Below, in pieces: positions 1-64,000 of a stretch of DNA of 64,000 bases. The notes under the pieces are model-generated. The model had not been told where the DNA came from. It was given only the letters and a program-made list of their open reading frames with translations, and searched no databases. The position numbers and the translations under genes were made by a program. The DNA is from Hyphomicrobiales bacterium (GTDB lineage Bacteria; Pseudomonadota; Alphaproteobacteria; Rhizobiales; Xanthobacteraceae). Each line of letters starts with the position of its first letter. The first letter of the stretch is position 1. Location of the stretch: the NCBI GenBank assembly GCA_017305535.1, contig JAFKKN010000010.1:1-64000 (forward strand), read 5' to 3'.

Positions 1-25
1 GCACGAAGCAAGCCGGAAGCCCACC

Positions 26-136
26 GCGCGCGGAACGCCGGACGATGTCCGGTGCGACCGTGGTGACTACACTCGTGCGCTTTCTCACTTTGCGCATGAG
101 GCTGCGGACGCATGGTGCGTCCGGCGTTCCGCGCGC
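26..136. repeat. Inverted-repeat element in the leading intergenic region
   Basis: A perfect 19-bp inverted repeat (26-44 and 118-136) encloses about 73 bp that contain a smaller hairpin near 106-122. The arrangement resembles the short palindromic intergenic repeats of Bradyrhizobium relatives, but the family was not identified. The rest of 1-349 holds no convincing gene. Just before position 350 there is a good ribosome binding site (AAGGAG, near 333-338) for the first CDS. Confidence 0.6.
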
Positions 137-349
137 CCTCTTCTCAACAGAGGGCGATGACGCGAACCAAAACTCGGGCGCTCCGCGCCGCGAGATCGCG
201 AAGCCGTATCCGCGGTAGATCGAAAACTTGTGTCTAGGCGCTGCCGTTCATCACGCCTGCGTTTTGCCGTCGTGGGGCGCTGGCAAATTTCGCGAGGGCA
301 TAGTTAGATGCGCGGATTCTAATAAAAAACTTCCAAGGAGAAAACGCGC

Positions 350-1573
350 ATGATCCGACTACCATCTCGTCTGGCCGCGATCTCGGCCGCTGCATTGCTG
401 CTGAGTGCCGGCAGTGCGCTGGCCCAGAAGAAATACGACACTGGCGCCAGCGACACCGAAATCAAGATCGGCAACATCGAGGCTTACAGCGGCCCGGCAT
501 CGGCTTACGGCATCATCGGCAAGACCGAGGAAGCCTATTTCAAGATGATCAACGATCAGGGCGGCATCAAAGGCCGCAAGATCAATTTCATTTCCTACGA
601 CGATGGCTACAGCCCGCCGAAGACTGTCGAGCAGACCCGCAAGCTGGTCGAAAGCGACGAGGTGCTGTTCATCTTCAATCCGCTCGGGACGCCGACGCAG
701 TCGGCCGTGCAGAAGTATCTGAACGCCAAGAAGGTGCCGCAGCTCTTCATTGCATCGGGTTCGAGCAAGTGGGACGACGCGAAGGCGTTTCCGTGGACCA
801 TGGGCTATCAGCCCAGCTATCGTTCCGAAGCGCGCATCTTCGCCAAGTACATCCTCGCCACCAAGCCGGATGCCAAGGTCGCGGTGTTCTATGCCAACGA
901 CGATTTCGGTAAGGATTATTTGCTCGGCCTCAAGGATATTTTCGGTGACAAGGCGTCCAAGCTGATCATCGCGGAAGAAAGCTACGAGAACAGCGAGCCG
1001 ACCATCGATTCCCATATCGTCAAGCTGAAGGGCACCGGCGCCGACGTCTTCGTCAACATCTCGACGCCGAAGTTCGCAGCGCAGGCCATCAAGAAGATGC
1101 ACGAGATCGGCTGGAAGCCGATGCACGTGATGACCGACGTGTCGATCTCGATCGGCGCGGTGATGAAGCCGGCCGGCCTCGACGCCTCCGAGGGCGTGCT
1201 TTCGGCGGGCTATCTGAAGGATGCGTCCGACCCGCAGTGGAAGGACGATGCCGGCATGAAGAAGTTCATGGCCTTCGTCGAGAAGTATATGCCGGGTGCG
1301 AACATCTCCGACGCCAACATGGTCTATGGCTATTCGGCCGCGCAGACCATGGTGCATGTGCTGGAGAAGTGCGGTGACGATCTCACCCGCGCCAACATCA
1401 TGAAGCAGGCAGCCAGCATCGACAAGTTCGTGCCGGATACGCTGCTTCCGGGCATCTACGTCAAGACCAGCGCTGAGGATTTCGCGCCGATCGAGCAACT
1501 CAAGATGATGAAGTTCTCGGGCGGTAAGTGGGACCTGTTCGGCGACGTGCTCAGCGCCGAAACTCCGCGCTGA
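350..1573 (+). CDS. Branched-chain amino acid-type ABC transporter substrate-binding protein
   Basis: A periplasmic ligand-binding protein (LivK/Peripla_BP_6 family, 407 aa) that would deliver a small organic solute to a Liv-type importer. Residues 1-25 form a typical signal peptide ending in Ala-Leu-Ala before Gln26. The mature part opens with the family pattern of Thr-Glu-Ile-Lys-Ile-Gly followed by a Gly-Pro-rich ligand loop. The start has a strong Shine-Dalgarno sequence. Its permease and ATPase genes are not next to it on the right, so they lie left of the window or the gene is an orphan. Many members in this bacterial group bind aromatic acids rather than amino acids, so the ligand is unknown. 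Confidence 0.9.
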   Translation: MIRLPSRLAAISAAALLLSAGSALAQKKYDTGASDTEIKIGNIEAYSGPASAYGIIGKTEEAYFKMINDQGGIKGRKINFISYDDGYSPPKTVEQTRKLVESDEVLFIFNPLGTPTQSAVQKYLNAKKVPQLFIASGSSKWDDAKAFPWTMGYQPSYRSEARIFAKYILATKPDAKVAVFYANDDFGKDYLLGLKDIFGDKASKLIIAEESYENSEPTIDSHIVKLKGTGADVFVNISTPKFAAQAIKKMHEIGWKPMHVMTDVSISIGAVMKPAGLDASEGVLSAGYLKDASDPQWKDDAGMKKFMAFVEKYMPGANISDANMVYGYSAAQTMVHVLEKCGDDLTRANIMKQAASIDKFVPDTLLPGIYVKTSAEDFAPIEQLKMMKFSGGKWDLFGDVLSAETPR

Positions 1574-1593
1574 TCGTCTCGTTACTCAAAAGC

Positions 1594-1636
1594 AAAAACG
1601 GGCGGCATCGATTTCGATGCCGCCCGTCGCATTTTA
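1594..1636. terminator. Bidirectional terminator between convergent genes
   Basis: A 14-bp perfect stem (1598-1611 with 1614-1627) is flanked by an A-run on the left (1594-1598) and a T-rich stretch on the right (ATTTTAT). It can end transcription of the binding-protein gene on the + strand and of the FAH-family gene on the - strand. Confidence 0.8.
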
Positions 1637-1662
1637 TGTTGCCTGCTATCGGCTTCGCGCAA

Positions 1663-2367
1663 TTATTTCGGTTGACCGATCGCGATCTTCAGGGTGCCGA
1701 TGCCGTCGATACCGCATTCGACCTTGTCGCCGGGCACAAGCGCACCGACGCCGGCCGGCGTTCCGGTCAGGATGATATCGCCGGCATCGAGCGTGACTTG
1801 CTCGGACAGTTTCGCGATGATCTCCGGCACGCTCCAGATCAGTTCGGTGAGGTCGCCCTTCTGCTTCTCGGTGCCGTTGACCGAAAGCCAGATCCTGCCC
1901 TTGGCGGGATGGCCGATCCTGGCGGCGGGCTGCAACGCGCCGCATGGCGCCGAGTTCTCGAACGACTTGCCGATCTCCCACGGCCGTTCCTTCTTCTTGG
2001 CGGCGCCTTGCAGATCACGACGCGTCAGATCGATGCCGACGGCATAACCGTAGATATGCTCGAGCGCCTTGTCGGCGGGAATGTTGCGGCCGCCGCTCTT
2101 GAGCGCCACCACCAGTTCGACCTCGTGATGGAAATCCTTGGTCAGCGACGGGTAGGGGATCGTCGCACCGTCGGCGACCATCATGTCGGCATGCTTGGCG
2201 AAGAAGAACGGCGGCGCACGCTCGTCGTTGCCCATCTCGCGGATGTGCTCGAGGTAGTTGCGCCCGACGCACCAGATGCGGCGCACCGGAAAACTCTTGC
2301 TCTCGCCAGCGACAGCAATGGAGGCTTGCGGCGGCGCGGGAATGACGAACGAAGCAGACGTGCTCAT
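1663..2367 (-). CDS. Fumarylacetoacetate hydrolase (FAH) family protein
   Basis: A metal-dependent hydrolase, isomerase or decarboxylase of the FAH superfamily (234 aa, usual length for the single-domain YcgM/acylpyruvase type). Visible family signatures are the metal-binding His-His-Glu-Val-Glu near residue 80, the Gly-Tyr-Ala-Val-Gly-Ile-Asp-Leu-Thr-Arg-Arg-Asp segment near 108, and the C-terminal Gly-Asp-Ile-Ile-Leu-Thr-Gly-Thr-Pro-Ala-Gly-Val-Gly motif near 195. Proteins of this type act on acylpyruvates, oxaloacetate or ring-cleavage products of aromatic catabolism. It lies 48 bp downstream of the ABC exporter on the same strand and may be cotranscribed. The substrate cannot be told. Confidence 0.87.
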   Translation of the reverse strand: MSTSASFVIPAPPQASIAVAGESKSFPVRRIWCVGRNYLEHIREMGNDERAPPFFFAKHADMMVADGATIPYPSLTKDFHHEVELVVALKSGGRNIPADKALEHIYGYAVGIDLTRRDLQGAAKKKERPWEIGKSFENSAPCGALQPAARIGHPAKGRIWLSVNGTEKQKGDLTELIWSVPEIIAKLSEQVTLDAGDIILTGTPAGVGALVPGDKVECGIDGIGTLKIAIGQPK

Positions 2368-2415
2368 GAGCGTTCTCGGATCATCGAGGGCGGGAAGCGA
2401 AGGAAGACGGGCACT

Positions 2416-4218
<1,803 letters not shown>

Positions 4219-4342
4219 CCGCGTTCCAGTGACGGGTGCGGCAAGTGGTCTGCACGCGTCAGGGTTGTGTGCGAGAATGTCCGCCTCAATTGCCCGCTAT
4301 GCGCGGCTTTTTCAAGCCGGAAACGGAGTTTTTACCAACACT

Positions 4343-5356
4343 CTAGGCCGATTCCGCCCGCCGGTGATCGCCACCGCGGCTTTGCACCAGTTTGGTCTCC
4401 CAGGCCAGCGCGTGCGCGGCGATGGTGGGGAGGTCGTCGTATTGCGGCTTCCAGTCCAGCGTCGTGCGGATGCGCCCGGTGTCGGCGATCATGGTCATGA
4501 TGTCGCCGGGCCGGCGGGGCGCGTACTGGACCGCGAAATTGTACCCCGCCACGCGGCGCACGGCCTCGATGGTGTCCAGCACCGAATAGCCGCGGCCATA
4601 GCCGCAGTTCAGGGTCGTCGAGGTTCCACCCTGTCGCAGGTAGGTCAAAGCGGCGCGGTGAGCCTGCGCCAGGTCGCTGACGTGGATGAAATCGCGGATG
4701 CAACTGCCGTCCGGTGTCGGATAGTCAGTGCCGTAGACGTCGATCTTGGCGCGCTGGCCGGTGGCGGCTTCCACCGCGATCTTCAACAAATGCGTGGCGC
4801 CGACGGTGGCGAGGCCGATGCGGGCGAGGGGATCGGCACCCGCGACGTTGAAATAGCGCAACACCACGAATTGGAGATCATGCGCGGCAGCGGTGTCGTG
4901 CAGCATGATCTCGCTCATTAGCTTCGATGCGCCATAGGGCGACAACGGCCGCGTCGGCACGTCTTCCATCACCGGCATCTGATCCGGGTTACCGTAGACG
5001 GCGGCGGTGGACGAAAAGATGAAGCGGCGGACGTTGCCTCTGATCGCCGCTGCCAGCAGATTACGCGTGGTCATGGTGTTGTTGCGGTAGTAGTCGAGCG
5101 GATCGCGCATCGAGTCCGGGACCACCACGGAACCAGCAAAGTGAATAATCGCTTCGACGCCGTGATTGGCGATCACGCCCGCGACCAGATTTTCGTCGCC
5201 GGCGTCGCCAATATACAGTGGCACGCCTTCCGGCAACGCGGAGGAAAAGCCGGTCGACAGATTGTCGATCACCACCACGCTCTCGCCGGCTTCCACCAGT
5301 GCGAGAACCATATGGCTGCCGATGTAGCCCGCTCCACCGGTCACGAGTACGGTCAT
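4343..5356 (-). CDS. galE: UDP-glucose 4-epimerase
   Basis: Interconverts UDP-glucose and UDP-galactose in the cytoplasm, supplying galactose for surface polysaccharides. The 337-aa length is normal for GalE. The N-terminus has the NAD-binding Gly-Gly-Ala-Gly-Tyr-Ile-Gly-Ser-His motif (residues 7-15). The short-chain dehydrogenase catalytic set is present, with Ser115-Ser116-Thr117 and Tyr141-x3-Lys145. It lies 124 bp upstream of the ABC exporter on the same strand and is divergent from the heptosyltransferase gene, all consistent with an envelope-biogenesis patch. Confidence 0.93.
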   Translation of the reverse strand: MTVLVTGGAGYIGSHMVLALVEAGESVVVIDNLSTGFSSALPEGVPLYIGDAGDENLVAGVIANHGVEAIIHFAGSVVVPDSMRDPLDYYRNNTMTTRNLLAAAIRGNVRRFIFSSTAAVYGNPDQMPVMEDVPTRPLSPYGASKLMSEIMLHDTAAAHDLQFVVLRYFNVAGADPLARIGLATVGATHLLKIAVEAATGQRAKIDVYGTDYPTPDGSCIRDFIHVSDLAQAHRAALTYLRQGGTSTTLNCGYGRGYSVLDTIEAVRRVAGYNFAVQYAPRRPGDIMTMIADTGRIRTTLDWKPQYDDLPTIAAHALAWETKLVQSRGGDHRRAESA

Positions 5357-5568
5357 AAGGCCCTTCCATCATCTGCCGCGCCCATAGGCCGCGATGGCGG
5401 CGCGCCGATCAGGACGCGCCAACAGTAGGGCAAACCTACGGCCGCTGGAGTGCAGACCAGGTAAAGCCGTGTTGGAGAATCGGAAATTCGCTATGATCTC
5501 GGTCGTGAAACATGGTTATGGTTGCCAAAACCTCACCGGGTTTCGAACAATGTGAGCCAACGCCGACG

Positions 5569-6516
5569 ATGGATTCCCTTCTCTTTGTTAAGACTTCGTC
5601 GCTCGGCGATGTCGTGCACAATATGCCGGCGGTGACCGAGGCACGCCGACGCTGGCCAGACGCGCATATCGGCTGGGTTGTCGAGGAAGCGTTCGCGCCG
5701 CTGGCGCGGCTGCATCCTGGTGTGAACGAGGTAATCGCAGTGGCAACGCGGCGCTGGCGGGGAGGCGTGCTGTCACCGGCGACATGGCAGGAGATCGCTG
5801 CGTGTCGGCAGGTGTTGCGCTCGCGTCAGTATGATCGTGTGGTCGATACGCAGGGGCTGCTTCGGTCAGCATTGATCGCGGCGCAGGCGCGCGGTGAGCG
5901 TCATGGATATGATCGCCACAGTATTCGCGAGCCGGTAGCGTCATGGTTTTACGATGTTCGCCATGCCGTTGCCAAGGATCAGCACGCAGTGTTGCGCAAT
6001 CGCGCGCTTGCGGGCCTCTCGCTGGATTTCACGCCGGGTGACGTGATCGATTATGGCTTGTCGCGTCACGCCGATACATCGGCGGCTCCCTATGCGGCGT
6101 TATTGCACGGCACTTCGCGCGCGGACAAGGAGTGGCGCGAATCCAACTGGATCGGACTGGGGCAAGCCTTGCGGCGGAAGGGTTTGGGCGTCCTGCTGCC
6201 ATGGGGCACCGAAGCCGAGCGCGTGCGCAGCCAGCGACTGGCTGGTGCGATCAAGGGCGCCGAAGTGTTGCCGCGCCGGCCGCTCGATGAAACCGCGCGG
6301 GTGATTGCGAATGCTGCGTTGGTGGTTGGCGTCGACACCGGCTTGCTGCATCTCGCCGCCGCCTATGCCGTGCCGCTGATCGGCGTCTTCATGACCACGG
6401 ATCCAAAACTCACCGGGCCAATCGGACCGGGGCCGATCGAGATCATCGGCGGCAAGGGTGACTATCCCGGCTATGCGCGAGCGGTTGATGCCGCCGAGCG
6501 GCTGCTGGCCCCGTAG
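5569..6516 (+). CDS. waaC: Lipopolysaccharide heptosyltransferase I
   Basis: A glycosyltransferase family 9 enzyme that adds the first L-glycero-D-manno-heptose to Kdo2-lipid A at the cytoplasmic face. The family N-terminus (Leu-Phe-Val-Lys-Thr-Ser-Ser-Leu-Gly-Asp-Val-Val-His) follows directly after the chosen ATG at 5569. An in-frame ATG at 5512 would add 19 residues that do not look like the family. The C-terminal donor-site region (Gly-Val-Asp-Thr-Gly-Leu-Leu-His-Leu-Ala-Ala) is intact. The product is 315 aa. It is convergent with the anti-sigma gene and no clear terminator was seen between them. Confidence 0.87.
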   Translation: MDSLLFVKTSSLGDVVHNMPAVTEARRRWPDAHIGWVVEEAFAPLARLHPGVNEVIAVATRRWRGGVLSPATWQEIAACRQVLRSRQYDRVVDTQGLLRSALIAAQARGERHGYDRHSIREPVASWFYDVRHAVAKDQHAVLRNRALAGLSLDFTPGDVIDYGLSRHADTSAAPYAALLHGTSRADKEWRESNWIGLGQALRRKGLGVLLPWGTEAERVRSQRLAGAIKGAEVLPRRPLDETARVIANAALVVGVDTGLLHLAAAYAVPLIGVFMTTDPKLTGPIGPGPIEIIGGKGDYPGYARAVDAAERLLAP

Positions 6517-6561
6517 CTCGGGGGGCTGCGTCGCCTGGGATTGCGTCCCGAGATGCGTGTC

Positions 6562-7335
6562 TCAGCCACCGTTCTTCTCGGTCTGATCGTATACAGCGCG
6601 CGCCACTTGTTCGAGACGGTTCTTGTTGTCGTCGGGGCCGGACAGCACGTAGCCAACGCCGCGATCCGACCAGTATAGCGCGCCGTCGCTGGCGCGTGTC
6701 ACGTAACGCATCTGCGTTGTCGGCGCGGCAGCACGCGAGGTGTACAGCGTGAAGCGCTCGCCGGCCGGGCTTTCATACATCAGGAACGCGGCGGGTGCGG
6801 TCGGGCCGGGCAGGAGACGACCGCCTACCAACTTTAGTCCGGACGCATCCAGTTCGGGCGCCTTGATGGTGTAGCCGACGCGTCGCGACAGCCACTGCTG
6901 CAAATGCGCGCGCTCCGAGCCCGCGACTTCGACCGGGTGACGCACTTCGACGACATAGAGCCGATGCGCTTCAAGTGCATCGAGTGTGAAGGCTTGCAAC
7001 GACGATGGCTTGGCACTGACGCCATGTGCCAGCCATCCCGTCGCGCCGCCGATGATGAACGCGGCGAGCGAGGCGGCGATCACGCCATACAGCACGCGCC
7101 GCTGCGGCCGCGCCAGCCGCTCAATCTCGAGCCGCTGCGGCACCGGTTCATCCGCGACCGCGTCGTAGCGTGCATGCAGGGCGTCCGCCATCGCGCGCCA
7201 CGATCGGACGCGCTCGGCGTCATCCGGGTGCGCGGCGAGCCATGCTTCGACGGCGCCACGGCGTTCCACCGGCAGCTCGTTGTCGATGTAGGCGTGCAAC
7301 TCGTCTTCGGTGACGGGAATGTTGGGCTCGGTCAT
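6562..7335 (-). CDS. Membrane-bound anti-sigma factor
   Basis: A single-pass inner-membrane regulator (257 aa) expected to hold the ECF sigma factor encoded just upstream inactive. The cytoplasmic N-terminal segment (about 1-75) has the Glu-Leu-His-Ala-Tyr-Ile-Asp-Asn-Glu-Leu opening typical of anti-sigma domains. One hydrophobic helix lies at about 83-104, and the C-terminal part would be periplasmic. There is no cysteine in the protein, so it is not a zinc-binding (ZAS) anti-sigma factor. It follows the sigma gene by 26 bp in the same operon. The inducing signal is unknown. Confidence 0.85.
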   Translation of the reverse strand: MTEPNIPVTEDELHAYIDNELPVERRGAVEAWLAAHPDDAERVRSWRAMADALHARYDAVADEPVPQRLEIERLARPQRRVLYGVIAASLAAFIIGGATGWLAHGVSAKPSSLQAFTLDALEAHRLYVVEVRHPVEVAGSERAHLQQWLSRRVGYTIKAPELDASGLKLVGGRLLPGPTAPAAFLMYESPAGERFTLYTSRAAAPTTQMRYVTRASDGALYWSDRGVGYVLSGPDDNKNRLEQVARAVYDQTEKNGG

Positions 7336-7361
7336 GGTCGTCTCTTCTCGTCTTGCTCGAA

Positions 7362-7853
7362 TTACTTCACGCGGCGCAGCGCCGGGCGCTCGCCTTCGAG
7401 TACGGATTTCATGTGGGCGCGGGCGCGGGCGAGCCGCGACATCACGGTGCCGATCGGCACGCCCTGAATGTCGGCGACCTCGCGATAGCTCAGGCCCTCC
7501 AGCGTCACCAGCAGCAGCACGGCGCGCTGGTCGTCCACCAGCGTCGCCAGCGCGCGGGCGATGTCGCGACCTTCGGCCTCGGTGCCGCTGGCGCCGGCGG
7601 CCGCGTCTTGCAGCGGCGCGAAGGAGGGCTTGCGCGCCAGCGAGCGACGGCGGTTGCGGTTGAGATTGGTGAGGATGGTGTAGAGCCAGCTCCGGATGTC
7701 GCCGCCCAGGAACAGCCGCTCCGAGCGCAGCGCGCGAACCAGCGTATCCTGCACCAGATCGTCGGCGATATCGGTGTCGCGTGTCAGTGCCCGCGCGTAG
7801 CGGCGCAACGCGGGGATCATGGCTTCGACACTGTCGCGAAATGTATTCATCAC
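7362..7853 (-). CDS. ECF-type RNA polymerase sigma factor
   Basis: An alternative sigma factor (163 aa) with only regions 2 and 4, as in the ECF group. Region 2 has the Ala-Asp-Asp-Leu-Val-Gln-Asp-Thr-Leu-Val-Arg-Ala core at about 30-41 followed by Ser-Trp-Leu-Tyr-Thr-Ile; region 4 has the helix-turn-helix Leu-Ser-Tyr-Arg-Glu-Val-Ala-Asp-Ile-Gln-Gly-Val-Pro-Ile-Gly-Thr-Val at about 121-137. It is cotranscribed with the anti-sigma factor. A candidate autoregulatory promoter lies 89 bp upstream. Two ATG codons in tandem open the frame and either could be used. Confidence 0.92.
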   Translation of the reverse strand: MMNTFRDSVEAMIPALRRYARALTRDTDIADDLVQDTLVRALRSERLFLGGDIRSWLYTILTNLNRNRRRSLARKPSFAPLQDAAAGASGTEAEGRDIARALATLVDDQRAVLLLVTLEGLSYREVADIQGVPIGTVMSRLARARAHMKSVLEGERPALRRVK

Positions 7854-7941
7854 TCTGCTGTCATCTCAGCGGATCGGAGGCCGCGCCGGAGAGGGCGTTG
7901 GTCGTTGTCCGGCTATAGCAGGCCCATCCCCATGCTCATAG

Positions 7942-7966
7942 AACACCGCTCCCATGCGGCTATTCC
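7942..7966 (-). promoter_or_regulatory. Candidate ECF-type promoter upstream of the sigma gene
   Basis: On the - strand there is GGAAT (7966-7962), a 17-nt spacer and GTT (7944-7942). This resembles the GGAAC-N16/17-GTT architecture of many ECF promoters, including autoregulated ones. One base departs from GGAAC and the short motif can occur by chance. Confidence 0.3.
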
Positions 7967-8077
7967 GGCCGTTAACTTTTCCGTCCCAAAACAGCGCGTT
8001 TTTGGGTCATTTTAGGCTTTGCCAAGCCTCAGTGGTGGTGTACCCGGAAGGGCTGGCGATCGGCCGGCATTGGATCG

Positions 8078-8908
8078 ATGGGACATGGAATGGGACAGAA
8101 TTCAGGCCTGATGCAGGGCAAGCGCGGGATCATCCTCGGCGTCGCCAACAACCGTTCGATCGCGTGGGGGATCGCCAAGGCTTGTCGGGCGCAGGGGGCC
8201 GAGATCGCACTCACCTGGCAGGGCGATGCGTTGAAGAAGCGGGTTGAGCCGCTGGCCACGGAACTCGGCGGCATCCTGCTCGGCCATTGCGACGTTACCG
8301 ATCCCGCGACCATCGATGCGGTGTTCGATGAAGCCAGAAAGCAGTGGGGCAAGATCGATTTCGTGGTCCATGCCATCGCGTTTTCCGACAAGGACGAACT
8401 CGACGGCCGTTACATCGAAACTACCGCCGACAACTTCAGCAAGACCATGCTGATCTCGTGTTACTCGCTCACTGCCGTCGCGCAGCGTGCCGAGAAGCTG
8501 ATGACTGATGGTGGCTCGATCTTGACACTGACCTATTACGGCGCCGAGAAGTGGATGCCGCACTATAACGTCATGGGCGTGGCCAAGGCGGCGCTGGAAG
8601 CGAGTGTGCGTTATCTCGCTGCCGATCTCGGTGAGAAGAACATCCGCGTCAATGCGTTGTCGGCGGGGCCGATCAAGACGCTCGCGGCTTCCGGCATCGG
8701 CGACTTCCGCTATATCCTGAAGTGGAACGAATACAACGCACCGATGCGTCGCACCGTCACCATCGAGGAAGTCGGCGATAGCGCGATGTATTTCCTCTCA
8801 AACCTGTCGCGCGGCGTCACTGGCGAAGTGCATCACGTCGATTCCGGTTATCACGTCGTCGGCATGAAGCGGCCCGACGCGCCGGATATTTCGCTGGCGA
8901 AGGAATAG
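8078..8908 (+). CDS. fabI: Enoyl-[acyl-carrier-protein] reductase (NADH)
   Basis: Catalyses the last reduction step of each fatty-acid elongation cycle (FASII, cytoplasm). The 276-aa protein has the FabI-specific nucleotide-binding opening Gly-Val-Ala-Asn-Asn-Arg-Ser-Ile-Ala-Trp-Gly-Ile-Ala (21-33). The active-site pair is Tyr163-x6-Lys170, preceded by Thr-Tyr-Tyr-Gly-Ala-Glu-Lys (152-158). The start at 8078 is the first ATG of the frame; an internal ATG at 8090 is also possible. It is divergent from the ECF sigma gene. Confidence 0.93.
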   Translation: MGHGMGQNSGLMQGKRGIILGVANNRSIAWGIAKACRAQGAEIALTWQGDALKKRVEPLATELGGILLGHCDVTDPATIDAVFDEARKQWGKIDFVVHAIAFSDKDELDGRYIETTADNFSKTMLISCYSLTAVAQRAEKLMTDGGSILTLTYYGAEKWMPHYNVMGVAKAALEASVRYLAADLGEKNIRVNALSAGPIKTLAASGIGDFRYILKWNEYNAPMRRTVTIEEVGDSAMYFLSNLSRGVTGEVHHVDSGYHVVGMKRPDAPDISLAKE

Positions 8909-8999
8909 AAGCGAGCGCAATCGTGAGTTCTATCTGTTCTGCTTTCGTCATACCGCGCTACTTGCTCGAAGAATCCGCGCCGCTTTGCTTGTCTATGCT

Positions 9000-9067
9000 G
9001 CGGGCATTCATGTTTTGAGAGCGTCGGCATAAAAAAGACGTAGATGGTCGGAACAAGTCCGACCATA
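9000..9067. repeat. Degenerate palindromic intergenic repeat
   Basis: This segment ends with a 9-bp stem (9044-9052 with 9058-9066) and resembles, in degenerate form, the repeat at 9724-9808: both carry a GGGCATnCAnGTnnT-like left part and a GACGTnGATGG-type right part. It lies between fabI and the phosphatase gene and explains why the reading frame runs upstream of the real phosphatase start. Confidence 0.5.
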
Positions 9068-9100
9068 ACAATGCGAAGAACGAGCGAATCTCCACAAGTC

Positions 9101-9700
9101 ATGTCCTCACTTATCATCTATTTCATTCGCCACGGCGAGACGGCGTGGAACGCCGCCGGCCGTTTTCAGGGCTCCAAGGACATTCCGCTCAATGATCTCG
9201 GTCGTACGCAGGCGAGCCACGCCGGGGATGTCCTCGGCGATCTGGTGGCGCGCAATGGTCACATGCCGGATGCTCTCGCGTTTGTTGCGAGCCCGTTGAT
9301 CCGTGCGCGAGCCACGATGGAGTTGGTGCGGACGGAACTGGCCCTGCCGCCTGATGGTTTCGCGCTCGACGATCGCCTGCGTGAAATCGCCTATGGCGAG
9401 TGGGAGGGCTCGACGCTACAGGAAATGCGTGCGTCGCATCCCGAGCTGTTCGCGGAGCGCGAACACGACAAGTGGCACGTCTCGCCGCCGGGTGGCGAAA
9501 GCTACGTCTCGGTCACGCAGCGTATGCGGGATTGGTACGGGTCGCTCACCACCGATACCGTCGCGGTGTCCCATGGCGGCACCGCGCGGGCGCTGATGGT
9601 GGCAACCGGCGTCGCTACGCCGGAGAAGGCCGCCGACCTCTACATCGAGCAGGGTGCGGTCTACGTCTTCAGCGACGGACAATTGGCGAAGTATAGCTGA
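9101..9700 (+). CDS. Histidine phosphatase family protein (phosphoglycerate mutase-like)
   Basis: A 199-aa member of the histidine phosphatase superfamily. The catalytic Arg-His-Gly-Glu-Thr motif lies at residues 9-13, with the expected Asn-Ala-Ala-Gly-Arg-Phe-Gln-Gly next to it, the second Arg region at about 66-72 and the C-terminal catalytic His in Val-Ser-His-Gly-Gly-Thr-Ala-Arg near 156. It may be a cofactor-dependent mutase or, more likely, a broad phosphatase of the CobC/GpmB type. The ATG at 9101 is chosen because upstream codons belong to the intergenic repeat. No metabolic partner next to it points to a substrate. Confidence 0.88.
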   Translation: MSSLIIYFIRHGETAWNAAGRFQGSKDIPLNDLGRTQASHAGDVLGDLVARNGHMPDALAFVASPLIRARATMELVRTELALPPDGFALDDRLREIAYGEWEGSTLQEMRASHPELFAEREHDKWHVSPPGGESYVSVTQRMRDWYGSLTTDTVAVSHGGTARALMVATGVATPEKAADLYIEQGAVYVFSDGQLAKYS

Positions 9701-9723
9701 GGCCGGGAGCAATCTCACCGCCA

Positions 9724-9808
9724 TCACGCCCGGATTTATGCCGGGCATCCACGTTATCCCAGCAGGCTCAGCAAAGACGTGGATGGCCGGGACAAGCCCG
9801 GCCATGAC
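9724..9808. repeat. Palindromic intergenic repeat
   Basis: Two hairpins are nested between short inverted arms: a GCCCGG/CCGGGC pair in the left half, CATCCACGT pairing with ACGTGGATG across the unit, and a GGCCGGGacaaGCCCGGCC stem at the right. Such units translate into the short false ORFs starting Met-Ala-Gly-Leu-Val-Pro-Ala-Ile that are common in Bradyrhizobium-group genomes. A degenerate copy lies at 9000-9067. Confidence 0.65.
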
Positions 9809-9916
9809 GAAGTCGTCGCATTTTGGCTTCGAAGAATTGCGATTTCCGCTGCTTCCGGCTACGACGTGTTGTCAAAATCGCACCAAATAGCATCAGTATC
9901 GCATCAGCGAGCCCTC

Positions 9917-11002
9917 ATGTCCTACAACACCTTCGGCCACCTGTTCCGCGTCACCACCTTCGGCGAGAGCCATGGGGTGGCGATCGGTTGCGTGGTTGAC
10001 GGCTGCCCGCCGCTGATCCCGCTCGCGGCCGAGGATATCCAGCAGGACCTCGACCGTCGCCGTCCCGGCCAGTCGCGGTTCACCACACAGCGGCAGGAGC
10101 CGGATCAGGTGAAAATCCTGTCTGGCGTGATGGCGCATCCCGAGAGTGGGGTGCAGGTGACCACTGGCGCTCCGATCGCGTTGCTGATCGAGAATACCGA
10201 TCAGCGCTCGAAGGACTATTCCGACATCAAGGACAAGTATCGCCCCGGCCACGCCGACTTCACCTACGAGGCGAAATACGGCATCCGCGACTATCGCGGT
10301 GGCGGCCGTTCCTCGGCGCGCGAGACGGCGAGCCGTGTTGCCGCCGGCGCGGTGGCCCGCAAGGTGATCCCCGGTGTGACGGTGCGCGCCGCGCTGGTCC
10401 AGATGGGCCCGCACAAGATCGATCGCGAGAAGTGGGATTGGGACGAGGTGGGGCGCAACCCGTTCTTCTGTCCCGACAAGGACAAGGTTGCGTTCTTCGA
10501 AGGTTATCTCGACAGCATCCGCAAGAGCGGCTCATCCATCGGTGCGGTGATCGAGGTGGTGGCCGAAGGTGTGCCTGCCGGGCTCGGCGCGCCGATCTAC
10601 GGCAAGCTCGACAGCGATCTCGCCACAGCGATGATGAGCATCAACGCGGTGAAGGGCGTCGAGATCGGCGAGGGCTTCAATGCCGCTGCACTGTCCGGCG
10701 AGGAGAACGCCGACGAGATGCGGATGGGCAACAATGGACCGAGCTTCCTCTCCAATCACGCCGGCGGCATTCTCGGCGGCATCTCCACCGGCCAGTCGGT
10801 GGTGGTACGTTTCGCGGTGAAGCCGACGTCGTCGATCCTGTCGCCACGCCGAACCATTGATCGCAGCGGCGTCGACACCGATATCCTGACCAAGGGTCGC
10901 CACGATCCCTGTGTCGGCATTCGCGCGGTGCCGGTCGGTGAAGCGATGATGGCCTGCGTGCTGGCGGATCATCTGCTGCGCCATCGCGGGCAGGTGGGCT
11001 AG
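9917..11002 (+). CDS. aroC: Chorismate synthase
   Basis: Last step of the shikimate pathway: converts 5-enolpyruvylshikimate 3-phosphate to chorismate with reduced FMN. The 361-aa product starts with the family signature (Ser-Tyr-Asn-Thr-Phe-Gly... Thr-Thr-Phe-Gly-Glu-Ser-His-Gly) and contains Arg-Arg-Pro-Gly-Gln-Ser and [12 protein letters not shown]. The ATG at 9917 is used; the frame is open further upstream into the repeat, but those 46 codons do not look like AroC. A cyclase gene starts 11 bp after its stop. Confidence 0.95.
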
Positions 11003-11013
11003 GGCAATTATTG

Positions 11014-12210
11014 ATGCAAGCCGGTCGTCTCCAAAGCATGGTGGACTGGCTGATCGACGGGGCGCAATCCGCGCCGCAGGTAAGCTCGTTCGTTACCGAG
11101 AGCTGCGAGCGCATCGTAGCCTGCGGGATTCCGATCTGGCGGGTCGGTGTGTTTGTCAGCACGTTGCATCCGACGATGGCGGGTCGCGGTTTCATCTGGC
11201 GCGCGGAAACCGGCGTGACGATGACCTCGGCGTCATATGGAGCCGAGGAATCCGACGATTATCTCTCAAGCCCGCTTTCGACCGTCTACAATACCGGCTG
11301 CGAAGTGCGGCGGCGCCTCCGTGATGCTGACGACGTTGGAAATTCTTCCTTTCTGGCTTCGATACGAGCCGAGGGCGTCACTGATTACATCGCACTGCCG
11401 ATCACGTTCTCTGACGGCCAGCGCGAGGCCTTGAGTTGGTCGACGCGGCGAGAGGGAGGATTCACCGACACCGACCTCGACGAACTGCGCGCCATCCATG
11501 CGCCGCTGTCGCGGATGATCGAGATCTTTCTGTTGCGGCGAACCGCAGCCGGACTGCTCGACAACTATGTCGGACCGCGTGCCGGCCAGCGGATTCTTGC
11601 CGGGCAGATTCGCCGCGGTCACACCGAAATCATGCGCGCGGTGATCTGGCTGTCGGATTTGCGCGGCTTCACGCCGCTATCGGACCGCCTGCCGCCGGAC
11701 GCCATCGTCGAGTTGCTCAATCGATATTTCGATTGTCAGGTCGCGCCGATTCTCGAACACGGCGGCGAGATACTGAAGTTCATGGGCGATGGGCTGCTTG
11801 CCGTTTTCCCGGTTGCCGAGGACGGCCGCGACATGTCGGCGGTGTGTCAGGCTGTTTTGCAGGCGGCGAGAGCCAGTCGCGGTAATGTCGCAAGCTTGGA
11901 ATACACTGTCGGTGGCGAACGTCTTGGCGCATTTCGGTTCGGACTCGCGCTGCATGTCGGGCAAGTACTCTACGGCAATATCGGCGGCGGCGATCGTCTC
12001 GATTTCACTTGTATCGGCCCCGCCGTCAATCTCGCGGCGCGTCTGGAAAAGATCGCTGGCACCCTCAATCGGACGGTGGTGGCATCTTCGGCATTCGTCG
12101 AGGCCTTCTCCGAAGGCTGGTCCGACCTTGGCGAATTTCCGATCGCCGGTTTTCGCTGTGCCGAACATGTCTACGGTTTGATCGACGAAACGCTGTCGGA
12201 GGAAAGCTAA
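11014..12210 (+). CDS. Class III adenylate/guanylate cyclase (first of a tandem pair)
   Basis: A predicted soluble nucleotide cyclase of 398 aa. Residues 1-185 form a conserved but unassigned N-terminal sensor-like domain; about 205-390 are the CHD catalytic domain. The metal-binding Asp215 (Ser-Asp-Leu-Arg-Gly-Phe) and Asp259 (Met-Gly-Asp-Gly), Lys255, and the transition-state residues Asn339 and Arg343 are all present, so it should be active; Thr332 after Asp330 suits adenine use. ATG 11014 is preferred over the TTG at 11011. The next gene is a paralogue. It sits 11 bp after aroC and may share its transcript. Confidence 0.88.
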   Translation: MQAGRLQSMVDWLIDGAQSAPQVSSFVTESCERIVACGIPIWRVGVFVSTLHPTMAGRGFIWRAETGVTMTSASYGAEESDDYLSSPLSTVYNTGCEVRRRLRDADDVGNSSFLASIRAEGVTDYIALPITFSDGQREALSWSTRREGGFTDTDLDELRAIHAPLSRMIEIFLLRRTAAGLLDNYVGPRAGQRILAGQIRRGHTEIMRAVIWLSDLRGFTPLSDRLPPDAIVELLNRYFDCQVAPILEHGGEILKFMGDGLLAVFPVAEDGRDMSAVCQAVLQAARASRGNVASLEYTVGGERLGAFRFGLALHVGQVLYGNIGGGDRLDFTCIGPAVNLAARLEKIAGTLNRTVVASSAFVEAFSEGWSDLGEFPIAGFRCAEHVYGLIDETLSEES

Positions 12211-12241
12211 AGAGTGGAAACGGATTCGCGCAGACCGATCG

Positions 12242-13468
12242 ATGGATACGCCACCCTCGCGGATGGATGAGATGCAGATTGAGAATCTGAAAGACATTGC
12301 CACCTGGGTATCCGCCGGCGAGCGCAACGGCGTAACGCCGGAAGTGATGATGCAGCAATTGTGCGAGCGTCTCGTCGAGGCGGGCGTCGCGCTGTGGCGT
12401 GTCGGTGTGTTCGTCCGCACGCTGCATCCGCAGATGTTCGGCCAAAGCTTTACGTGGCGGCGCGGCGAGGGCGTCACCGTCTATGCCGCACCTTTCGGCA
12501 TCGAAGAGGATGAGGATTTTCTCAACAGCCCGCTTGCGGTCGTCCATGCCGAGGGTCGCGAGATGCGCTACCGCGAGGCCGACATCCAGGCCGACACGCG
12601 GTCAAGTTTTTTCGTCGATGCGCGCGCCGAGCGGATGACCGACTATATCGCGATGCCGCTGCGTTTCCTCAGCGGTGAGATTCACGCGGTGAGCTGGACC
12701 ACGACGGCGCCCGGTGGCTTTTCCGAAGCCGACATCGAAGCCTTGCGGGCACTGATGGCGCCGGTCGCGCGTGTGATCGAGATCATTCGCCTGGAGCGAA
12801 CCGCGACCGCGCTGCTTGACACTTATGTCGGCACCCGCGCCGGTCAACGCATTCTCGCCGGGCAGATCCGGCGCGGCCACACCGAAACCATGTCGGCGGC
12901 GATCTGGCTGTCGGATCTGCGCGGCTTCACACGGCTGTCGGACATGCTGCCGCCAAGCGCGGTCGTCGAGGTGCTCAATCTCTATTTCGATTGCCAGGTC
13001 GATCCGATCGTCGAGCATGGCGGCGAGGTGCTGAAGTTCATGGGTGATGGCCTGCTCGCGGTGTTTCCCATCGCGGAGGGCAAAGCCGACACGGCGGAGG
13101 TTTGCGGGCGTGTCCTGGCGGCGGCGCGCGCCAGCCGGGAGCGCGTCGCGGCGATGGCATTTCGCCATGGTGGCGTCAATCTCGATAAGTTCCGCTTCGG
13201 GCTTGCGTTGCATCTCGGTGAGGTTCTGTACGGCAATATCGGTGGCGGTCATCGCCTCGACTTCACGTGCATCGGACCGGCGGTCAATCTTGCCGCGCGG
13301 CTTGAGAAGATTGCCAGCGATCTCAACCGCACGATTGTCGCGTCTGAAGGTTTCGCCGCCGCCGCACCGGAAAGCTGGATCAATCTCGGTGAATTTCCCA
13401 TCGCCGGCTTTCGTCGTGCAGAGCGCGTCTACGGCCTCACCGACGAGACACTGCCACCGCGCGGATGA
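12242..13468 (+). CDS. Class III adenylate/guanylate cyclase (second of a tandem pair)
   Basis: A paralogue of the preceding gene with the same two-part plan (408 aa). The shared N-terminal region includes Trp-Arg-Val-Gly-Val-Phe-Val at about 52-58. Catalytic residues are intact: Asp225, Lys265, Asp269, Asp340-Phe-Thr342, Asn349 and Arg353. The two genes are 31 bp apart and probably arose by tandem duplication; differences spread along the whole length suggest an old event. The sensor part may bind a ligand or protein, but no known domain could be assigned. It is convergent with clpS. Confidence 0.88.
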   Translation: MDTPPSRMDEMQIENLKDIATWVSAGERNGVTPEVMMQQLCERLVEAGVALWRVGVFVRTLHPQMFGQSFTWRRGEGVTVYAAPFGIEEDEDFLNSPLAVVHAEGREMRYREADIQADTRSSFFVDARAERMTDYIAMPLRFLSGEIHAVSWTTTAPGGFSEADIEALRALMAPVARVIEIIRLERTATALLDTYVGTRAGQRILAGQIRRGHTETMSAAIWLSDLRGFTRLSDMLPPSAVVEVLNLYFDCQVDPIVEHGGEVLKFMGDGLLAVFPIAEGKADTAEVCGRVLAAARASRERVAAMAFRHGGVNLDKFRFGLALHLGEVLYGNIGGGHRLDFTCIGPAVNLAARLEKIASDLNRTIVASEGFAAAAPESWINLGEFPIAGFRRAERVYGLTDETLPPRG

Positions 13469-13492
13469 TTGCGCGTGGCATCGGCTGCGGTG

Positions 13493-13810
13493 CTATTCCT
13501 CCGGCTCGGTAGTGAACAGCAGCGGATAGTCCTTGGCGCGGCCGGCGTCGGTGGCGCGTGTCGCTTTCGTCTCCGCGACGTCCTTGGTGAAGACCGCAAC
13601 GACGCAAACGCCGCGCTGGTGCGCCGTCAGCATCACCTTGTAGGCCTGATCTTCCGTCATGCGGAACTCGGCCTTGAGTACACTCACCACGAAATCGCGC
13701 GGCGTGTAATCGTCGTTGACGAGGATCACCTTGTGCAGGCGCGGTCGATCGGTTTTCGGCGCGGTTTTGGTCCGCGTCTTGGTGCGTGGCTTGATGACGG
13801 TATCGCTCAT
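13493..13810 (-). CDS. clpS: ATP-dependent Clp protease adaptor ClpS
   Basis: An N-end-rule adaptor that delivers substrates to ClpAP. The 105-aa protein has a basic, Lys/Thr-rich N-terminal tail and the ClpS core: Lys-Val-Ile-Leu-Val-Asn-Asp-Asp-Tyr-Thr-Pro with the Asp-Asp of the N-degron pocket, then Met-Leu-Thr-Ala-His-Gln-Arg-Gly with the pocket His. ATG 13810 is chosen; ATG 13822 would add four residues, and the 87 bases beyond the chosen start are not ClpS-like. No clpA gene lies next to it in this window. Confidence 0.92.
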   Translation of the reverse strand: MSDTVIKPRTKTRTKTAPKTDRPRLHKVILVNDDYTPRDFVVSVLKAEFRMTEDQAYKVMLTAHQRGVCVVAVFTKDVAETKATRATDAGRAKDYPLLFTTEPEE

Positions 13811-13893
13811 TCGCGTCGCCATATGACCGGGAAGCTGAAGACTACCGCATTTTTCGGGCGATGCGATGGCGAATTTCGCGGAGCTTCGTGACC

Positions 13894-13928
13894 CCAAAAG
13901 CGAACCGGCGGGCTATTGCCCGCCGGTT
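13894..13928 (-). terminator. Rho-independent terminator of the chemoreceptor gene
   Basis: An 11-bp perfect stem (13903-13913 with 13918-13928) with a 4-nt loop is followed on the - strand by a short T-run (complement of the A-run at 13897-13900), 25 bp after the chemoreceptor stop codon. Confidence 0.7.
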
Positions 13929-13952
13929 GGTATCATCTGTCTCCGATGCAGT

Positions 13953-15635
13953 TTACGCCGCGCGGATAGTCTCGAGGAAATGCTGCACTTCGGTCTGCAA
14001 CCGGTGGCTCTCCATCGAGAGAGACTGCGCCGCTGCAAGCACCTGCGAGGATGCCGCGCCTGCTTCGCCGGCGCTGCGATCGACCTCGGTGATATTGCTG
14101 GCGACGTTGCCGCAAAGATCGGCGGCCTGCTGAACGTTACGGGCAATTTCTTGCGTTGCCGCGCCCTGTTCTTCGACTGCCGCGGCGATGGTGGAGGAGA
14201 TTTCCGATATCAGATTGATGGTGGTGCTGATCTCTTGGATGGTGGCCACTGAATCCTGCGTGGCGGCCTGCATTCCGGCGATCTGCGTGCCGATTTCGTC
14301 GGTCGCCTTGGCGGTCTGCGATGCCAGCGCCTTGACCTCCGAAGCGACCACCGCAAAGCCGCGCCCGGCCTCGCCGGCGCGGGCGGCCTCGATGGTGGCG
14401 TTGAGGGCGAGCAGGTTGGTCTGCTCGGCGACAGCGGTGATCAGCTTGACGACGTCGCCGATGCGAGCTGCGGCTTGCGACAGTTGCTGGATGCTGGAGT
14501 TGGTCTTCTGCGCCTGTACCACCGCGGTCTGCGCGACGCGGCTCGACTCTTGCACCTGACGGCTGATCTCATTGACCGAGGAGGTGATCTCCTCGGTGGC
14601 GGCGGCGGTGGACTGGATGCTCTCGGAGACTTCGTGAGAGGCATTGGCAGTTGAGTTGGACAGTCGCCGCGTCGTGTCGGCGGTTCCGGTCAGCGCCGTG
14701 GCGGTGGCCTCCATTTCGTTCGAAGCCGAGGACAATGAACCGATCATCTCGCTGACCATGGTCTCGAAATTCCGGGTCACCTTGTCCATGGTCTCGGCGC
14801 GGCGCAGCTTGGCATTGGCCTCGCCGGCCGCAGCCTCGTCGGCCTGCTTCTTGGCGATCAGGGCCGCCTTGAAATGCTGAAGCGTATCGGCGATCTGGCC
14901 GATCTCGCTGTGCTCTCCCTGATGCGGAATCTTGACGTCGAGATTTCCGGCGGACAGTGCGTGCATCGGCGACAGCACGGAGCCGATGCCGCGCGAGATG
15001 TCGCGCACCACCAGAACGGCGGCGGCGAGGCCGAGAAGCACCATGCAGGATAGCACCGCGAGCAGCACGCCAAACGCGGTGGCATAGGCGCTTTCGGCAT
15101 TCTGGCCGGAAGCGGTGGCGCCGTTGTCGTTGAGCGCCACGAGCTTGGTCATCACGGCGTCCATCTTGCGGCCCGCCGGCGTGGCGCGGGAGGCGTTGAC
15201 AGCACGTGCTTGAGCGACCTCGTGCTTGCGGGCGTGGGCGATCACCTCATCGGCCGCGGTGCGGAAGGTCTTCCAGGTCTGTGATAGTTCCTGATACAGC
15301 GCCGCTTCCTCGGGCGAGGTAATGTGCGGAGCATAGGCCTTGTTAGCGGTCTCATAGTCTTTCGAGCGGGCGTCGAGGTTGCGTTGAATGTCGGCCATGA
15401 AGGCCTCGTCCGGCTCAGTCAGGTAATCGCGCAGCACGGCCCGATAACGTGCCGACTGGGTACGCAACTCACCGACGAGACGAACACTCGGCAGCCAGTT
15501 GGTCTTGATGTCCTGAGTTGCCGTGTTGATCGCACGCATTTCGATCACGGCAAAGGCCCCGGTTGCAATCAACGCGAGCAACAAAACCGCAACGAGGGAA
15601 ATCAACTTGGCCTTGATGGAAAGTCGCGAAAGCAT
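13953..15635 (-). CDS. Methyl-accepting chemotaxis protein
   Basis: A transmembrane chemoreceptor (560 aa). There is one helix at about 12-32, a periplasmic four-helix-bundle-like region to about 190 (it resembles the 4HB_MCP type), a second membrane helix at about 192-215, a HAMP linker, and a long cytoplasmic signalling coiled coil. The hairpin tip contains [16 protein letters not shown]. ATG 15635 precedes a normal signal-anchor; an upstream ATG at 15716 would add 27 polar residues. No che genes are adjacent, and the ligand is unknown. Confidence 0.9.
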
Positions 15636-15950
15636 TTCGTCATCCTTCTGGGTGACCGCGGAGGAAATCCCGCGATGGTCGAAATCGGCGCATGACGGTG
15701 CGTCGCCAGAACGCATGGCGTTAGAACCGGCTTGGCGCTGTTGGGCTTTTTCCAGTCGGGGACCGATCCCTATCGGTCACGGGGACGGGCTTACCCTTGG
15801 TTGTAGAGTATCGCGGTAAAGTCTTGGTAAATGAGTTTCCGGACGGCGCCAGGCACCGATCCCATGCGCGTTACGTGTTCATGGGCGACCATCCGCCTTG
15901 CGGATTTATGCCGCTGTGTCACCATCGCTGAGGGGCGACGGGAGGCCGCG

Positions 15951-16790
15951 ATGCGCTGGTACGTCTCGATCGGAGTGCTGTTGGCGATGGGCACCGTGGC
16001 CGGGGATGTGGCTGTCAACGCCGCGCCGCAGGCGCCGCCTCTTTTGGTTCAAGCGAAGCCCGCCGATATCACTGTCGATGTCGAACTGGTCCTCGCGGTG
16101 GACGTCTCCTACTCGATGGATATCGACGAACTGACAGTGCAGCGTGAGGGGTACGCGCAGGCCATCGTCTCGAAGGAGTTCCTTCAGGCGTTGAAGGCGG
16201 GTCCCACCGGGAAAGTCGCGGTGACTTACTTCGAGTGGGCGGCATCGACCGATCAGAAGGTCATCATTCCGTGGCGTATCATCGACGGGCCGGAATCCGC
16301 CGATGCGGTCGCCGCCGAAATCCTGAAGACGCCGGTGCGTCGTGCATCCCGCACCTCGATTTCTGGCGCGATCAACTTCGCGATGCCACTGTTCGAGCAG
16401 AATCAATATCACGGTATCCGCCGCGTTATCGATATCTCCGGTGATGGCCCTAACAATAACGGGATGCCGGTAACAGTGGCGCGTGATGCGGCGCTGGAGA
16501 AGGGCATCGTCATCAACGGCCTACCGATCATGGTGAAGGAGCCGAGCTATTCCACCATGGATATCGAGAACCTCGATTATTATTACGAGGACTGCGTGAT
16601 TGGTGGGGCGGGCTCGTTCGTGGTGCCGATCAAGAATCGCGAGAAGTTTCGCGAAGCGATCCATACCAAGCTGGTGATGGAAGTGGCGGGGCGCGTTCCG
16701 GAGCCGCGCCTTGTGCCCGCGGCAGGCAAGGAGCCACGCGTCAGTTGCCTGATCGGCGAGAAAATCTGGCAGGAGCGGTGGGGGCGATAG
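15951..16790 (+). CDS. DUF1194 domain protein, von Willebrand factor A-like, exported
   Basis: A protein of 279 aa with a signal peptide (about 1-24, hydrophobic Val-Ser-Ile-Gly-Val-Leu-Leu) and a single vWA-like domain of the DUF1194 family. A metal-ion-dependent adhesion site is visible as Asp-Val-Ser-Tyr-Ser-Met-Asp near residue 50, with a second acidic loop Ile-Ser-Gly-Asp-Gly-Pro-Asn-Asn. The function of the family is not known; vWA domains usually mediate protein contacts. ATG 15951 is chosen because it begins the signal peptide. The 315-bp gap on its left (15636-15950) separates it from the divergent chemoreceptor and shows no gene. Confidence 0.82.
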   Translation: MRWYVSIGVLLAMGTVAGDVAVNAAPQAPPLLVQAKPADITVDVELVLAVDVSYSMDIDELTVQREGYAQAIVSKEFLQALKAGPTGKVAVTYFEWAASTDQKVIIPWRIIDGPESADAVAAEILKTPVRRASRTSISGAINFAMPLFEQNQYHGIRRVIDISGDGPNNNGMPVTVARDAALEKGIVINGLPIMVKEPSYSTMDIENLDYYYEDCVIGGAGSFVVPIKNREKFREAIHTKLVMEVAGRVPEPRLVPAAGKEPRVSCLIGEKIWQERWGR

Positions 16791-16805
16791 CTGTTGACGC
16801 CTCGA

Positions 16806-18041
16806 TCATCGCACGAAGCGCGCCACCAATTCGACATGCGGTGTGTGGCGGAATTGATCGACGGGTGTGACGGTTTCGATTCTGTAGCCACCGTCGATCA
16901 GGATGCGCGCATCGCGAGCGAAGGTGGTGACATTGCAGGACACAGCAACAATCACCGGCACCTTGCTGGCGGCAAGTTGCTTGCTCTGTGCCTCCGCGCC
17001 CTGACGCGGCGGATCGAAGACCACGGCATCGACATCCCGTAATTCCTGCGGCACCAACGGTCTCCGAAACAAATCGCGCGCTTCGGCAGCGATCGGCTTC
17101 AGGCCGTGGGCAGAGGCGGCGGCTTTCTGCAGGGATGCAATCGCGCCAGCGTCGCTGTCGAAGGCGGTAACGCGTGCTTTTGCGGCCAGCCGCAGGGCAA
17201 AGGGGCCAACGCCGCAGAACAGATCGGCAATGCGTTTGGCCTTGCCGCAATGCGTGACCGCGAGTGTCGCCAGTGTTTCCTCGCCGGCAACGGTTGCTTG
17301 CAGAAACGAGCCGGGCGGCAATGGCACCGATGCGGCTCCCATGATGACGAGCGGTGGCGTCCGCATGAGCACCAGTTCGCCGTGGCGCGTCAGCCGCGCC
17401 AGCTTGTACTGCTCGGCAAGCTGCGACAGCGTCGCGACGATCCTGGGTGGCAAGGGTCCCGAGCCACGGACATCAACGTCGAGGCCGTTATCGGCGGCGG
17501 TGATCTGGATATCGAGCGGTTTGGCCACGGGCTTCAGCAGCGCGGCGAGGGCGCGGGCGGCGTCAAGAGCTCCGCCGAGCGCCGGATCGAGAATCGGGCA
17601 GGCGTCGATCGCGATCACCGCATGGCTGTTCGGCGCGGCGAAACCGACCGGGAAGCTGCCGTCAGCGGCGCGGCGCGCGTGCAGCGTGACACGGCGGCGG
17701 CCCGCACCGTGGGCATCAATCAGGTCGGCGACCTCAACGTCGATACCAGCGCGCACAAGCGTGTCGACGACAAGCTGGCGTTTCCATTTGCGGTAGGCCT
17801 CGGCCCGCCAGTGCTGGGTCGCGCAACCGCCGCATACGCCGAAATGGGCACAGAGCGGGTCGATCCGCTGCGGGCTTGGCGTCCGGATCGCGATGAGTTG
17901 CATACGGTCCGACGCCGCCAACGGGGCCGCGTCCACCGTTTCGCCGGGCAGGGTGTACGAAACATAGCGCGCAGCGCCGTCGACGCGCGCGACGCCGTCG
18001 CCACGTTGACCGACGTGATCGATGAGAAGGGTTTCAGCCAC
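16806..18041 (-). CDS. Class I SAM-dependent RNA (uracil-C5) methyltransferase, RumA/RlmD type
   Basis: Methylates uracil in rRNA or tRNA. The 411-aa protein has an N-terminal TRAM-like region, an iron-sulfur cysteine cluster ([10 protein letters not shown], about 64-73, with a further Cys near 188), the SAM site Asp-Leu-Phe-Cys-Gly-Val-Gly-Pro-Phe (about 273) and the C-terminal catalytic motif [11 protein letters not shown] with the nucleophile Cys. Which uridine it modifies cannot be told. It overlaps tlyA by 8 bp, so translation is probably coupled. Confidence 0.88.
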
Positions 18042-18768
18042 GACGCGCGCCGAGGAAAAATTCGACGTTGCCGTCGCCGCCGGCGATGCTGGATGGAAAG
18101 ACCTTGATATCGGTACAGCCCTGCTCGGCGGCGAAAGCCGCGATGTCGTCGCAAACCGCCTGATGTACGGCCGCGTCGCGAACGATGCCTTTCTTGATCG
18201 CTGCGCGCGGCGCCTCGAATTGCGGCTTGATCAGCGCCAGCAAGCTCATCGGCGCGGCGGCCAGTTGCAGGGCCACCGGCAGGATCAGCTTCAGCGAGAT
18301 GAAGCTCGCGTCGATGACCACCACATCGGGCCGTTGCGGCAGCCGCTTGCCGTCGTAGTTGCGGATATCGGTCTGCTCCATTGAGACGATGCGAGGGTGG
18401 CCGCGCAGACTGTCGTGCAACTGGTTGGTGCCGACGTCGATGGCGAACACCAGTGCGGCGCCTTCGCTCAACAAGACCTCAGTGAAGCCGCCGGTGGAAG
18501 CGCCAACGTCGAGACAGACGTGATCCTCGATCTCGATGGGATACTGCGCCAGCGCACCGGCGAGCTTGACGCCGCCCCGCGAGACCCACGGATGCGCGGG
18601 AGCAGCTTCGATGACGGCGCTATTGGCGAGTGTCTCGGAGGGTTTGATGACGACCTTGCCGTTGGCGGTTACCAGGCCGGCCGCGATCGCATCCTGCGCG
18701 CGTGCGCGGCTTTCGAATAGGCCGCGTTCGACCAGCAGCATGTCGGCCCGTTTGCGTGTTTGTGTCAT
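18034..18768 (-). CDS. tlyA: TlyA family rRNA (cytidine-2'-O)-methyltransferase / putative hemolysin
   Basis: A 244-aa protein with an N-terminal S4 RNA-binding domain (about 6-65) and a FtsJ/RrmJ-type methyltransferase fold. The SAM-binding sequence is [15 protein letters not shown] (about 84-98). Characterised mycobacterial TlyA methylates 16S and 23S rRNA at cytidine 2'-OH; the hemolysin label is historical. It follows dxs on the same strand, a neighbourhood common in alphaproteobacteria, though a terminator lies between them. Confidence 0.9.
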
Positions 18769-18803
18769 ACGGCGAACGATCTATCGCGGTTCCGCGGCAA
18801 ATG

Positions 18804-18838
18804 AAAAACCCCGCTCCCAGTGCGCCGGAAGCGGGGCT
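18804..18838 (-). terminator. Terminator after dxs
   Basis: On the - strand a GC-rich stem (AGCGGGG pairing with CCCCGCT, 18836-18830 with 18815-18809) is followed by five T residues (complement of 18804-18808), 24 bp beyond the dxs stop codon. Confidence 0.7.
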
Positions 18839-18861
18839 TTCGATACCGTCCGGCTCGAGGT

Positions 18862-20793
18862 TTATGCGCCGGCGAGCTTGATGGTTCCAGCCTTGTCCTT
18901 GCCGATGGTCTCGAAGACCTTGGCAACGATGCCTTTGGCGTCGAGGCCGGCATAGGCATACATCGCGGCCGGCGTATTGTGATCGATGAACTCGTCCGGC
19001 AATACCATCGAGCGGAAGCGCAGCAGGCCGCTGTCGAGCATGCCGTGTTCGGCCAGGGTTTGCATCACGTGCGAACCGAAGCCGCCGATCGAGCCTTCCT
19101 CGACGGTGATCAGGATTTCATGTTCACGCGCGAGCTTGAGCACCAGCTCGACGTCGAGCGGCTTCATGAAGCGTGCGTCGGCGATCGTGGTGGACAGACC
19201 ATGAGCGGCGAGTTCGTCGGCAGCCTTCTCGCAATCGGCGAGGCGGGTGCCGAAGGACAGCAGCGCCACTTTGTTACCCTGACGGACGATGCGGCCCTTG
19301 CCGATCGGCAGCGGCACGCCGACTTCCGGCATCTCGACGCCGCGACCTTCGCCGCGCGGATAGCGCACCGCGCTCGGGCGGTCGTTGATGGCGACCTGCG
19401 TGGCGACCATGTGCACCAGTTCGGCTTCATCCGACGCGGCCATGATGACGAAGTTCGGCAGGCAGCCGAGATAGGCGTTATCGAACGATCCGGCATGGGT
19501 TGCGCCGTCGGCGCCCACGAGTCCGGCGCGATCGATGGCGAAGCGCACAGGCAAGTTCTGAATGGCGACGTCGTGCACCACCTGATCGTAACCGCGTTGC
19601 AGGAAGGTCGAATAAATCGCGCAGAACGGCTTGTAGCCTTCGGTCGCAAGACCGGCGGCGAAGGTCACCGCGTGCTGTTCGGCGATGCCGACATCGAACG
19701 TGCGCTTCGGAAATGCCTTGTTGAAGATATCGACGCCGGTGCCGGACGGCATCGCCGCCGTGATGGCGACGATCTTGTCGTCCTTTTCGGCTTCCTTGAC
19801 CAGCGACTGGCCGAACACGTTCTGATAGGCGGGCGCGTTGGGCTTGGACTTCGATTGTGCACCGGTGGCGACATCGAATTTGACCACCGCGTGATACTTG
19901 TCGGCAGCGGCTTCCGCCGGGCCGTAGCCTTTGCCCTTCTGCGTGACGACGTGGATCAGCACCGGGCCGGTTTCCATGTCGCGGACGTTCTTTAGCACCG
20001 GCAGCAGATGGTCGAGGTTGTGACCGTCGATCGGGCCGACATAATAGAAGCCCAGCTCCTCGAACAGCGTACCGTTATTGGTCATGAAGCCGCGCGAATA
20101 TTCCTCGACCTTTTCGGCGCGGTCGGAGATCACCTTCGGCAGATGCTTGCCGAGCTGTTTGGCGGCCTCACGGAGTGTGCGATAGGTTTTGCCGGAATAG
20201 AGCCGCGACAGATAGGCGGACATTGCGCCGACCGGCGGGGCAATCGACATGTCGTTGTCGTTGAGGATGACGATCAGCCGCGAATTCATCGCGCCGGCGT
20301 TGTTCATGGCCTCATAAGCCATGCCAGCTGACATCGAACCGTCGCCAATCACTGCGATCACGTTGTTCTTGCCGCCGGAGAGGTCGCGGGCCACGGCCAT
20401 GCCGAGGCCGGCAGAGATCGAAGTCGACGAGTGGGCTGCGCCGAACGGATCGTAATCGCTCTCGGAACGCTTGGTGAAGCCGGAGAGGCCGCCCGCCGTG
20501 CGCAGGGTGCGAATGCGGTCGCGGCGGCCGGTGAGGATCTTGTGCGGGTAGGCTTGGTGGCCGACGTCCCAAATCAGCCGGTCGCGTGGCGTGTCGAAGA
20601 TGTAATGGATCGCCGTGGTCAGTTCGACCACGCCGAGGCCGGCGCCGAAATGTCCGCCGGTGACGGACACGGCATCAATCGTTTCCTGCCGCAACTCGTC
20701 GGCGACCTGGCGAACCTGCTCTACCTTGAGCTTGCGGAGGTCGTCAGGAGTGCGGATCGTGTCAAGGAGCGGTGTCTTACTGAAGCTGGTCAC
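18862..20793 (-). CDS. dxs: 1-deoxy-D-xylulose-5-phosphate synthase
   Basis: First enzyme of the MEP isoprenoid pathway; condenses pyruvate and glyceraldehyde 3-phosphate with thiamine diphosphate. The 643 aa match the usual size. Visible signatures are [11 protein letters not shown] (about 79), the TPP motif [12 protein letters not shown] (about 151), the transketolase-like [10 protein letters not shown] (about 370) and the C-terminal domain. Alphaproteobacterial dxs often follows xseB; here a membrane hydrolase gene sits between them and a 382-bp leader separates dxs from it. Confidence 0.95.
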
Positions 20794-20937
20794 GGCAGAG
20801 TTCCAATTTGCATGTCAGGCATGGCGACAAGGATGAATATGGGTGCTGCGCAACCCTTGCGCATCGGGCACCCGGCATCTTGTAGCCCCTGAACAGGGAA
20901 AACGGTTTCGAGCCTATCGCACGCTGCTTCCGAGAAC

Positions 20938-20953
20938 TGTGATGCAGGTCACG
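20938..20953. promoter_or_regulatory. CRP-like palindrome in the dxs leader
   Basis: The gap 20794-21175 upstream of dxs has no gene. It contains TGTGA-N6-TCACG, one base off the classical cAMP-CRP consensus, about 145 bp upstream of the dxs start. Alphaproteobacterial CRP relatives can prefer other sequences, so this may be chance; it is noted because the window encodes three nucleotide cyclases. Confidence 0.25.
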
Positions 20954-21175
20954 TCTGCTGCGCGGTCTCATTTGCGGAATTTACACAAGCAGTTTCAATC
21001 CCTTGGCCGAAAATTCGGTCGGCCGAGACGAGCGTGCAAATGTATAGTGTTTCCAATCTTATACCAAGCCTCCTCCCCAAAGCCAACTTTCGGCGTTGCT
21101 ATTGGTCAGGCCGCGCGGCGCATTGGTTCAAATGCGCCTCGAACTTAACGACCGGTAGGGGGCCAATGTTCCCTT

Positions 21176-22462
21176 CTAGCGTGCGACGGAGGCCGGGGGA
21201 AGGGGTGCAGTGCGGCCAACCGGTTGGCCTGTTCCCGTGGCGGTGGCCAGGGCGGCAACCGGATCGGCGACGCGGCCGGACAAAGCGACCGGGCCGGTTA
21301 CGATCATATAGAAGTCGAAGGGGTGCGGTCGCTCGCTGGCCATGACGAACTGGAAGTGCACACGGAAGAACTGCCAGCGGAATCGATTATAGTGCGCTGG
21401 ATCGATCATGTCGCGAAATCGGATCGGTACCACGGTTGGATTACGCCGTGCAGCGCCGGCGTCGATGCCGTGGCCGGCGATGGGATCGAACGGATAGAAG
21501 TTCATTACGTCCTTACGTGACTGGCCGTCGATCCAGTCGATCGCGGGGACGGTCGCAAGTTGTCTCAGATGCTCGCGGAACGGCTTGGAGACCGGGAGGA
21601 AGCCGACGATCGGCAGGTTGCCGCCCAGCGTCAGCAGCACGACGCGCGGGCCATGGCGTCCGAGATCGGGATCGATCGCCAGTGCTCGCGCCATGATCTC
21701 GACGCCGAGGAACGACCCGGAGCTATGACCGACGACGATGAGTTCCTCGGCGTCGCTCGTACGCGCGACATCGACCAGATGCTGCGCGAAGTGGTCGATG
21801 CGTCGATCCCATTTCGGCCGCGCGCGGTGTGCGAACTGCCACGTGAAGATGGTATCGGACATCAGATAGAGCGCGTAAGTGCGCTTCTCCGTGTATTTCA
21901 ACAGCGCCCATAGCGCGGTCAGAAATACGACAACGGCTGCAACCCATTTGAAAGGCGTCGCTACGCCGAGATAACCCATGGTGGTGGCGACAGCCCATGC
22001 CAGGAGAGCCGACCAGATCGCAAGATTCAGCAGTACGAAATGCGGGTAGGTGATAAACATTCCGAAACGCCAGTGCGCTTTCCAGATGCGCGGGATGGCG
22101 CCCGAGAGAAATGCGCGGCAGTAGATCGCGACCCCGTACAGGACAGTGCGCCAGATCGGAACGCCGAAATCGCCCTTGATCAGATCTTCCCAGCGTAAAA
22201 AATCGTAAGTGACCTGGGTTTGCCAATCGTGGCCTCGCGTCTCAATCGACCACGACGCCATGGTGTTGTCGCCAGTGGTTTGCGGTCGGCTGACGTTGGT
22301 CTGCAAGCCGTAGAGGGTGGCAGATTTTCGCAGTTCGGTACGGAACAAGCGATAGTATTGCGCGAGCCCACGCGGATCGTAACCCTGAACGTAAATGACG
22401 TGCCGGCGTTGGACGCGCACGCTCAGAACCCGTCCTGAACGAGCGCAGCCGACGGAAGGCAA
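21176..22462 (-). CDS. Membrane-associated alpha/beta-hydrolase-like protein of unknown function
   Basis: A protein of 428 aa. The N-terminal part starts a beta strand and oxyanion-like turn (Val-Ile-Tyr-Val-Gln-Gly-Tyr-Asp-Pro-Arg-Gly, about 22-32), followed by two or three hydrophobic helices (about 140-195). The C-terminal half has a nucleophile elbow, Val-Gly-His-Ser-Ser-Gly-Ser (about 246-252), as in serine hydrolases and lipases. The helices inserted between the strands suggest a hydrolase anchored in the inner membrane. No substrate is evident. The ATG used is the first in the frame; a GTG about 15 codons in (just before Gln-Arg-Arg-His) would also fit. Confidence 0.7.
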   Translation of the reverse strand: MPSVGCARSGRVLSVRVQRRHVIYVQGYDPRGLAQYYRLFRTELRKSATLYGLQTNVSRPQTTGDNTMASWSIETRGHDWQTQVTYDFLRWEDLIKGDFGVPIWRTVLYGVAIYCRAFLSGAIPRIWKAHWRFGMFITYPHFVLLNLAIWSALLAWAVATTMGYLGVATPFKWVAAVVVFLTALWALLKYTEKRTYALYLMSDTIFTWQFAHRARPKWDRRIDHFAQHLVDVARTSDAEELIVVGHSSGSFLGVEIMARALAIDPDLGRHGPRVVLLTLGGNLPIVGFLPVSKPFREHLRQLATVPAIDWIDGQSRKDVMNFYPFDPIAGHGIDAGAARRNPTVVPIRFRDMIDPAHYNRFRWQFFRVHFQFVMASERPHPFDFYMIVTGPVALSGRVADPVAALATATGTGQPVGRTAPLPPASVAR

Positions 22463-22634
22463 TTCCTGTTGCTTTGTAAAAGAAACGCGTTCGGCAATCT
22501 GGCGCTCATCTCAATTCGAAACGGGACGTCGACACGGAGCATTCGCCCCACACCGGCAGGCAGTAAAGCTGACATCGGGCGTTAAATCAAAGGTCCCGGA
22601 CCGATGATGGTCGTTTCAATTCCCGAGAGGGGCG

Positions 22635-22889
22635 TCATGACGGAACGTCGAGTGGCTCCGTGCCGTTGGGCTGGCCTTTGGCATCGGTGGTAATTTTATC
22701 GACGCGCGCCTCGGCCTGACGCAGCAGATCCTCGCAGCGCCGCTTCAGCGCTTCGCCACGCTCGTAGATTGCAACCGATTCCTCCAGCGCAACCTGACCG
22801 CCCTCGAGACGCGTGACGATCGATTCGAGTTCCTCCAGGGCGCGCTCGAAGCTCAGCTTTTTGATGTCGGCATGGTTGGTGTCGGCCAT
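22635..22889 (-). CDS. xseB: Exodeoxyribonuclease VII small subunit
   Basis: The small subunit (84 aa) binds XseA to form ExoVII, which degrades single-stranded DNA. The signature Ser-Phe-Glu-Arg-Ala-Leu-Glu-Glu-Leu-Glu-Ser-Ile-Val-Thr-Arg-Leu-Glu and Leu-Glu-Glu-Ser-Val-Ala-Ile-Tyr-Glu-Arg-Gly is clear. It lies 70 bp downstream of the histone-deacetylase-like gene, a conserved arrangement in this group. xseA is not in the window. Confidence 0.93.
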   Translation of the reverse strand: MADTNHADIKKLSFERALEELESIVTRLEGGQVALEESVAIYERGEALKRRCEDLLRQAEARVDKITTDAKGQPNGTEPLDVPS

Positions 22890-22959
22890 GGTCAGGTTCC
22901 TGCTGAATGTCGGTCGCGCGAGATGATAAGCACGGGTGAGGACGGAATGTGGCGGGACG

Positions 22960-23889
<930 letters not shown>

Positions 23890-24011
23890 TCAAAAGTCCA
23901 CCGCGCCGGGGCGCGTGAGGGATGATGCGGCAAGCGTCGTTCGCCAAGTGTAGTGGCTCGCGACGGATTGTGAAAGGGCGGGCCGGCACGACCGCTGGTC
24001 GGAGAGGCCAC

Positions 24012-25667
24012 CTAGTTGAGACGGACGATTCGGCCGGTTGTCGGTGGCGCGACCGGGCTGTTTGCTTGGAAATAAGCATAGAGCGCATCGACGTCGTAGA
24101 CACCGAAAATCTGCGACGTCCCTTCCTTGAGCACGGTGAAGCCGTCGCCGCCGACCGCGAGAAAGTTATTGACGGTGACGCGGTAGCTTGCCGCCGGGTC
24201 GATTGGAGCGCCATTCAAGGTCATGCTTGCAGCCGCAATGCGATCACCGAGCGGCTTCGCATTGTCCCAGGTGTAGCTGAAGCCTTTTGAAATTTGCAGG
24301 ACGCGCGGTCGTGCCGGGTCGAGCCACTGCTGCTCCAGCGCGGCTTTGATTTGCGCGCCGGTAAGTGTCATCGTCACAAGCTGGTTGCGGAACGGTTGCG
24401 CCGCGAACACATCGCCGTAGGTGATGCTGCCATCATCACGTCGGATAATCGGACTGCGCACGCCGCCGGGATTGGTGAGAGCGATCGCCGCGCCGCCCTT
24501 GTCGGCGGCTTGCGTCGCGGCAAGTTGCGCGTCGGCGACGATGTCGCCGAGCACGCTCTCCCCGGCGTCGGTGGGAATACGCGACAGCGACGCCGTGATG
24601 TGGCCTGCCGAACGTGCCGCGATGGGACCGGCGAGCCGCTGATAGTCCGCGATCAGCCGCGTCTGCTCCGCGTCCTTCGTAAGCGTATCGGTGCGGACGA
24701 TCACGTTGTTCGCTTTCGCGCTGACAACATCGCGCGTGTTGCGATCGAGTTCGACGTCGATGGCCGTGACCAGTGTGCCGTACTTGTCGCCGCTGGTGAC
24801 GAGTCGTCCGTCGATGTTGCAGGTGTAGGCCTGATGCGTGTGGCCGCTGACGACGATATCGACCGCTTTGTCGAACTTCTTGACGATGTCGACGATGGGG
24901 CCAGAGATGCCGGGGCACTCGTTGTAATCGCCGGTCGGGAATCCACCTTCGTGGATCAGCACGACGATGGCCTCGACGCCTTTTGCCTTCAACTCCGGCA
25001 CCAGCGCGTTGACGGTGTCGGCTTCGTCGCGAAATTCGAGATCGGAGACGCCAACCGGCGAGACAAGGCGCGGGGTGTTCTTGAGCGTCAGGCCAATGAA
25101 GGCGACCGGAATTCCATCGAACGTCTTGATCGCATAGGGCGGAAACAACGTCGCGCCGGTGGTTTTGTCGAAGGTCGAAGCGGCGAGATAGCGAAATTTC
25201 GCGCCTGTAAACGGATGCGGTCCCTGACATCCGTCGATCGGATGGCAGCCGCCGTTCTGCATGCGCAGCAGTTCGGTCTTGCCTTCGTCGAACTCGTGAT
25301 TGCCGACCGACGCAACCGCCATGCCCATCAATGACAGCGACTCGATGGTCGGTTCGTCATGAAACATCGCGGAGAGGAACGGACTCGCGCCGATCAGATC
25401 GCCGGCGGCTACGAAAATCGAATTCTCGTGATCGGCGCGCAACTGCTTCACCAGCGTCGCCATGCGTTCGACGCCGCCGGCATCGACGCGAATCTTGCGG
25501 TCCTTGTCAGTTGGGTCGTCGATGCGGATGCCACCGGGTGGCGGCTCGAGATTGCCGTGCAGATCGTTGATCGCGAGAATGCGCAACGCCACTCGGTCGC
25601 TCGCCTGCGCATGTATCGATGCAAGGCAGGCGAGGAGAGCGACAAGTATCGGCAGGGTACGCCGCAT
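24012..25667 (-). CDS. Periplasmic bifunctional metallophosphatase/5'-nucleotidase
   Basis: A 551-aa UshA-type enzyme that dephosphorylates nucleotides outside the cytoplasm. It has a signal peptide (1-22, ending Ala-Gln-Ala), a calcineurin-like metallophosphatase domain with Asn-Asp-Leu-His-Gly-Asn (about 33), Ala-Gly-Asp-Leu-Ile-Gly-Ala-Ser, Gly-Asn-His-Glu-Phe-Asp and Ser-Gly-His-Thr-His-Gln, and a C-terminal 5'-nucleotidase substrate domain ending near Asn-Asn-Phe-Leu-Ala-Val-Gly-Gly-Asp-Gly-Phe. It lies 27 bp downstream of the enoyl-CoA hydratase gene, but the functions are not obviously linked. Confidence 0.92.
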   Translation of the reverse strand: MRRTLPILVALLACLASIHAQASDRVALRILAINDLHGNLEPPPGGIRIDDPTDKDRKIRVDAGGVERMATLVKQLRADHENSIFVAAGDLIGASPFLSAMFHDEPTIESLSLMGMAVASVGNHEFDEGKTELLRMQNGGCHPIDGCQGPHPFTGAKFRYLAASTFDKTTGATLFPPYAIKTFDGIPVAFIGLTLKNTPRLVSPVGVSDLEFRDEADTVNALVPELKAKGVEAIVVLIHEGGFPTGDYNECPGISGPIVDIVKKFDKAVDIVVSGHTHQAYTCNIDGRLVTSGDKYGTLVTAIDVELDRNTRDVVSAKANNVIVRTDTLTKDAEQTRLIADYQRLAGPIAARSAGHITASLSRIPTDAGESVLGDIVADAQLAATQAADKGGAAIALTNPGGVRSPIIRRDDGSITYGDVFAAQPFRNQLVTMTLTGAQIKAALEQQWLDPARPRVLQISKGFSYTWDNAKPLGDRIAAASMTLNGAPIDPAASYRVTVNNFLAVGGDGFTVLKEGTSQIFGVYDVDALYAYFQANSPVAPPTTGRIVRLN

Positions 25668-25694
25668 CAGGTCCTCATCGCGGCTTCGGTCTGT

Positions 25695-26462
25695 TTAAGC
25701 TTTCTTGCGTGCGAAGAACGCCTTGAAGGCATTAACCGCTTCCTCCGAGCGCATCCGTTCGCCGAATAGTGCACTCTCGTGATTGATCCGCTCGATCAAT
25801 TCCTCCGGCGAAGGTTTCAGCAGCTTGCGTGAAATCGCGACGGCTTCCGCCGGCAGCGCGGAAATTTCGCGTGCGACCTTGAGCGCTTCGGTGTCGGCTT
25901 CGCCGGCCGGAACCACGGTGTTGACGAAACCGGCTTCACGCCCTTCTTCGGCATTGAGCGAACGGCCCATCACCAGCGTTGCGAATGCGCGTTGATGACC
26001 GATGGCACGCGGCATCAGAAGACTCGATGCGCCCTCCGGCACCAGTCCAAGATGGATGAAGGGCGTCGAGAATCGTGCGCCGCTGCTGGCAACGACGTAG
26101 TCGCACTGAAACAGCATCGTGGTGCCGACGCCGATGGCGATGCCGTCAACGGCTGCAACAAGCGGCTTGGTGTTGCGTGCTAGCGCGTGCAGGAAGCCGA
26201 GCGCAGCGGAAGGACGCGGCTTGTCGGCGCTGGCGGTGCCGCCCTTGAGAAAATCCTCGAGGTCGTTGCCGGCGGTGAAGACGCCTTTGCCGCCGGTGAG
26301 GACGAGGCAACGGATCGCGGCGTTGTCCTGCGCGCCGTTGATCGCATCGGTGGTGGCCCGATACATGTCCTGCGTCAGGGCGTTTTTCTTGTCGGGCCGA
26401 TTGAAGGCGATGACGCGCGTGGCCTCGTTGTCGGTCACGGTCAGGTGGTCGGTCGTTGGCAT
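25695..26462 (-). CDS. Enoyl-CoA hydratase/isomerase family protein
   Basis: A crotonase-fold enzyme (255 aa) of fatty-acid or acyl-CoA breakdown. The N-terminus Val-Ile-Ala-Phe-Asn-Arg-Pro-Asp-Lys-Lys-Asn-Ala-Leu and the oxyanion-hole regions (Phe-Thr-Ala-Gly-Asn-Asp-Leu near 65 and Gly-Ile-Ala-Ile-Gly-Val-Gly near 110) are clear. In place of one usual catalytic Glu there is Pro-Glu-Gly-Ala-Ser-Ser, as in isomerase-like members. ATG 26462 is chosen; the frame runs on upstream but those codons overlap the acyl-CoA dehydrogenase gene in another frame. It is 73 bp downstream of that gene. Confidence 0.9.
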   Translation of the reverse strand: MPTTDHLTVTDNEATRVIAFNRPDKKNALTQDMYRATTDAINGAQDNAAIRCLVLTGGKGVFTAGNDLEDFLKGGTASADKPRPSAALGFLHALARNTKPLVAAVDGIAIGVGTTMLFQCDYVVASSGARFSTPFIHLGLVPEGASSLLMPRAIGHQRAFATLVMGRSLNAEEGREAGFVNTVVPAGEADTEALKVAREISALPAEAVAISRKLLKPSPEELIERINHESALFGERMRSEEAVNAFKAFFARKKA

Positions 26463-26535
26463 CCTTTGGGCGTCCTTTCCCGCTCGGGATTCTTGCGGCG
26501 AAACGGTGACGAAAATGTGCGGCTTGCCGCCGGCC

Positions 26536-28320
26536 TCAGGCCAGCAGAATCGCGTCGGCGCCGAGCACGGTATCGGCGCTTTCCACCACGGTGCGCTCCA
26601 GCGACGGCGCCTGCACCGCGACGTTCTCGGCGAAGTATCGCGCCAGGGTGACGTAGCGCTTCGGGTCGCCGAACTGGTCGCCGCTGTCGCGCGCCGCCAT
26701 CGCTTCGTTGGCGAGCATGCAGCCGCCGAGCGTCGAGCCGAACAGGCGGAGATAGGGCGTAGCACCCGCGAGCGCTTCGTTCGGCGCAGTGCCGAGCCGT
26801 TCGAGCAACCAGCGGCTGGTGCGCTCGAGCGACTCCAGCGCTTCGCGCAGCTTCGCGCCGGTCGAGCCGAACGCCGGATCGTTCGAGGTCTCGACGCGCT
26901 TGACGATGTCGGACAGTTCGCCGAGCAACGCCCACACCGACTCGCCGCCCTTGACGCCGAGCTTGCGGGTGACGAGGTCGATCGACTGGATGCCGTTGGT
27001 GCCTTCATAGATCGGCGTGATGCGTGCATCGCGCAGGTGTTGAGCCGCGCCGGTCTCCTCGATGAAGCCCATGCCGCCGTGAATTTGCACGCCGAGGGAG
27101 GCGACTTCGTTGCCGATGTCGGTGGAGAAGGCTTTCGCAATCGGTGTCAAAAGCGCGCCGCGCGCGGCGGCGGCGGCGCGGACCTGCGGGTCCTCGGCGC
27201 GGGCTGCGACGTCGAGCGCGACGGCGGTGGCATAGCAGATGGTGCGCGCGGCCGCAGTCATCGACCGCATCTGCATCAGCATGCGCTTGATATCGGGATG
27301 CACGATGATCGGATCGGGACCGGTGCCGGTCGAGCCGATGCCCTTGCCTTGCTTGCGCTCTTGCGCATAGGCGAGCGCCTGCTGATAGGCACGGTCGGCA
27401 AGGCCGACGCCTTGCAGGCCGACGCCGAGGCGGGCCTGATTCATCATCGTGAACATGCACTGCATGCCGCGATTTTCCTCGCCGATCAGGTAGCCGACCG
27501 CGCCGCCATTGTCGCCCATGGTCATGGTGCAGGTGGGGGAAGCGTGGATGCCGAGCTTGTGCTCGACGCCGGACGGATAGACGTCGTTGCGCGCACCTAG
27601 CGTGCCGTCGGCGTTGACGAGGAATTTCGGAATCAGAAACAGCGAAATGCCCTTGGTGCCGGCGGGGGCGTCCGGCAGGCGCGCCAGTACGAAATGAATG
27701 ATGTTATCAGTCATGTCGTGGTCGCCGTAGGTGATGAAGATCTTGGTGCCGCTGATGCGGTAGGTGCCGTCGCCGGCGCGTTCGGCGCGCGAGCGCAGCA
27801 GGCCAACGTCGGAGCCTGCGTGCGGCTCGGTCAGTTGCATGGTGCCGGGCCACTCGCCGGAGATCAGCTTGGCGAGATAGATGTTCTTCAACTCGTCGCT
27901 GCCATGGGCATCGAGCGCCTCGATGGCGCTGGCGGTGAGCAGCGGGCAGAGTTCGAACGCGATGTTGGCCGCGCTCCAGATCTCGGTGCAGGCGGCATTG
28001 ATCGCGCCCGGCAATCCCTGTCCGCCGAATTCCTCACTGCCGGCGACCGCGTTCCAGCCGGCCGCGGTCCAGCGCTGATAGGCGTCGGGCCAGCCCGGTG
28101 CGGTGGTCACCTTGTTGTCGCTGAGTTTGATGCCGTTCTGATCGCCGACGCGGTTGAGTGGCGCCAGCACGTCGCTCGCGAACTTGCCGGCTTCGTCGAG
28201 CACGGCGGCGGCGATGTCGGCGTCATATTCGCCCATGTGGCCGGCGTCGACGGCGGCCTGCAAGCCGGCGCCGTGGTTGAGGGCCAGCAGAATGTCGTTG
28301 ATGGGCGCGCGATAGGTCAT
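26536..28320 (-). CDS. Acyl-CoA dehydrogenase (DmdC/AcdA-like long form)
   Basis: An FAD-dependent dehydrogenase of 594 aa, the long subfamily with a C-terminal extension found in 3-methylmercaptopropionyl-CoA dehydrogenase and similar acyl-CoA dehydrogenases. Signatures include Leu-Thr-Glu-Pro-His-Ala-Gly-Ser-Asp-Val-Gly (about 164), Gln-Ile-His-Gly-Gly-Met-Gly-Phe (about 415) and Ile-Tyr-Glu-Gly-Thr-Asn-Gly-Ile-Gln (about 440, with the presumed catalytic Glu). ATG 28320 is preferred to the in-frame GTG at 28329. Together with the hydratase 73 bp downstream it forms a two-gene beta-oxidation unit of unknown substrate. Confidence 0.92.
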   Translation of the reverse strand: MTYRAPINDILLALNHGAGLQAAVDAGHMGEYDADIAAAVLDEAGKFASDVLAPLNRVGDQNGIKLSDNKVTTAPGWPDAYQRWTAAGWNAVAGSEEFGGQGLPGAINAACTEIWSAANIAFELCPLLTASAIEALDAHGSDELKNIYLAKLISGEWPGTMQLTEPHAGSDVGLLRSRAERAGDGTYRISGTKIFITYGDHDMTDNIIHFVLARLPDAPAGTKGISLFLIPKFLVNADGTLGARNDVYPSGVEHKLGIHASPTCTMTMGDNGGAVGYLIGEENRGMQCMFTMMNQARLGVGLQGVGLADRAYQQALAYAQERKQGKGIGSTGTGPDPIIVHPDIKRMLMQMRSMTAAARTICYATAVALDVAARAEDPQVRAAAAARGALLTPIAKAFSTDIGNEVASLGVQIHGGMGFIEETGAAQHLRDARITPIYEGTNGIQSIDLVTRKLGVKGGESVWALLGELSDIVKRVETSNDPAFGSTGAKLREALESLERTSRWLLERLGTAPNEALAGATPYLRLFGSTLGGCMLANEAMAARDSGDQFGDPKRYVTLARYFAENVAVQAPSLERTVVESADTVLGADAILLA

Positions 28321-28510
28321 GACTGGCACTCACGGGTGAGGTTGGGAACAGGCTGTCGTCTTCCCATGAAACCACACCCTTCTCAACACCCCCAAGGGGA
28401 AATTGCGAGATGGAGGAGTGGTAACCGGAGCCATCCAGTGAGCGGAGGGAAGGGCGAAATTGTTGGAGCTTGCCTCGAAATGGAGGTCACAGGGGCAAAG
28501 AACCTCAGCG

Positions 28511-28638
28511 TCGTCCCCGCGCAGGCGGGGACCCAGACGCCGTGTCGCTTATGATCTAGGCAGCGCTCGTGACCCGTAACGAGTCATCGTCTCACAACGA
28601 AGGTCAGGGGTTATGGGTCCCGGCCTGCGCGGGGACGA
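28511..28638. repeat. Long inverted-repeat element (about 128 bp)
   Basis: Imperfect 25-bp inverted ends (28511-28535 and 28614-28638) built on GTCCCCGCGcAGGCGGGGAC-like palindromes, with about 78 bp between. The ends match the widespread CCCGCGcaggCGGGGAC intergenic repeats of Bradyrhizobium relatives. It lies in the 397-bp gap 28321-28717 between the acyl-CoA dehydrogenase start and the GGDEF stop; no gene is seen there. Confidence 0.6.
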
Positions 28639-28641
28639 TGC

Positions 28642-28686
28642 TTTTCGCGCTGCAAGTTTTCGCGCTGCAAGTTTTCGTGGTGCAAG
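28642..28686. repeat. Three tandem copies of a 15-bp unit
   Basis: The unit TTTTCGCGCTGCAAG occurs twice exactly (28642-28656, 28657-28671) and a third time with two changes (28672-28686), right after the long inverted repeat and 32 bp before the stop of the GGDEF gene. The function is unknown. Confidence 0.85.
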
Positions 28687-28717
28687 TCCGCCTACGAAAC
28701 GAGTTTCCGATCGAAAT

Positions 28718-29866
28718 TTAAGCCGCGACGCTTTTGAAGTCCGACGCTCTGATGCGATTGCGCCCTTCGGATTTGGCTTCGTAAAGTGCCTCGTCGGCGC
28801 GGATCAGCAGCGACTGAAGCGTTTCATCGCCGGAGGAATACGAGATTCCTGCACTGACGGTGGTGCGGATGGGGCCGGCCGACGTCGGAATCGCCATCGC
28901 TTCGACCTGCGCCCTGATGCGCTCCGCGATGGCCATGGGCGCCCGCGGGTTTGGATCGGAGACCACGATGCAAAATTCCTCGCCGCCCATGCGCGCGGCA
29001 AGGTCAGTCGGTCGAATATTGGCGCGGATCAGTTCGGCAAAGGCTTTCAGGGCCTGATCGCCGCAGTCGTGGCCGTACCGGTCGTTGATTTTCTTGAAGT
29101 AGTCGAGATCCATCGCGACGAGGGCAGTCCCCGGAGGCAGGTGGTCGGAGGGATTTTGCAACAACGCCCTGCGGTTCAGGAGTCCGGTCAGGGCGTCGGT
29201 CATCGCCTCGCGCTTGTGCCGATTGGCGATGCGCGCCTGGTTGAGCGTCAGCGACAGCGTGCCGATGCCGGTCAGGCCGGCGATCACGACGATGGAGTTG
29301 ATGTCTTCCGCCCAGTTCGACGGCTTCGCGGTCAGAATGTATTGCCCCTCGTGGGCGAGCGCATAGCCGCACAGCACGAACGAGACCGATACGACGAGAT
29401 AGAGCGCGGCATTGGCCGTCATCAGAAGGCGCGATTCCGCGCGGGCGATCCAATACTGACGCGCGGACGCGAACATCAGGACGCCGAGCAGGATATTTCC
29501 GGCCATCGTGCCGATTCCGGAATAACCGAGTGCGAAAGCAATGGTCGTCGGCAGTCCACCGAGAATGACAAGCGCGGACGCCAGCGGCCAATCGGCTTTG
29601 GCGGAGCAGAATTTCGCGGAGCCGATATAGAGCAGGCCGAAGCCGACAATCAGAAGCAGGAAAGACGCGAGAAGAAATAGGGCGTTGTAGTCCTCGACCA
29701 CGCTTCCGAAGAAGGCGACCCCGACCAGAATGAAAGCAAGAGCGAGCGACCAGCTCAGCAGATGCGCTTCGCCGCGCCCGACGATCCACATCATGAACAT
29801 CGTCAATCCGAGCGACGCGCCGGAGAAGCCGATGGCGATAAGGATGGACAATTGGTCGAGAAGCAT
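28718..29866 (-). CDS. Membrane-bound diguanylate cyclase (GGDEF)
   Basis: A 382-aa protein with six or so hydrophobic segments spread over residues 1-190 and a C-terminal GGDEF domain (about 215-375). The catalytic loop reads Gly-Gly-Glu-Glu-Phe, a functional variant, and the metal-site Asp lies in Val-Ala-Met-Asp-Leu-Asp-Tyr-Phe-Lys. It should make cyclic di-GMP in response to a signal sensed in the membrane. No EAL domain is present and no inhibitory RxxD site was noticed before the GGEEF loop. Confidence 0.9.
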   Translation of the reverse strand: MLLDQLSILIAIGFSGASLGLTMFMMWIVGRGEAHLLSWSLALAFILVGVAFFGSVVEDYNALFLLASFLLLIVGFGLLYIGSAKFCSAKADWPLASALVILGGLPTTIAFALGYSGIGTMAGNILLGVLMFASARQYWIARAESRLLMTANAALYLVVSVSFVLCGYALAHEGQYILTAKPSNWAEDINSIVVIAGLTGIGTLSLTLNQARIANRHKREAMTDALTGLLNRRALLQNPSDHLPPGTALVAMDLDYFKKINDRYGHDCGDQALKAFAELIRANIRPTDLAARMGGEEFCIVVSDPNPRAPMAIAERIRAQVEAMAIPTSAGPIRTTVSAGISYSSGDETLQSLLIRADEALYEAKSEGRNRIRASDFKSVAA

Positions 29867-30156
29867 TGGTGAGGCGCCGCTGATGAAAGCCGTCCGCCTT
29901 ATACGTCAGCGATCATTACTTGAATGGAATAAGCTGGTTTCGTTTGGCCGGTAAGGTAATCAAACCGTTTAACGAATAGTCTCGATTTTGGGGTCAATCG
30001 TGCGGCCGTGCCGGGAGACGATCGCGGCTGCGCGACCTCCTTTACTCACGTGTAAGAGAAGGCAGTCTTATCCGTCAATGTCCGGAGGATAAAGGCAGGG
30101 CGGCAAACTCGCAGCAGGGCGCATGCCGCCTTAACCTTTTGGCTGGCGGGGTGATG

Positions 30157-30342
30157 TTACTTCCCGGTGTTGTCTTCGACGGTCGATCCGCCTGCGTGCT
30201 TCTGGATCGACGCAATCGCGTCCTGAGCGGATTTCTTTTGCTTGTAGCCCTCAGAGCCGAACATGATCTCCCCGTTCGGCGCCTTGAAACGGAATCGGGT
30301 TTCTCCGGCCTTGTCGGTATAGAGTTCGAACTTATAAGCCAT
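30157..30342 (-). CDS. YegP-family (DUF1508) small protein
   Basis: A 61-aa protein containing a single copy of the DUF1508 repeat (pattern Phe-Glu-Leu-Tyr-x-Asp-Lys-Ala-Gly-Glu-x-Arg-Phe-Arg-Phe-Lys-Ala and Gly-Tyr-x-x-Lys-x-x-Ala-x-x-Ala-Ile). YegP itself has two copies. Such proteins are frequent, short and of unknown function. It is transcribed away from the GGDEF gene upstream. Confidence 0.85.
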   Translation of the reverse strand: MAYKFELYTDKAGETRFRFKAPNGEIMFGSEGYKQKKSAQDAIASIQKHAGGSTVEDNTGK

Positions 30343-30447
30343 GGTGTTTCCTCAGTCATTGACGACAGGGCCCATAGCGTTGGCGAGGACGATTGATGAG
30401 TCAAGCCGTTCGGCAGGCCGGGTTCGCCCCTGAAGTCGGAATCATAA

Positions 30448-30804
30448 TCACCACCGGATCAAAATCAGCACGGCGATAACCCAGATCGCGAGGACCGGTA
30501 CGAGGCCAACCCATGTTCGCGGCTTTGATCGCGTCGCGGCCTCGGCGCGAAGGTCGCGCATGATATCTGACGGTATCAGCCGTATCGCGAGCCAGATTCC
30601 CAGCGGCACGATAATGAGGTCATCGAGATATCCCAGGATCGGAATGAAATCGGGAATCAGATCGATCGGACTGAGCGCGTAGGCGGCGACCGCACCTGCG
30701 ATGGCTTTGGCATACCATGGCACCCGAGGATCGCGCGCCGCGAGCCAGAGCGCGACCACGTCGCGTTTGAGGGCCCGAGCCCATTGCTTTAGCGTACCAA
30801 GCAT
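30448..30804 (-). CDS. YkvA family (DUF1232) membrane protein
   Basis: A 118-aa protein with the DUF1232 core Val-Pro-Trp-Tyr-Ala-Lys-Ala-Ile-Ala-Gly-Ala-Val-Ala-Ala-Tyr-Ala-Leu-Ser-Pro-Ile-Asp-Leu-Ile-Pro (long motif at about 29-52), followed by Asp-Phe-Ile-Pro-Ile-Leu-Gly-Tyr-Leu-Asp-Asp. A C-terminal hydrophobic segment (about 98-118) suggests a membrane anchor. The family has no established function. Confidence 0.85.
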   Translation of the reverse strand: MLGTLKQWARALKRDVVALWLAARDPRVPWYAKAIAGAVAAYALSPIDLIPDFIPILGYLDDLIIVPLGIWLAIRLIPSDIMRDLRAEAATRSKPRTWVGLVPVLAIWVIAVLILIRW

Positions 30805-30913
30805 CGGCGGAAGTTATTCGATCGGCGGAAGTTATTCGAATTGTTGAACGCTGGTTTGCCGAAAGCTTTCGGTAACTGCTGCCGTCGCGGATATGATCGG
30901 CTCTTGTCGCCAA

Positions 30914-31207
30914 TCACACTTTCGCCCGCTCAAGCGTCTTGGCCATTCTGGCGCGCCAGCCGTCGCCGGTGGCCTTGAACTTCTCAATTGTGTCCGGCGA
31001 CAATCCAAGGGTGACGGCTTCCTTCGGGTTCTCGACTTTCGGACGGCCTCGCGACCGCTTGATGCTGGCGTGAAGGTCGGGGAAGACTTCACTGAACGGT
31101 CTTGCCCGAGCGAAATCCTCTTTCGTCCATTCCGGATTGTCAGAGACGGTCTTGAGGTCTGCCTTGGTATAGCCGCGCCTTGAACAATCAACCTTTGATG
31201 TAGTCAC
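30914..31207 (-). CDS. BrnA-like antitoxin family protein, apparently orphan
   Basis: A 97-aa protein resembling the BrnA/DUF4415 antitoxins, with a basic C-terminal segment (Arg-Gly-Arg-Pro-Lys-Val-Glu-Asn-Pro-Lys-Glu-Ala-Val-Thr-Leu-Gly-Leu-Ser-Pro-Asp) followed by a helical end that begins Gly-Trp-Arg-Ala-Arg-Met. BrnA normally represses a BrnT toxin operon and lies directly after brnT; here no BrnT-like frame lies within several hundred bases on either side. The GTG at 31207 is chosen because AGGAGG sits 7 bp upstream of it; an ATG at 31231 would put that ribosome site inside the gene. Confidence 0.65.
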   Translation of the reverse strand: MTTSKVDCSRRGYTKADLKTVSDNPEWTKEDFARARPFSEVFPDLHASIKRSRGRPKVENPKEAVTLGLSPDTIEKFKATGDGWRARMAKTLERAKV

Positions 31208-31343
31208 GATAGAGCCTCCTTTCCTTTGCATCAGGCCACAGGAGCTTTGCGGCGTCAGTCTGCCACAGGAGTAGAGAGTTCGTTAACGCTACCGCTCTAG
31301 TGAAAAGGAGGACTGGAAACCTCGTTAGGCGGCTGGATCGCGC

Positions 31344-32309
31344 ATGAGAGATGAGGCAGACCCCGTTCCCGCGCTTCCGCCGGTCGACGTTCGCGCGCGC
31401 CTTTATGATCAGGCCCTCGGGTTCGCGGGCATCGGCGCATGGGAATGCGAACTTGCGACCGAGCGCCTGACCTGGACGCCGGGCGTCTACGGCATCTTCG
31501 GCTACCCGATGGGCAATCCGTTGCGACGCGCCTCCATCGTCGATCTCTATGTCGAGGAATCCCGCCGCAACATGGAGCTCGCGCGGGCCGAGGTGATCCG
31601 CACCGGTCGCACAGTGTCGCTAGATGCTGAAATTATCACCTGGCGTGGCGAGCGGCGCTGGATGCGGCTTTCCATCAATGCGATCGGGGAGGGCGGGCGG
31701 ACCGTTCGTATCTTCGGCGCGAAGCAGGACATCACCGCCGACCGGAAAGCGCTGGAGAGCCTGCGGCGGCGCGCCGAGACCGATGCGCTCACCGGGCTCG
31801 CGAACCGTTCGGTTTTTCAGGCGCGCTATCGCGAAATCGTTTGTGACAGCCTGAACCATGGTTTCGCTTCGGCACTCGTGCTGATCGATCTCGATCGCTT
31901 CAAAGAGATGAACGATACGTTCGGCCACGCGGCTGGTGACGCGTGCCTGTGCGAGGTCGCGATGCGATTGAGGCGGGCATTTCATAACGCAGGTTTGGTC
32001 GCGCGCATCGGCGGCGATGAATTCGCGCTGATCCTGCGCGCGCCGGTGGCCCCGGCTCAAATTGCCCGCGTGCTTCAGGAAACCGTCGTCATGCTGTGCC
32101 GGCCGCTGTTCTGGAACGGCCTGCGCCTCGAAATCGGAGCCTCGATCGGGGCCTCCCTCGTCGGCCGCCCGCATCGCCGGCGGATCGCCGAACTGTTCGC
32201 CGAGGCCGACAGCGCGCTGTATGATGCCAAGACAGCCGGCCGCAACCGGGTCTATCTATTCAGCGATGAAGGCATTAGCCGCACGGCTGCGCTCGAAGCC
32301 ATCGCGTAA
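31344..32309 (+). CDS. PAS-GGDEF diguanylate cyclase
   Basis: A soluble diguanylate cyclase (321 aa). A PAS fold (about 25-135, with Ile-Gly-Ala-Trp-Glu-Cys-Glu-Leu-Ala-Thr and Gly-Tyr-Pro) may bind a ligand or cofactor; it is joined to a GGDEF domain (about 145-310) with an intact Gly-Gly-Asp-Glu-Phe motif and metal-site Asp in Leu-Ile-Asp-Leu-Asp-Arg-Phe-Lys. This is the second cyclic-di-GMP synthase in 3 kb. The 556-bp gap that follows separates it from the large catabolic operon. Confidence 0.9.
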   Translation: MRDEADPVPALPPVDVRARLYDQALGFAGIGAWECELATERLTWTPGVYGIFGYPMGNPLRRASIVDLYVEESRRNMELARAEVIRTGRTVSLDAEIITWRGERRWMRLSINAIGEGGRTVRIFGAKQDITADRKALESLRRRAETDALTGLANRSVFQARYREIVCDSLNHGFASALVLIDLDRFKEMNDTFGHAAGDACLCEVAMRLRRAFHNAGLVARIGGDEFALILRAPVAPAQIARVLQETVVMLCRPLFWNGLRLEIGASIGASLVGRPHRRRIAELFAEADSALYDAKTAGRNRVYLFSDEGISRTAALEAIA

Positions 32310-32706
32310 CGCGGTTCAGTCCAGATCGCTGGCGACATCCGAGGCGACAAATCGCCACGTCCGGTCCTGTTTCCGTGCAGGCCATCTTGGTCTCGGGCGA
32401 CATCCGGAATAACTCGGCTGCAACGCGAATCCGTGAATCGGGATTGGAGCGCGGAACCCGCCATTTGCGATGCTTGTCACGTCGACCCGCGCCGCTTCCC
32501 GGTAGCCCGCCTCATCATCGTACTAAATTTGGGACAATGGCGCGTTAGTGGTCAATCTTGTGAAACTTTCGGATAAAAACTGGTCATAAAGCTGAATTTG
32601 TGTGCGTTAGTTCCAGAATTAGCATCCGTTTTTTTCTAAAAAAATCTCGTCAAATCAATGTTTTGATCTAAAATACCTCTCCTGTTGCTTGAGTCGTATC
32701 AAAAAT

Positions 32707-32735
32707 TTGACATTGCGAGTTATCTCTGCGAACCT
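32707..32735 (+). promoter_or_regulatory. Candidate promoter of the molybdenum hydroxylase/Liv operon
   Basis: The gap 32310-32865 holds no gene; its right half (about 32530-32720) is AT-rich in a GC-rich genome, as expected of a regulatory region. TTGACA at 32707-32712 fits a sigma-70 -35 box; the matching -10 position (32730-32735, GAACCT) is weak, so an activator may be needed. TCAAA/TTTGA half-sites occur about 40 bp upstream, near 32651-32667. Confidence 0.35.
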
Positions 32736-32865
32736 TTGAACGTCACAGGTTTGTGGATCCATCATGATCGACTGTTCTTCGTTGTGCCGCGGGGGCGCGC
32801 GCACTCTCTCGGTCCAGGGCGCTGGCCGGATTTCGTCCCACCATTCTCGAATTGGGATGTGAGGG

Positions 32866-33726
32866 ATGCTGGGCTTCGAACTTTCAGAACCCGCAACGCT
32901 CGATGAAGCGTTCGATCTGCTTGCCGACGGTGATCCCGGCGTGCGCCCGATGGGTGGCGGCACGGCGCTGATGCTGATGATGAAGGCGCAGATCTTCAAG
33001 CCGGAACGTCTTGTCAGTCTGCGGAATGTCGGTGGTTGTTTCGATGGACTGCGCATCGACGCGGATCGGTCGCACATCCGTATCGGCGGCATGACGACGT
33101 TCGCCGAGATCGAATGTTCGCCGATGGTGTTGCAGCATCTGCCGGCGGTCGTGCGCACCATGAAGACGCTGGCCAATATCCGGGTCCGTCATGTGGCGTC
33201 GGTCGGCGGCAATCTCGCGCATGCCGATCCCCATCTCGATCTTCCGCCAGTGTGGATGACCCACGCCGCCAGCATTCGCATCGTCAGCAAGACCGGTGAG
33301 CGCGTCATCCCCGTCGAGGATCTGTTCGCGGGCTATTACGAGACGACGCTTGAAGGCGGCGAGCTGATTGCTGAAGTCATCGTGCCCGTGCGACCGGAAT
33401 GGACGTCGACCTATGTGAAGGTCACGACGCGTTCCGCGCACGACTGGCCCGCGCTTGGCATTGCGGTCTCCGCCAATCTTCAGGGGCGACGCGTCAACGA
33501 CCTGCGTCTCGTTCTCAGCGCAGCGCTCGATCGGCCGACGCGGTTGGTCGCGGCCGAGAACGAATTGCGCGGCTCCGATCTCGATGAGGCGGCGCTGAAG
33601 CGCGCCGGCGAGGCCGCGGTCGCGGAAGTCGATATCCATTCCGACAGCCGAGGCTCGGCTGCCTACAAGCAACATCTTCTGCGCGTGCATCTGTCGCGCG
33701 CGATGCACTCGCTGGTGGGAGTGTAA
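32866..33726 (+). CDS. Molybdenum hydroxylase 1, FAD-binding medium subunit (CoxM-like)
   Basis: The electron-transfer flavoprotein of a three-subunit xanthine-oxidase-family hydroxylase (286 aa). FAD-binding motifs are Gly-Gly-Gly-Thr-Ala-Leu-Met (about 27-33) and Ala-Ser-Val-Gly-Gly-Asn-Leu-Ala-His-Ala-Asp-Pro-His-Leu-Asp (about 111-125). It passes electrons from the iron-sulfur subunit to an acceptor. It is the first gene of a long operon; the next gene starts 3 bp after its stop. An in-frame stop 6 bp before the ATG fixes this start. Confidence 0.9.
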   Translation: MLGFELSEPATLDEAFDLLADGDPGVRPMGGGTALMLMMKAQIFKPERLVSLRNVGGCFDGLRIDADRSHIRIGGMTTFAEIECSPMVLQHLPAVVRTMKTLANIRVRHVASVGGNLAHADPHLDLPPVWMTHAASIRIVSKTGERVIPVEDLFAGYYETTLEGGELIAEVIVPVRPEWTSTYVKVTTRSAHDWPALGIAVSANLQGRRVNDLRLVLSAALDRPTRLVAAENELRGSDLDEAALKRAGEAAVAEVDIHSDSRGSAAYKQHLLRVHLSRAMHSLVGV

Positions 33727-33729
33727 GTC

Positions 33730-36027
33730 ATGGTGGCGTTGATGCCGGTGGGCAATATCGGTCGTTCGGTCCCGCGTCTGGAGGGGCGCGACAAGGTCAT
33801 GGGGCAGGCGGAGTACACCCACCACCTTCGTTTGCCGGGAATGCTGTACGGCAAGATATTCCGCAGCACGCTGCCGCATGCTCTCATCAAGAGCGTGGAT
33901 ACGTCGGCGGCCAAGGCGGTCGAAGGCGTGTTCCGCGTCGTCACCATCGACGACATTCGCACGGTGATCCCGCATCCGTACTATGGTCCGGCCTTTCACG
34001 ATCAGCCCGTGCTGGCCGATGGAAAGGTGCGTTTCGCGGGCGAGCCGGTGGCCGTCGTTCTCGCCTCCGATCCGCGCGTCGCCGAATATGCGGCGAGCCT
34101 GATCACCGCCGAATATGAAGAACTGCCTGCCGTTCTCGACGAGGTCGAAGCGGCGGCGTCGGACATCTGCGTCCACGACGAACTGAAACCGGCCGCGACC
34201 TTTCCCGACCTTCAGCATCTGAAGGGACGGCGCGGCACCAACGTCGCGCTGGATTACCGTCTGGTGCGCGGCGATGTCGAGGCGGGGTTCGCCGCGGCGG
34301 ATCATGTCTTCGAGCATACGTTCCGGTGTCAGCAGGCGATGCACACGCCGATGGAGCCATTCGTCTCCATCGCCGATGTTCGCGACGGACGAATGACGCT
34401 GCATACTGCGTCGCAGGGGCCGTCGTTCGTCCGGATCGAGATGGCGCGGCTGCTCGGCTGGCCGGAGAACCGCGTTCGCGTCAAGGTTCCGCATCTCGGT
34501 GGTGGTTTCGGCGGCAAGCTGTATATCAAGCTCGAAGCGCTGGTGACGTCGCTGTCGCTATTGGTGCAGCGCCCGGTCAAAATCTCTCTGACCATGGAAG
34601 AGCAATTCTTCATGGTGACGAAGCACGCATGCACGTTCACCATCAAGAGCGGCGTCAACAACGACGGCAAGGTCGTCGCGCGGAAGTGCAGGATTCTCTG
34701 GAACGGCGGCGCCTATGCCGATATCGGGCCGCGCGTCACCCAGAAGGCCGGTTTCACCTCCGCCGGTCCTTACGACATCGATAACGTCGAAATCGAATCG
34801 CTCGCCGTTTACACCAACCGGCCGCCGGCGGGCGCGTTGCGCGGCTTCGGTGCGCCGCAGGCAGCGTGGGCCTATGAGTGCCACACCGATTTGATCGCCG
34901 AGGCGCTCAATTTCGACAAGATCGAATTCCGTCGCCAGAACCTGTTGAAGGAAGGGCGGCCGCAAGCGTCCGGAACGCCGGTGCACGATGCCGCGTTCGA
35001 AAAGGTGATGGATCAGGTCGCCGACAGACTCGATTGGCACAAACCTTTCAACCGCGGGAACGGGCGGATTCTGCGGGGGCGCGGCCTCGCCGTTGGTATC
35101 AAGGGCATCACCTCGCCGACAACCTCAGTTGCGATCGTCAATCTCTATGGCGACGGCAGCTGCGGTCTCTATATCGGCACGGTCGATATGGGGCAGGGCT
35201 CCGACACCGTGATGGCGCAGATCGTGGCCGAGGTGCTCGGTCTCGATGCCGAAGCGGTGCACGTCATTCATCCCGACACCGATGTCACGCCCTACGACAT
35301 GGGCACGCTGGGATCGCGATCGACGTTCCACATGGGAACGGCTGTCCGCCTTGCGGCGGAGGACGTGCTCCGCAAGATCGACGATCTTGCCAAGGAGCTT
35401 GGCCTGCCGCCCAACAGCAATCTTCCGGTCAGCGAGATGCTGCGGAAGAAATACGGCATGCAGGCCGGCAACATCATCGGCACCGGCAGCTTCATTCCCG
35501 ACTACAAAAAACCCGATCCGGAGACGGGGCAGACGCCGAAGGCGACGCCGTTCTGGGGCGTCGGTGCCAACGGCGCGGAGGTCGAGATCGACACCGAGAC
35601 CGGTGAGGTCAAGATCGTCAAGCTCGTGAACGTCGTCGATGCTGGCGTTGCCATCAATCCGCGCGCCGTCAGGCAGCAGGTCTCTGGCGCCGCGATCATG
35701 CAGATGGGCTTCACCATGACCGAGAACATGGTGTTCCGTGACGGGCAACTCACCAACGGCTCGCTGGCGGACTACAAGATTCCGTCGCTGCTCGATATGC
35801 CCGAGCAATTCGTCAACGAGTACGTGGAATCGCGCCAGCAGTCCGGGCCGTTCGGTGCCAAGGGCACCGGCGAAAGCTCCACGATCGCGCTGTCGCCCGC
35901 CATCGGAAACGCGATCGCCGATGCGATCGGTGTCCACCTCACCGACCTGCCGTTGACGCAGGAATCGATCTTCCGCGCGATCCAGAAGAAGAACGGCACG
36001 CCGCTGCCGGAGGACGACAATGACTGA
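33730..36027 (+). CDS. Molybdenum hydroxylase 1, molybdopterin-binding large subunit
   Basis: The catalytic subunit (765 aa) of an xanthine-oxidase-family enzyme that adds water-derived oxygen to a carbon next to nitrogen in N-heteroaromatics. Molybdopterin motifs are Gly-Gly-Gly-Phe-Gly-Gly-Lys (257-263), Arg-Gly-Phe-Gly-Ala-Pro-Gln (about 370) and Met-Gly-Gln-Gly-Ser-Asp-Thr. The invariant catalytic Glu is Glu715 in Gly-Ala-Lys-Gly-Thr-Gly-Glu. The Cys-bearing Ala-Tyr-Arg-Cys-Ser-Phe-Arg loop of true CO dehydrogenase is absent, so CO is not the substrate. The stop overlaps the next gene by 8 bp. A pyridine-ring substrate is an inference from the neighbours. Confidence 0.92.
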   Translation: MVALMPVGNIGRSVPRLEGRDKVMGQAEYTHHLRLPGMLYGKIFRSTLPHALIKSVDTSAAKAVEGVFRVVTIDDIRTVIPHPYYGPAFHDQPVLADGKVRFAGEPVAVVLASDPRVAEYAASLITAEYEELPAVLDEVEAAASDICVHDELKPAATFPDLQHLKGRRGTNVALDYRLVRGDVEAGFAAADHVFEHTFRCQQAMHTPMEPFVSIADVRDGRMTLHTASQGPSFVRIEMARLLGWPENRVRVKVPHLGGGFGGKLYIKLEALVTSLSLLVQRPVKISLTMEEQFFMVTKHACTFTIKSGVNNDGKVVARKCRILWNGGAYADIGPRVTQKAGFTSAGPYDIDNVEIESLAVYTNRPPAGALRGFGAPQAAWAYECHTDLIAEALNFDKIEFRRQNLLKEGRPQASGTPVHDAAFEKVMDQVADRLDWHKPFNRGNGRILRGRGLAVGIKGITSPTTSVAIVNLYGDGSCGLYIGTVDMGQGSDTVMAQIVAEVLGLDAEAVHVIHPDTDVTPYDMGTLGSRSTFHMGTAVRLAAEDVLRKIDDLAKELGLPPNSNLPVSEMLRKKYGMQAGNIIGTGSFIPDYKKPDPETGQTPKATPFWGVGANGAEVEIDTETGEVKIVKLVNVVDAGVAINPRAVRQQVSGAAIMQMGFTMTENMVFRDGQLTNGSLADYKIPSLLDMPEQFVNEYVESRQQSGPFGAKGTGESSTIALSPAIGNAIADAIGVHLTDLPLTQESIFRAIQKKNGTPLPEDDND

Positions 36028-36532
36028 CGCCCGCACCATCCGCTTCACGCTCAACGGTGCGCCGGTCTCCGTCAGCGTCATGCCGCACGAAACACTGATC
36101 GAGATGCTGTCGTTGCGCCTCGAATTGAAGGGCGCGCGCGAAAGCTGCGGCCAGGGCCTGTGCGGCTGCTGCACCGTTTATGTCAACGGCAAGTCCGTCT
36201 CGTCGTGCCTCTATCTGGCGCAACTGGTCGATGGCGCGAATGTCGTGACGATCGAGGGGATCAACGACGGCGCCAGGCTCGATCCGGTGCAGGAAGCCTT
36301 CATCGAGGTCGGCGCCTTCCAGTGCGGCTTCTGCACGCCGGGCTTCATCATGATGGCGCGCGAACTGCTCGACGTTCATCCAAACCCCACCGACGATGAA
36401 ATCCGTCACTATCTGATCGGCAATCTCTGTCGCTGTTCGGCTTATCCGGAAATCGTCGAAGCCGTGAAGCTCGCGGCGCGACGGCGCGCGGCGGGAACCG
36501 CACCAGCCCTCGCTCAGGAGTTGTCGGCATGA
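36020..36532 (+). CDS. Molybdenum hydroxylase 1, (2Fe-2S)-binding small subunit
   Basis: The electron-relay subunit (170 aa) with two [2Fe-2S] clusters: the plant-ferredoxin type (Cys-Gly-Gln-Gly-Leu-Cys-Gly-Cys-Cys, about 43-51, plus a Cys near 63) and the C-terminal helical cluster (Cys-Gly-Phe-Cys-Thr-Pro-Gly and Cys-Arg-Cys-Ser). The length is usual. It completes the first M-L-S enzyme and overlaps the LivF-like gene by 4 bp. Confidence 0.93.
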   Translation: MTDARTIRFTLNGAPVSVSVMPHETLIEMLSLRLELKGARESCGQGLCGCCTVYVNGKSVSSCLYLAQLVDGANVVTIEGINDGARLDPVQEAFIEVGAFQCGFCTPGFIMMARELLDVHPNPTDDEIRHYLIGNLCRCSAYPEIVEAVKLAARRRAAGTAPALAQELSA

Positions 36533-37284
36533 CCGCGGCCGTTGCTGAAATTTCCGGTGCGGCATCGAAGCCGCCAATTCTCTCCGTGTCCAACCTGACC
36601 GCCGGCTATGGCGACGTGCAGGTGCTGTGGGGCGTCGACCTGGTGGTGCCCAAGGGCGAGATCGTCTCCATCGTCGGTCCGAACGGCACCGGCAAGACCA
36701 CGCTTCTGCTCGCGATCTCCGGAATGGTTCGCGCGCGCAGCGGCAGCATTCAGTTCGAAGGCGAGGACATCACCAATCAAGGCGCGGATCGCATCGTCGG
36801 CAAGCGATTGATTCACGTTCCCGAGGGACGCCGGCTGTTTCCGACTCTCAGCGTACGCGACAATCTGATGCTCGGCGCCTATGCGCGCACCGACAGCGCA
36901 GCGGAGATCGCCCGCGATCTCGATCTGGTTTTCACCATCTTCCCGATCCTGGCAGAGCGCGCCAATCAGGGCGCGACGACGATGTCCGGTGGTCAGCAGC
37001 AGATGTGCGCGATCGGACGCGGCATCATGGCACGGCCGAAACTTCTCCTGATCGACGAACTGTCGCTCGGTCTTGCGCCGAAGGCGGTCGAGTTGCTTGC
37101 GGAAAGCCTGATCGAGATCAACAAGCAGGACATCTCGATTCTGCTGGTCGAGCAGGACGTGATGACGGCGTTCGAACTCGCCAGCATCGGTTACGTGCTG
37201 GAGTCCGGCCGGGTCCGCATGCATGGCGAAACCCGCGTGTTGAGTCAGGACCCGTCGGTTCAAGCCGCGTATATGGGCCTCTAG
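36529..37284 (+). CDS. Branched-chain amino acid-type ABC transporter ATP-binding protein (LivF)
   Basis: A cytoplasmic ATPase (251 aa) of the LivF family. Walker A is Gly-Pro-Asn-Gly-Thr-Gly-Lys-Thr-Thr (about 50), the signature region reads Met-Ser-Gly-Gly-Gln-Gln-Gln-Met, and Walker B is Leu-Leu-Ile-Asp-Glu-Leu-Ser-Leu-Gly-Leu. The LivF hallmark Pro-Glu-Gly-Arg-Arg-Leu-Phe is present. Its partners (LivK, LivH, LivM, LivG) lie 4-8 kb downstream in the same operon, after the second hydroxylase. This split shows that transport and hydroxylation are coexpressed, probably on the same substrate. Confidence 0.9.
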   Translation: MTAAVAEISGAASKPPILSVSNLTAGYGDVQVLWGVDLVVPKGEIVSIVGPNGTGKTTLLLAISGMVRARSGSIQFEGEDITNQGADRIVGKRLIHVPEGRRLFPTLSVRDNLMLGAYARTDSAAEIARDLDLVFTIFPILAERANQGATTMSGGQQQMCAIGRGIMARPKLLLIDELSLGLAPKAVELLAESLIEINKQDISILLVEQDVMTAFELASIGYVLESGRVRMHGETRVLSQDPSVQAAYMGL

Positions 37285-37286
37285 CG

Positions 37287-39662
37287 ATGGATGCGCTTAC
37301 GGTTCCAAACGGCAAGAAGGGGATCGGCGGTTCGATCCTGCGTAACGAGGACGAGCGGCTGCTCTCCGGGCGCAGCACCTTCATTGCCGATATCAGCCAG
37401 CCGGGGATGTGGGAGATTGCCTTCCTGCGCAGCCCCGTGGCGCATGCCAACATCCTGAGCGTGACCAAGCCGGAAGGTTTCGAACAGCGCGTCTTCCTGC
37501 TGTCGGACCTCGGCGACATTCGCCCGATTCAAGCGGACTCGCAGGCCAAGGGTTTTCGGCGTTCCGATTATCCGGCGCTCGCCAACGACCGGGTGCGCTT
37601 TGTCGGCGAGCCGATTGCGATCTGTCTCGGACGCACCCGCGCGGAAGCCGAAGACCTCGCGCAGGCGGTGTTCGTTGAGTTCGAGGAACTGCCTGCGGTC
37701 AGCGATCTGTCGCAGTGCCGCGATCCCGCTTATCCGCCGATCCATCCTGGCTGGAACGACAATCTTTTCCTTGAGACGCATATCGATGTCGGCGATGTCG
37801 ATGCCGCGCGTGCCAAGGCCGCCGTTTCGCTCACCCGCCAGTATCGCATGAACCGGCAAGCGATCGTTTCGCTCGAGGGCCGCGGGGTGATGAGCTACAT
37901 CGACGAGCGGACCGGCGAACTCGTCGTCTACTCGTCCACGCAGTTTCCGCATGTGATCCGGACCGCGCTCGCGCATTGCCTGAACATGCAGGAGCGTGAA
38001 CTGCGCGTCGTCGCCCCCGAAGTCGGCGGCAGTTTCGGGGTGAAGAACAATCTCAATCCGGAAGAGATCGCGATCGCCGCGCTGACGAAAAAAATCCGCA
38101 AGCCGATCCGCTGGGTCGAGGATCGTCGCGAGCATCTGATCGCGGCTCCGCACGCACGCGAGCATCGCTACGAAGTCACGGTGCATGCCGACAAGGACGG
38201 ACTGATCCTGGGGCTGGAAGCATCGATCGATGTCGACGCCGGGGCGTATTCGGTGTGGCCGTGGACGTCGCCGATGGAATCCGGAATGGCGATCGGCTTC
38301 CTTCCGGGCACCTACACCATTTCGAATTACCGCGCGACCGCGCGAACCTGCGCCAGCAACAAGTCGCCGATGGGGCCGTATCGCGGCGTCGGCCGGCCGG
38401 GCGCATGCTTCGCCATCGAGCGGACCATCGAGGAACTGGCGGTGCATCTCGGCCTCGATCCGGTCGAGGTGCGATTGCGCAACTACGTTCGGCCCGATCA
38501 GTTCCCGTGGAAGTCGGCCGGCGGCAAGACTTACGACAACGGCAACTACGCCGAGAGCGCGATCGCCGCGCGCGATCTGATCAAGCCGGAGCGGCTCACT
38601 GAGCTGAGGCAGCGCTACGCGGACAGCGATTACCTGATTGGTCTCGGCTATGCGACCTATCTCGAACAGACCGCGCACGGCACGGCGGAGTGGGTTCAGC
38701 GCGGCCTTCCGGTGGTGTTCGGCTACGAGCAGGCCGCGTTGCAGATGACGCCGGACGGCATGCTGATCATCGACGTGCCGATCCAGAATCACGGGCAGGG
38801 ACTCGAGACCACGCTGGCGCAGGTCGCCAACGAGGAACTCGGCATTGATCCGGCGCAGGTGGTGGTGCGCCATGGCGACACCAGCATGGCGCCCTACGGC
38901 ATGGGCACCTTTGCCTCGCGCTCCATGGTGATGTCTGGAGGCGCTGTCGGCTGCGCCAGCGCGCTTCTGGCCGACAAGCTGCGCAAGATCGGCGCGCATC
39001 TGTTGCAGGTGCAGGACAGCGATGTCCGTCTGGAGGACGGCTTCGTGGTCGCCAACGCATCTGGCGGCGCGAAGATCTCGTTGAAGGAAATCGCCGTCGC
39101 GGCGTTCCTGCGTCCTGAGCGATTGCCCGACGACGTCGATCCCGGTCTTTCGGTGGTCGCATCGTACAGAACCTCGCGCGATACCGGCGCCTGGTCGTAC
39201 GGCACTCACGCCGCGATCGTGGCGGTCGATCGCGGCACCGGCATGGTGCACATCCTCGACTATGTGATCGCGCATGATTGCGGCACCATCGTCAATCCGA
39301 TGATCGTCGACGGTCAGATGATGGGCGGACTGGCGCAGGGCATCGGTACCGCGCTTTACGAGGAGATGCCGTACAGCGCCGAGGGCCAGCCGCTGGCTTC
39401 GACCTTCATGGATTATCTGGTGCCCGGGGCATCCGAAATGCCTCACACCACCATCGAGCATCTCTGCTCGCCGTCGCCGATCACGCGTTACGGCATCAAG
39501 GGGATGGGCGAGGGTGGCGCGATCCCGCCGCCTGCCTCGCTCTGCAACGCGGTCAATGACGCGATTCGTTCGCTCGGCGCGTCGATCAACGAAACGCCGA
39601 TGACGCCGGACCGCGTGCTGCGCGCTCTGCTCGACGCGCAAGCCGGGAGTGCTACCGCATGA
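37287..39662 (+). CDS. Molybdenum hydroxylase 2, molybdopterin-binding large subunit
   Basis: A second catalytic subunit (791 aa), only distantly related to the first. The molybdopterin motif reads Val-Gly-Gly-Ser-Phe-Gly-Val-Lys; the active-site loop is Pro-Tyr-Arg-Gly-Val-Gly-Arg-Pro (364-371), the form II-type loop; and Glu742 in Gly-Ile-Lys-Gly-Met-Gly-Glu is the expected catalytic Glu. ATG 37287, 2 bp after the LivF stop, is the start; the reading frame is open upstream but overlaps LivF in another frame. Together with the medium and small subunits that follow it would carry out a second hydroxylation. Confidence 0.9.
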   Translation: MDALTVPNGKKGIGGSILRNEDERLLSGRSTFIADISQPGMWEIAFLRSPVAHANILSVTKPEGFEQRVFLLSDLGDIRPIQADSQAKGFRRSDYPALANDRVRFVGEPIAICLGRTRAEAEDLAQAVFVEFEELPAVSDLSQCRDPAYPPIHPGWNDNLFLETHIDVGDVDAARAKAAVSLTRQYRMNRQAIVSLEGRGVMSYIDERTGELVVYSSTQFPHVIRTALAHCLNMQERELRVVAPEVGGSFGVKNNLNPEEIAIAALTKKIRKPIRWVEDRREHLIAAPHAREHRYEVTVHADKDGLILGLEASIDVDAGAYSVWPWTSPMESGMAIGFLPGTYTISNYRATARTCASNKSPMGPYRGVGRPGACFAIERTIEELAVHLGLDPVEVRLRNYVRPDQFPWKSAGGKTYDNGNYAESAIAARDLIKPERLTELRQRYADSDYLIGLGYATYLEQTAHGTAEWVQRGLPVVFGYEQAALQMTPDGMLIIDVPIQNHGQGLETTLAQVANEELGIDPAQVVVRHGDTSMAPYGMGTFASRSMVMSGGAVGCASALLADKLRKIGAHLLQVQDSDVRLEDGFVVANASGGAKISLKEIAVAAFLRPERLPDDVDPGLSVVASYRTSRDTGAWSYGTHAAIVAVDRGTGMVHILDYVIAHDCGTIVNPMIVDGQMMGGLAQGIGTALYEEMPYSAEGQPLASTFMDYLVPGASEMPHTTIEHLCSPSPITRYGIKGMGEGGAIPPPASLCNAVNDAIRSLGASINETPMTPDRVLRALLDAQAGSATA

Positions 39663-40522
39663 AACCGGGAGCGCTCGCTTACTTCAAGCCGACGACGGTG
39701 ACCGAGGCAATCGGTCTGCTGGTCGATGGCGGCATGGACGCCAAGGTGATCGCCGGCGGTCAGTCGCTGGTGCCGATGCTCAATCTGCGCATGGTGGCGG
39801 CCGAGCGGCTGGTCGATGTCGGCGGCATTGCCGAGATGAAGCAATGGTCGGCGGATGATCGCGAGGTCTGGATCGGCGCCTGCGTGACGCACGATCAGAT
39901 TCAGATCGGCGAGGTTGCCGATCCGTCCAACGGCTTGATGCCGAAGGTCGCATCGAAGATCGCCTATCAGGCCGTGCGCAATCGCGGCACCATCGGCGGC
40001 AGCCTCTCGCTGGCGGACCCTGCGGCGGATTGGCTGACCACGACGGCGGCGCTTGGCGCGACCATCGAATGGGAAGGTCCTGACGGCAAGAAGAGCTGCC
40101 CCGCGGACGAGTTCGTCTTCGCCGCCTATACGACCCAGCTCGACATCTCCGATGTGTTGACCGGCGTGCGCATTCCGCGCCTGCCGCCGGATGCGACATG
40201 GGGGACCTATAAGCTGTGCCGCAAGGCAGGGGAATTCGCGCACGCGATGGCGATGGTGATCTCCGCCGGCGCGCGGTCGCGTGCGTTCCTCGGCGCCACC
40301 GATGGCGCGCCGATCCGCCTGATGCATACGGAAACGCTGGTCGCGGACTTCCGCAATTGGGAGAGCGGCCACACCGCGCTGGTGTCGCAAGCCCTGGAAG
40401 CCGATATCGCCGATAGCGGTCGCGAATTCACCGATATCCAATTGTGGCAATCGCGGACCTGCCTGCTGCGCTCCATTCAGATGAGCCTCGGATTCCAGCC
40501 GATCAAACCGGAGGGCGTGTGA
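39659..40522 (+). CDS. Molybdenum hydroxylase 2, FAD-binding medium subunit
   Basis: A 287-aa FAD subunit with the pair of FAD motifs Ala-Gly-Gly-Gln-Ser-Leu-Val-Pro-Met (about 35) and Thr-Ile-Gly-Gly-Ser-Leu-Ser-Leu-Ala-Asp-Pro-Ala-Ala-Asp (about 112-125). The gene overlaps the large subunit by 4 bp and the small subunit by 1 bp, so the three are probably cotranslated. Gene order (L-M-S) differs from the first set (M-L-S), which argues for separate origin rather than a local duplication. Confidence 0.9.
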   Translation: MKPGALAYFKPTTVTEAIGLLVDGGMDAKVIAGGQSLVPMLNLRMVAAERLVDVGGIAEMKQWSADDREVWIGACVTHDQIQIGEVADPSNGLMPKVASKIAYQAVRNRGTIGGSLSLADPAADWLTTTAALGATIEWEGPDGKKSCPADEFVFAAYTTQLDISDVLTGVRIPRLPPDATWGTYKLCRKAGEFAHAMAMVISAGARSRAFLGATDGAPIRLMHTETLVADFRNWESGHTALVSQALEADIADSGREFTDIQLWQSRTCLLRSIQMSLGFQPIKPEGV

Positions 40523-40995
40523 TGCAGATCATCAAACTGCGCGTCAACGGCGAAGAGGTCGAGACGGCGATCGATCCACGCACGACGCTTGCCGATTTTC
40601 TGCGCCAGCACGTCGATGCGCGCTCGATTCATCTTGGCTGCGAGCACGGCGTGTGCGGTGGCTGCACCATCGTCATCAACGGCAAGATGGCGCGATCCTG
40701 TATCGCGCTCGCCGCGACGATGGATGGCGCCGAGATCTGGACGCTGGAAGGTTTGAAGGACGATCCGGCGATCGTTCAGCTCCGGCAGAGTTTTCACGAG
40801 TGCCACGGCCTGCAATGCGGCTATTGCACGCCCGGCATGCTGATTACCGCGCGGGACATCATCGCACGTTATGGCGAGCCCGACGAGAAATTTTTGCGCG
40901 AGGCGCTGGCCGGCAACATCTGCCGATGCACGGGATACGCCGGAATCGTGAAGGCGGTTCAGCATGCGGCGGCGCAACTCGCGCGCCGCGACTGA
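40522..40995 (+). CDS. Molybdenum hydroxylase 2, (2Fe-2S)-binding small subunit
   Basis: An iron-sulfur subunit (157 aa) with Cys-Glu-His-Gly-Val-Cys-Gly-Gly-Cys and the C-terminal Cys-Gly-Tyr-Cys-Thr-Pro-Gly and Cys-Arg-Cys-Thr-Gly-Tyr motifs. The ATG overlaps the TGA of the medium subunit. It ends the second hydroxylase; a 72-bp gap then leads to the transporter binding-protein gene. Confidence 0.92.
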   Translation: MQIIKLRVNGEEVETAIDPRTTLADFLRQHVDARSIHLGCEHGVCGGCTIVINGKMARSCIALAATMDGAEIWTLEGLKDDPAIVQLRQSFHECHGLQCGYCTPGMLITARDIIARYGEPDEKFLREALAGNICRCTGYAGIVKAVQHAAAQLARRD

Positions 40996-41067
40996 ACTAA
41001 TTGCGACAGAGGAATTGGCTGAAAGCGCATGGCTTGTCAGTCCCAATACAGTGAGAGGGGAAACAAC

Positions 41068-42267
41068 GTGAAGACAACGACGTCGATCATAGCTGCACTT
41101 TCGTTCGCGGCGCTCAGCGCCGCTCCCGTGCTTGCGCAGGAGACCATCAAGCTCGGTGCGCCGCTCGCGCTCACCGGCCCGCTCGCGGATGCCGGCGCGA
41201 AATCGAAGCAGGGCTACGACATCTGCGTATCCGCCGTGAACGACAAGGGCGGTGTCGATGTCGGCGGCAAGAAGATGAAGCTCGAGCTGGTCGAATACGA
41301 CTATCAGAGCGAAACCAACCGCGCCGTGCAGATCGTGCAGCGGCTGATCAACGTCGACAAGGTGCCGTTCCTACTGTCGCCTTACGGCTCTGGCGACACC
41401 AAGGCGACGGCCGTGGTGGCCGAGCGTTACGGCGTGCCGATGGTTGCCGCGGCGGCCGCGACCAAGAGCGTGTTCGACCAGAAATTCCAGAATCTGTTCG
41501 GCGTGCTGTTCCCGAACGACATGATCACCGAAGCCGAGGTTGCCTACTACAAGAAGCACGTGCCGTCCGTGAAGCGGGTCGCGGTGCTGGCGCTGAACAG
41601 CCTGTTCCCGAAGGCGATCGCGGGCGAGATGGTGAAGTCGGCGACCGGCGCGGGCCTCGATGTCGTCTTCAACACCACCTATTCGCCGGATACGTCCGAC
41701 TTCTCGAACGTGCTGACCCAGATCAAGGGCCTCAATCCGGACTGGATCTATGCGACGGGCTACACCCAGGACCTGATCCTGATCCGCCGCCAGATGGCCG
41801 ACCTTGGCCTCGAGGTGAAGGTGCTCACGATGACGGCGGGACCGTCCTATCCGGAATTCAAGGAGAACGTGAAGAGCCTCGCCGAGAACGTGACGACGAA
41901 TTCCTGGTGGCACCAGAACGCGAACTACAGCGACAACTATCTGTTCGGTTCGTCGCTGAAGTACAACGAAGCGTTCAACGCCAAATTCAAGCGTGACGCC
42001 ACCTATCTGGAAGCCGCTGCGACCGCTGCGTGTCAGACACTGGCGATGGCGATCGAGGAGGCCAAGTCGACCTCGGCCGATGCCGTTCGCAAGGTTCTGC
42101 ACGAGAAGACCTTCAATACGTTCTATGGCCCGATCCACTATGGCCAGCTGGGCCAGAACGAAGTCAATGCGGCGCTCGTGATGCAGATCCAGAACGACAA
42201 GCTGCTCGTTCTCGCGCCGGAAAACCTGAAGCAGGGCGAACTTCAGATCGGCGTGCCGAAGAAGTAA
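41068..42267 (+). CDS. ABC transporter substrate-binding protein (LivK-like)
   Basis: The periplasmic receptor of the operon's importer (399 aa). It has a signal peptide (about 1-23, ending Ala-Pro-Val-Leu-Ala before Gln-Glu) and the Peripla_BP_6 mature domain (Lys-Leu-Gly-Ala-Pro-Leu-Ala-Leu-Thr-Gly-Pro-Leu-Ala at the start). GTG 41068 is preferred because a GAGAGGGG ribosome site lies just before it and it starts directly at the signal peptide; an in-frame ATG at 41029 would add 13 polar residues. The ligand is presumably the substrate of the hydroxylases. Confidence 0.9.
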   Translation: MKTTTSIIAALSFAALSAAPVLAQETIKLGAPLALTGPLADAGAKSKQGYDICVSAVNDKGGVDVGGKKMKLELVEYDYQSETNRAVQIVQRLINVDKVPFLLSPYGSGDTKATAVVAERYGVPMVAAAAATKSVFDQKFQNLFGVLFPNDMITEAEVAYYKKHVPSVKRVAVLALNSLFPKAIAGEMVKSATGAGLDVVFNTTYSPDTSDFSNVLTQIKGLNPDWIYATGYTQDLILIRRQMADLGLEVKVLTMTAGPSYPEFKENVKSLAENVTTNSWWHQNANYSDNYLFGSSLKYNEAFNAKFKRDATYLEAAATAACQTLAMAIEEAKSTSADAVRKVLHEKTFNTFYGPIHYGQLGQNEVNAALVMQIQNDKLLVLAPENLKQGELQIGVPKK

Positions 42268-42298
42268 CTCCCACAACTCGAGAACCGACGCGGGCGTC

Positions 42299-43156
42299 AT
42301 GATAAGTCAATATATTGTCAACGGACTTCTGACTGGGGGCCTCTATGCCTGCCTCGCGGTCGGGTTCTCTCTGGTCTGGGGCGTGTTGAACGTCGTCAAC
42401 ATGCTGCACGGCTCGATGGTCGTGCTGGGCGCGTACTTCTGCCTCTACGGTGTCCAGCAACTGGGACTTCCGCTTTATGCGGTGGCCCCGGTTGCCTGCG
42501 TGATCCTGTTCGTGTTCGGCTACGCGATTCAGCGTGGTCTGCTCAATCGGGTGATCACGCAGCCGATCTTGATCACGCTGACATTGACGTTCGGTCTCGA
42601 TCTGATCGTCAACAATCTGATCATTCACGTTTTCAGCGCGACGCCGCAGTCGCTGGTGACGAATTTCGGAACCATCGAATTCGCCGGCGTTCGGGTGCCG
42701 GTGGTGCGGGTGGGCGGCATGCTGGTCGCGGTGGTGCTGACGCTGGTGCTCTATTGGCTGCTTCGGCATTCGAAGATCGGCCGCGCCATCATCGCCGTGC
42801 GCATGGACCGCCATGCGGCGGCCCTGATGGGGATCCGCATTCCGCATATCTATGCGCTGACATTCGGCATCGGCGCCTTCATGGCCGGCGCGGCCGGATG
42901 TGCGATGGCACTGATCTATCCGGTGACGCCGATGATGTCCGGCGTGTTCCTCGGAAAGGCGTTCGTCATCTGCGTGCTGGGCGGTCTCGGCAGCGTGCCG
43001 GGCGCGATCATCGGCGGTCTGGTGCTCGGTGTCGTCGAAGGTCTCGGCACGCTGACGCTTGGCCAGCAATGGGCGACGTCGGTTGGCTTCATCATGATGA
43101 TGGCCGTGATTGTGCTGTTTCCCACCGGCATTATGGGAAAGAAGGGCTACGAATGA
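42299..43156 (+). CDS. Branched-chain amino acid-type ABC transporter permease (LivH)
   Basis: An inner-membrane channel subunit (285 aa) with about eight hydrophobic helices. The opening Val-Asn-Gly-Leu-Leu-Thr-Gly-Gly-Leu-Tyr-Ala and Val-Asn-Met-Leu-His-Gly near residue 36, and the cytoplasmic coupling region with Gly-Arg-Ala-Ile-Ile-Ala-Val-Arg near 160, are family hallmarks. Translation is coupled with LivM by a 4-bp overlap. It would pair with LivM downstream. Confidence 0.92.
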   Translation: MISQYIVNGLLTGGLYACLAVGFSLVWGVLNVVNMLHGSMVVLGAYFCLYGVQQLGLPLYAVAPVACVILFVFGYAIQRGLLNRVITQPILITLTLTFGLDLIVNNLIIHVFSATPQSLVTNFGTIEFAGVRVPVVRVGGMLVAVVLTLVLYWLLRHSKIGRAIIAVRMDRHAAALMGIRIPHIYALTFGIGAFMAGAAGCAMALIYPVTPMMSGVFLGKAFVICVLGGLGSVPGAIIGGLVLGVVEGLGTLTLGQQWATSVGFIMMMAVIVLFPTGIMGKKGYE

Positions 43157-44148
43157 TTATCGACCGAGCTTTCGCGCTCAAGATCGCCTTCGGCGTCCTG
43201 CTGTTCGCATGCGGGGCGGGGCTGTCGGCCGTTCTTGATAACTACTACCTGCAAGTCGGAACCACGCTGGCGATGCTGTGCGCGCTGTGCTGGGCATGGA
43301 ATATCGTGGGCGGCTATATGGGGTACCCCGCGCTGTGCATGATTTCCTTCTTCGGCATCGGTGCTTATGCCGGCGGGATCGCGCAAGCCGCGGGAGTGTC
43401 TGAAAGCCTCGCGTGGCTGATTGCGGCGGGTGTCGGCGCGTTGTTCGCGCTGCTGTTGGGCGTGCCGCTGCTTCGGCTCAAGGGGCATTACTTCGCCGTT
43501 GGCACGATCGCGAGCGTTGAGGTGCTGCGCGAAGTCGCCAACAACTGGGAGCAACTGACCGGAGGCGCGGTCGGATTGAATCTTCCGATTCACGCCGGTT
43601 CCCCGGATGAAGTTGGCCGGTTCTTCTACCTCGCCATGCTGGGGCTTGCGTTTCTTGCTTTTCTCATCACGGCGTTGGTGGACCGCACCAAGTTCGGGTT
43701 CGGCCTGCGCTGCATTCGTCAGAACGAGCAGGCGGCCTCGATGGTCGGTATCGACGTCTTCAAGTACAAGGTGGGCGCTTTCGTGCTGACCGGCGTGTTG
43801 GGTGCGGCAACGGGCGCCATCTATGCTTCGATGGTCGCGTTCCTCGAGCCGAAGGACGCGTTCAATCTTATCATGACCATCGAGATCCCGGTGATGGTGA
43901 TGCTGGGCGGCATGGGAACGATCTTCGGGCCGTTGATCGGAGGGGTTTCCTACGTGATCCTCAAGGAGTTCGTCTGGGCCTACTTCATCAACTGGCACAG
44001 CGGAATCTTGGGTCTCATCGTGGTCACCGTCATCTATTTCCTGCCGGTCGGCGTGCTCGGCCTGACCTGGCGCGACATCTTCAAGAAGCTCGGAGCGTCG
44101 AAGTCGACAAGACCCGCAACGTCCGACATCGCGAGGTCAACATCATGA
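43153..44148 (+). CDS. Branched-chain amino acid-type ABC transporter permease (LivM)
   Basis: The second permease subunit (331 aa) with nine or so hydrophobic helices; conserved features include Ile-Ser-Phe-Phe-Gly-Ile-Gly-Ala-Tyr near residue 60 and the coupling loop Phe-Gly-Leu-Arg-Cys-Ile-Arg-Gln-Asn-Glu-Gln-Ala-Ala near 185. ATG 43153 (overlapping the LivH stop) is the start; codons further upstream belong to livH in another frame. It overlaps LivG by 4 bp. Confidence 0.92.
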   Translation: MIIDRAFALKIAFGVLLFACGAGLSAVLDNYYLQVGTTLAMLCALCWAWNIVGGYMGYPALCMISFFGIGAYAGGIAQAAGVSESLAWLIAAGVGALFALLLGVPLLRLKGHYFAVGTIASVEVLREVANNWEQLTGGAVGLNLPIHAGSPDEVGRFFYLAMLGLAFLAFLITALVDRTKFGFGLRCIRQNEQAASMVGIDVFKYKVGAFVLTGVLGAATGAIYASMVAFLEPKDAFNLIMTIEIPVMVMLGGMGTIFGPLIGGVSYVILKEFVWAYFINWHSGILGLIVVTVIYFLPVGVLGLTWRDIFKKLGASKSTRPATSDIARSTS

Positions 44149-44927
44149 CGAAAGCGACGACGCCCGTTCTCGAATTGAAATCGGTCTCGCGGTTGTTCGA
44201 AGGCATTCGCGCCGTCGACAATGTCAGCCTCAAGCTGTACGCCGGCGAAATCGTCGGCCTGATCGGTCCGAACGGTGCGGGCAAGACCACGCTGGTCAAC
44301 TTGATCTCCGGCTTCCTGTCGGTCAGTAGCGGCGATGTCATCTTCGATGGCGCGAGCATTACTCACAAGAAGCCGCATGTGATCGCGCAGAGCGGAATCG
44401 CACGAACGTTTCAGATCGTGCAACCGTTTGCCAAGATGACCGTGCTTGAGAATGTGATGGCGGGCGCGATCTATGCCGGCCATCGCGGGATGGTGCAGGC
44501 GCGCGACAAGGCGATCGAATGCCTCGAGTTCACCAAGCTGGCTCATCTCAAGGATATGCCGGCGTCCGAACTGGCGCTGGCCAATCGCAAGCGGCTGGAA
44601 CTGGCCAAGAGTCTGGCGATGAATCCGCGCGTGCTGATGCTCGACGAGGTGAACGCGGGCCTGAATTCGTCCGAGATCGACGAAGCGATCCGGATGATCC
44701 GGTCGATCGCCGCGACTGGAATCACCATCGTCGTGATCGAGCACCTGATGCGCGTGGTTACAGCGCTCGCCGAACGGACTGTGGTGCTGCACCATGGCGC
44801 GGTGGCGAGCGAGGGCCCGACCGATGAGGTGATGCGCGACCCCAAGGTGATCGAGGCCTATCTCGGCAACAAGTTCGCGCAGCGCTTCGCTGAAACGTCC
44901 GGCGCTCCCGTCGCGCGACCGGCATAA
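44145..44927 (+). CDS. Branched-chain amino acid-type ABC transporter ATP-binding protein (LivG)
   Basis: An ATPase of the LivG type (260 aa): Walker A Gly-Pro-Asn-Gly-Ala-Gly-Lys-Thr-Thr (about 43), the LivG-specific Gly-Ile-Ala-Arg-Thr-Phe-Gln-Ile-Val-Gln near 86, and Walker B Leu-Met-Leu-Asp-Glu-Val. The ABC signature is unusual: Pro-Ala-Ser-Glu-Leu-Ala-Leu-Ala-Asn-Arg in place of a Leu-Ser-Gly-Gly-type sequence, which is typical of LivG relatives. With the LivF gene at 36529 it completes the importer. Confidence 0.9.
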   Translation: MTKATTPVLELKSVSRLFEGIRAVDNVSLKLYAGEIVGLIGPNGAGKTTLVNLISGFLSVSSGDVIFDGASITHKKPHVIAQSGIARTFQIVQPFAKMTVLENVMAGAIYAGHRGMVQARDKAIECLEFTKLAHLKDMPASELALANRKRLELAKSLAMNPRVLMLDEVNAGLNSSEIDEAIRMIRSIAATGITIVVIEHLMRVVTALAERTVVLHHGAVASEGPTDEVMRDPKVIEAYLGNKFAQRFAETSGAPVARPA

Positions 44928-44958
44928 GACATTCCCGACAGACAGAGAGACGATTAAT

Positions 44959-45411
44959 ATGGCGATGACCATGAAGGGTGAGGTCACCCTGCACGCCGAT
45001 CGCAATACGGTGTGGGCGAAGTTGAACGATCCGGAAGTGTTGAAGGCGGCTATTCCCGGATGCCAGGATCTTGAGAAAATCGGCGAGACGGCCTTCCGCG
45101 CGACGGTGAAGCTGAAGGTCGGCCCGGTCAGCGCGACGTTCAAGGGATCGGTCGAATTGACGGATATCGATCCGCCGAACGGCTATCGCATCGTCGGCCA
45201 GGGCGAGGGCGGAATCGCGGGCTTCGCCAAGGGCGGGGCGCGTGTGCGCCTGCACGACATCCCGGACTCTCCGGAGAGTTGCAAGCTTGAATACGAAGTC
45301 GAGGCGGAGGTCGGTGGCAAGATCGCGCAACTCGGCAGCCGCCTGATCAACGGCGTCGCCAGCAAGACGGCGGACCAGTTCTTCAGCAATTTTGCCGAAG
45401 GTCTAAAATAG
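44959..45411 (+). CDS. CoxG-like SRPBCC family protein
   Basis: A 150-aa protein of the CoxG branch of the SRPBCC/START fold. The first residues (Met-Lys-Gly-Glu-Val-Thr-Leu-His-Ala-Asp) and Pro-Gly-Cys-Gln-Asp-Leu near 35 are typical. In CO dehydrogenase clusters CoxG is linked to membrane recruitment of the enzyme; relatives occur in many molybdenum hydroxylase operons. It is the last gene before a strong terminator. A second, longer member lies in the neighbouring operon. Confidence 0.88.
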   Translation: MAMTMKGEVTLHADRNTVWAKLNDPEVLKAAIPGCQDLEKIGETAFRATVKLKVGPVSATFKGSVELTDIDPPNGYRIVGQGEGGIAGFAKGGARVRLHDIPDSPESCKLEYEVEAEVGGKIAQLGSRLINGVASKTADQFFSNFAEGLK

Positions 45412-45435
45412 AGCTTTGACGCTTCGCTTTCGAAC

Positions 45436-45474
45436 TGAGGCCTCTCACCGTGAAAGTGAGAGGCCTCATGTTTT
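45436..45474 (+). terminator. Rho-independent terminator of the 12.5-kb operon
   Basis: A perfect 13-bp stem (45436-45448 with 45456-45468) with a 7-nt loop is followed by a T-rich stretch (TGTTTT), 24 bp after the CoxG stop codon. On the other side the convergent hydrolase operon ends at 45501, and the same hairpin may serve it. Confidence 0.85.
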
Positions 45475-45500
45475 GGTCGGAGGTGTTGGCGCGGATGGTG

Positions 45501-46394
45501 TCAGGGCACGATGCCATCCGGCAGCGTCGCCGCATAGGATGCGATGCCGCCCGGCGTCGTCACCCAGACCTCGGAAAACCGAGGATGATTCAGGATTTCC
45601 GAGATTGCGTTGCGGATCTGCCGCAGCCGGAATGGCTGTCCGGCGACGAAGGTGTGCATCGAGATGCCGAACACCAGCGACTGCTGATCCGATAGCGTCA
45701 GCATTTCCTCGAACTGATCGATGATCATCCGATGGAAATCGGTCGCGGGTTGCTGGCGGCTCAGCATCGTCGGACTGTCGTTGATCTCGATCGGGTAGGG
45801 CACCGACAGGATCGGCCCCGAGCGCGTCCGCATCCAGAACGGCTGATCGTCCGCAGGCCAATCCATCACGAAGGTATAGCCCGCTTCCTTCAGGATATCC
45901 GGAGTGGCCAGCGTCTCCGCGATCCACGGACCCATCCATCCGTAGGGGCGCTGGCCGCAATGCTTTGCCAGCGTGTCGGTCGCGTGACGGATCATCGCGG
46001 TTTCGGTCGGCTCGTCCATGTCGGATTGCCGCTCCGAATTGGTGTAGCCGTGCCCGATGACTTCGTCCTTGCGCAGGCGGATGCGCTCCGGAATCTGTGG
46101 CATGGTTTCGCAGACCGAGGCATTGATGAGGTGCGACATCGGCAGGCCGAAGCTGTCCATCATGTCGAAGATCCGCCAGATGCCGACGCGCAGGCCGTAG
46201 TCGCGCCAACCGAAATTGCGGGTGTCCGGCGGCGGACCGAGCGCGGTGGGCGTATGACCGAGGCCTTCGCCGAAGCTGAAGTTCTCGACATTCAACGCCA
46301 CGTAGAACGCGAGCTTCTTGCCGTCTGGCCACCGGAACTGCGGCCGCTGGTGGATCGGCGAGTAGTCATAGCGATCATGATGTTTGAGACGCAT
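45501..46394 (-). CDS. Polysaccharide deacetylase-fold hydrolase of the PuuE/cyclic-imide-hydrolase type
   Basis: A 297-aa enzyme of the NodB-homology fold, in the branch that holds PuuE allantoinase and bacterial cyclic-imide hydrolases rather than sugar deacetylases. Family-type stretches are Tyr-Val-Ala-Leu-Asn-Val-Glu-Asn-Phe (31-39), His115 in Gly-His-Gly-Tyr-Thr-Asn-Ser and Met-His-Thr-Phe-Val-Ala-Gly-Gln-Pro-Phe-Arg (246-256). The usual Asp-Asp pair of the deacetylases is not seen. It could open a cyclic imide such as 2,6-dioxopiperidine-4-carboxylate (inference). ATG 46394 is used; upstream codons overlap tcuB in another frame. It is the third gene of the tcuAB operon, 41 bp after tcuB. 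Confidence 0.8.
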   Translation of the reverse strand: MRLKHHDRYDYSPIHQRPQFRWPDGKKLAFYVALNVENFSFGEGLGHTPTALGPPPDTRNFGWRDYGLRVGIWRIFDMMDSFGLPMSHLINASVCETMPQIPERIRLRKDEVIGHGYTNSERQSDMDEPTETAMIRHATDTLAKHCGQRPYGWMGPWIAETLATPDILKEAGYTFVMDWPADDQPFWMRTRSGPILSVPYPIEINDSPTMLSRQQPATDFHRMIIDQFEEMLTLSDQQSLVFGISMHTFVAGQPFRLRQIRNAISEILNHPRFSEVWVTTPGGIASYAATLPDGIVP

Positions 46395-46435
46395 CCGACG
46401 ATTCCTTGCTGTTGGCGGCGGAAGGCACGGGCCGG

Positions 46436-47536
46436 TTAGTGAGCGTCGCTGCGCTCTTTCGCGTAGCGGACCAGCGCGAGAAACCGGTAGAACCCGTGAA
46501 CGAACTTGCCGTAAGGCATGGTGATGAACAGCGCGAACACGATGCCGATGTGAAGCGCGAGCAGCATGCCCATCGCAGGTGTCGCGCGCAGCACCAGAAG
46601 CAGCAGGCCGGTGATGCTGGTCAGCAGCAGCATGACGAGGAAGCCGACGTCCATGCCGTATGAACGCGCCTCGACGAGTTCGCGGTCCCGTTGGAATTTG
46701 GCGCGCAGCAGGCCGATCGGCCCGATGACGAGGCCGAGGCCGCCGAGCGTGCCCAACAACACAGGCAGGTCGTACCAGGGGTAGGGCGCCTCCAGCCCCA
46801 GCAGATAATGATAGCCGGTGGCGGTTGTCGTCGCGGCGAAGCACAGCAGGAAGCCGTAGAAGGTGAGGTGATGATAGATGCGCCGCGTATCCGTCGGCTT
46901 ATCTTCATCGTTCATGCAGCCGACGCCGCCACCGTCGAGGTAGCGCAGGCTGGAGGCATCCTTGATCGCCTGCCAGAGCGGGGTTGCTTTCGTCAGCGTA
47001 TTGGCCGGTTCGCCGATGTCGCGCCAGAAATTGCGGATGCCCATGGCGATGGCGATCATCGCGTAGAGGAATGCCGCGCCGAACAGCACTGCCATCGTGT
47101 TGTGCGGCATCAGCTTGTAGAAGGCGCCGGGGCCGGTATGCGTGCCGAACAGCACGCTCGGATCGCGCAAGGCGACGAATCCGACGATGAAGGCGAACAC
47201 GCTCACGCAGGCCGCAATGCTGATGACGAGGCCGTTGCGCCGAAACGTCGGAGCGAGAAACCCAGGCCACGCATAGGCCTCATAGGATTCGGTGCGGACT
47301 TTCGCCATTGTCGCGGGGACGTTGACGTTGAATTCGTGCGGCGGCGAAAACTGGCAGTCGTAGTAGCAGGCGCTACAGCCGTGACAGAGATTGGCGAGAT
47401 AGTTGAGATCGCCGTCGCTGAAGGCGCGGCGCATTTCCATGGCCGGGAAGACCGCGCAAATGCCTTCGCAGTAGCGGCAGGAATTGCAGACCGTCATCAG
47501 GCGGTCGGCTTCCGCGAGTGCGCTAGTTGCGTGCAT
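46436..47536 (-). CDS. tcuB: Tricarballylate utilization protein TcuB (4Fe-4S electron-transfer membrane protein)
   Basis: A 366-aa membrane protein expected to reoxidise the flavin of TcuA by passing electrons to the quinone pool. The N-terminal part has two ferredoxin-like cysteine sets (Cys-Asn-Ser-Cys-Arg-Tyr-Cys-Glu-Gly-Ile-Cys, about 17-27, and Cys-His-Gly-Cys-Ser-Ala-Cys-Tyr-Tyr-Asp-Cys, about 50-60), followed by six or so hydrophobic helices. This is the TcuB/CitB plan of Salmonella. It overlaps tcuA by 14 bp, so the two are translationally linked. Confidence 0.9.
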   Translation of the reverse strand: MHATSALAEADRLMTVCNSCRYCEGICAVFPAMEMRRAFSDGDLNYLANLCHGCSACYYDCQFSPPHEFNVNVPATMAKVRTESYEAYAWPGFLAPTFRRNGLVISIAACVSVFAFIVGFVALRDPSVLFGTHTGPGAFYKLMPHNTMAVLFGAAFLYAMIAIAMGIRNFWRDIGEPANTLTKATPLWQAIKDASSLRYLDGGGVGCMNDEDKPTDTRRIYHHLTFYGFLLCFAATTTATGYHYLLGLEAPYPWYDLPVLLGTLGGLGLVIGPIGLLRAKFQRDRELVEARSYGMDVGFLVMLLLTSITGLLLLVLRATPAMGMLLALHIGIVFALFITMPYGKFVHGFYRFLALVRYAKERSDAH

Positions 47537-48962
47537 GTTTCGCCGCTCCCTGTCCTGCCGCGCGCCCGAAGACGCTGCCGATGGTCATGCCGATTCCGGC
47601 CGCGTAGCCTTGCCCCAGCACGTTTCCCGCCATGATTTCCCCGGCCGCGAACATGTTCGCGGCGGGCTTTCCGTCGCTCATGATCATCCGCGCTTCCTTG
47701 TTCACCTTGACGCCGAGATAGGTGAAGGTGATGCCGGGGCGCACCGGATAGGCGTAGAACGGCCCTTGCTCGATCTTGCGCGCCCAGTGTGTCTTGGGCG
47801 GCGTCAGGCCGGCGGTGGCGCAATCGTCATAGTTGTCCGGATCGAAGGTGCCGGGCTGCACGGCGTTGTTGAACGTCGCGACCGTCTTGGTGAGCTTTTC
47901 GGGATCGAGACCGAGCTGTCCGGCCAGTTCGGCGATGCTGTCGCCTTTGATCGGCGGGAACAGCGACGGCATGAACAGTTCCAGTGAGCGCGCATCGAAG
48001 ATGATGTAGGCGATCTGGTCAGGCTGTGCCGCCACTAGCCGTCCCCAGATGGCGTAGCGTTTCGGCCAGATGTCTTCGCCCTCGTCGTAGAAGCGCTCGC
48101 AATTCTTGTTCACGACAATGCCGTAAATGACGCAATCCAGTCGCGTGATGATTCCGCCGTCGAACTTCGGCGCGCGCGCGTCGATCGCGACCGCGTGGCA
48201 TTGCGTGACATCGCCGATCTGCTGGATATCGTTGTCGATCAGGATGCGCAGGATGGTGCCGCGATTGTACGGGGTGCCGCGAATGAGGAAGTTGCCGGCG
48301 ATCTCGCCCCAGCCTTGCTTGAGCCAATCGATATTGGCCTCGAAGCCGCCGGATGCCGCGACCAGCGCGCCGGCGCGGACTTGCGAGGTGCCGGTCTGTT
48401 CCTTCACGGTCGCCGACAGAAACATGCCGTTCTCGATCTCGAGCCCGACGACTTCGGCGTCATAGCGAATCTCGACGCCGAGTTGCTCGGCGGTGGCGTA
48501 AAGCGCGTTCAGCATGGCGCGGCCGCCGCCGAGGAAGAATGAGTTGGTGCGCCCCAGAGAAAGCGTTCCGCCCAGCGACGGCTGAAAGCGGACGCCCTGA
48601 TCGACGATCCAGGTCAGCATTTCCTTGGATTGCGCGATCATGTGGCGCGCCAGTTCTTCGTCGGTCCGGCCTTGCGTGACGCGCTTCAGGTCTTCCCAGA
48701 ACTCGTCTTCGGTGTAGGGGCCGCTGAGGGTTTCGGTGGCGCTGTCGTGCGCGCAACGCATGTTGCGGGTGTGTCGGGTGTTGCCGCCGCGATAGAATTG
48801 CGGCGCCGCTTCGAGCACCAGCACGCTTGCGCCGGCGCGGCGTGCGCTGATGGCCGCGCACAGGGCGGCGTTACCGCCGCCGATCACCAGCACGTCATGC
48901 CGACGTCCCGCGGTTTCATCCCTCCGGCTCGCGACGTGCCCGGCAATCTCCCCGTTCTTCAA
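47523..48962 (-). CDS. tcuA: FAD-dependent tricarballylate dehydrogenase
   Basis: Oxidises tricarballylate to cis-aconitate, which enters the TCA cycle (characterised in Salmonella). The 479-aa protein has the FAD-binding Val-Leu-Val-Ile-Gly-Gly-Gly-Asn-Ala-Ala-Leu-Cys-Ala-Ala motif (about 24-37) and the TcuA-type Arg-Gly-Gly-Asn-Thr-Arg-His-Thr-Arg-Asn-Met-Arg (about 58-69); the C-terminal end has the fumarate-reductase-like flavin site Gly-Glu-Ile-Met-Ala-Gly-Asn-Val-Leu-Gly-Gln-Gly-Tyr. The TcuC transporter and TcuR regulator genes known from Salmonella are not adjacent, which hints that tricarballylate is made inside the cell. Confidence 0.88.
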   Translation of the reverse strand: MKNGEIAGHVASRRDETAGRRHDVLVIGGGNAALCAAISARRAGASVLVLEAAPQFYRGGNTRHTRNMRCAHDSATETLSGPYTEDEFWEDLKRVTQGRTDEELARHMIAQSKEMLTWIVDQGVRFQPSLGGTLSLGRTNSFFLGGGRAMLNALYATAEQLGVEIRYDAEVVGLEIENGMFLSATVKEQTGTSQVRAGALVAASGGFEANIDWLKQGWGEIAGNFLIRGTPYNRGTILRILIDNDIQQIGDVTQCHAVAIDARAPKFDGGIITRLDCVIYGIVVNKNCERFYDEGEDIWPKRYAIWGRLVAAQPDQIAYIIFDARSLELFMPSLFPPIKGDSIAELAGQLGLDPEKLTKTVATFNNAVQPGTFDPDNYDDCATAGLTPPKTHWARKIEQGPFYAYPVRPGITFTYLGVKVNKEARMIMSDGKPAANMFAAGEIMAGNVLGQGYAAGIGMTIGSVFGRAAGQGAAKHARN

Positions 48963-49310
48963 GGTTTGACTCCCCCCGACATCACCCGTCTTCGCTGCAA
49001 TGGAACGTGCTGTTCGTTCGCTTTAGACCGCTGTCGGCTTGTCTGTAAAGCAAAAATACAAAAAATGGTACATATTGCGCGGATGACGATCGCAGGCGCG
49101 TGTTCCGGGCGGTGAATATTCCTATGAAGTGCCAAAATGTCGAGGATATTTAGTCGATTAGTGTATTTGAGATGTGCGAAATATCCGCTGGCGTTCCGTT
49201 CCATAACTGATCTTTCTGGGGTATTTCTGAGTTCGCTGAGAAAATTATGCTTGCCTTGTACCAAAAATGCGACGATCACTGTTTTTAGAACGAGAAGGAT
49301 TGATGAGGCG
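48963..49310. promoter_or_regulatory. Divergent promoter region between tcuA and the amidase operon
   Basis: This 348-bp AT-rich gap has no gene. It must hold the promoters of both the tcuA operon (-) and the amidase operon (+). Two copies of a GGTACA element are present: 49067-49072 in the direct sense within CAAAAAATGGTACA, and 49257-49262 in the reverse sense; a related element lies upstream of the regulator gene near 54430. Exact -35/-10 boxes could not be fixed. Confidence 0.45.
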
Positions 49311-50645
49311 ATGATCGAGCCGGATGCGTCGCGTGCTCCGAACCGTCTGACTGCGACCGAAGCAGCAGCGTTGATCTCGGCGGGGAGGCTGTCGCCCTCC
49401 GCGCTGGTTCAGTCGTGTCTGGACCGTATCGCGATGCGCGAGCGGGCGGTTCGTGCCTGGGCGAATATCGATCCGGCGGCGGCGATGGATCAGGCGCGCG
49501 GGCGCGACGCGGCCGCCTCAAGCGGGCCGCTGCACGGGATTCCCGTCGCGGTAAAGGACGTGATCGATGTCGCGGGTTCGCCGACCGGAATGGGGTCGCC
49601 GATCTATGACGGCTATAGTCCGCTCGCCGATGCCGCCTGTGTCGCGACGCTCCGATCCGCCGGCGCGGTGATTCTCGGCAAGACCGTCACCGCGGAATTC
49701 GCGGGCGTTTCTCCCGGTCCGACCACGCATCCGGCCGCGCCGAATCGCACGCCGGGCGGCTCATCGAGCGGGTCGGCGGCGGCGGTCGCCGATCACATGG
49801 TCCCGCTTGCGCTTGGGACACAAACCGGCGGCTCGATCATTCGGCCGGCGGCGTTCTGCGGTGTCGTCGGATTCAAGCCGAGCTTCGGTACGATCAATCG
49901 CGCCGGCCTGAAGTTGGCCGCCGAGAGTTTCGATACCATCGGGATGATGGCGCGCGACGTCGACGACATCGCGCTGGTCTGGCGTGTGTTGGCGGGAGCC
50001 GATGCCGCGGCGCCCGGCGCGCTCGAGAGTCCGCCGCGCCTGTTGGTATTTCGTAGCCATCATTGGAATCGCGCTGCGCCCGAAACCGTGTCAGCGGTTG
50101 CCCAGACCGTGCGTCGTCTGCGGGATCGCGGCGCGCGCATCGAGGAGTTGCCGGTGCCGGACGGCTTTGCCGAATTGAGCAAGGCGCGGGTGATTATCAA
50201 CGGTTACGAGCGCGCCCGTGCGCTGGCGTGGGAGTTGCAGCATCACGCGGGGCAACTCAGCGAGGCGATGTTGCGTGTCGTCAATAATGGCTGGACCTAC
50301 TCATACGGCGACTATGTCGCCGCGGTGAAAGTGGCGCAAAGCTGGCGTGCCCGCATTGCCGATATCGTCGGCGCCCACGATGCGATCCTGACCGCGGCGG
50401 TCAACGGCGAGGCCCCGGTGGGGTTCGCCTCCACCGGCGATGCGTCATTTCAGGAAATCTGGAGCCTGCTGCATCTGCCCGCCATCACCTTGCCGTTGGC
50501 GACGGGGCCGTCCGGACTGCCCGTCGGCGTGCAGTTGGTCGGACGATATCTTGACGACGCCCGGCTTCTTCAATTGGCGAAGTGGGCGCTCGACACCTGC
50601 ACGCCGCCGTCTCCATTCGAATCCACTGACACCGGGAGTTCCTGA
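49311..50645 (+). CDS. Amidase (amidase signature family)
   Basis: A 444-aa amidohydrolase with the Ser-cisSer-Lys triad: Lys82 in Val-Lys-Asp-Val, probable cis-Ser152 in Gly-Gly-Ser-Ser-Ser-Gly-Ser, and nucleophile Ser175 in Thr-Gly-Gly-Ser-Ile-Ile-Arg-Pro-Ala. It would release ammonia from a carboxamide, fitting removal of the nitrogen from a ring-opened intermediate. ATG 49311 is used, since the open frame before it is AT-rich leader. First gene of the operon; the CoxG-like gene starts at its last base. The precise substrate is inferred from context only. Confidence 0.9.
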   Translation: MIEPDASRAPNRLTATEAAALISAGRLSPSALVQSCLDRIAMRERAVRAWANIDPAAAMDQARGRDAAASSGPLHGIPVAVKDVIDVAGSPTGMGSPIYDGYSPLADAACVATLRSAGAVILGKTVTAEFAGVSPGPTTHPAAPNRTPGGSSSGSAAAVADHMVPLALGTQTGGSIIRPAAFCGVVGFKPSFGTINRAGLKLAAESFDTIGMMARDVDDIALVWRVLAGADAAAPGALESPPRLLVFRSHHWNRAAPETVSAVAQTVRRLRDRGARIEELPVPDGFAELSKARVIINGYERARALAWELQHHAGQLSEAMLRVVNNGWTYSYGDYVAAVKVAQSWRARIADIVGAHDAILTAAVNGEAPVGFASTGDASFQEIWSLLHLPAITLPLATGPSGLPVGVQLVGRYLDDARLLQLAKWALDTCTPPSPFESTDTGSS

Positions 50646-51244
50646 TGCAGTTTTCAAACAGTTTCAATGTGTCGTTGCCGCCCGCCGACGCGTGGCGGAT
50701 GCTGATGAACATTCCCGCGATCGCGCCCTGCATGCCGGGCGCGGAATTAACGGAAGTTGTCGACCCGGAAACCTACAAGGGCAAGGTCGCGGTTCGCATG
50801 GGGCCGGTGGTGCTTGCCTTCGCGGGCATTGCCAAATTCGAGGAGCGCGACGACACCGCACACACCGCGCGCGTCAAGGCGCAGGGAACGGATTCCAAGG
50901 GGCGCGGCGGCGCCAGCGCCACCGCCAGCTTTCGGCTCGAGCCGAACGGGGCCGGCAGCAAGGTGCTGATCGATACCGATCTCAATCTGTCGGGGTCCGT
51001 GGCGCAGTATGGCCGCAGCGCGGGCATGATTCAGACCATCGCCGCGCAACTCATCAATCAGTTCGCGAAATCGATCGAGAAGCAGATCGCGGCGTCGGCC
51101 GACGCCCCGGGGGGCGACGCCGCGGCGCCGGCGCAAGCCTCCGCGGCGAAGCCGATCGGAGCGATTTCCCTGGTCGCGGGTGCGATGTGGACCACCGTGA
51201 AGCGCCCGTTCGGCGCCAAGAATGAAGATGAAAGAGACGCATGA
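50645..51244 (+). CDS. CoxG-like SRPBCC family protein with C-terminal extension
   Basis: A 199-aa CoxG relative. Residues 1-145 match the SRPBCC fold (Cys-Met-Pro-Gly-Ala-Glu-Leu near 30 is typical). The rest is an Ala/Pro-rich linker and a short end that could contact the membrane. As it lies in an operon without a hydroxylase of its own, it may serve one of the two hydroxylases encoded 5-18 kb upstream, or bind the small-molecule intermediate. It overlaps the ligase gene by 4 bp. Confidence 0.85.
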   Translation: MQFSNSFNVSLPPADAWRMLMNIPAIAPCMPGAELTEVVDPETYKGKVAVRMGPVVLAFAGIAKFEERDDTAHTARVKAQGTDSKGRGGASATASFRLEPNGAGSKVLIDTDLNLSGSVAQYGRSAGMIQTIAAQLINQFAKSIEKQIAASADAPGGDAAAPAQASAAKPIGAISLVAGAMWTTVKRPFGAKNEDERDA

Positions 51245-52908
51245 TCAGCACGATGTTGACGTTACTGTCGCGCCGGAAACTGGAGCAAAACTACGCTCTG
51301 GGATATTGGCGGGACGACACCATTTTCTCGCTGGTCAGGCATCATGCGGCTGCCATTCCGGACAAGGTCGCGGTTCGCGACCGCTCGTGTGAGATCACTT
51401 ATCGCGAGCTTGCGTCACGCGCGGAGGCGTTGTCGGCCGCGCTCAAGGCGGCCGGACTTCAGCCCGGCAATCGTGTTGCCGTCTGGCTCTCCAGCCGGAT
51501 CGAAGTTGCGATCGCGCTCGTTGCCTGCTCGCACGGCGGTTACGTGTGCTGCCCGTCGCTGCATCGCGACCATACCTCGTCCGAGGTGATCGAACTGATG
51601 GAGCGCATGCGGGCCGCGGCCTTCATCGGTGAAGCCGGTTACGGCGCCGACGCCGCGCGCCGCGATATTTTCGCCGATCTCGATCGGGTATCGACACTGA
51701 AGACGATCTTCAAGCTGGGACCGGTCGGCGGGCACGATGAACTGCCGCTGCCAGCCGCCGGCGCGACCACGGGTGACGCGTTCAATTCCGACCCCAATAT
51801 CGTTGTCTATCTCGCATTCACCTCGGGTACCACCGGGCGCCCGAAAGGCGTGATGCACAGCGACAACACGCTGCTCGCCAACGCGCGGGCCATGATCGCC
51901 GATTGGCAATTTGGCCAGCATTCGGTGATCTACACGATGAGCCCGCTCAGTCACAATCTCGGGCTCGGCTCGCTGATCATGGCGCTCGCCGTCGGTGGCG
52001 AACTTGTCGTTCACGATCTGCGTCGCGGGGCCAGCACGCTCGATCGCATCATCGAGGTCGGCGCCACCTTCATCGTCGGCGTGCCGACCCATGCGATGGA
52101 CCTGCTGACCGAGATGAAAGCGCGGAAGATGGCTTCGCCCGGGCGTGTCAGGGGATTCAGAATCTCGGGCGCGTCGGCGCCGCGCGAGGTGATCGCGCAA
52201 CTGATCGAAACCGGTGTGATGCCGCAAAGCGGCTACGGCATGACGGAGGCCGGATCGCATCACTATACGCGGATGGACGACAGCGCCGATCGTGTGGTGC
52301 AGACCTCCGGTCGCGCATGCGATGGCTATGAAGTGAAGATCTTCTCGCAGGACGACGCCAATCGCGAAGTCGCGATCGGAGAGATCGGCCAGATCGGCGG
52401 ACGCGGCGCGAGCCTGATGATCGGATACTTCGACGATCAGCATGCCAACGACGAAGCCTTCAATGCCGAAGGCTGGTTCATGACCGGCGATATCGGCCGG
52501 CTCGATCAGGACGGATATCTACAGATCACCGGCCGGAAGAAGGATCTGATCATTCGCGGTGGACACAACATCTATCCGGCGCGAATCGAGAACCTTGCCA
52601 TGCAGCACCCGGAGATTTCGCGCGCGGCGGCGCTGCCGGTGCCGGATCAGCGGCTGGGTGAGAAGGTCTGCCTCGCCGTGATGCTGAAGCCCGGCTCGTC
52701 GTTGACGTCCGACGACGTTCTCGATCATCTCGATCGCTCCGGCCTGTCGCGCTACGACATGCCGGAATACTATCTGCATCTCGATGCGATCCCGTTGACC
52801 GCCAGCGGCAAGATTCTCAAGCGCGATATCGCGTCTCAGGTCGCCGAAGGCAAGCTCGCACCGGTGCCGGTCCGGTTCGTGCCGCGCGGGAATGCGGTGC
52901 TCGCATGA
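51241..52908 (+). CDS. Acyl-CoA synthetase (AMP-forming), likely aromatic/heterocyclic acid CoA ligase
   Basis: An adenylate-forming enzyme of 555 aa that couples ATP hydrolysis to CoA-thioester formation. Core motifs are Thr-Ser-Gly-Thr-Thr-Gly-Arg-Pro-Lys-Gly (about 197), Tyr-Gly-Met-Thr-Glu-Ala (about 330), Thr-Gly-Asp-Ile-Gly-Arg-Leu-Asp (about 416) and the C-terminal catalytic Lys in Ala-Ser-Gly-Lys-Ile-Leu-Lys. It is near-neighbour-like to cyclohexanecarboxylate-CoA ligases. In context it would activate a hydroxylated pyridine carboxylate (for example citrazinate) so that the ring can be reduced. The acid itself is not shown by the sequence. Confidence 0.88.
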   Translation: MISTMLTLLSRRKLEQNYALGYWRDDTIFSLVRHHAAAIPDKVAVRDRSCEITYRELASRAEALSAALKAAGLQPGNRVAVWLSSRIEVAIALVACSHGGYVCCPSLHRDHTSSEVIELMERMRAAAFIGEAGYGADAARRDIFADLDRVSTLKTIFKLGPVGGHDELPLPAAGATTGDAFNSDPNIVVYLAFTSGTTGRPKGVMHSDNTLLANARAMIADWQFGQHSVIYTMSPLSHNLGLGSLIMALAVGGELVVHDLRRGASTLDRIIEVGATFIVGVPTHAMDLLTEMKARKMASPGRVRGFRISGASAPREVIAQLIETGVMPQSGYGMTEAGSHHYTRMDDSADRVVQTSGRACDGYEVKIFSQDDANREVAIGEIGQIGGRGASLMIGYFDDQHANDEAFNAEGWFMTGDIGRLDQDGYLQITGRKKDLIIRGGHNIYPARIENLAMQHPEISRAAALPVPDQRLGEKVCLAVMLKPGSSLTSDDVLDHLDRSGLSRYDMPEYYLHLDAIPLTASGKILKRDIASQVAEGKLAPVPVRFVPRGNAVLA

Positions 52909-53363
52909 CGCCGGCGGTCGCGGGCAAGGACGCGCGGAAGGCGTTCGATCGTGTCGCCGCGCTCGCGCAGTTGCAAAGGGAAATGGCGGAGCCGCCGTTT
53001 CACGATTTTCTCCGGCCACAGGCCGTCGATGTCGAAAGCAACGGGACTGTCACGGTGCGGCTGCCGTTCCGGCCGGAATTCCGCCGTCGCGGCGACAGTC
53101 CTTTTATCCACGGCGGTGTCATTGCCTCGCTGGCCGATTTGACCGCGCATGCCGCGGTAGCGGTTCAGGTTCAGCGGATGGTGCCGACGATCGATCTGCG
53201 TATCGACTATCTCCGCGCTGCGCCGGAAGGCGATCTCACCGCGACCGGACGAATCCTGATCGTCGGCAGGTCGATCGGACGAGCCGACGTCGAGATCACG
53301 GGGACAAGCGGGAAAATTCTGGCAGTGGCGCGAGGCACATTCAGCACGCGCGAAAGTGAGTGA
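52905..53363 (+). CDS. PaaI-type hotdog-fold thioesterase
   Basis: A 152-aa hotdog-fold acyl-CoA thioesterase. The active-site region Phe-Ile-His-Gly-Gly-Val-Ile-Ala-Ser-Leu-Ala-Asp (about 65-77) is as in PaaI. It probably hydrolyses the CoA thioester made by the ligase, either to release an end product or to recover CoA from stalled intermediates. It overlaps the ligase gene by 4 bp and precedes the reductase gene by 12 bp. Confidence 0.88.
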   Translation: MTPAVAGKDARKAFDRVAALAQLQREMAEPPFHDFLRPQAVDVESNGTVTVRLPFRPEFRRRGDSPFIHGGVIASLADLTAHAAVAVQVQRMVPTIDLRIDYLRAAPEGDLTATGRILIVGRSIGRADVEITGTSGKILAVARGTFSTRESE

Positions 53364-53375
53364 AGGGATTTCAGC

Positions 53376-54362
53376 ATGCGAGCAGTGGTCGTGCGCGAGT
53401 TCGGTGCGCCGGAGAGTCTGTCGATCGAGCAGGTTGCGGCTCCGCGTCCCGGACCGGACGAAGTTCTCGTCGAGGTCGAGGCGGTCGGCGTCAATTTCGT
53501 CGATCTGCTGGTGATCGGCGGCACTTATCAGTTCCTGCCGCCGCGCCCGTTCGCGCCGGGCAAGCTGCCCGCCGGCCGCGTCATCGCGATCGGCGATAAC
53601 GTCAAGAGGTTCTCTGTCGGCGACCGGGTGCTGACCACCGCAGAGCAGGGAGGCTATGCGGAGCAGGCCGTCGCTTTAGCCGAACATTGCTATCGTATTC
53701 CGGACAGCATGTCGTTCACCGAAGCTGCCGCGATGGCACTGGCGTTCGACACCGCCTGGTTCGCGCTTCATGAACGCGGACGTCTGCGCGCCGGCGAGAC
53801 GGTGCTGGTGCTCGGTGCCACCGGCGCGGTGGGGCTTGCCGCGATTCAGTTGGCCAAGGCTTTTGGCGCGCGCGTCATTGCCGGTGTTTCGTCGATGAAC
53901 AAAGCGGACATCGTCACGACGGCAGGCGCCGATGGCGTAGTCGATCTGTCGGTGGAGAACCTCCGCGACGGACTGCGCGAGCAGGTCCATGCTCTCACGG
54001 ACGGGCGCGGCGCGGACGTGGTCGTGGACTCGCTGGGCGATCGCTTTTTTGCTGCGGCCTTGCGGGCCATGGCGTGGTCCGGTCGTCTCGTCGTGGTCGG
54101 CTTTGCCGCCGGCGAAATCCCCTCCGTGAAGGTGAACTACCTCATGGTCAAGAACATCGAGGTCAGCGGGCTGCAAGTGAGCGACTACCGCAAGCGTATG
54201 CCAGCCCGCATGCGGGAATGTTTCGAGCAGATCTTCTCCCTTTACGAGCAGGGAGCGGTCCGGCCACCAAACACGTCGGTTCGGCCGCTGGACGGTTTTG
54301 CACAGGCGCTCGCGGAAATTCGCGACCGCAAGTCCAAGGACCGTATTGTCCTTACGCCCTAA
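53376..54362 (+). CDS. MDR-family NADPH-dependent reductase (quinone oxidoreductase-like)
   Basis: A zinc-independent medium-chain dehydrogenase/reductase (328 aa). The GroES-like N-terminal domain is followed by the nucleotide-binding Gly-Ala-Thr-Gly-Ala-Val-Gly-Leu-Ala-Ala-Ile-Gln-Leu-Ala motif (about 148-161). No structural zinc cysteine cluster is present. Relatives include quinone reductases and 2-enoyl-CoA (acrylyl-CoA) reductases; placed after a CoA ligase and a thioesterase, reduction of a double bond in the CoA-activated ring is the best guess (inference). The gene ends 43 bp before a palindrome upstream of the regulator. Confidence 0.85.
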   Translation: MRAVVVREFGAPESLSIEQVAAPRPGPDEVLVEVEAVGVNFVDLLVIGGTYQFLPPRPFAPGKLPAGRVIAIGDNVKRFSVGDRVLTTAEQGGYAEQAVALAEHCYRIPDSMSFTEAAAMALAFDTAWFALHERGRLRAGETVLVLGATGAVGLAAIQLAKAFGARVIAGVSSMNKADIVTTAGADGVVDLSVENLRDGLREQVHALTDGRGADVVVDSLGDRFFAAALRAMAWSGRLVVVGFAAGEIPSVKVNYLMVKNIEVSGLQVSDYRKRMPARMRECFEQIFSLYEQGAVRPPNTSVRPLDGFAQALAEIRDRKSKDRIVLTP

Positions 54363-54404
54363 GGCTCGCGCGGTCCTTCGCGGGGAGGGGGAGCAAAAAT
54401 TGGG

Positions 54405-54451
54405 CGGTTTTGAAAACCGGCTATTCCAAAATCGGTACAGGATTGGCATAG
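54405..54451. promoter_or_regulatory. Paired palindromes upstream of the XRE regulator gene
   Basis: Two adjoining inverted repeats: 54405-54419 (CGGTTTT-G-AAAACCG, perfect) and 54421-54451 (CTATTCCAA-N13-TTGGCATAG, 8 of 9 pairs), ending 10 bp before the regulator's ATG. They suit an autoregulatory operator; the first could also act as a weak terminator of the amidase operon. The N13 contains GGTACA, also seen twice in the tcuA/amidase gap. Confidence 0.4.
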
Positions 54452-54461
54452 ATAGAGGGAG

Positions 54462-55553
54462 ATGTCCGAAGCAACTCAAGGGTGTCTTCGCGCGCCGTTG
54501 CTTCCGGACCGCGTGAGGCGTCAAAGACGACTCCAGGAAAGGTCGACAGGTGCTGAATTGACCGTCCGTTATAAAGAGATTGCAGACCGGTTGCGCGCAT
54601 TCCGGCTCGGCTCAGGACTGAGCGCGGATGAGATCGCGAAACGCGTCGGCATCTCCCGGACGGCGCTTTATCGCTTTGAAAAAGGCGAGCTTGCCAAAAT
54701 TGAGACACTCGAGAAACTTTCGGAGTTGCTGGGAGTCTCGATGCCGACCCTCTTGGGTGTTGGCATCGAGTTCATGCCGTCGGCCGTCAGTTACTTCGAG
54801 CGGATGCGTCAGTTCGAGGAAACCGCCGAGCACATCATTGCGCTGTCCGGGCCGATTTCATTCCTGCTCGCGTCGGATCGCTTCCTCGATCTGCTCAATA
54901 CCGTCCTGAAAGAGAGCCTGCCGCCGGACTTGCCAGATCGGGAAAAGTTCGTGGCGCAGGTCGACAGGATTCTCGAAATTCTTCAACAGCGAAAAGTCAC
55001 CTATCGCCGCCGCAGGCCGGGCATTCTCAACCTGATTTCGGCGCGCGAAATTCGCCGTTTCGTGCAGAGCGGCTTCATCGGCAATCCGTCCATCACGGGC
55101 GATCTGCTCGAGGAGCGCCGCGCCCTGGCGCGCGCGGAGGTCGAGCATTTCGCGAACGTCGTTGAAGAACAGGCGATCGGCGTTCAGATCGGTCTCGTCA
55201 CGGAATCATTGCCGCATACGCATTTCCAGATTTTCAGGATGGCCGATACCAAGATGCTGACGCTGAGCCCGTTCCGTCTTGGCGAGCAGCCCAACATCCG
55301 GCTGGGCGTGGCGATGATTACCTCGGCGCCGGAAGCCATCAGCCTTCACGAAAAAGTCGTCAACGAGATGTGGCGCGGCGCGATCAAGGGGCCCGATGCC
55401 GCGGCTCATTTGCGAAGTCTCGTGACCGTCGAGGGACAACAAGCTGCTCCCGCCGTTGCGGACATTCCGCATGAGCCGTTGGAAAAAGCGATCGCGCGCG
55501 ATGCCGGGCGAGATAAGAAGTCTCCGCGTCGCATTCGCCCGGCGCAGGAGTGA
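54462..55553 (+). CDS. XRE family transcriptional regulator with large C-terminal domain
   Basis: A DNA-binding regulator (363 aa). An N-terminal XRE/Cro helix-turn-helix lies at about 38-95 (Ser-Ala-Asp-Glu-Ile-Ala-Lys-Arg-Val-Gly-Ile-Ser-Arg-Thr-Ala-Leu-Tyr-Arg-Phe-Glu-Lys recognisable, a long motif at 54-74). Residues about 105-330 form a large domain without an assigned fold. It probably senses a CoA ester or the substrate and controls the cluster (inference from position). ATG 54462 is used; a TTG at 54558 would start just before the helix-turn-helix. The first 30 residues are basic and do not look like the family. Confidence 0.82.
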   Translation: MSEATQGCLRAPLLPDRVRRQRRLQERSTGAELTVRYKEIADRLRAFRLGSGLSADEIAKRVGISRTALYRFEKGELAKIETLEKLSELLGVSMPTLLGVGIEFMPSAVSYFERMRQFEETAEHIIALSGPISFLLASDRFLDLLNTVLKESLPPDLPDREKFVAQVDRILEILQQRKVTYRRRRPGILNLISAREIRRFVQSGFIGNPSITGDLLEERRALARAEVEHFANVVEEQAIGVQIGLVTESLPHTHFQIFRMADTKMLTLSPFRLGEQPNIRLGVAMITSAPEAISLHEKVVNEMWRGAIKGPDAAAHLRSLVTVEGQQAAPAVADIPHEPLEKAIARDAGRDKKSPRRIRPAQE

Positions 55554-55817
55554 TCTTGTCGGCTGGTTTTCCGGTCTTGCTTCTCATGGCAGATCAACCG
55601 GATCGACTGCCGCGTTAAGCAAAGTTGCTCCGCAAGAAAAACGTGCAACCAAGGGACCCGTCACGCCGCCTTCAAGCATGAGCGCGGCGGTACATCTGTT
55701 CGGAATAGCAGGAGATCGCGTTCAGAACGGTAAGTCGAGGGCCGCGCATTATAATTTGATTTCAACTGGCTGGGCCGAGAGGGCAGGCAGCCGGAAACCG
55801 CCTCGGACGAACGATCG

Positions 55818-56012
55818 TCAGAACCTGACGAAATCAGGCAACACTGACGACGCGTGTAGCCAAGTAAACGCCAGGCTGGCCGCAATACCGTTGCGACGCG
55901 CAAACTCAGTTACCGTCCGGCGCGACGCCAACATCTCCTCAATGATCCGCGCCTTGTCATCCTGCGACAAGCAGCGACGTCGCTCCAGCGCGCTTAAAAC
56001 CTCGACCAGCAT
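55818..56012 (-). pseudogene. IS66-type transposase accessory gene (TnpA-like), remnant
   Basis: About 64 codons resemble the N-terminal helix-turn-helix of IS66-family TnpA (Ala-Leu-Glu-Arg-Arg-Arg then Lys-Ala-Arg-Ile-Ile-Glu-Glu and Phe-Ala-Arg-Arg-Asn-Gly-Ile-Ala-Ala-Ser-Leu-Ala-Phe-Thr-Trp-Leu). The match stops abruptly after that point and no further IS66 genes follow, so this is a decayed fragment. The rest of 55554-55817, between the regulator and the fragment, holds nothing recognisable. It marks the right edge of the catabolic island. Confidence 0.65.
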
Positions 56013-56042
56013 CGCCTGACGACCTCTGAGCCAGACTTAAAG

Positions 56043-56243
56043 TCACACGCTCTGATATCCGATGCGAGAGCCCGCATAGCGGCCGACGGCCGGAGGGTCC
56101 TTGGTTCCGGGCTCATCCTCTGCCCGAGCTGGACCGATGACAATTAAAACAGCAAGAACGGACGAGGCCAGCAGAACGATCGGGCGCAGCGAAAATACAT
56201 GCCGCGCGCGACATGCAATCGGCGTACCTGGCAGGCGTGGCAT
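56043..56243 (-). CDS. Small exported protein of unknown function
   Basis: A 66-aa protein that has one hydrophobic segment (about 21-36) ending in an Ala-Arg-Ala cleavage-like site, then a short polar tail (Glu-Asp-Glu-Pro-Gly-Thr-Lys...). ATG 56243 is chosen since AGGAGAGAGAGG lies just upstream; an ATG at 56270 would put this inside the gene. No homologous family was recognised. It is divergent from the third cyclase. Confidence 0.45.
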   Translation of the reverse strand: MPRLPGTPIACRARHVFSLRPIVLLASSVLAVLIVIGPARAEDEPGTKDPPAVGRYAGSRIGYQSV

Positions 56244-56528
56244 CAAAGCCTCTCTCTCCTCGTGTTGCATGGCGACCCTCTCATCTCACCGACATGGTCT
56301 GCTGCGACTTCGCCGATCCGCCGGTTCAATGAGCCGGCTCCGCACATTCTTTTGATGGCGGGAGTTTTCGGCCGATACCGGCGATTTGTCTTCGATGGTC
56401 GGCCGGTGGTCTCCGGATTTGCTGCCGCTGGTCGCCCCGACCGGCTCGGCGCAGCGTTTTCGCTGTTCGAATACCGACTCATTGCCAGTGGCACTATCGC
56501 GTGACGCTCCACATATGGTGGTGCGTCG

Positions 56529-57755
56529 ATGCAGGTAGCCGCCGAGGAGCAGGTCATGGGTTCGCAGCCAAATGTCGTTTCCGGAACTGCGTATTCCGAT
56601 GACGATGTTGCGCATTGGTTGATAAACGGCACGCGCGACGAGCGCTTCATCGACGACATTTTCGCCGAGTTGTGTGTTCGCCTCCGGCAAGCGGGCGTCC
56701 CCGTCAAGCGGGGGACGCTTCATATCATCATTCAGCATCCGCAATGGCTTGGCGCCCGGATGATGTGGGTTGACGGAAAGCCGGGTGCCGAAATTGACAG
56801 AGTGGAGTACGACGTCAGAGAGCGGTCGCAATATATCGGCAGTCCGACAAACGAAGTTCATGACGGTGCTGCCGAGGTGCGCGAAAATCTTGAACGCGAC
56901 CCATCGTTGGGGCGCAAGCACGCGATCTACGACGATCTGCGTGCCGACGGCCTGACCGATTACGTTGCGTGGCCGCTGTATCATACGCTCGGAAAACGGC
57001 ACCTTGTCACCTTCGCAACCGATCGGCCGGGAGGTTTCGAGGCCGCGCACATCGCCAGCCTGCGAAAGCTGTTGCCGCTGCTCGCATTGGTCAGTGAAAT
57101 TCGTGTCAAGAACCGGCTGGCGCGCACCTTGCTCGAAACCTATGTGGGTCCGCACGCCAGCGAAGTCATTCTCGCTGGCGCGACAAGGCGCGGGACCGGC
57201 GCGACTGTCAGCGCCGCCATCATGATCTGCGATCTGCGCGATTTTACCAGGATCTCTGACAACTGGCCGCGCGATAACGTCATCGATCTTCTGAACGGAT
57301 ATTTCGATGCGATGTCCGAGCCGATCGCGCGGTACGGCGGCGAAATACTGAAATTCATGGGCGACGGTCTGCTTGCCATTTTTCCGTTGAGCCAGCCGTC
57401 GGCCTGCGCAAATCTTCTGCGCGCCGTGTCCGAATCCCGCCAGGCGATGGCCGCGCTCAACGAGCGCAACAGCCTCAATGGGCTCGCTCCGCTGAATTAT
57501 GGCATCGGCGTTCACGTCGGTGATGTCATGTACGGCAATATCGGGTCGCGCAGCCGGCTCGACTTCACCGTTATTGGTCCGGCCGTCAACATGGCCTCGC
57601 GTCTTGAAGCGCTCACCAAGCAATTGGGGAGGAGGGTGCTGTTGTCCTCCGTGTTCGCCGAGTTTGTCCGAAACGAGTTCGATCTCGAAGACGTTGGAGA
57701 ACACCTAATTCGCGGCTTCAGCGACCCGGTCGAGTTGTTTGCCTATCACGGCTGA
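56529..57755 (+). CDS. Class III adenylate/guanylate cyclase (third paralogue)
   Basis: A 408-aa cyclase with the same layout as the pair at 11014-13468 but more distant. The N-terminal region (1-200) lacks the Trp-Arg-Val-Gly-Val-Phe stretch of the pair; the CHD domain keeps Asp235 (Cys-Asp-Leu-Arg-Asp-Phe), Lys275 and Asp279 (Phe-Met-Gly-Asp-Gly), and Asp-Phe-Thr-Val-Ile-Gly-Pro-Ala-Val-Asn-Met-Ala-Ser-Arg with the transition-state Asn and Arg, so it should be catalytic. ATG 56529 is the first; ATG 56556 is possible. It lies between the IS66 remnant and the LysR gene. Confidence 0.85.
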   Translation: MQVAAEEQVMGSQPNVVSGTAYSDDDVAHWLINGTRDERFIDDIFAELCVRLRQAGVPVKRGTLHIIIQHPQWLGARMMWVDGKPGAEIDRVEYDVRERSQYIGSPTNEVHDGAAEVRENLERDPSLGRKHAIYDDLRADGLTDYVAWPLYHTLGKRHLVTFATDRPGGFEAAHIASLRKLLPLLALVSEIRVKNRLARTLLETYVGPHASEVILAGATRRGTGATVSAAIMICDLRDFTRISDNWPRDNVIDLLNGYFDAMSEPIARYGGEILKFMGDGLLAIFPLSQPSACANLLRAVSESRQAMAALNERNSLNGLAPLNYGIGVHVGDVMYGNIGSRSRLDFTVIGPAVNMASRLEALTKQLGRRVLLSSVFAEFVRNEFDLEDVGEHLIRGFSDPVELFAYHG

Positions 57756-57808
57756 ATAAAATGATCGCGGCGGCGAACACCATTGTCGCTTCGGAGACGA
57801 GAGGTCGG

Positions 57809-58756
57809 TTAGGCTTTCCAGACGACCGATTGTTCGTGACGTTTGATGAGCTCGGACAGTTTCCCGAAGCTCGTCGCGATGTGGTTCGTAAATGCGGTGA
57901 CCGCCGGCGATTGAGGACTGCCGGCAAGCCGCAAGATTCCAAGCGCGCGTTGCGGGTGCGGGACGCGTAACGGAAGCGCTGTGATGTCACCGACCTTGCG
58001 ATAGGCAAAGACCACGCCGTGCGGCAGGATCGTCAGCGCGTCGGTGCGTGTGAGATAGTTGATCGCGCTGGCCAGTGAGCCGCCGATATAGGGGACGCTG
58101 ACGCCGGTCGAGCCGAACGAGAGAAGAAGCGCGCGCATATCGGCTTGAAGCGGACTGTTCGGGGGCGGCGCGATCCATGGATAGTCCAGAACCTCCGGCC
58201 CCTTCAGCTTGCGTTTCAACAAGAGCGGATGAGTCACGCGGCAGGCTACGACATTGCGACCGGGCAAGATGCTCTGGAATTCCATGTCGTCGCCATCGAG
58301 GACATCCACCGGGCAGATCGCTAGATCGACCCTGTCCGCGCGAATGGCGTCCTGCAGATCGGGCATATAGCCGTAGCTCTGGACGATGCGCACGTCGGGC
58401 CGCTCGTTGTGAAAATCCGCGATCAGGCCAGAGATCAGCGCATCCATGAAGAACTGCGTGCCGGCCACCCGCACTGTGCCCGCGCGGCCGTATCTGAAGT
58501 TGTCGACGAGTTCGGATGCCTTGCGTGACGACAGCAGCATCGCCTGGCCGTGATCGGCGAGCGCGCGGCCGAACGGCGTCGGACGCAATGGCCGCCGGCC
58601 CTTTACGAACAGAGGCTCACCCAGTCGTTTCTCTAATAGTGCCAGCGTGCGGGAGACAGCCGGCTGCGTCATTCCCAGCAGCTCCGCACCCTCGGTGACA
58701 CCGCCGGCATTGATGACCGCCGCAAGCTGGATCAGGTGACGCTCGTCAAGTTTCAT
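57809..58756 (-). CDS. LysR family transcriptional regulator
   Basis: A regulator of 315 aa with an N-terminal winged helix-turn-helix (about 5-65: Ala-Glu-Leu-Leu-Gly-Met-Thr-Gln-Pro-Ala-Val-Ser-Arg-Thr-Leu) and a substrate-binding effector domain (about 95-300). It is divergent from the dioxygenase operon and should activate it in response to a pathway intermediate. A palindromic LysR box lies over and just past its start codon. Confidence 0.92.
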   Translation of the reverse strand: MKLDERHLIQLAAVINAGGVTEGAELLGMTQPAVSRTLALLEKRLGEPLFVKGRRPLRPTPFGRALADHGQAMLLSSRKASELVDNFRYGRAGTVRVAGTQFFMDALISGLIADFHNERPDVRIVQSYGYMPDLQDAIRADRVDLAICPVDVLDGDDMEFQSILPGRNVVACRVTHPLLLKRKLKGPEVLDYPWIAPPPNSPLQADMRALLLSFGSTGVSVPYIGGSLASAINYLTRTDALTILPHGVVFAYRKVGDITALPLRVPHPQRALGILRLAGSPQSPAVTAFTNHIATSFGKLSELIKRHEQSVVWKA

Positions 58757-58781
58757 AGCAATTTGCTATATTATATGGCAA
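58755..58781. promoter_or_regulatory. LysR-type operator between the regulator and the dioxygenase operon
   Basis: Two overlapping palindromes: ATAGCAA-T-TTGCTAT (58755-58769, perfect, containing the T-N11-A LysR signature) and TTGCTATATTATATGGCAA (58763-58781, near perfect). The first overlaps the LysR start codon, so binding could repress the regulator's own gene while activating the divergent operon. Confidence 0.6.
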
Positions 58782-58851
58782 ATAAATCATCAATGACCCT
58801 TCCCGGACCTGATAGCGTTTTTTGAAACAGGGAAACGCCGTGGGAGGGCCG

Positions 58852-59727
58852 ATGCGGCAAGCACTGCCCATCGATCGTGGTGACGAGACCGCAAGCGGAG
58901 CTGTCGCCGAGCGCATCGCGCGGGCCGGCTCCGGACGTCTGGCGACCAGCATGATCGCGGTCGTCGAGCACATTCACCGGATCATTCTCGAACTTCGCCC
59001 GACCCGCGCCGAGTGGCGCGAGGCGATTGCGTATCTGACGGCGATTGGCGACGCCACGACCGACAACCGTCAGGAATGGGTCTTGTTGGCCGATCTGATC
59101 GGAGCGACCGCACTTGTTGAGGCGATAAATAGTCGCCGTCCCGATGGCGCCACGCCGAATGCGCCCCGTGGACCGTTCTACCGACCGGATGCGCCGCATT
59201 TGGCGAACGGAGCGAATATCTCGTTGGACGGACGCGGTGAGCCACTGTCCGTCAAAGGCAAAGTTGTCGATCTGGACGCGCGCCCGATTGCCGGCGCGGT
59301 GGTTGAAACCTGGCAGGCAAACGGGGAGGGTTTTTTCGAGAACCAGCAGCCGGACGATCAGCCGGACTGCAACCTTCGCGGCGTCTTCACGACCGACGCC
59401 AAGGGTGAATTCGACTACCTCACCGTGAAGCCTGCAAGCTACTCGGTCCCGGCGGATGGTCCTGCGGGAAAGCTGCTCGATGCTCTCGATTGCTCGTTGC
59501 GACGACCCGCGAATATCCATTTCATCGTCTCCGCCGATGGTTTTGAGCCAATCACGACGCAGGTGTTCGACCGAGCCGATGCCGCGCTGATTGAGGATGC
59601 GCTCTATTCCGTGCGACCGAATCTTCTCGGCGATTTCAAGCGAACGCGCCGCAAGGCTGTGCCGTGGAGCCTGACGTTCACCTTCGTGATGGCTCGTGCT
59701 CCGAAGTTTTCGAAAGGCGTATCATGA
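58852..59727 (+). CDS. Intradiol ring-cleavage dioxygenase, hydroxyquinol 1,2-dioxygenase-like, with altered iron-ligand motif
   Basis: A 291-aa enzyme of the intradiol family, closest in layout to hydroxyquinol 1,2-dioxygenase (hydroxyquinol to maleylacetate). The iron-binding tyrosines are Tyr110 (Gly-Pro-Phe-Tyr-Arg) and Tyr197 (Ser-Tyr-Ser-Val-Pro). In the usual His-x-His motif (Arg-Pro-Ala-His-x-His-Phe) the first His is Asn: Asn221-Ile-His223, from codon AAT instead of CAT or CAC. This removes one predicted Fe(III) ligand. ATG 58852 with a strong GGGAGGG ribosome site is used rather than the TTG at 58822. It overlaps the maleylacetate reductase gene by 4 bp. Confidence 0.8.
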   Translation: MRQALPIDRGDETASGAVAERIARAGSGRLATSMIAVVEHIHRIILELRPTRAEWREAIAYLTAIGDATTDNRQEWVLLADLIGATALVEAINSRRPDGATPNAPRGPFYRPDAPHLANGANISLDGRGEPLSVKGKVVDLDARPIAGAVVETWQANGEGFFENQQPDDQPDCNLRGVFTTDAKGEFDYLTVKPASYSVPADGPAGKLLDALDCSLRRPANIHFIVSADGFEPITTQVFDRADAALIEDALYSVRPNLLGDFKRTRRKAVPWSLTFTFVMARAPKFSKGVS

Positions 59728-60797
59728 TCGGATCTCGCTCCTTCGTCTTCCCGGGCATCCGCTCGCGGGTCGTGTTTGGATCCGGGACGCTCGCACAGGT
59801 TGCGTCCGAAATGGAGCGTCTGGGACGCCGGAAGGCGCTCGTGCTGACCACGCCGCAGCAGCACGCGCAAGGTGAAGCGTTAGCTGCTCGCATCGGCGGA
59901 GCCGCGAAGGCGACGATCTTTGCTGGCGCGACCATGCACACGCCGGTGGACGTCACGCGTCGGGCGGTTGACGCTTTCAACGATACTGACGCCGATTGCG
60001 TGATCGCGCTCGGAGGTGGCTCGTCAATCGGACTGGGCAAGGCGATCGCGGTGCGAACCGGTGCCGATCAAATCGCAATTCCGACGACCTATGCCGGCTC
60101 CGAGATGACCGACATTCTCGGCGAGACCGAGAACGGCGAAAAGACCACGCGGCGCGATCCGGCGATCCTGCCCGAGACGGTGATCTATGACGTCGATCTG
60201 TCGATGACCTTGCCGAAGGGCATGACCGTCTCGTCCAGCATGAATTCGATCGCCCACGCCGCGGAAGCTCTCTACGCCTCGGATCGCAATCCGATCCTGT
60301 CGATGATGGCGGCGGAGGCCATCAAGTCCTTTGCCGCCGCACTGCCTGCGATCGTAGCAAATCCAGCCGATCGGCAGGGACGCGCGGACGCGCTGTACGG
60401 TGCGTGGCTGAGCGGCGCGACGCTCGGCGGAACCTCGATGGCGCTGCATCACAAGCTCTGCCACACGCTGGGCGGTAGCTTCGACACGCCGCACGCCGAG
60501 ACCCACGCGATCCTGTTGCCGCATACGATCGGCTTCAACGCGGAAGCGGTCGGCGAACTCCTTCAACCGATCTCGGATGCGCTCGGCGGCGCGACGCCCG
60601 GCAAGGCGCTTCATCGCTTCGCTGCGCGACTCGATGCGCCGACCAGGCTTCAGGACATCGGCCTGAGCGAAGCCGACTTGGACAAAGCGGCGGCGATCGC
60701 CGTCAGGAGCCCGTATTTCAATCCGCGTCCATTCGATCAAGCGGCGATCCGCGCGTTGCTGCAGGACGCATGGATGGGACGAGAACCGCCGGTCTAA
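59724..60797 (+). CDS. Maleylacetate reductase
   Basis: An iron-containing alcohol dehydrogenase-type enzyme (357 aa) that reduces maleylacetate to 3-oxoadipate with NADH. Motifs include Gly-Gly-Gly-Ser-Ser-Ile-Gly-Leu-Gly-Lys-Ala (about 95-105) and the metal-site His region His-Lys-Leu-Cys-His-Thr-Leu-Gly-Gly... Pro-His-Ala-Glu-Thr-His (about 242-260). The pairing with the dioxygenase gene (4-bp overlap) is the classic hydroxyquinol lower pathway, so hydroxyquinol or a related triol is the likely substrate stream. Confidence 0.9.
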   Translation: MIGSRSFVFPGIRSRVVFGSGTLAQVASEMERLGRRKALVLTTPQQHAQGEALAARIGGAAKATIFAGATMHTPVDVTRRAVDAFNDTDADCVIALGGGSSIGLGKAIAVRTGADQIAIPTTYAGSEMTDILGETENGEKTTRRDPAILPETVIYDVDLSMTLPKGMTVSSSMNSIAHAAEALYASDRNPILSMMAAEAIKSFAAALPAIVANPADRQGRADALYGAWLSGATLGGTSMALHHKLCHTLGGSFDTPHAETHAILLPHTIGFNAEAVGELLQPISDALGGATPGKALHRFAARLDAPTRLQDIGLSEADLDKAAAIAVRSPYFNPRPFDQAAIRALLQDAWMGREPPV

Positions 60798-60825
60798 ACC
60801 GGCGCAGGCAGGGAGGGAGTGAAAA

Positions 60826-62106
60826 ATGATCACCAGACGCACGTTACTGAAGTCGACCGCCGCGGGCGGTCTGCTCGCCGCGACCGATGGACTCTTCAAA
60901 CCCGCTTTGGCCGCGGGCAAGGTCGCGAAGATCGGCTACGTCAGCCCGCAGAGCGGACCGCTCGCGGCCTTCGCGGAGGCAGACAAGTTCATCATCGACG
61001 GATTCCTCAACGCGGCGAAAGCAGCGGGGCTGCAGGTGCAGGTCGTTGTGAAGGACAGCCAGTCCAATCCCAATCGCGCGGCCGAAGTGGCGAAGGAATT
61101 GATCGTCAGTGACAAGGTGAACCTGATGCTCGTCGCGTCGACGCCGGAGACGACCAATCCGGTATCGACCACCTGCGAGTCCGAAGGCCTGCCTTGCATC
61201 TCGACCGTTGCACCTTGGCAGCCCTGGTTCATCGGCCAGCAGGGCAATCCAGGCGATCCTAAGTCATGGAAACCGTTCGGTTACGCTTATCATTTCTTCT
61301 GGGGGCTCGAAGACGTCATCAGCGTCTACACCAACATGTGGGCCCAGTTGTCGACCAACAAGCAGGTCGGTGGCCTCTTCCCCAACGATGGCGATGGCAA
61401 TGCGTGGGGCGACGGCAAGGTCGGCTTCCCTCCGGTGCTGTCGGAAAAGGGTTACAAGCTCATCGATCCCGGCCGCTATCAGAATCTGTCGGATGACTTC
61501 TCCGCGCAGATTAACGCATTCAAATCAGGCAACGTCGAAATCATCACCGGCGTGATGATCCCGCCGGATTTCACCACTTTCTGGAATCAGGCCAAGCAGA
61601 AGGGCTTTACGCCGAAGATCGCCTCCATCGGCAAGGCGCTCTTGTTTCCGCAGGCGGTGGAAGCGCTCGGCAAGCAGGGACATAACCTGTCTTCCGAAGT
61701 CTGGTGGACACCGAGCCATCCCTTCAAGTCTTCGCTGACCGGCGCATCCTCCAAGGAACTCGCCGACGGATTCACGGCGGCAACGAAACGGCCGTGGACG
61801 CAGCCGATCGGTTTCGTGCACGCACTATTCGAGATCGCAGCGGATGTCCTGAAACGCGTCGACGATCCGACCGATGCCGACAAGGTGACGGCCGCTGTCG
61901 CGGCCACCAAGCTCGACACCATCGTCGGCCCGATCGCCTGGAACGGCGCCAAGCTGCCGCCGTTTGCCGCGAAGAATATCTGCAAGACTCCGCTGGTTGG
62001 CGGTCAGTGGCGGCTGAAGGATAGCGGCGGCTACGATCTCGTCATCACCGACAACAAGACGGCGCCCAACATTCCGGCGGGAGGAAAGATGGAGCCGATC
62101 GTCTGA
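60826..62106 (+). CDS. ABC transporter substrate-binding protein (LivK-like), Tat-type signal
   Basis: A periplasmic receptor (426 aa). The N-terminus has a twin-arginine motif (Arg4-Arg5 in Thr-Arg-Arg-Thr-Leu-Leu-Lys-Ser) and a signal ending near Ala-Leu-Ala at 27-29, so it may be exported folded through Tat. The mature part is a Peripla_BP_6 domain. It follows the maleylacetate reductase gene by 28 bp and precedes its own ATPases and permease, so it should bind an aromatic precursor of hydroxyquinol. Confidence 0.9.
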   Translation: MITRRTLLKSTAAGGLLAATDGLFKPALAAGKVAKIGYVSPQSGPLAAFAEADKFIIDGFLNAAKAAGLQVQVVVKDSQSNPNRAAEVAKELIVSDKVNLMLVASTPETTNPVSTTCESEGLPCISTVAPWQPWFIGQQGNPGDPKSWKPFGYAYHFFWGLEDVISVYTNMWAQLSTNKQVGGLFPNDGDGNAWGDGKVGFPPVLSEKGYKLIDPGRYQNLSDDFSAQINAFKSGNVEIITGVMIPPDFTTFWNQAKQKGFTPKIASIGKALLFPQAVEALGKQGHNLSSEVWWTPSHPFKSSLTGASSKELADGFTAATKRPWTQPIGFVHALFEIAADVLKRVDDPTDADKVTAAVAATKLDTIVGPIAWNGAKLPPFAAKNICKTPLVGGQWRLKDSGGYDLVITDNKTAPNIPAGGKMEPIV

Positions 62107-62169
62107 TCGCCTGAACCGACAAACGATTCGCGCTTCATCCATCCACGCCGATCTGGCGGAGCATTTCAC

Positions 62170-62888
62170 GTGCCCATCCTTGAACTGGACCATGTCGTGA
62201 AAAGTTTCGGCTCGCTGAAGGTCACTGATGATGTGACCTTCAGCGTCGAGCCGGGCGAGGCGCTTGGCATCATCGGTCCGAACGGGGCCGGCAAATCCAC
62301 GCTCTTCAATCTGATTACCGGAAATGTCCGAGTCGATGCCGGCCGCGTCTCTTTCGACGGAGCCGACGTGACGCGAATGCAGCCCATGAATCGCTGTTAC
62401 GCCGGCGTCGGACGCACATTCCAGATTCCGCAGCCATTCGAGAAGCTCACCGTCTTCGAGAATCTCGTGGTGGCCGCATCCATGGGATCCCGGAAAGCCG
62501 AATCCGAAGTCACCGACCGCTGCGCGGAGATTCTCGTCAACACCGGCCTGATCGAACGCGCCAATGCGCTCGCCGGCGGCCTCGGCCTTTTGCAGCGGAA
62601 GCGGCTCGAACTGGCCCGCGCGCTCGCCACCGATCCGAAACTGCTGCTGCTCGACGAAATCGCCGGAGGACTGACCGAGGCGGAATGCAAGTCGCTGATC
62701 GAGACGATCCGCGCCATCCACGCTTCGGGCATCACGATTGTCTGGATCGAGCACGTGCTTCACGCACTGAATGCGGTGGTGCAGCGGTTGCTCGTCCTCA
62801 ACTTCGGCAAGGTCGTCGATATCGGTACGCCCGAGGACATGATGGCCTCCAGCGCCGTGCGTGAGATCTATCTGGGGATCGAAGTCTG

Positions 62889-62889
<1 letters not shown>
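62170..62889 (+). CDS. ABC transporter ATP-binding protein (LivG-like)
   Basis: An ATPase of 239 aa with Walker A Gly-Pro-Asn-Gly-Ala-Gly-Lys-Ser-Thr (about 37), the LivG-type Gly-Val-Gly-Arg-Thr-Phe-Gln-Ile-Pro-Gln (about 78) and Walker B Leu-Leu-Leu-Leu-Asp-Glu-Ile (about 158). The start codon is GTG at 62170. It overlaps LivF by 1 bp. Confidence 0.9.
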
Positions 62890-63592
<703 letters not shown>

Positions 63593-63596
<4 letters not shown>

Positions 63597-64000
63597 ATTG
63601 GGCGGATACCATTCTTCAGGGCATCCTGCTCGGCGGGCTCTACGCGCTGTTTGCCGCCGGACTGTCGCTCGTCTTCGGCATCATGCGGCTGGTCAATCTG
63701 GCGCACGGCGACCTGATTGTGCTCGCGGCCTACCTGATCCTCGTGCTCGTCGATACGCTCCACCTGAATCCGTTCGTCGCATTGGTGATCGCGATGCCGA
63801 TCATGTTCGGCGTCGGATGGCTGTTGCAGGCTTACGTCCTCAATCGCACCCTCGGGCCGGATATCCTGCCGCCGCTGCTCGTGACATTCGGCTTATCGGT
63901 TGTTCTTCAGAACGGTCTGTTGCAGGCCTATTCGGCGGACAGTCGCCGCATCCCTTCCGGATATCTCGATACGGCGTCGATCTCGATCGGCTCCTTGCAC
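63593..64000 (+). CDS. Branched-chain amino acid-type ABC transporter permease (LivH-like), partial
   Basis: The first 136 codons of a LivH-type permease, cut by the window edge. The start is typical (Leu-Gln-Gly-Ile-Leu-Leu-Gly-Gly-Leu-Tyr-Ala and Leu-Val-Asn-Leu-Ala-His-Gly-Asp near 33), with at least three hydrophobic helices. The missing LivM gene is expected to follow to the right of 64000. Confidence 0.9.

Follow-up and report, generated by a model that had tools for sequence, protein, structure and literature searches.

The window analysed here is a stretch of 64,000 nucleotides from a Hyphomicrobiales bacterium (contig JAFKKN010000010.1). Its span 32866-55553 covers 22.7 kb and contains 21 genes in three blocks. 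Block 1, on the plus strand, comprises in this order the FAD, Mo and FeS subunits of a first molybdenum hydroxylase, a LivF-type ATPase, the Mo, FAD and FeS subunits of a second hydroxylase, LivK, LivH, LivM and LivG proteins and a CoxG-like protein, with intergenic spacings of -10 to +33 bases. Block 2, on the minus strand, comprises tcuA, tcuB and a putative imidase gene; the tcuA and tcuB frames share 14 bases, and 41 bases separate tcuB from the imidase gene. Block 3 returns to the plus strand, starts 174 bases from tcuA and includes an amidase, a CoxG-like protein, a CoA ligase, a thioesterase, an MDR-family reductase and an HTH regulator. Within the blocks, neighbours mostly overlap by a few bases or lie at most 41 bases apart, the largest gap being the 99 bases between the MDR and HTH genes. 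The genes and their family support are as follows:

32866..33726, plus strand: FAD subunit of molybdenum hydroxylase 1 (Pfam FAD_binding_5 and CO_deh_flav_C)
33730..36027, plus strand: Mo subunit of molybdenum hydroxylase 1 (Pfam; best PDB match 1rm6, 315 bits)
36020..36532, plus strand: [2Fe-2S] subunit of molybdenum hydroxylase 1 (Pfam Fer2_2, Fer2)
36529..37284, plus strand: LivF-type ABC ATPase of the importer (Pfam ABC_tran; best NCBIfam model LivF, under cut-off)
37281..39662, plus strand: Mo subunit of molybdenum hydroxylase 2, quinoline 2-oxidoreductase-like (Pfam; best PDB match 1t3q_B, 510 bits)
39659..40522, plus strand: FAD subunit of molybdenum hydroxylase 2 (Pfam FAD_binding_5)
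40519..40995, plus strand: [2Fe-2S] subunit of molybdenum hydroxylase 2 (Pfam on the longer frame 40444-40995; NCBIfam)
41029..42267, plus strand: LivK-type periplasmic binding protein (Pfam Peripla_BP_6)
42299..43156, plus strand: LivH-type permease (Pfam BPD_transp_2)
43147..44148, plus strand: LivM-type permease (Pfam BPD_transp_2)
44145..44927, plus strand: LivG-type ABC ATPase (Pfam ABC_tran and BCA_ABC_TP_C)
44959..45411, plus strand: CoxG-like SRPBCC protein 1 (Pfam COXG)
45501..46394, minus strand: PuuE-superfamily hydrolase, proposed cyclic imidase (TIGR03212 94.9 bits, cut-off 424.6; PDB 3cl6, 3qbu; conserved family)
46436..47536, minus strand: TcuB, iron-sulfur partner of tricarballylate dehydrogenase (TIGR02484 447.9, cut-off 246.6)
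47523..48962, minus strand: TcuA, FAD-dependent tricarballylate dehydrogenase (NF006130 706.8, cut-off 369)
49137..50645, plus strand: amidase-family hydrolase, proposed half-amidase (Pfam Amidase)
50645..51244, plus strand: CoxG-like SRPBCC protein 2 (Pfam COXG)
51241..52908, plus strand: acyl-CoA ligase, proposed citrazinate-CoA ligase (Pfam AMP-binding)
52905..53363, plus strand: hotdog acyl-CoA thioesterase (Pfam 4HBT; TIGR00369)
53376..54362, plus strand: MDR-family reductase, proposed ring reductase (Pfam ADH_N, ADH_zinc_N; best NCBIfam model quinone_pig3, under cut-off)
54462..55553, plus strand: HTH regulator (Pfam HTH_3)

Every gene that the earlier note had named in this span corresponds to an open frame with family support, and the tight packing in three blocks indicates that the gene set is not a chance assortment. 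The two CoxG-like proteins and the HTH regulator were missing from that list; both types recur in related clusters. The plus-strand frame 45732-46439, lying opposite the imidase, has no Pfam match and was set aside, the imidase being on the minus strand.

Two full molybdenum hydroxylase subunit sets are present (32866-36532 and 37281-40995; Pfam, NCBIfam), and both Mo subunits contain the GxKGxGE loop, which we take to be the catalytic-glutamate loop. The PDB relatives of the Mo subunits, 4-hydroxybenzoyl-CoA reductase for hydroxylase 1 and quinoline 2-oxidoreductase for hydroxylase 2, are distant, and none of the named-enzyme NCBIfam cut-offs tested was reached by either hydroxylase. Hydroxylase 1 was discarded as a 4-hydroxybenzoyl-CoA reductase, with alpha, beta and gamma scores of 502.7, 118.6 and 130.8 against cut-offs of 994.55, 404.55 and 257.8, and hydroxylase 2 as an aerobic CO dehydrogenase, with NCBIfam large-subunit scores of 562.5 and 434.4 against 950 and 991.15. 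The Mo subunit of hydroxylase 1 is 75% identical to its homologue on the plasmid pDP3, 75% to that of G385 and 78% to that of G387. Hydroxylase types differ among related clusters (labelled Mo1, Mo2, Mo5 and Mo6 in this analysis), and, among 21 mapped places, only the cluster itself and L061 have a Mo subunit whose best match is that of hydroxylase 2. Kin of hydroxylase 1 also occur, in other gene company, on plasmids of Ancylobacter (64%), Salipiger (57%) and Rhodococcus (43%); a Paraburkholderia plasmid record, which carries no annotation, holds a further one.

TcuA scores above both NCBIfam equivalog cut-offs (706.8 vs 369 for NF006130 and 594.3 vs 372.55 for the other model), while TcuB is above TIGR02484 (447.9 vs 246.6) and below the subfamily model NF011607 (469.8 vs 524); judged by these profile scores, a tricarballylate-using enzyme is probably present. 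A 2006 paper cited in PMC10468695 has, by its title, TcuA converting tricarballylate to cis-aconitate. The TcuA and TcuB families are those of the Salmonella tcuABC operon (PMC10468695); the present cluster differs in lacking an adjoining TcuC and in being associated instead with ring-degradation genes. No MFS or tripartite tricarboxylate transporter Pfam family was matched among the genes of the span (the Pfam runs covered all genes but the imidase, and TcuB has no Pfam match), so no TcuC adjoins tcuAB, and the absence of this gene remarked in the earlier note holds for 32866-55553. A second TcuAB pair is found in the same genome, at G000:C1:486458. In other clusters, a longer TcuA type (31-37% identical to the TcuA described here) lies near the imidase, with no TcuB match; the one in L069 is above NF006130 (563.5 bits) and below TIGR02485 (246.1).

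In the PDB, the imidase matches the PuuE allantoinase structure 3cl6 at E 7.5e-20 and has a weaker match in HpPgdA (3qbu, E 1.9e-07). It was rejected as a PuuE allantoinase proper, as its TIGR03212 score of 94.9 bits against a cut-off of 424.6 makes it superfamily kin only by that model; its likeness to cyclic imidases of the HxnM and P. putida YZ-26 type consists of the shared superfamily, via 3qbu and 3cl6. In fungal nicotinate catabolism, HxnM is proposed to open 3-hydroxypiperidine-2,6-dione before the action of the amidase HxnN, a role deduced from the compound accumulating in a deletion strain, and gene deletions support both steps (PMC9304392); a cyclic-imide hydrolase from a bacterium is given as sharing more than 60% identity with HxnM (PMC8478523). 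The two systems would share a PuuE/HpPgdA-superfamily imidase that opens a 2,6-piperidinedione and an amidase that frees the nitrogen, whereas the ring substituent and the upstream enzymes are different (PMC9304392, PMC8478523). The closest structural kin of HxnM is given there as HpPgdA; the imidase of the cluster instead matches PuuE better.

Taken together, the gene content suggests that the cluster is probably a transport and degradation unit for a C4-carboxylated pyridine, most likely isonicotinate, proceeding via citrazinate, a glutarimide and tricarballylate. In the route whose substrates and step order we infer, the Liv importer would take up the isonicotinate-type pyridine acid, the two molybdenum hydroxylases would hydroxylate C2 and C6 to give citrazinate, the CoA ligase would convert this into citrazyl-CoA, and the MDR reductase would saturate the double bond of the ring that is in conjugation with the thioester. 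CoA would be freed by the thioesterase, at this stage or later; the PuuE-type imidase would open the resulting glutarimide, the amidase would release ammonia with the formation of tricarballylate, and TcuAB would oxidise the latter to cis-aconitate, which would enter the citric acid cycle. The earlier note had proposed such an isonicotinate pathway through citrazinate and tricarballylate; since a candidate gene can be named for each step and the neighbourhood recurs in other genomes, its interpretation is well supported by comparison. The gene content, the close packing, the TcuA and TcuB family assignments and the recurring linkage are established; every substrate and the step order are conjectural.

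Aerobic catabolism of isonicotinate with CoA activation, ring reduction and tricarballylate was reportedly described by Kretzer, Frunzke and Andreesen in 1993 for Mycobacterium sp. INA1. The two hydroxylases, the CoA ligase and the ring reductase of that pathway would all have genes in the cluster; the difference is that INA1 is a mycobacterium. The hydroxylation steps of INA1 give 2,6-dihydroxy-substituted products, according to PMC4548258. No gene-level paper on isonicotinate or citrazinate degradation was found in the open PMC literature. The biochemistry is already known, and the gene set and the modular family discussed below appear to be new within the open PMC literature.

The earlier note had also suggested a search for the same gene set in other genomes, and the linkage indeed recurs on pDP3 and in G128, G387, G277 and G396, with a diverged set on pLDW-10. 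A class-wide scan covered 385 genomes of the host's class: an imidase homologue at E 1e-30 was found in 83 of them, and a TcuA over cut-off in 92, with 4 candidates scored per genome. TcuA lies within 20 kb of an imidase of at least 50% identity in 5 of 24 class genomes, the host's own included, against 0.3 expected by chance; when the host's own genome is left out, 4 are observed against 0.28 expected. The rows of this calculation were hand-entered from the class-wide imidase and TcuA scans, and the count treats as unlinked G367, where both genes sit at contig ends, G053, where a weaker imidase copy (38%) adjoins a TcuA, and G373, where the two are 32 kb apart.

A second scan, of named genomes, kept the best 80 of 255 loci, many of them truncated (35 of the 80 are at least 20 kb long). 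Among these best 80, the CoA ligase (at least 48% identity) was matched in 19 loci, the MDR reductase (at least 50%) in 19 and both in 17, a Mo subunit in 35, the HTH regulator (at least 50%) in 19, the amidase (at least 40%) in 20 and the thioesterase (at least 50%) in 8; TcuA was matched in 17 loci at 30% identity or more and in 5 at 60% or more, and TcuB in 5. Some places belong to both samples (G128 is L077, G277 is L080, G104 is L098, G300 is L097, G378 is L099, G210 is L101 and G060 is L074), so the counts of the two scans are not independent. L061 matches the set with its gene order conserved, at 79-98% identity, as far as the locus reaches, ending inside the Mo1 gene, and in L062, a truncated Hyphomicrobiales locus, the genes between HTH and imidase, these two included, are present at 84-96%.

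Among the 21 mapped places, TcuAB is found near the imidase, in varied gene orders, in Telmatospirillum (G128; CoA ligase 55%, MDR 56%, amidase 32%), in Pseudolabrys (G387; CoA ligase 58%, MDR 63%, amidase 47%, with 15 kb between imidase and TcuAB), in a Rhodospirillales genome (G277), whose contig begins at CoxG, before any CoA ligase or MDR would show, and in a marine Rhodospirillaceae genome (G396). HTH regulator homologues of 50-63% identity occur in several mapped clusters, and many of the related clusters contain at least two sets of hydroxylase genes. G385 and G386 have the imidase at 78%, the CoA ligase at 62-68% and the MDR at 65-68%, and no TcuA was found at E 1e-60 in these two assemblies of unstated completeness, the scoring covering 43 of 73 first-look candidates in the first and 43 of 65 in the second. 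The core is also found in four Alcaligenaceae (G400-G403; Bordetella, Paracandidimonas, Achromobacter), where the nearest TcuA over cut-off lies on another contig in G400 and 79, 55 and 47 kb from the core in G401, G402 and G403, with a marginal score (372.7 bits) in the last. Among the best 80 of 255 loci, 21 have an imidase of at least 63% identity, several of them truncated; 12 of these include a TcuA match and 9 do not, although in one of the latter, L067, TcuAB lies 15 kb away on the same contig. TcuAB thus seems to be a frequent, not obligate, companion of imidase clusters. The imidase family itself seems to serve more than one context, because in the 40 kb mapped for its homologues in G060 and G373 (69-74%) neither CoA ligase nor MDR was matched, and because 4 of the 21 loci (L070, L074, L075 and L081) have none of CoA ligase, MDR, HTH, amidase and TcuA.

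A tree of 25 hand-picked TcuA proteins, 12 of them labelled as near an imidase (within about 17 kb), requires 6 changes of this label, at least 4 of them on well-supported branches; as few changes sufficed in 20 out of 500 random reassignments of the labels. The TcuA of pDP3 groups with those of Alcaligenaceae and with the other TcuA of the host genome, and the TcuA of the Telmatospirillum cluster groups with the second TcuA of the same genome. As read from these well-supported changes, which may be gains or losses, the pairing of TcuA with the imidase was gained, or lost, several times; in our judgement, the strongest sign that the two enzymes would serve one route is that several lineages of TcuA are associated with a single imidase family.

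Related sets are also carried by plasmids. pDP3 (NZ_CP051297.1, 62.8 kb), from the betaproteobacterium Alicycliphilus denitrificans DP3, contains most of the set, partly in the same order: CoxG, CoA ligase (74-75%), thioesterase (60%), MDR (73%), imidase (80%), amidase (60%), HTH regulator (72%), Liv importer (65-81%) and hydroxylase 1 (61-75%). It differs from the cluster in its second hydroxylase, which is not orthologous to hydroxylase 2 (Mo subunit 35%), in its TcuAB (TcuA 55%, TcuB 48%), which is of another lineage and lies 17 kb from the imidase with a LysR gene adjoining, and in extra XdhC-type and nucleotidyltransferase genes. No paper naming strain DP3 was found in the open-access literature. 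The actinobacterial relative of the cluster is pLDW-10 of Arthrobacter crystallopoietes, on which an open PMC search yielded nothing useful; its diverged set, as far as the 41.6 kb shown extend, includes a long TcuA, CoA ligase (53-54%), MDR (51%), a single hydroxylase, whose Mo subunit is 38% identical to that of hydroxylase 1, and a polysaccharide-deacetylase protein that shares 30% identity with the imidase and has a weaker match next to it, besides an asparaginase, an SRPBCC protein, a thioesterase and molybdenum-cofactor genes. The CoA ligase taken alone was rejected as a pathway marker: its homologues on Achromobacter (49%) and Celeribacter (46%) plasmids are in beta-oxidation-like company, and no deacetylase-type or Tcu gene is annotated in the 31 kb covered.

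Ring reduction may have two solutions in this family. Among the best 80 of 255 loci, 14 have a DHODH-like and PyrK-like pair near the imidase and 21 have CoA ligase or MDR; both modules occur together in 1 locus against 3.7 expected (P 0.065), a near-exclusion that is suggestive only. G396, a marine Rhodospirillaceae genome, combines the DHODH-like pair with an imidase, an amidase, two hydroxylases, an HTH regulator and TcuAB; neither CoA ligase nor MDR was matched in the 38 kb scanned. The best PDB kin of the DHODH-like proteins are dihydroorotate dehydrogenases; the G396 protein keeps NISCP, and LNAIGLQN of 5ue9 is replaced by IQSIGLPG. Of 14 distinct DHODH-like proteins aligned, all from imidase loci, 13 have IIQS and NISCPT in common and show the same changes of the asparagine residues of the solved relative, the G373 protein differing with MLNS and NISCPN; the altered positions are presumably those that bind orotate. 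The dioxo form of citrazinate corresponds to orotate in which a carbon takes the place of one ring nitrogen, and an orotate-type reductase would therefore fit as a substitute ring reductase. The cluster may be one variant within a widespread family of modular pyridine pathways that form a glutarimide, a view to which we give about even odds. In such a family, a hydrolytic core of imidase, amidase and, in many cases, TcuA would be joined to exchangeable hydroxylases and to either of two modules for ring reduction, namely CoA ligase and MDR, or a DHODH-like and PyrK-like pair that would reduce free citrazinate.

Other readings of the locus were weighed as well. One of the two hydroxylases might belong to another route, for quinoline or another N-heterocycle, the other one serving the pathway on an entry compound that is already hydroxylated; the quinoline 2-oxidoreductase-like match of hydroxylase 2, the different second enzyme of pDP3, the single one seen on pLDW-10 and the plasmid kin of hydroxylase 1 in other gene company all speak for it. 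Nevertheless, both hydroxylases are woven with the importer into a single run of overlapping genes, and the recurrence of two or more sets in many related clusters also argues against this reading, which is rather unlikely. The variation of hydroxylases, together with the presence in G386, G387 and G401-G403 of a class II aldolase-type protein that is related to a decarboxylase, indicates that several entry substrates seem to exist, and some clusters have no linked TcuA. The cluster could then degrade another N-heterocyclic acid (a pyridine dicarboxylate or a nicotinate-type compound) via a glutarimide, with TcuAB acting on a homologous tricarboxylate, or on tricarballylate after decarboxylation. 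However, by chemical reasoning a carboxyl at C3 would yield a 1,1,3-tricarboxylate, which would not be a TcuA substrate, and TcuAB is tightly packed with the imidase; we regard such a substrate as unlikely for this cluster.

It is highly improbable that two unrelated units simply adjoin here, one for N-heterocycle degradation and a tcuAB pair for tricarballylate from outside. The second TcuAB elsewhere in the genome and the frequency of TcuA, which is over cut-off in 92 of the 385 class genomes, would suit such an arrangement, but tcuAB and the imidase gene are tightly packed on one strand, no Tcu-type transporter gene adjoins tcuAB in the span by Pfam, and the neighbourhood recurs with different TcuA lineages. 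Degradation of isonicotinate via citrazinate and tricarballylate is the reading that we prefer.

If this reading is true, genes would be assigned to a pathway known by its chemistry, reportedly since 1993, and the mineralisation of isonicotinate, the core of the drug isoniazid, would be explained, each step of the pathway becoming testable gene by gene. The finding would also suggest what a tricarballylate dehydrogenase supplied from within the cell may do in nature, and it would point to a wider family, partly plasmid-borne, with two ways of ring reduction.

Upstream of the cluster lies a BrnA-type antitoxin gene (window 30914-31231), and a protein with an adenylate/guanylate cyclase domain is encoded at window 56529-57755; proteins resembling it (31-33%) are encoded close to homologs of the imidase at locus L127 and, in Reyranella, at L130, L134 and L140. 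Window 57809-60797 contains a LysR regulator, an intradiol dioxygenase and an iron-containing, maleylacetate-reductase-like alcohol dehydrogenase; these genes are perhaps a separate aromatic catabolic cluster adjoining the proposed pyridine one. The same genome carries an additional tcuA-tcuB pair (G000:C1:486458-487831, locus L059), whose lineage differs from that of the cluster's pair.

Among the best 80 of 255 imidase loci, a DHODH-like and PyrK-like pair, possibly a catabolic ring reductase, occurs at L069, L088, L090-L093, L097-L101, L107, L117 and L131.

Related clusters repeatedly include a further gene (genomes G386, G387, G401, G402 and G403), exemplified by locus L113:

L113 291-998, class II aldolase-type protein

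In G387, a Pseudolabrys genome, it directly precedes tcuAB. Dihydroxyphthalate decarboxylase is a distant relative of this protein, which perhaps decarboxylates hydroxylated pyridine dicarboxylates, providing an entry into the pathway.
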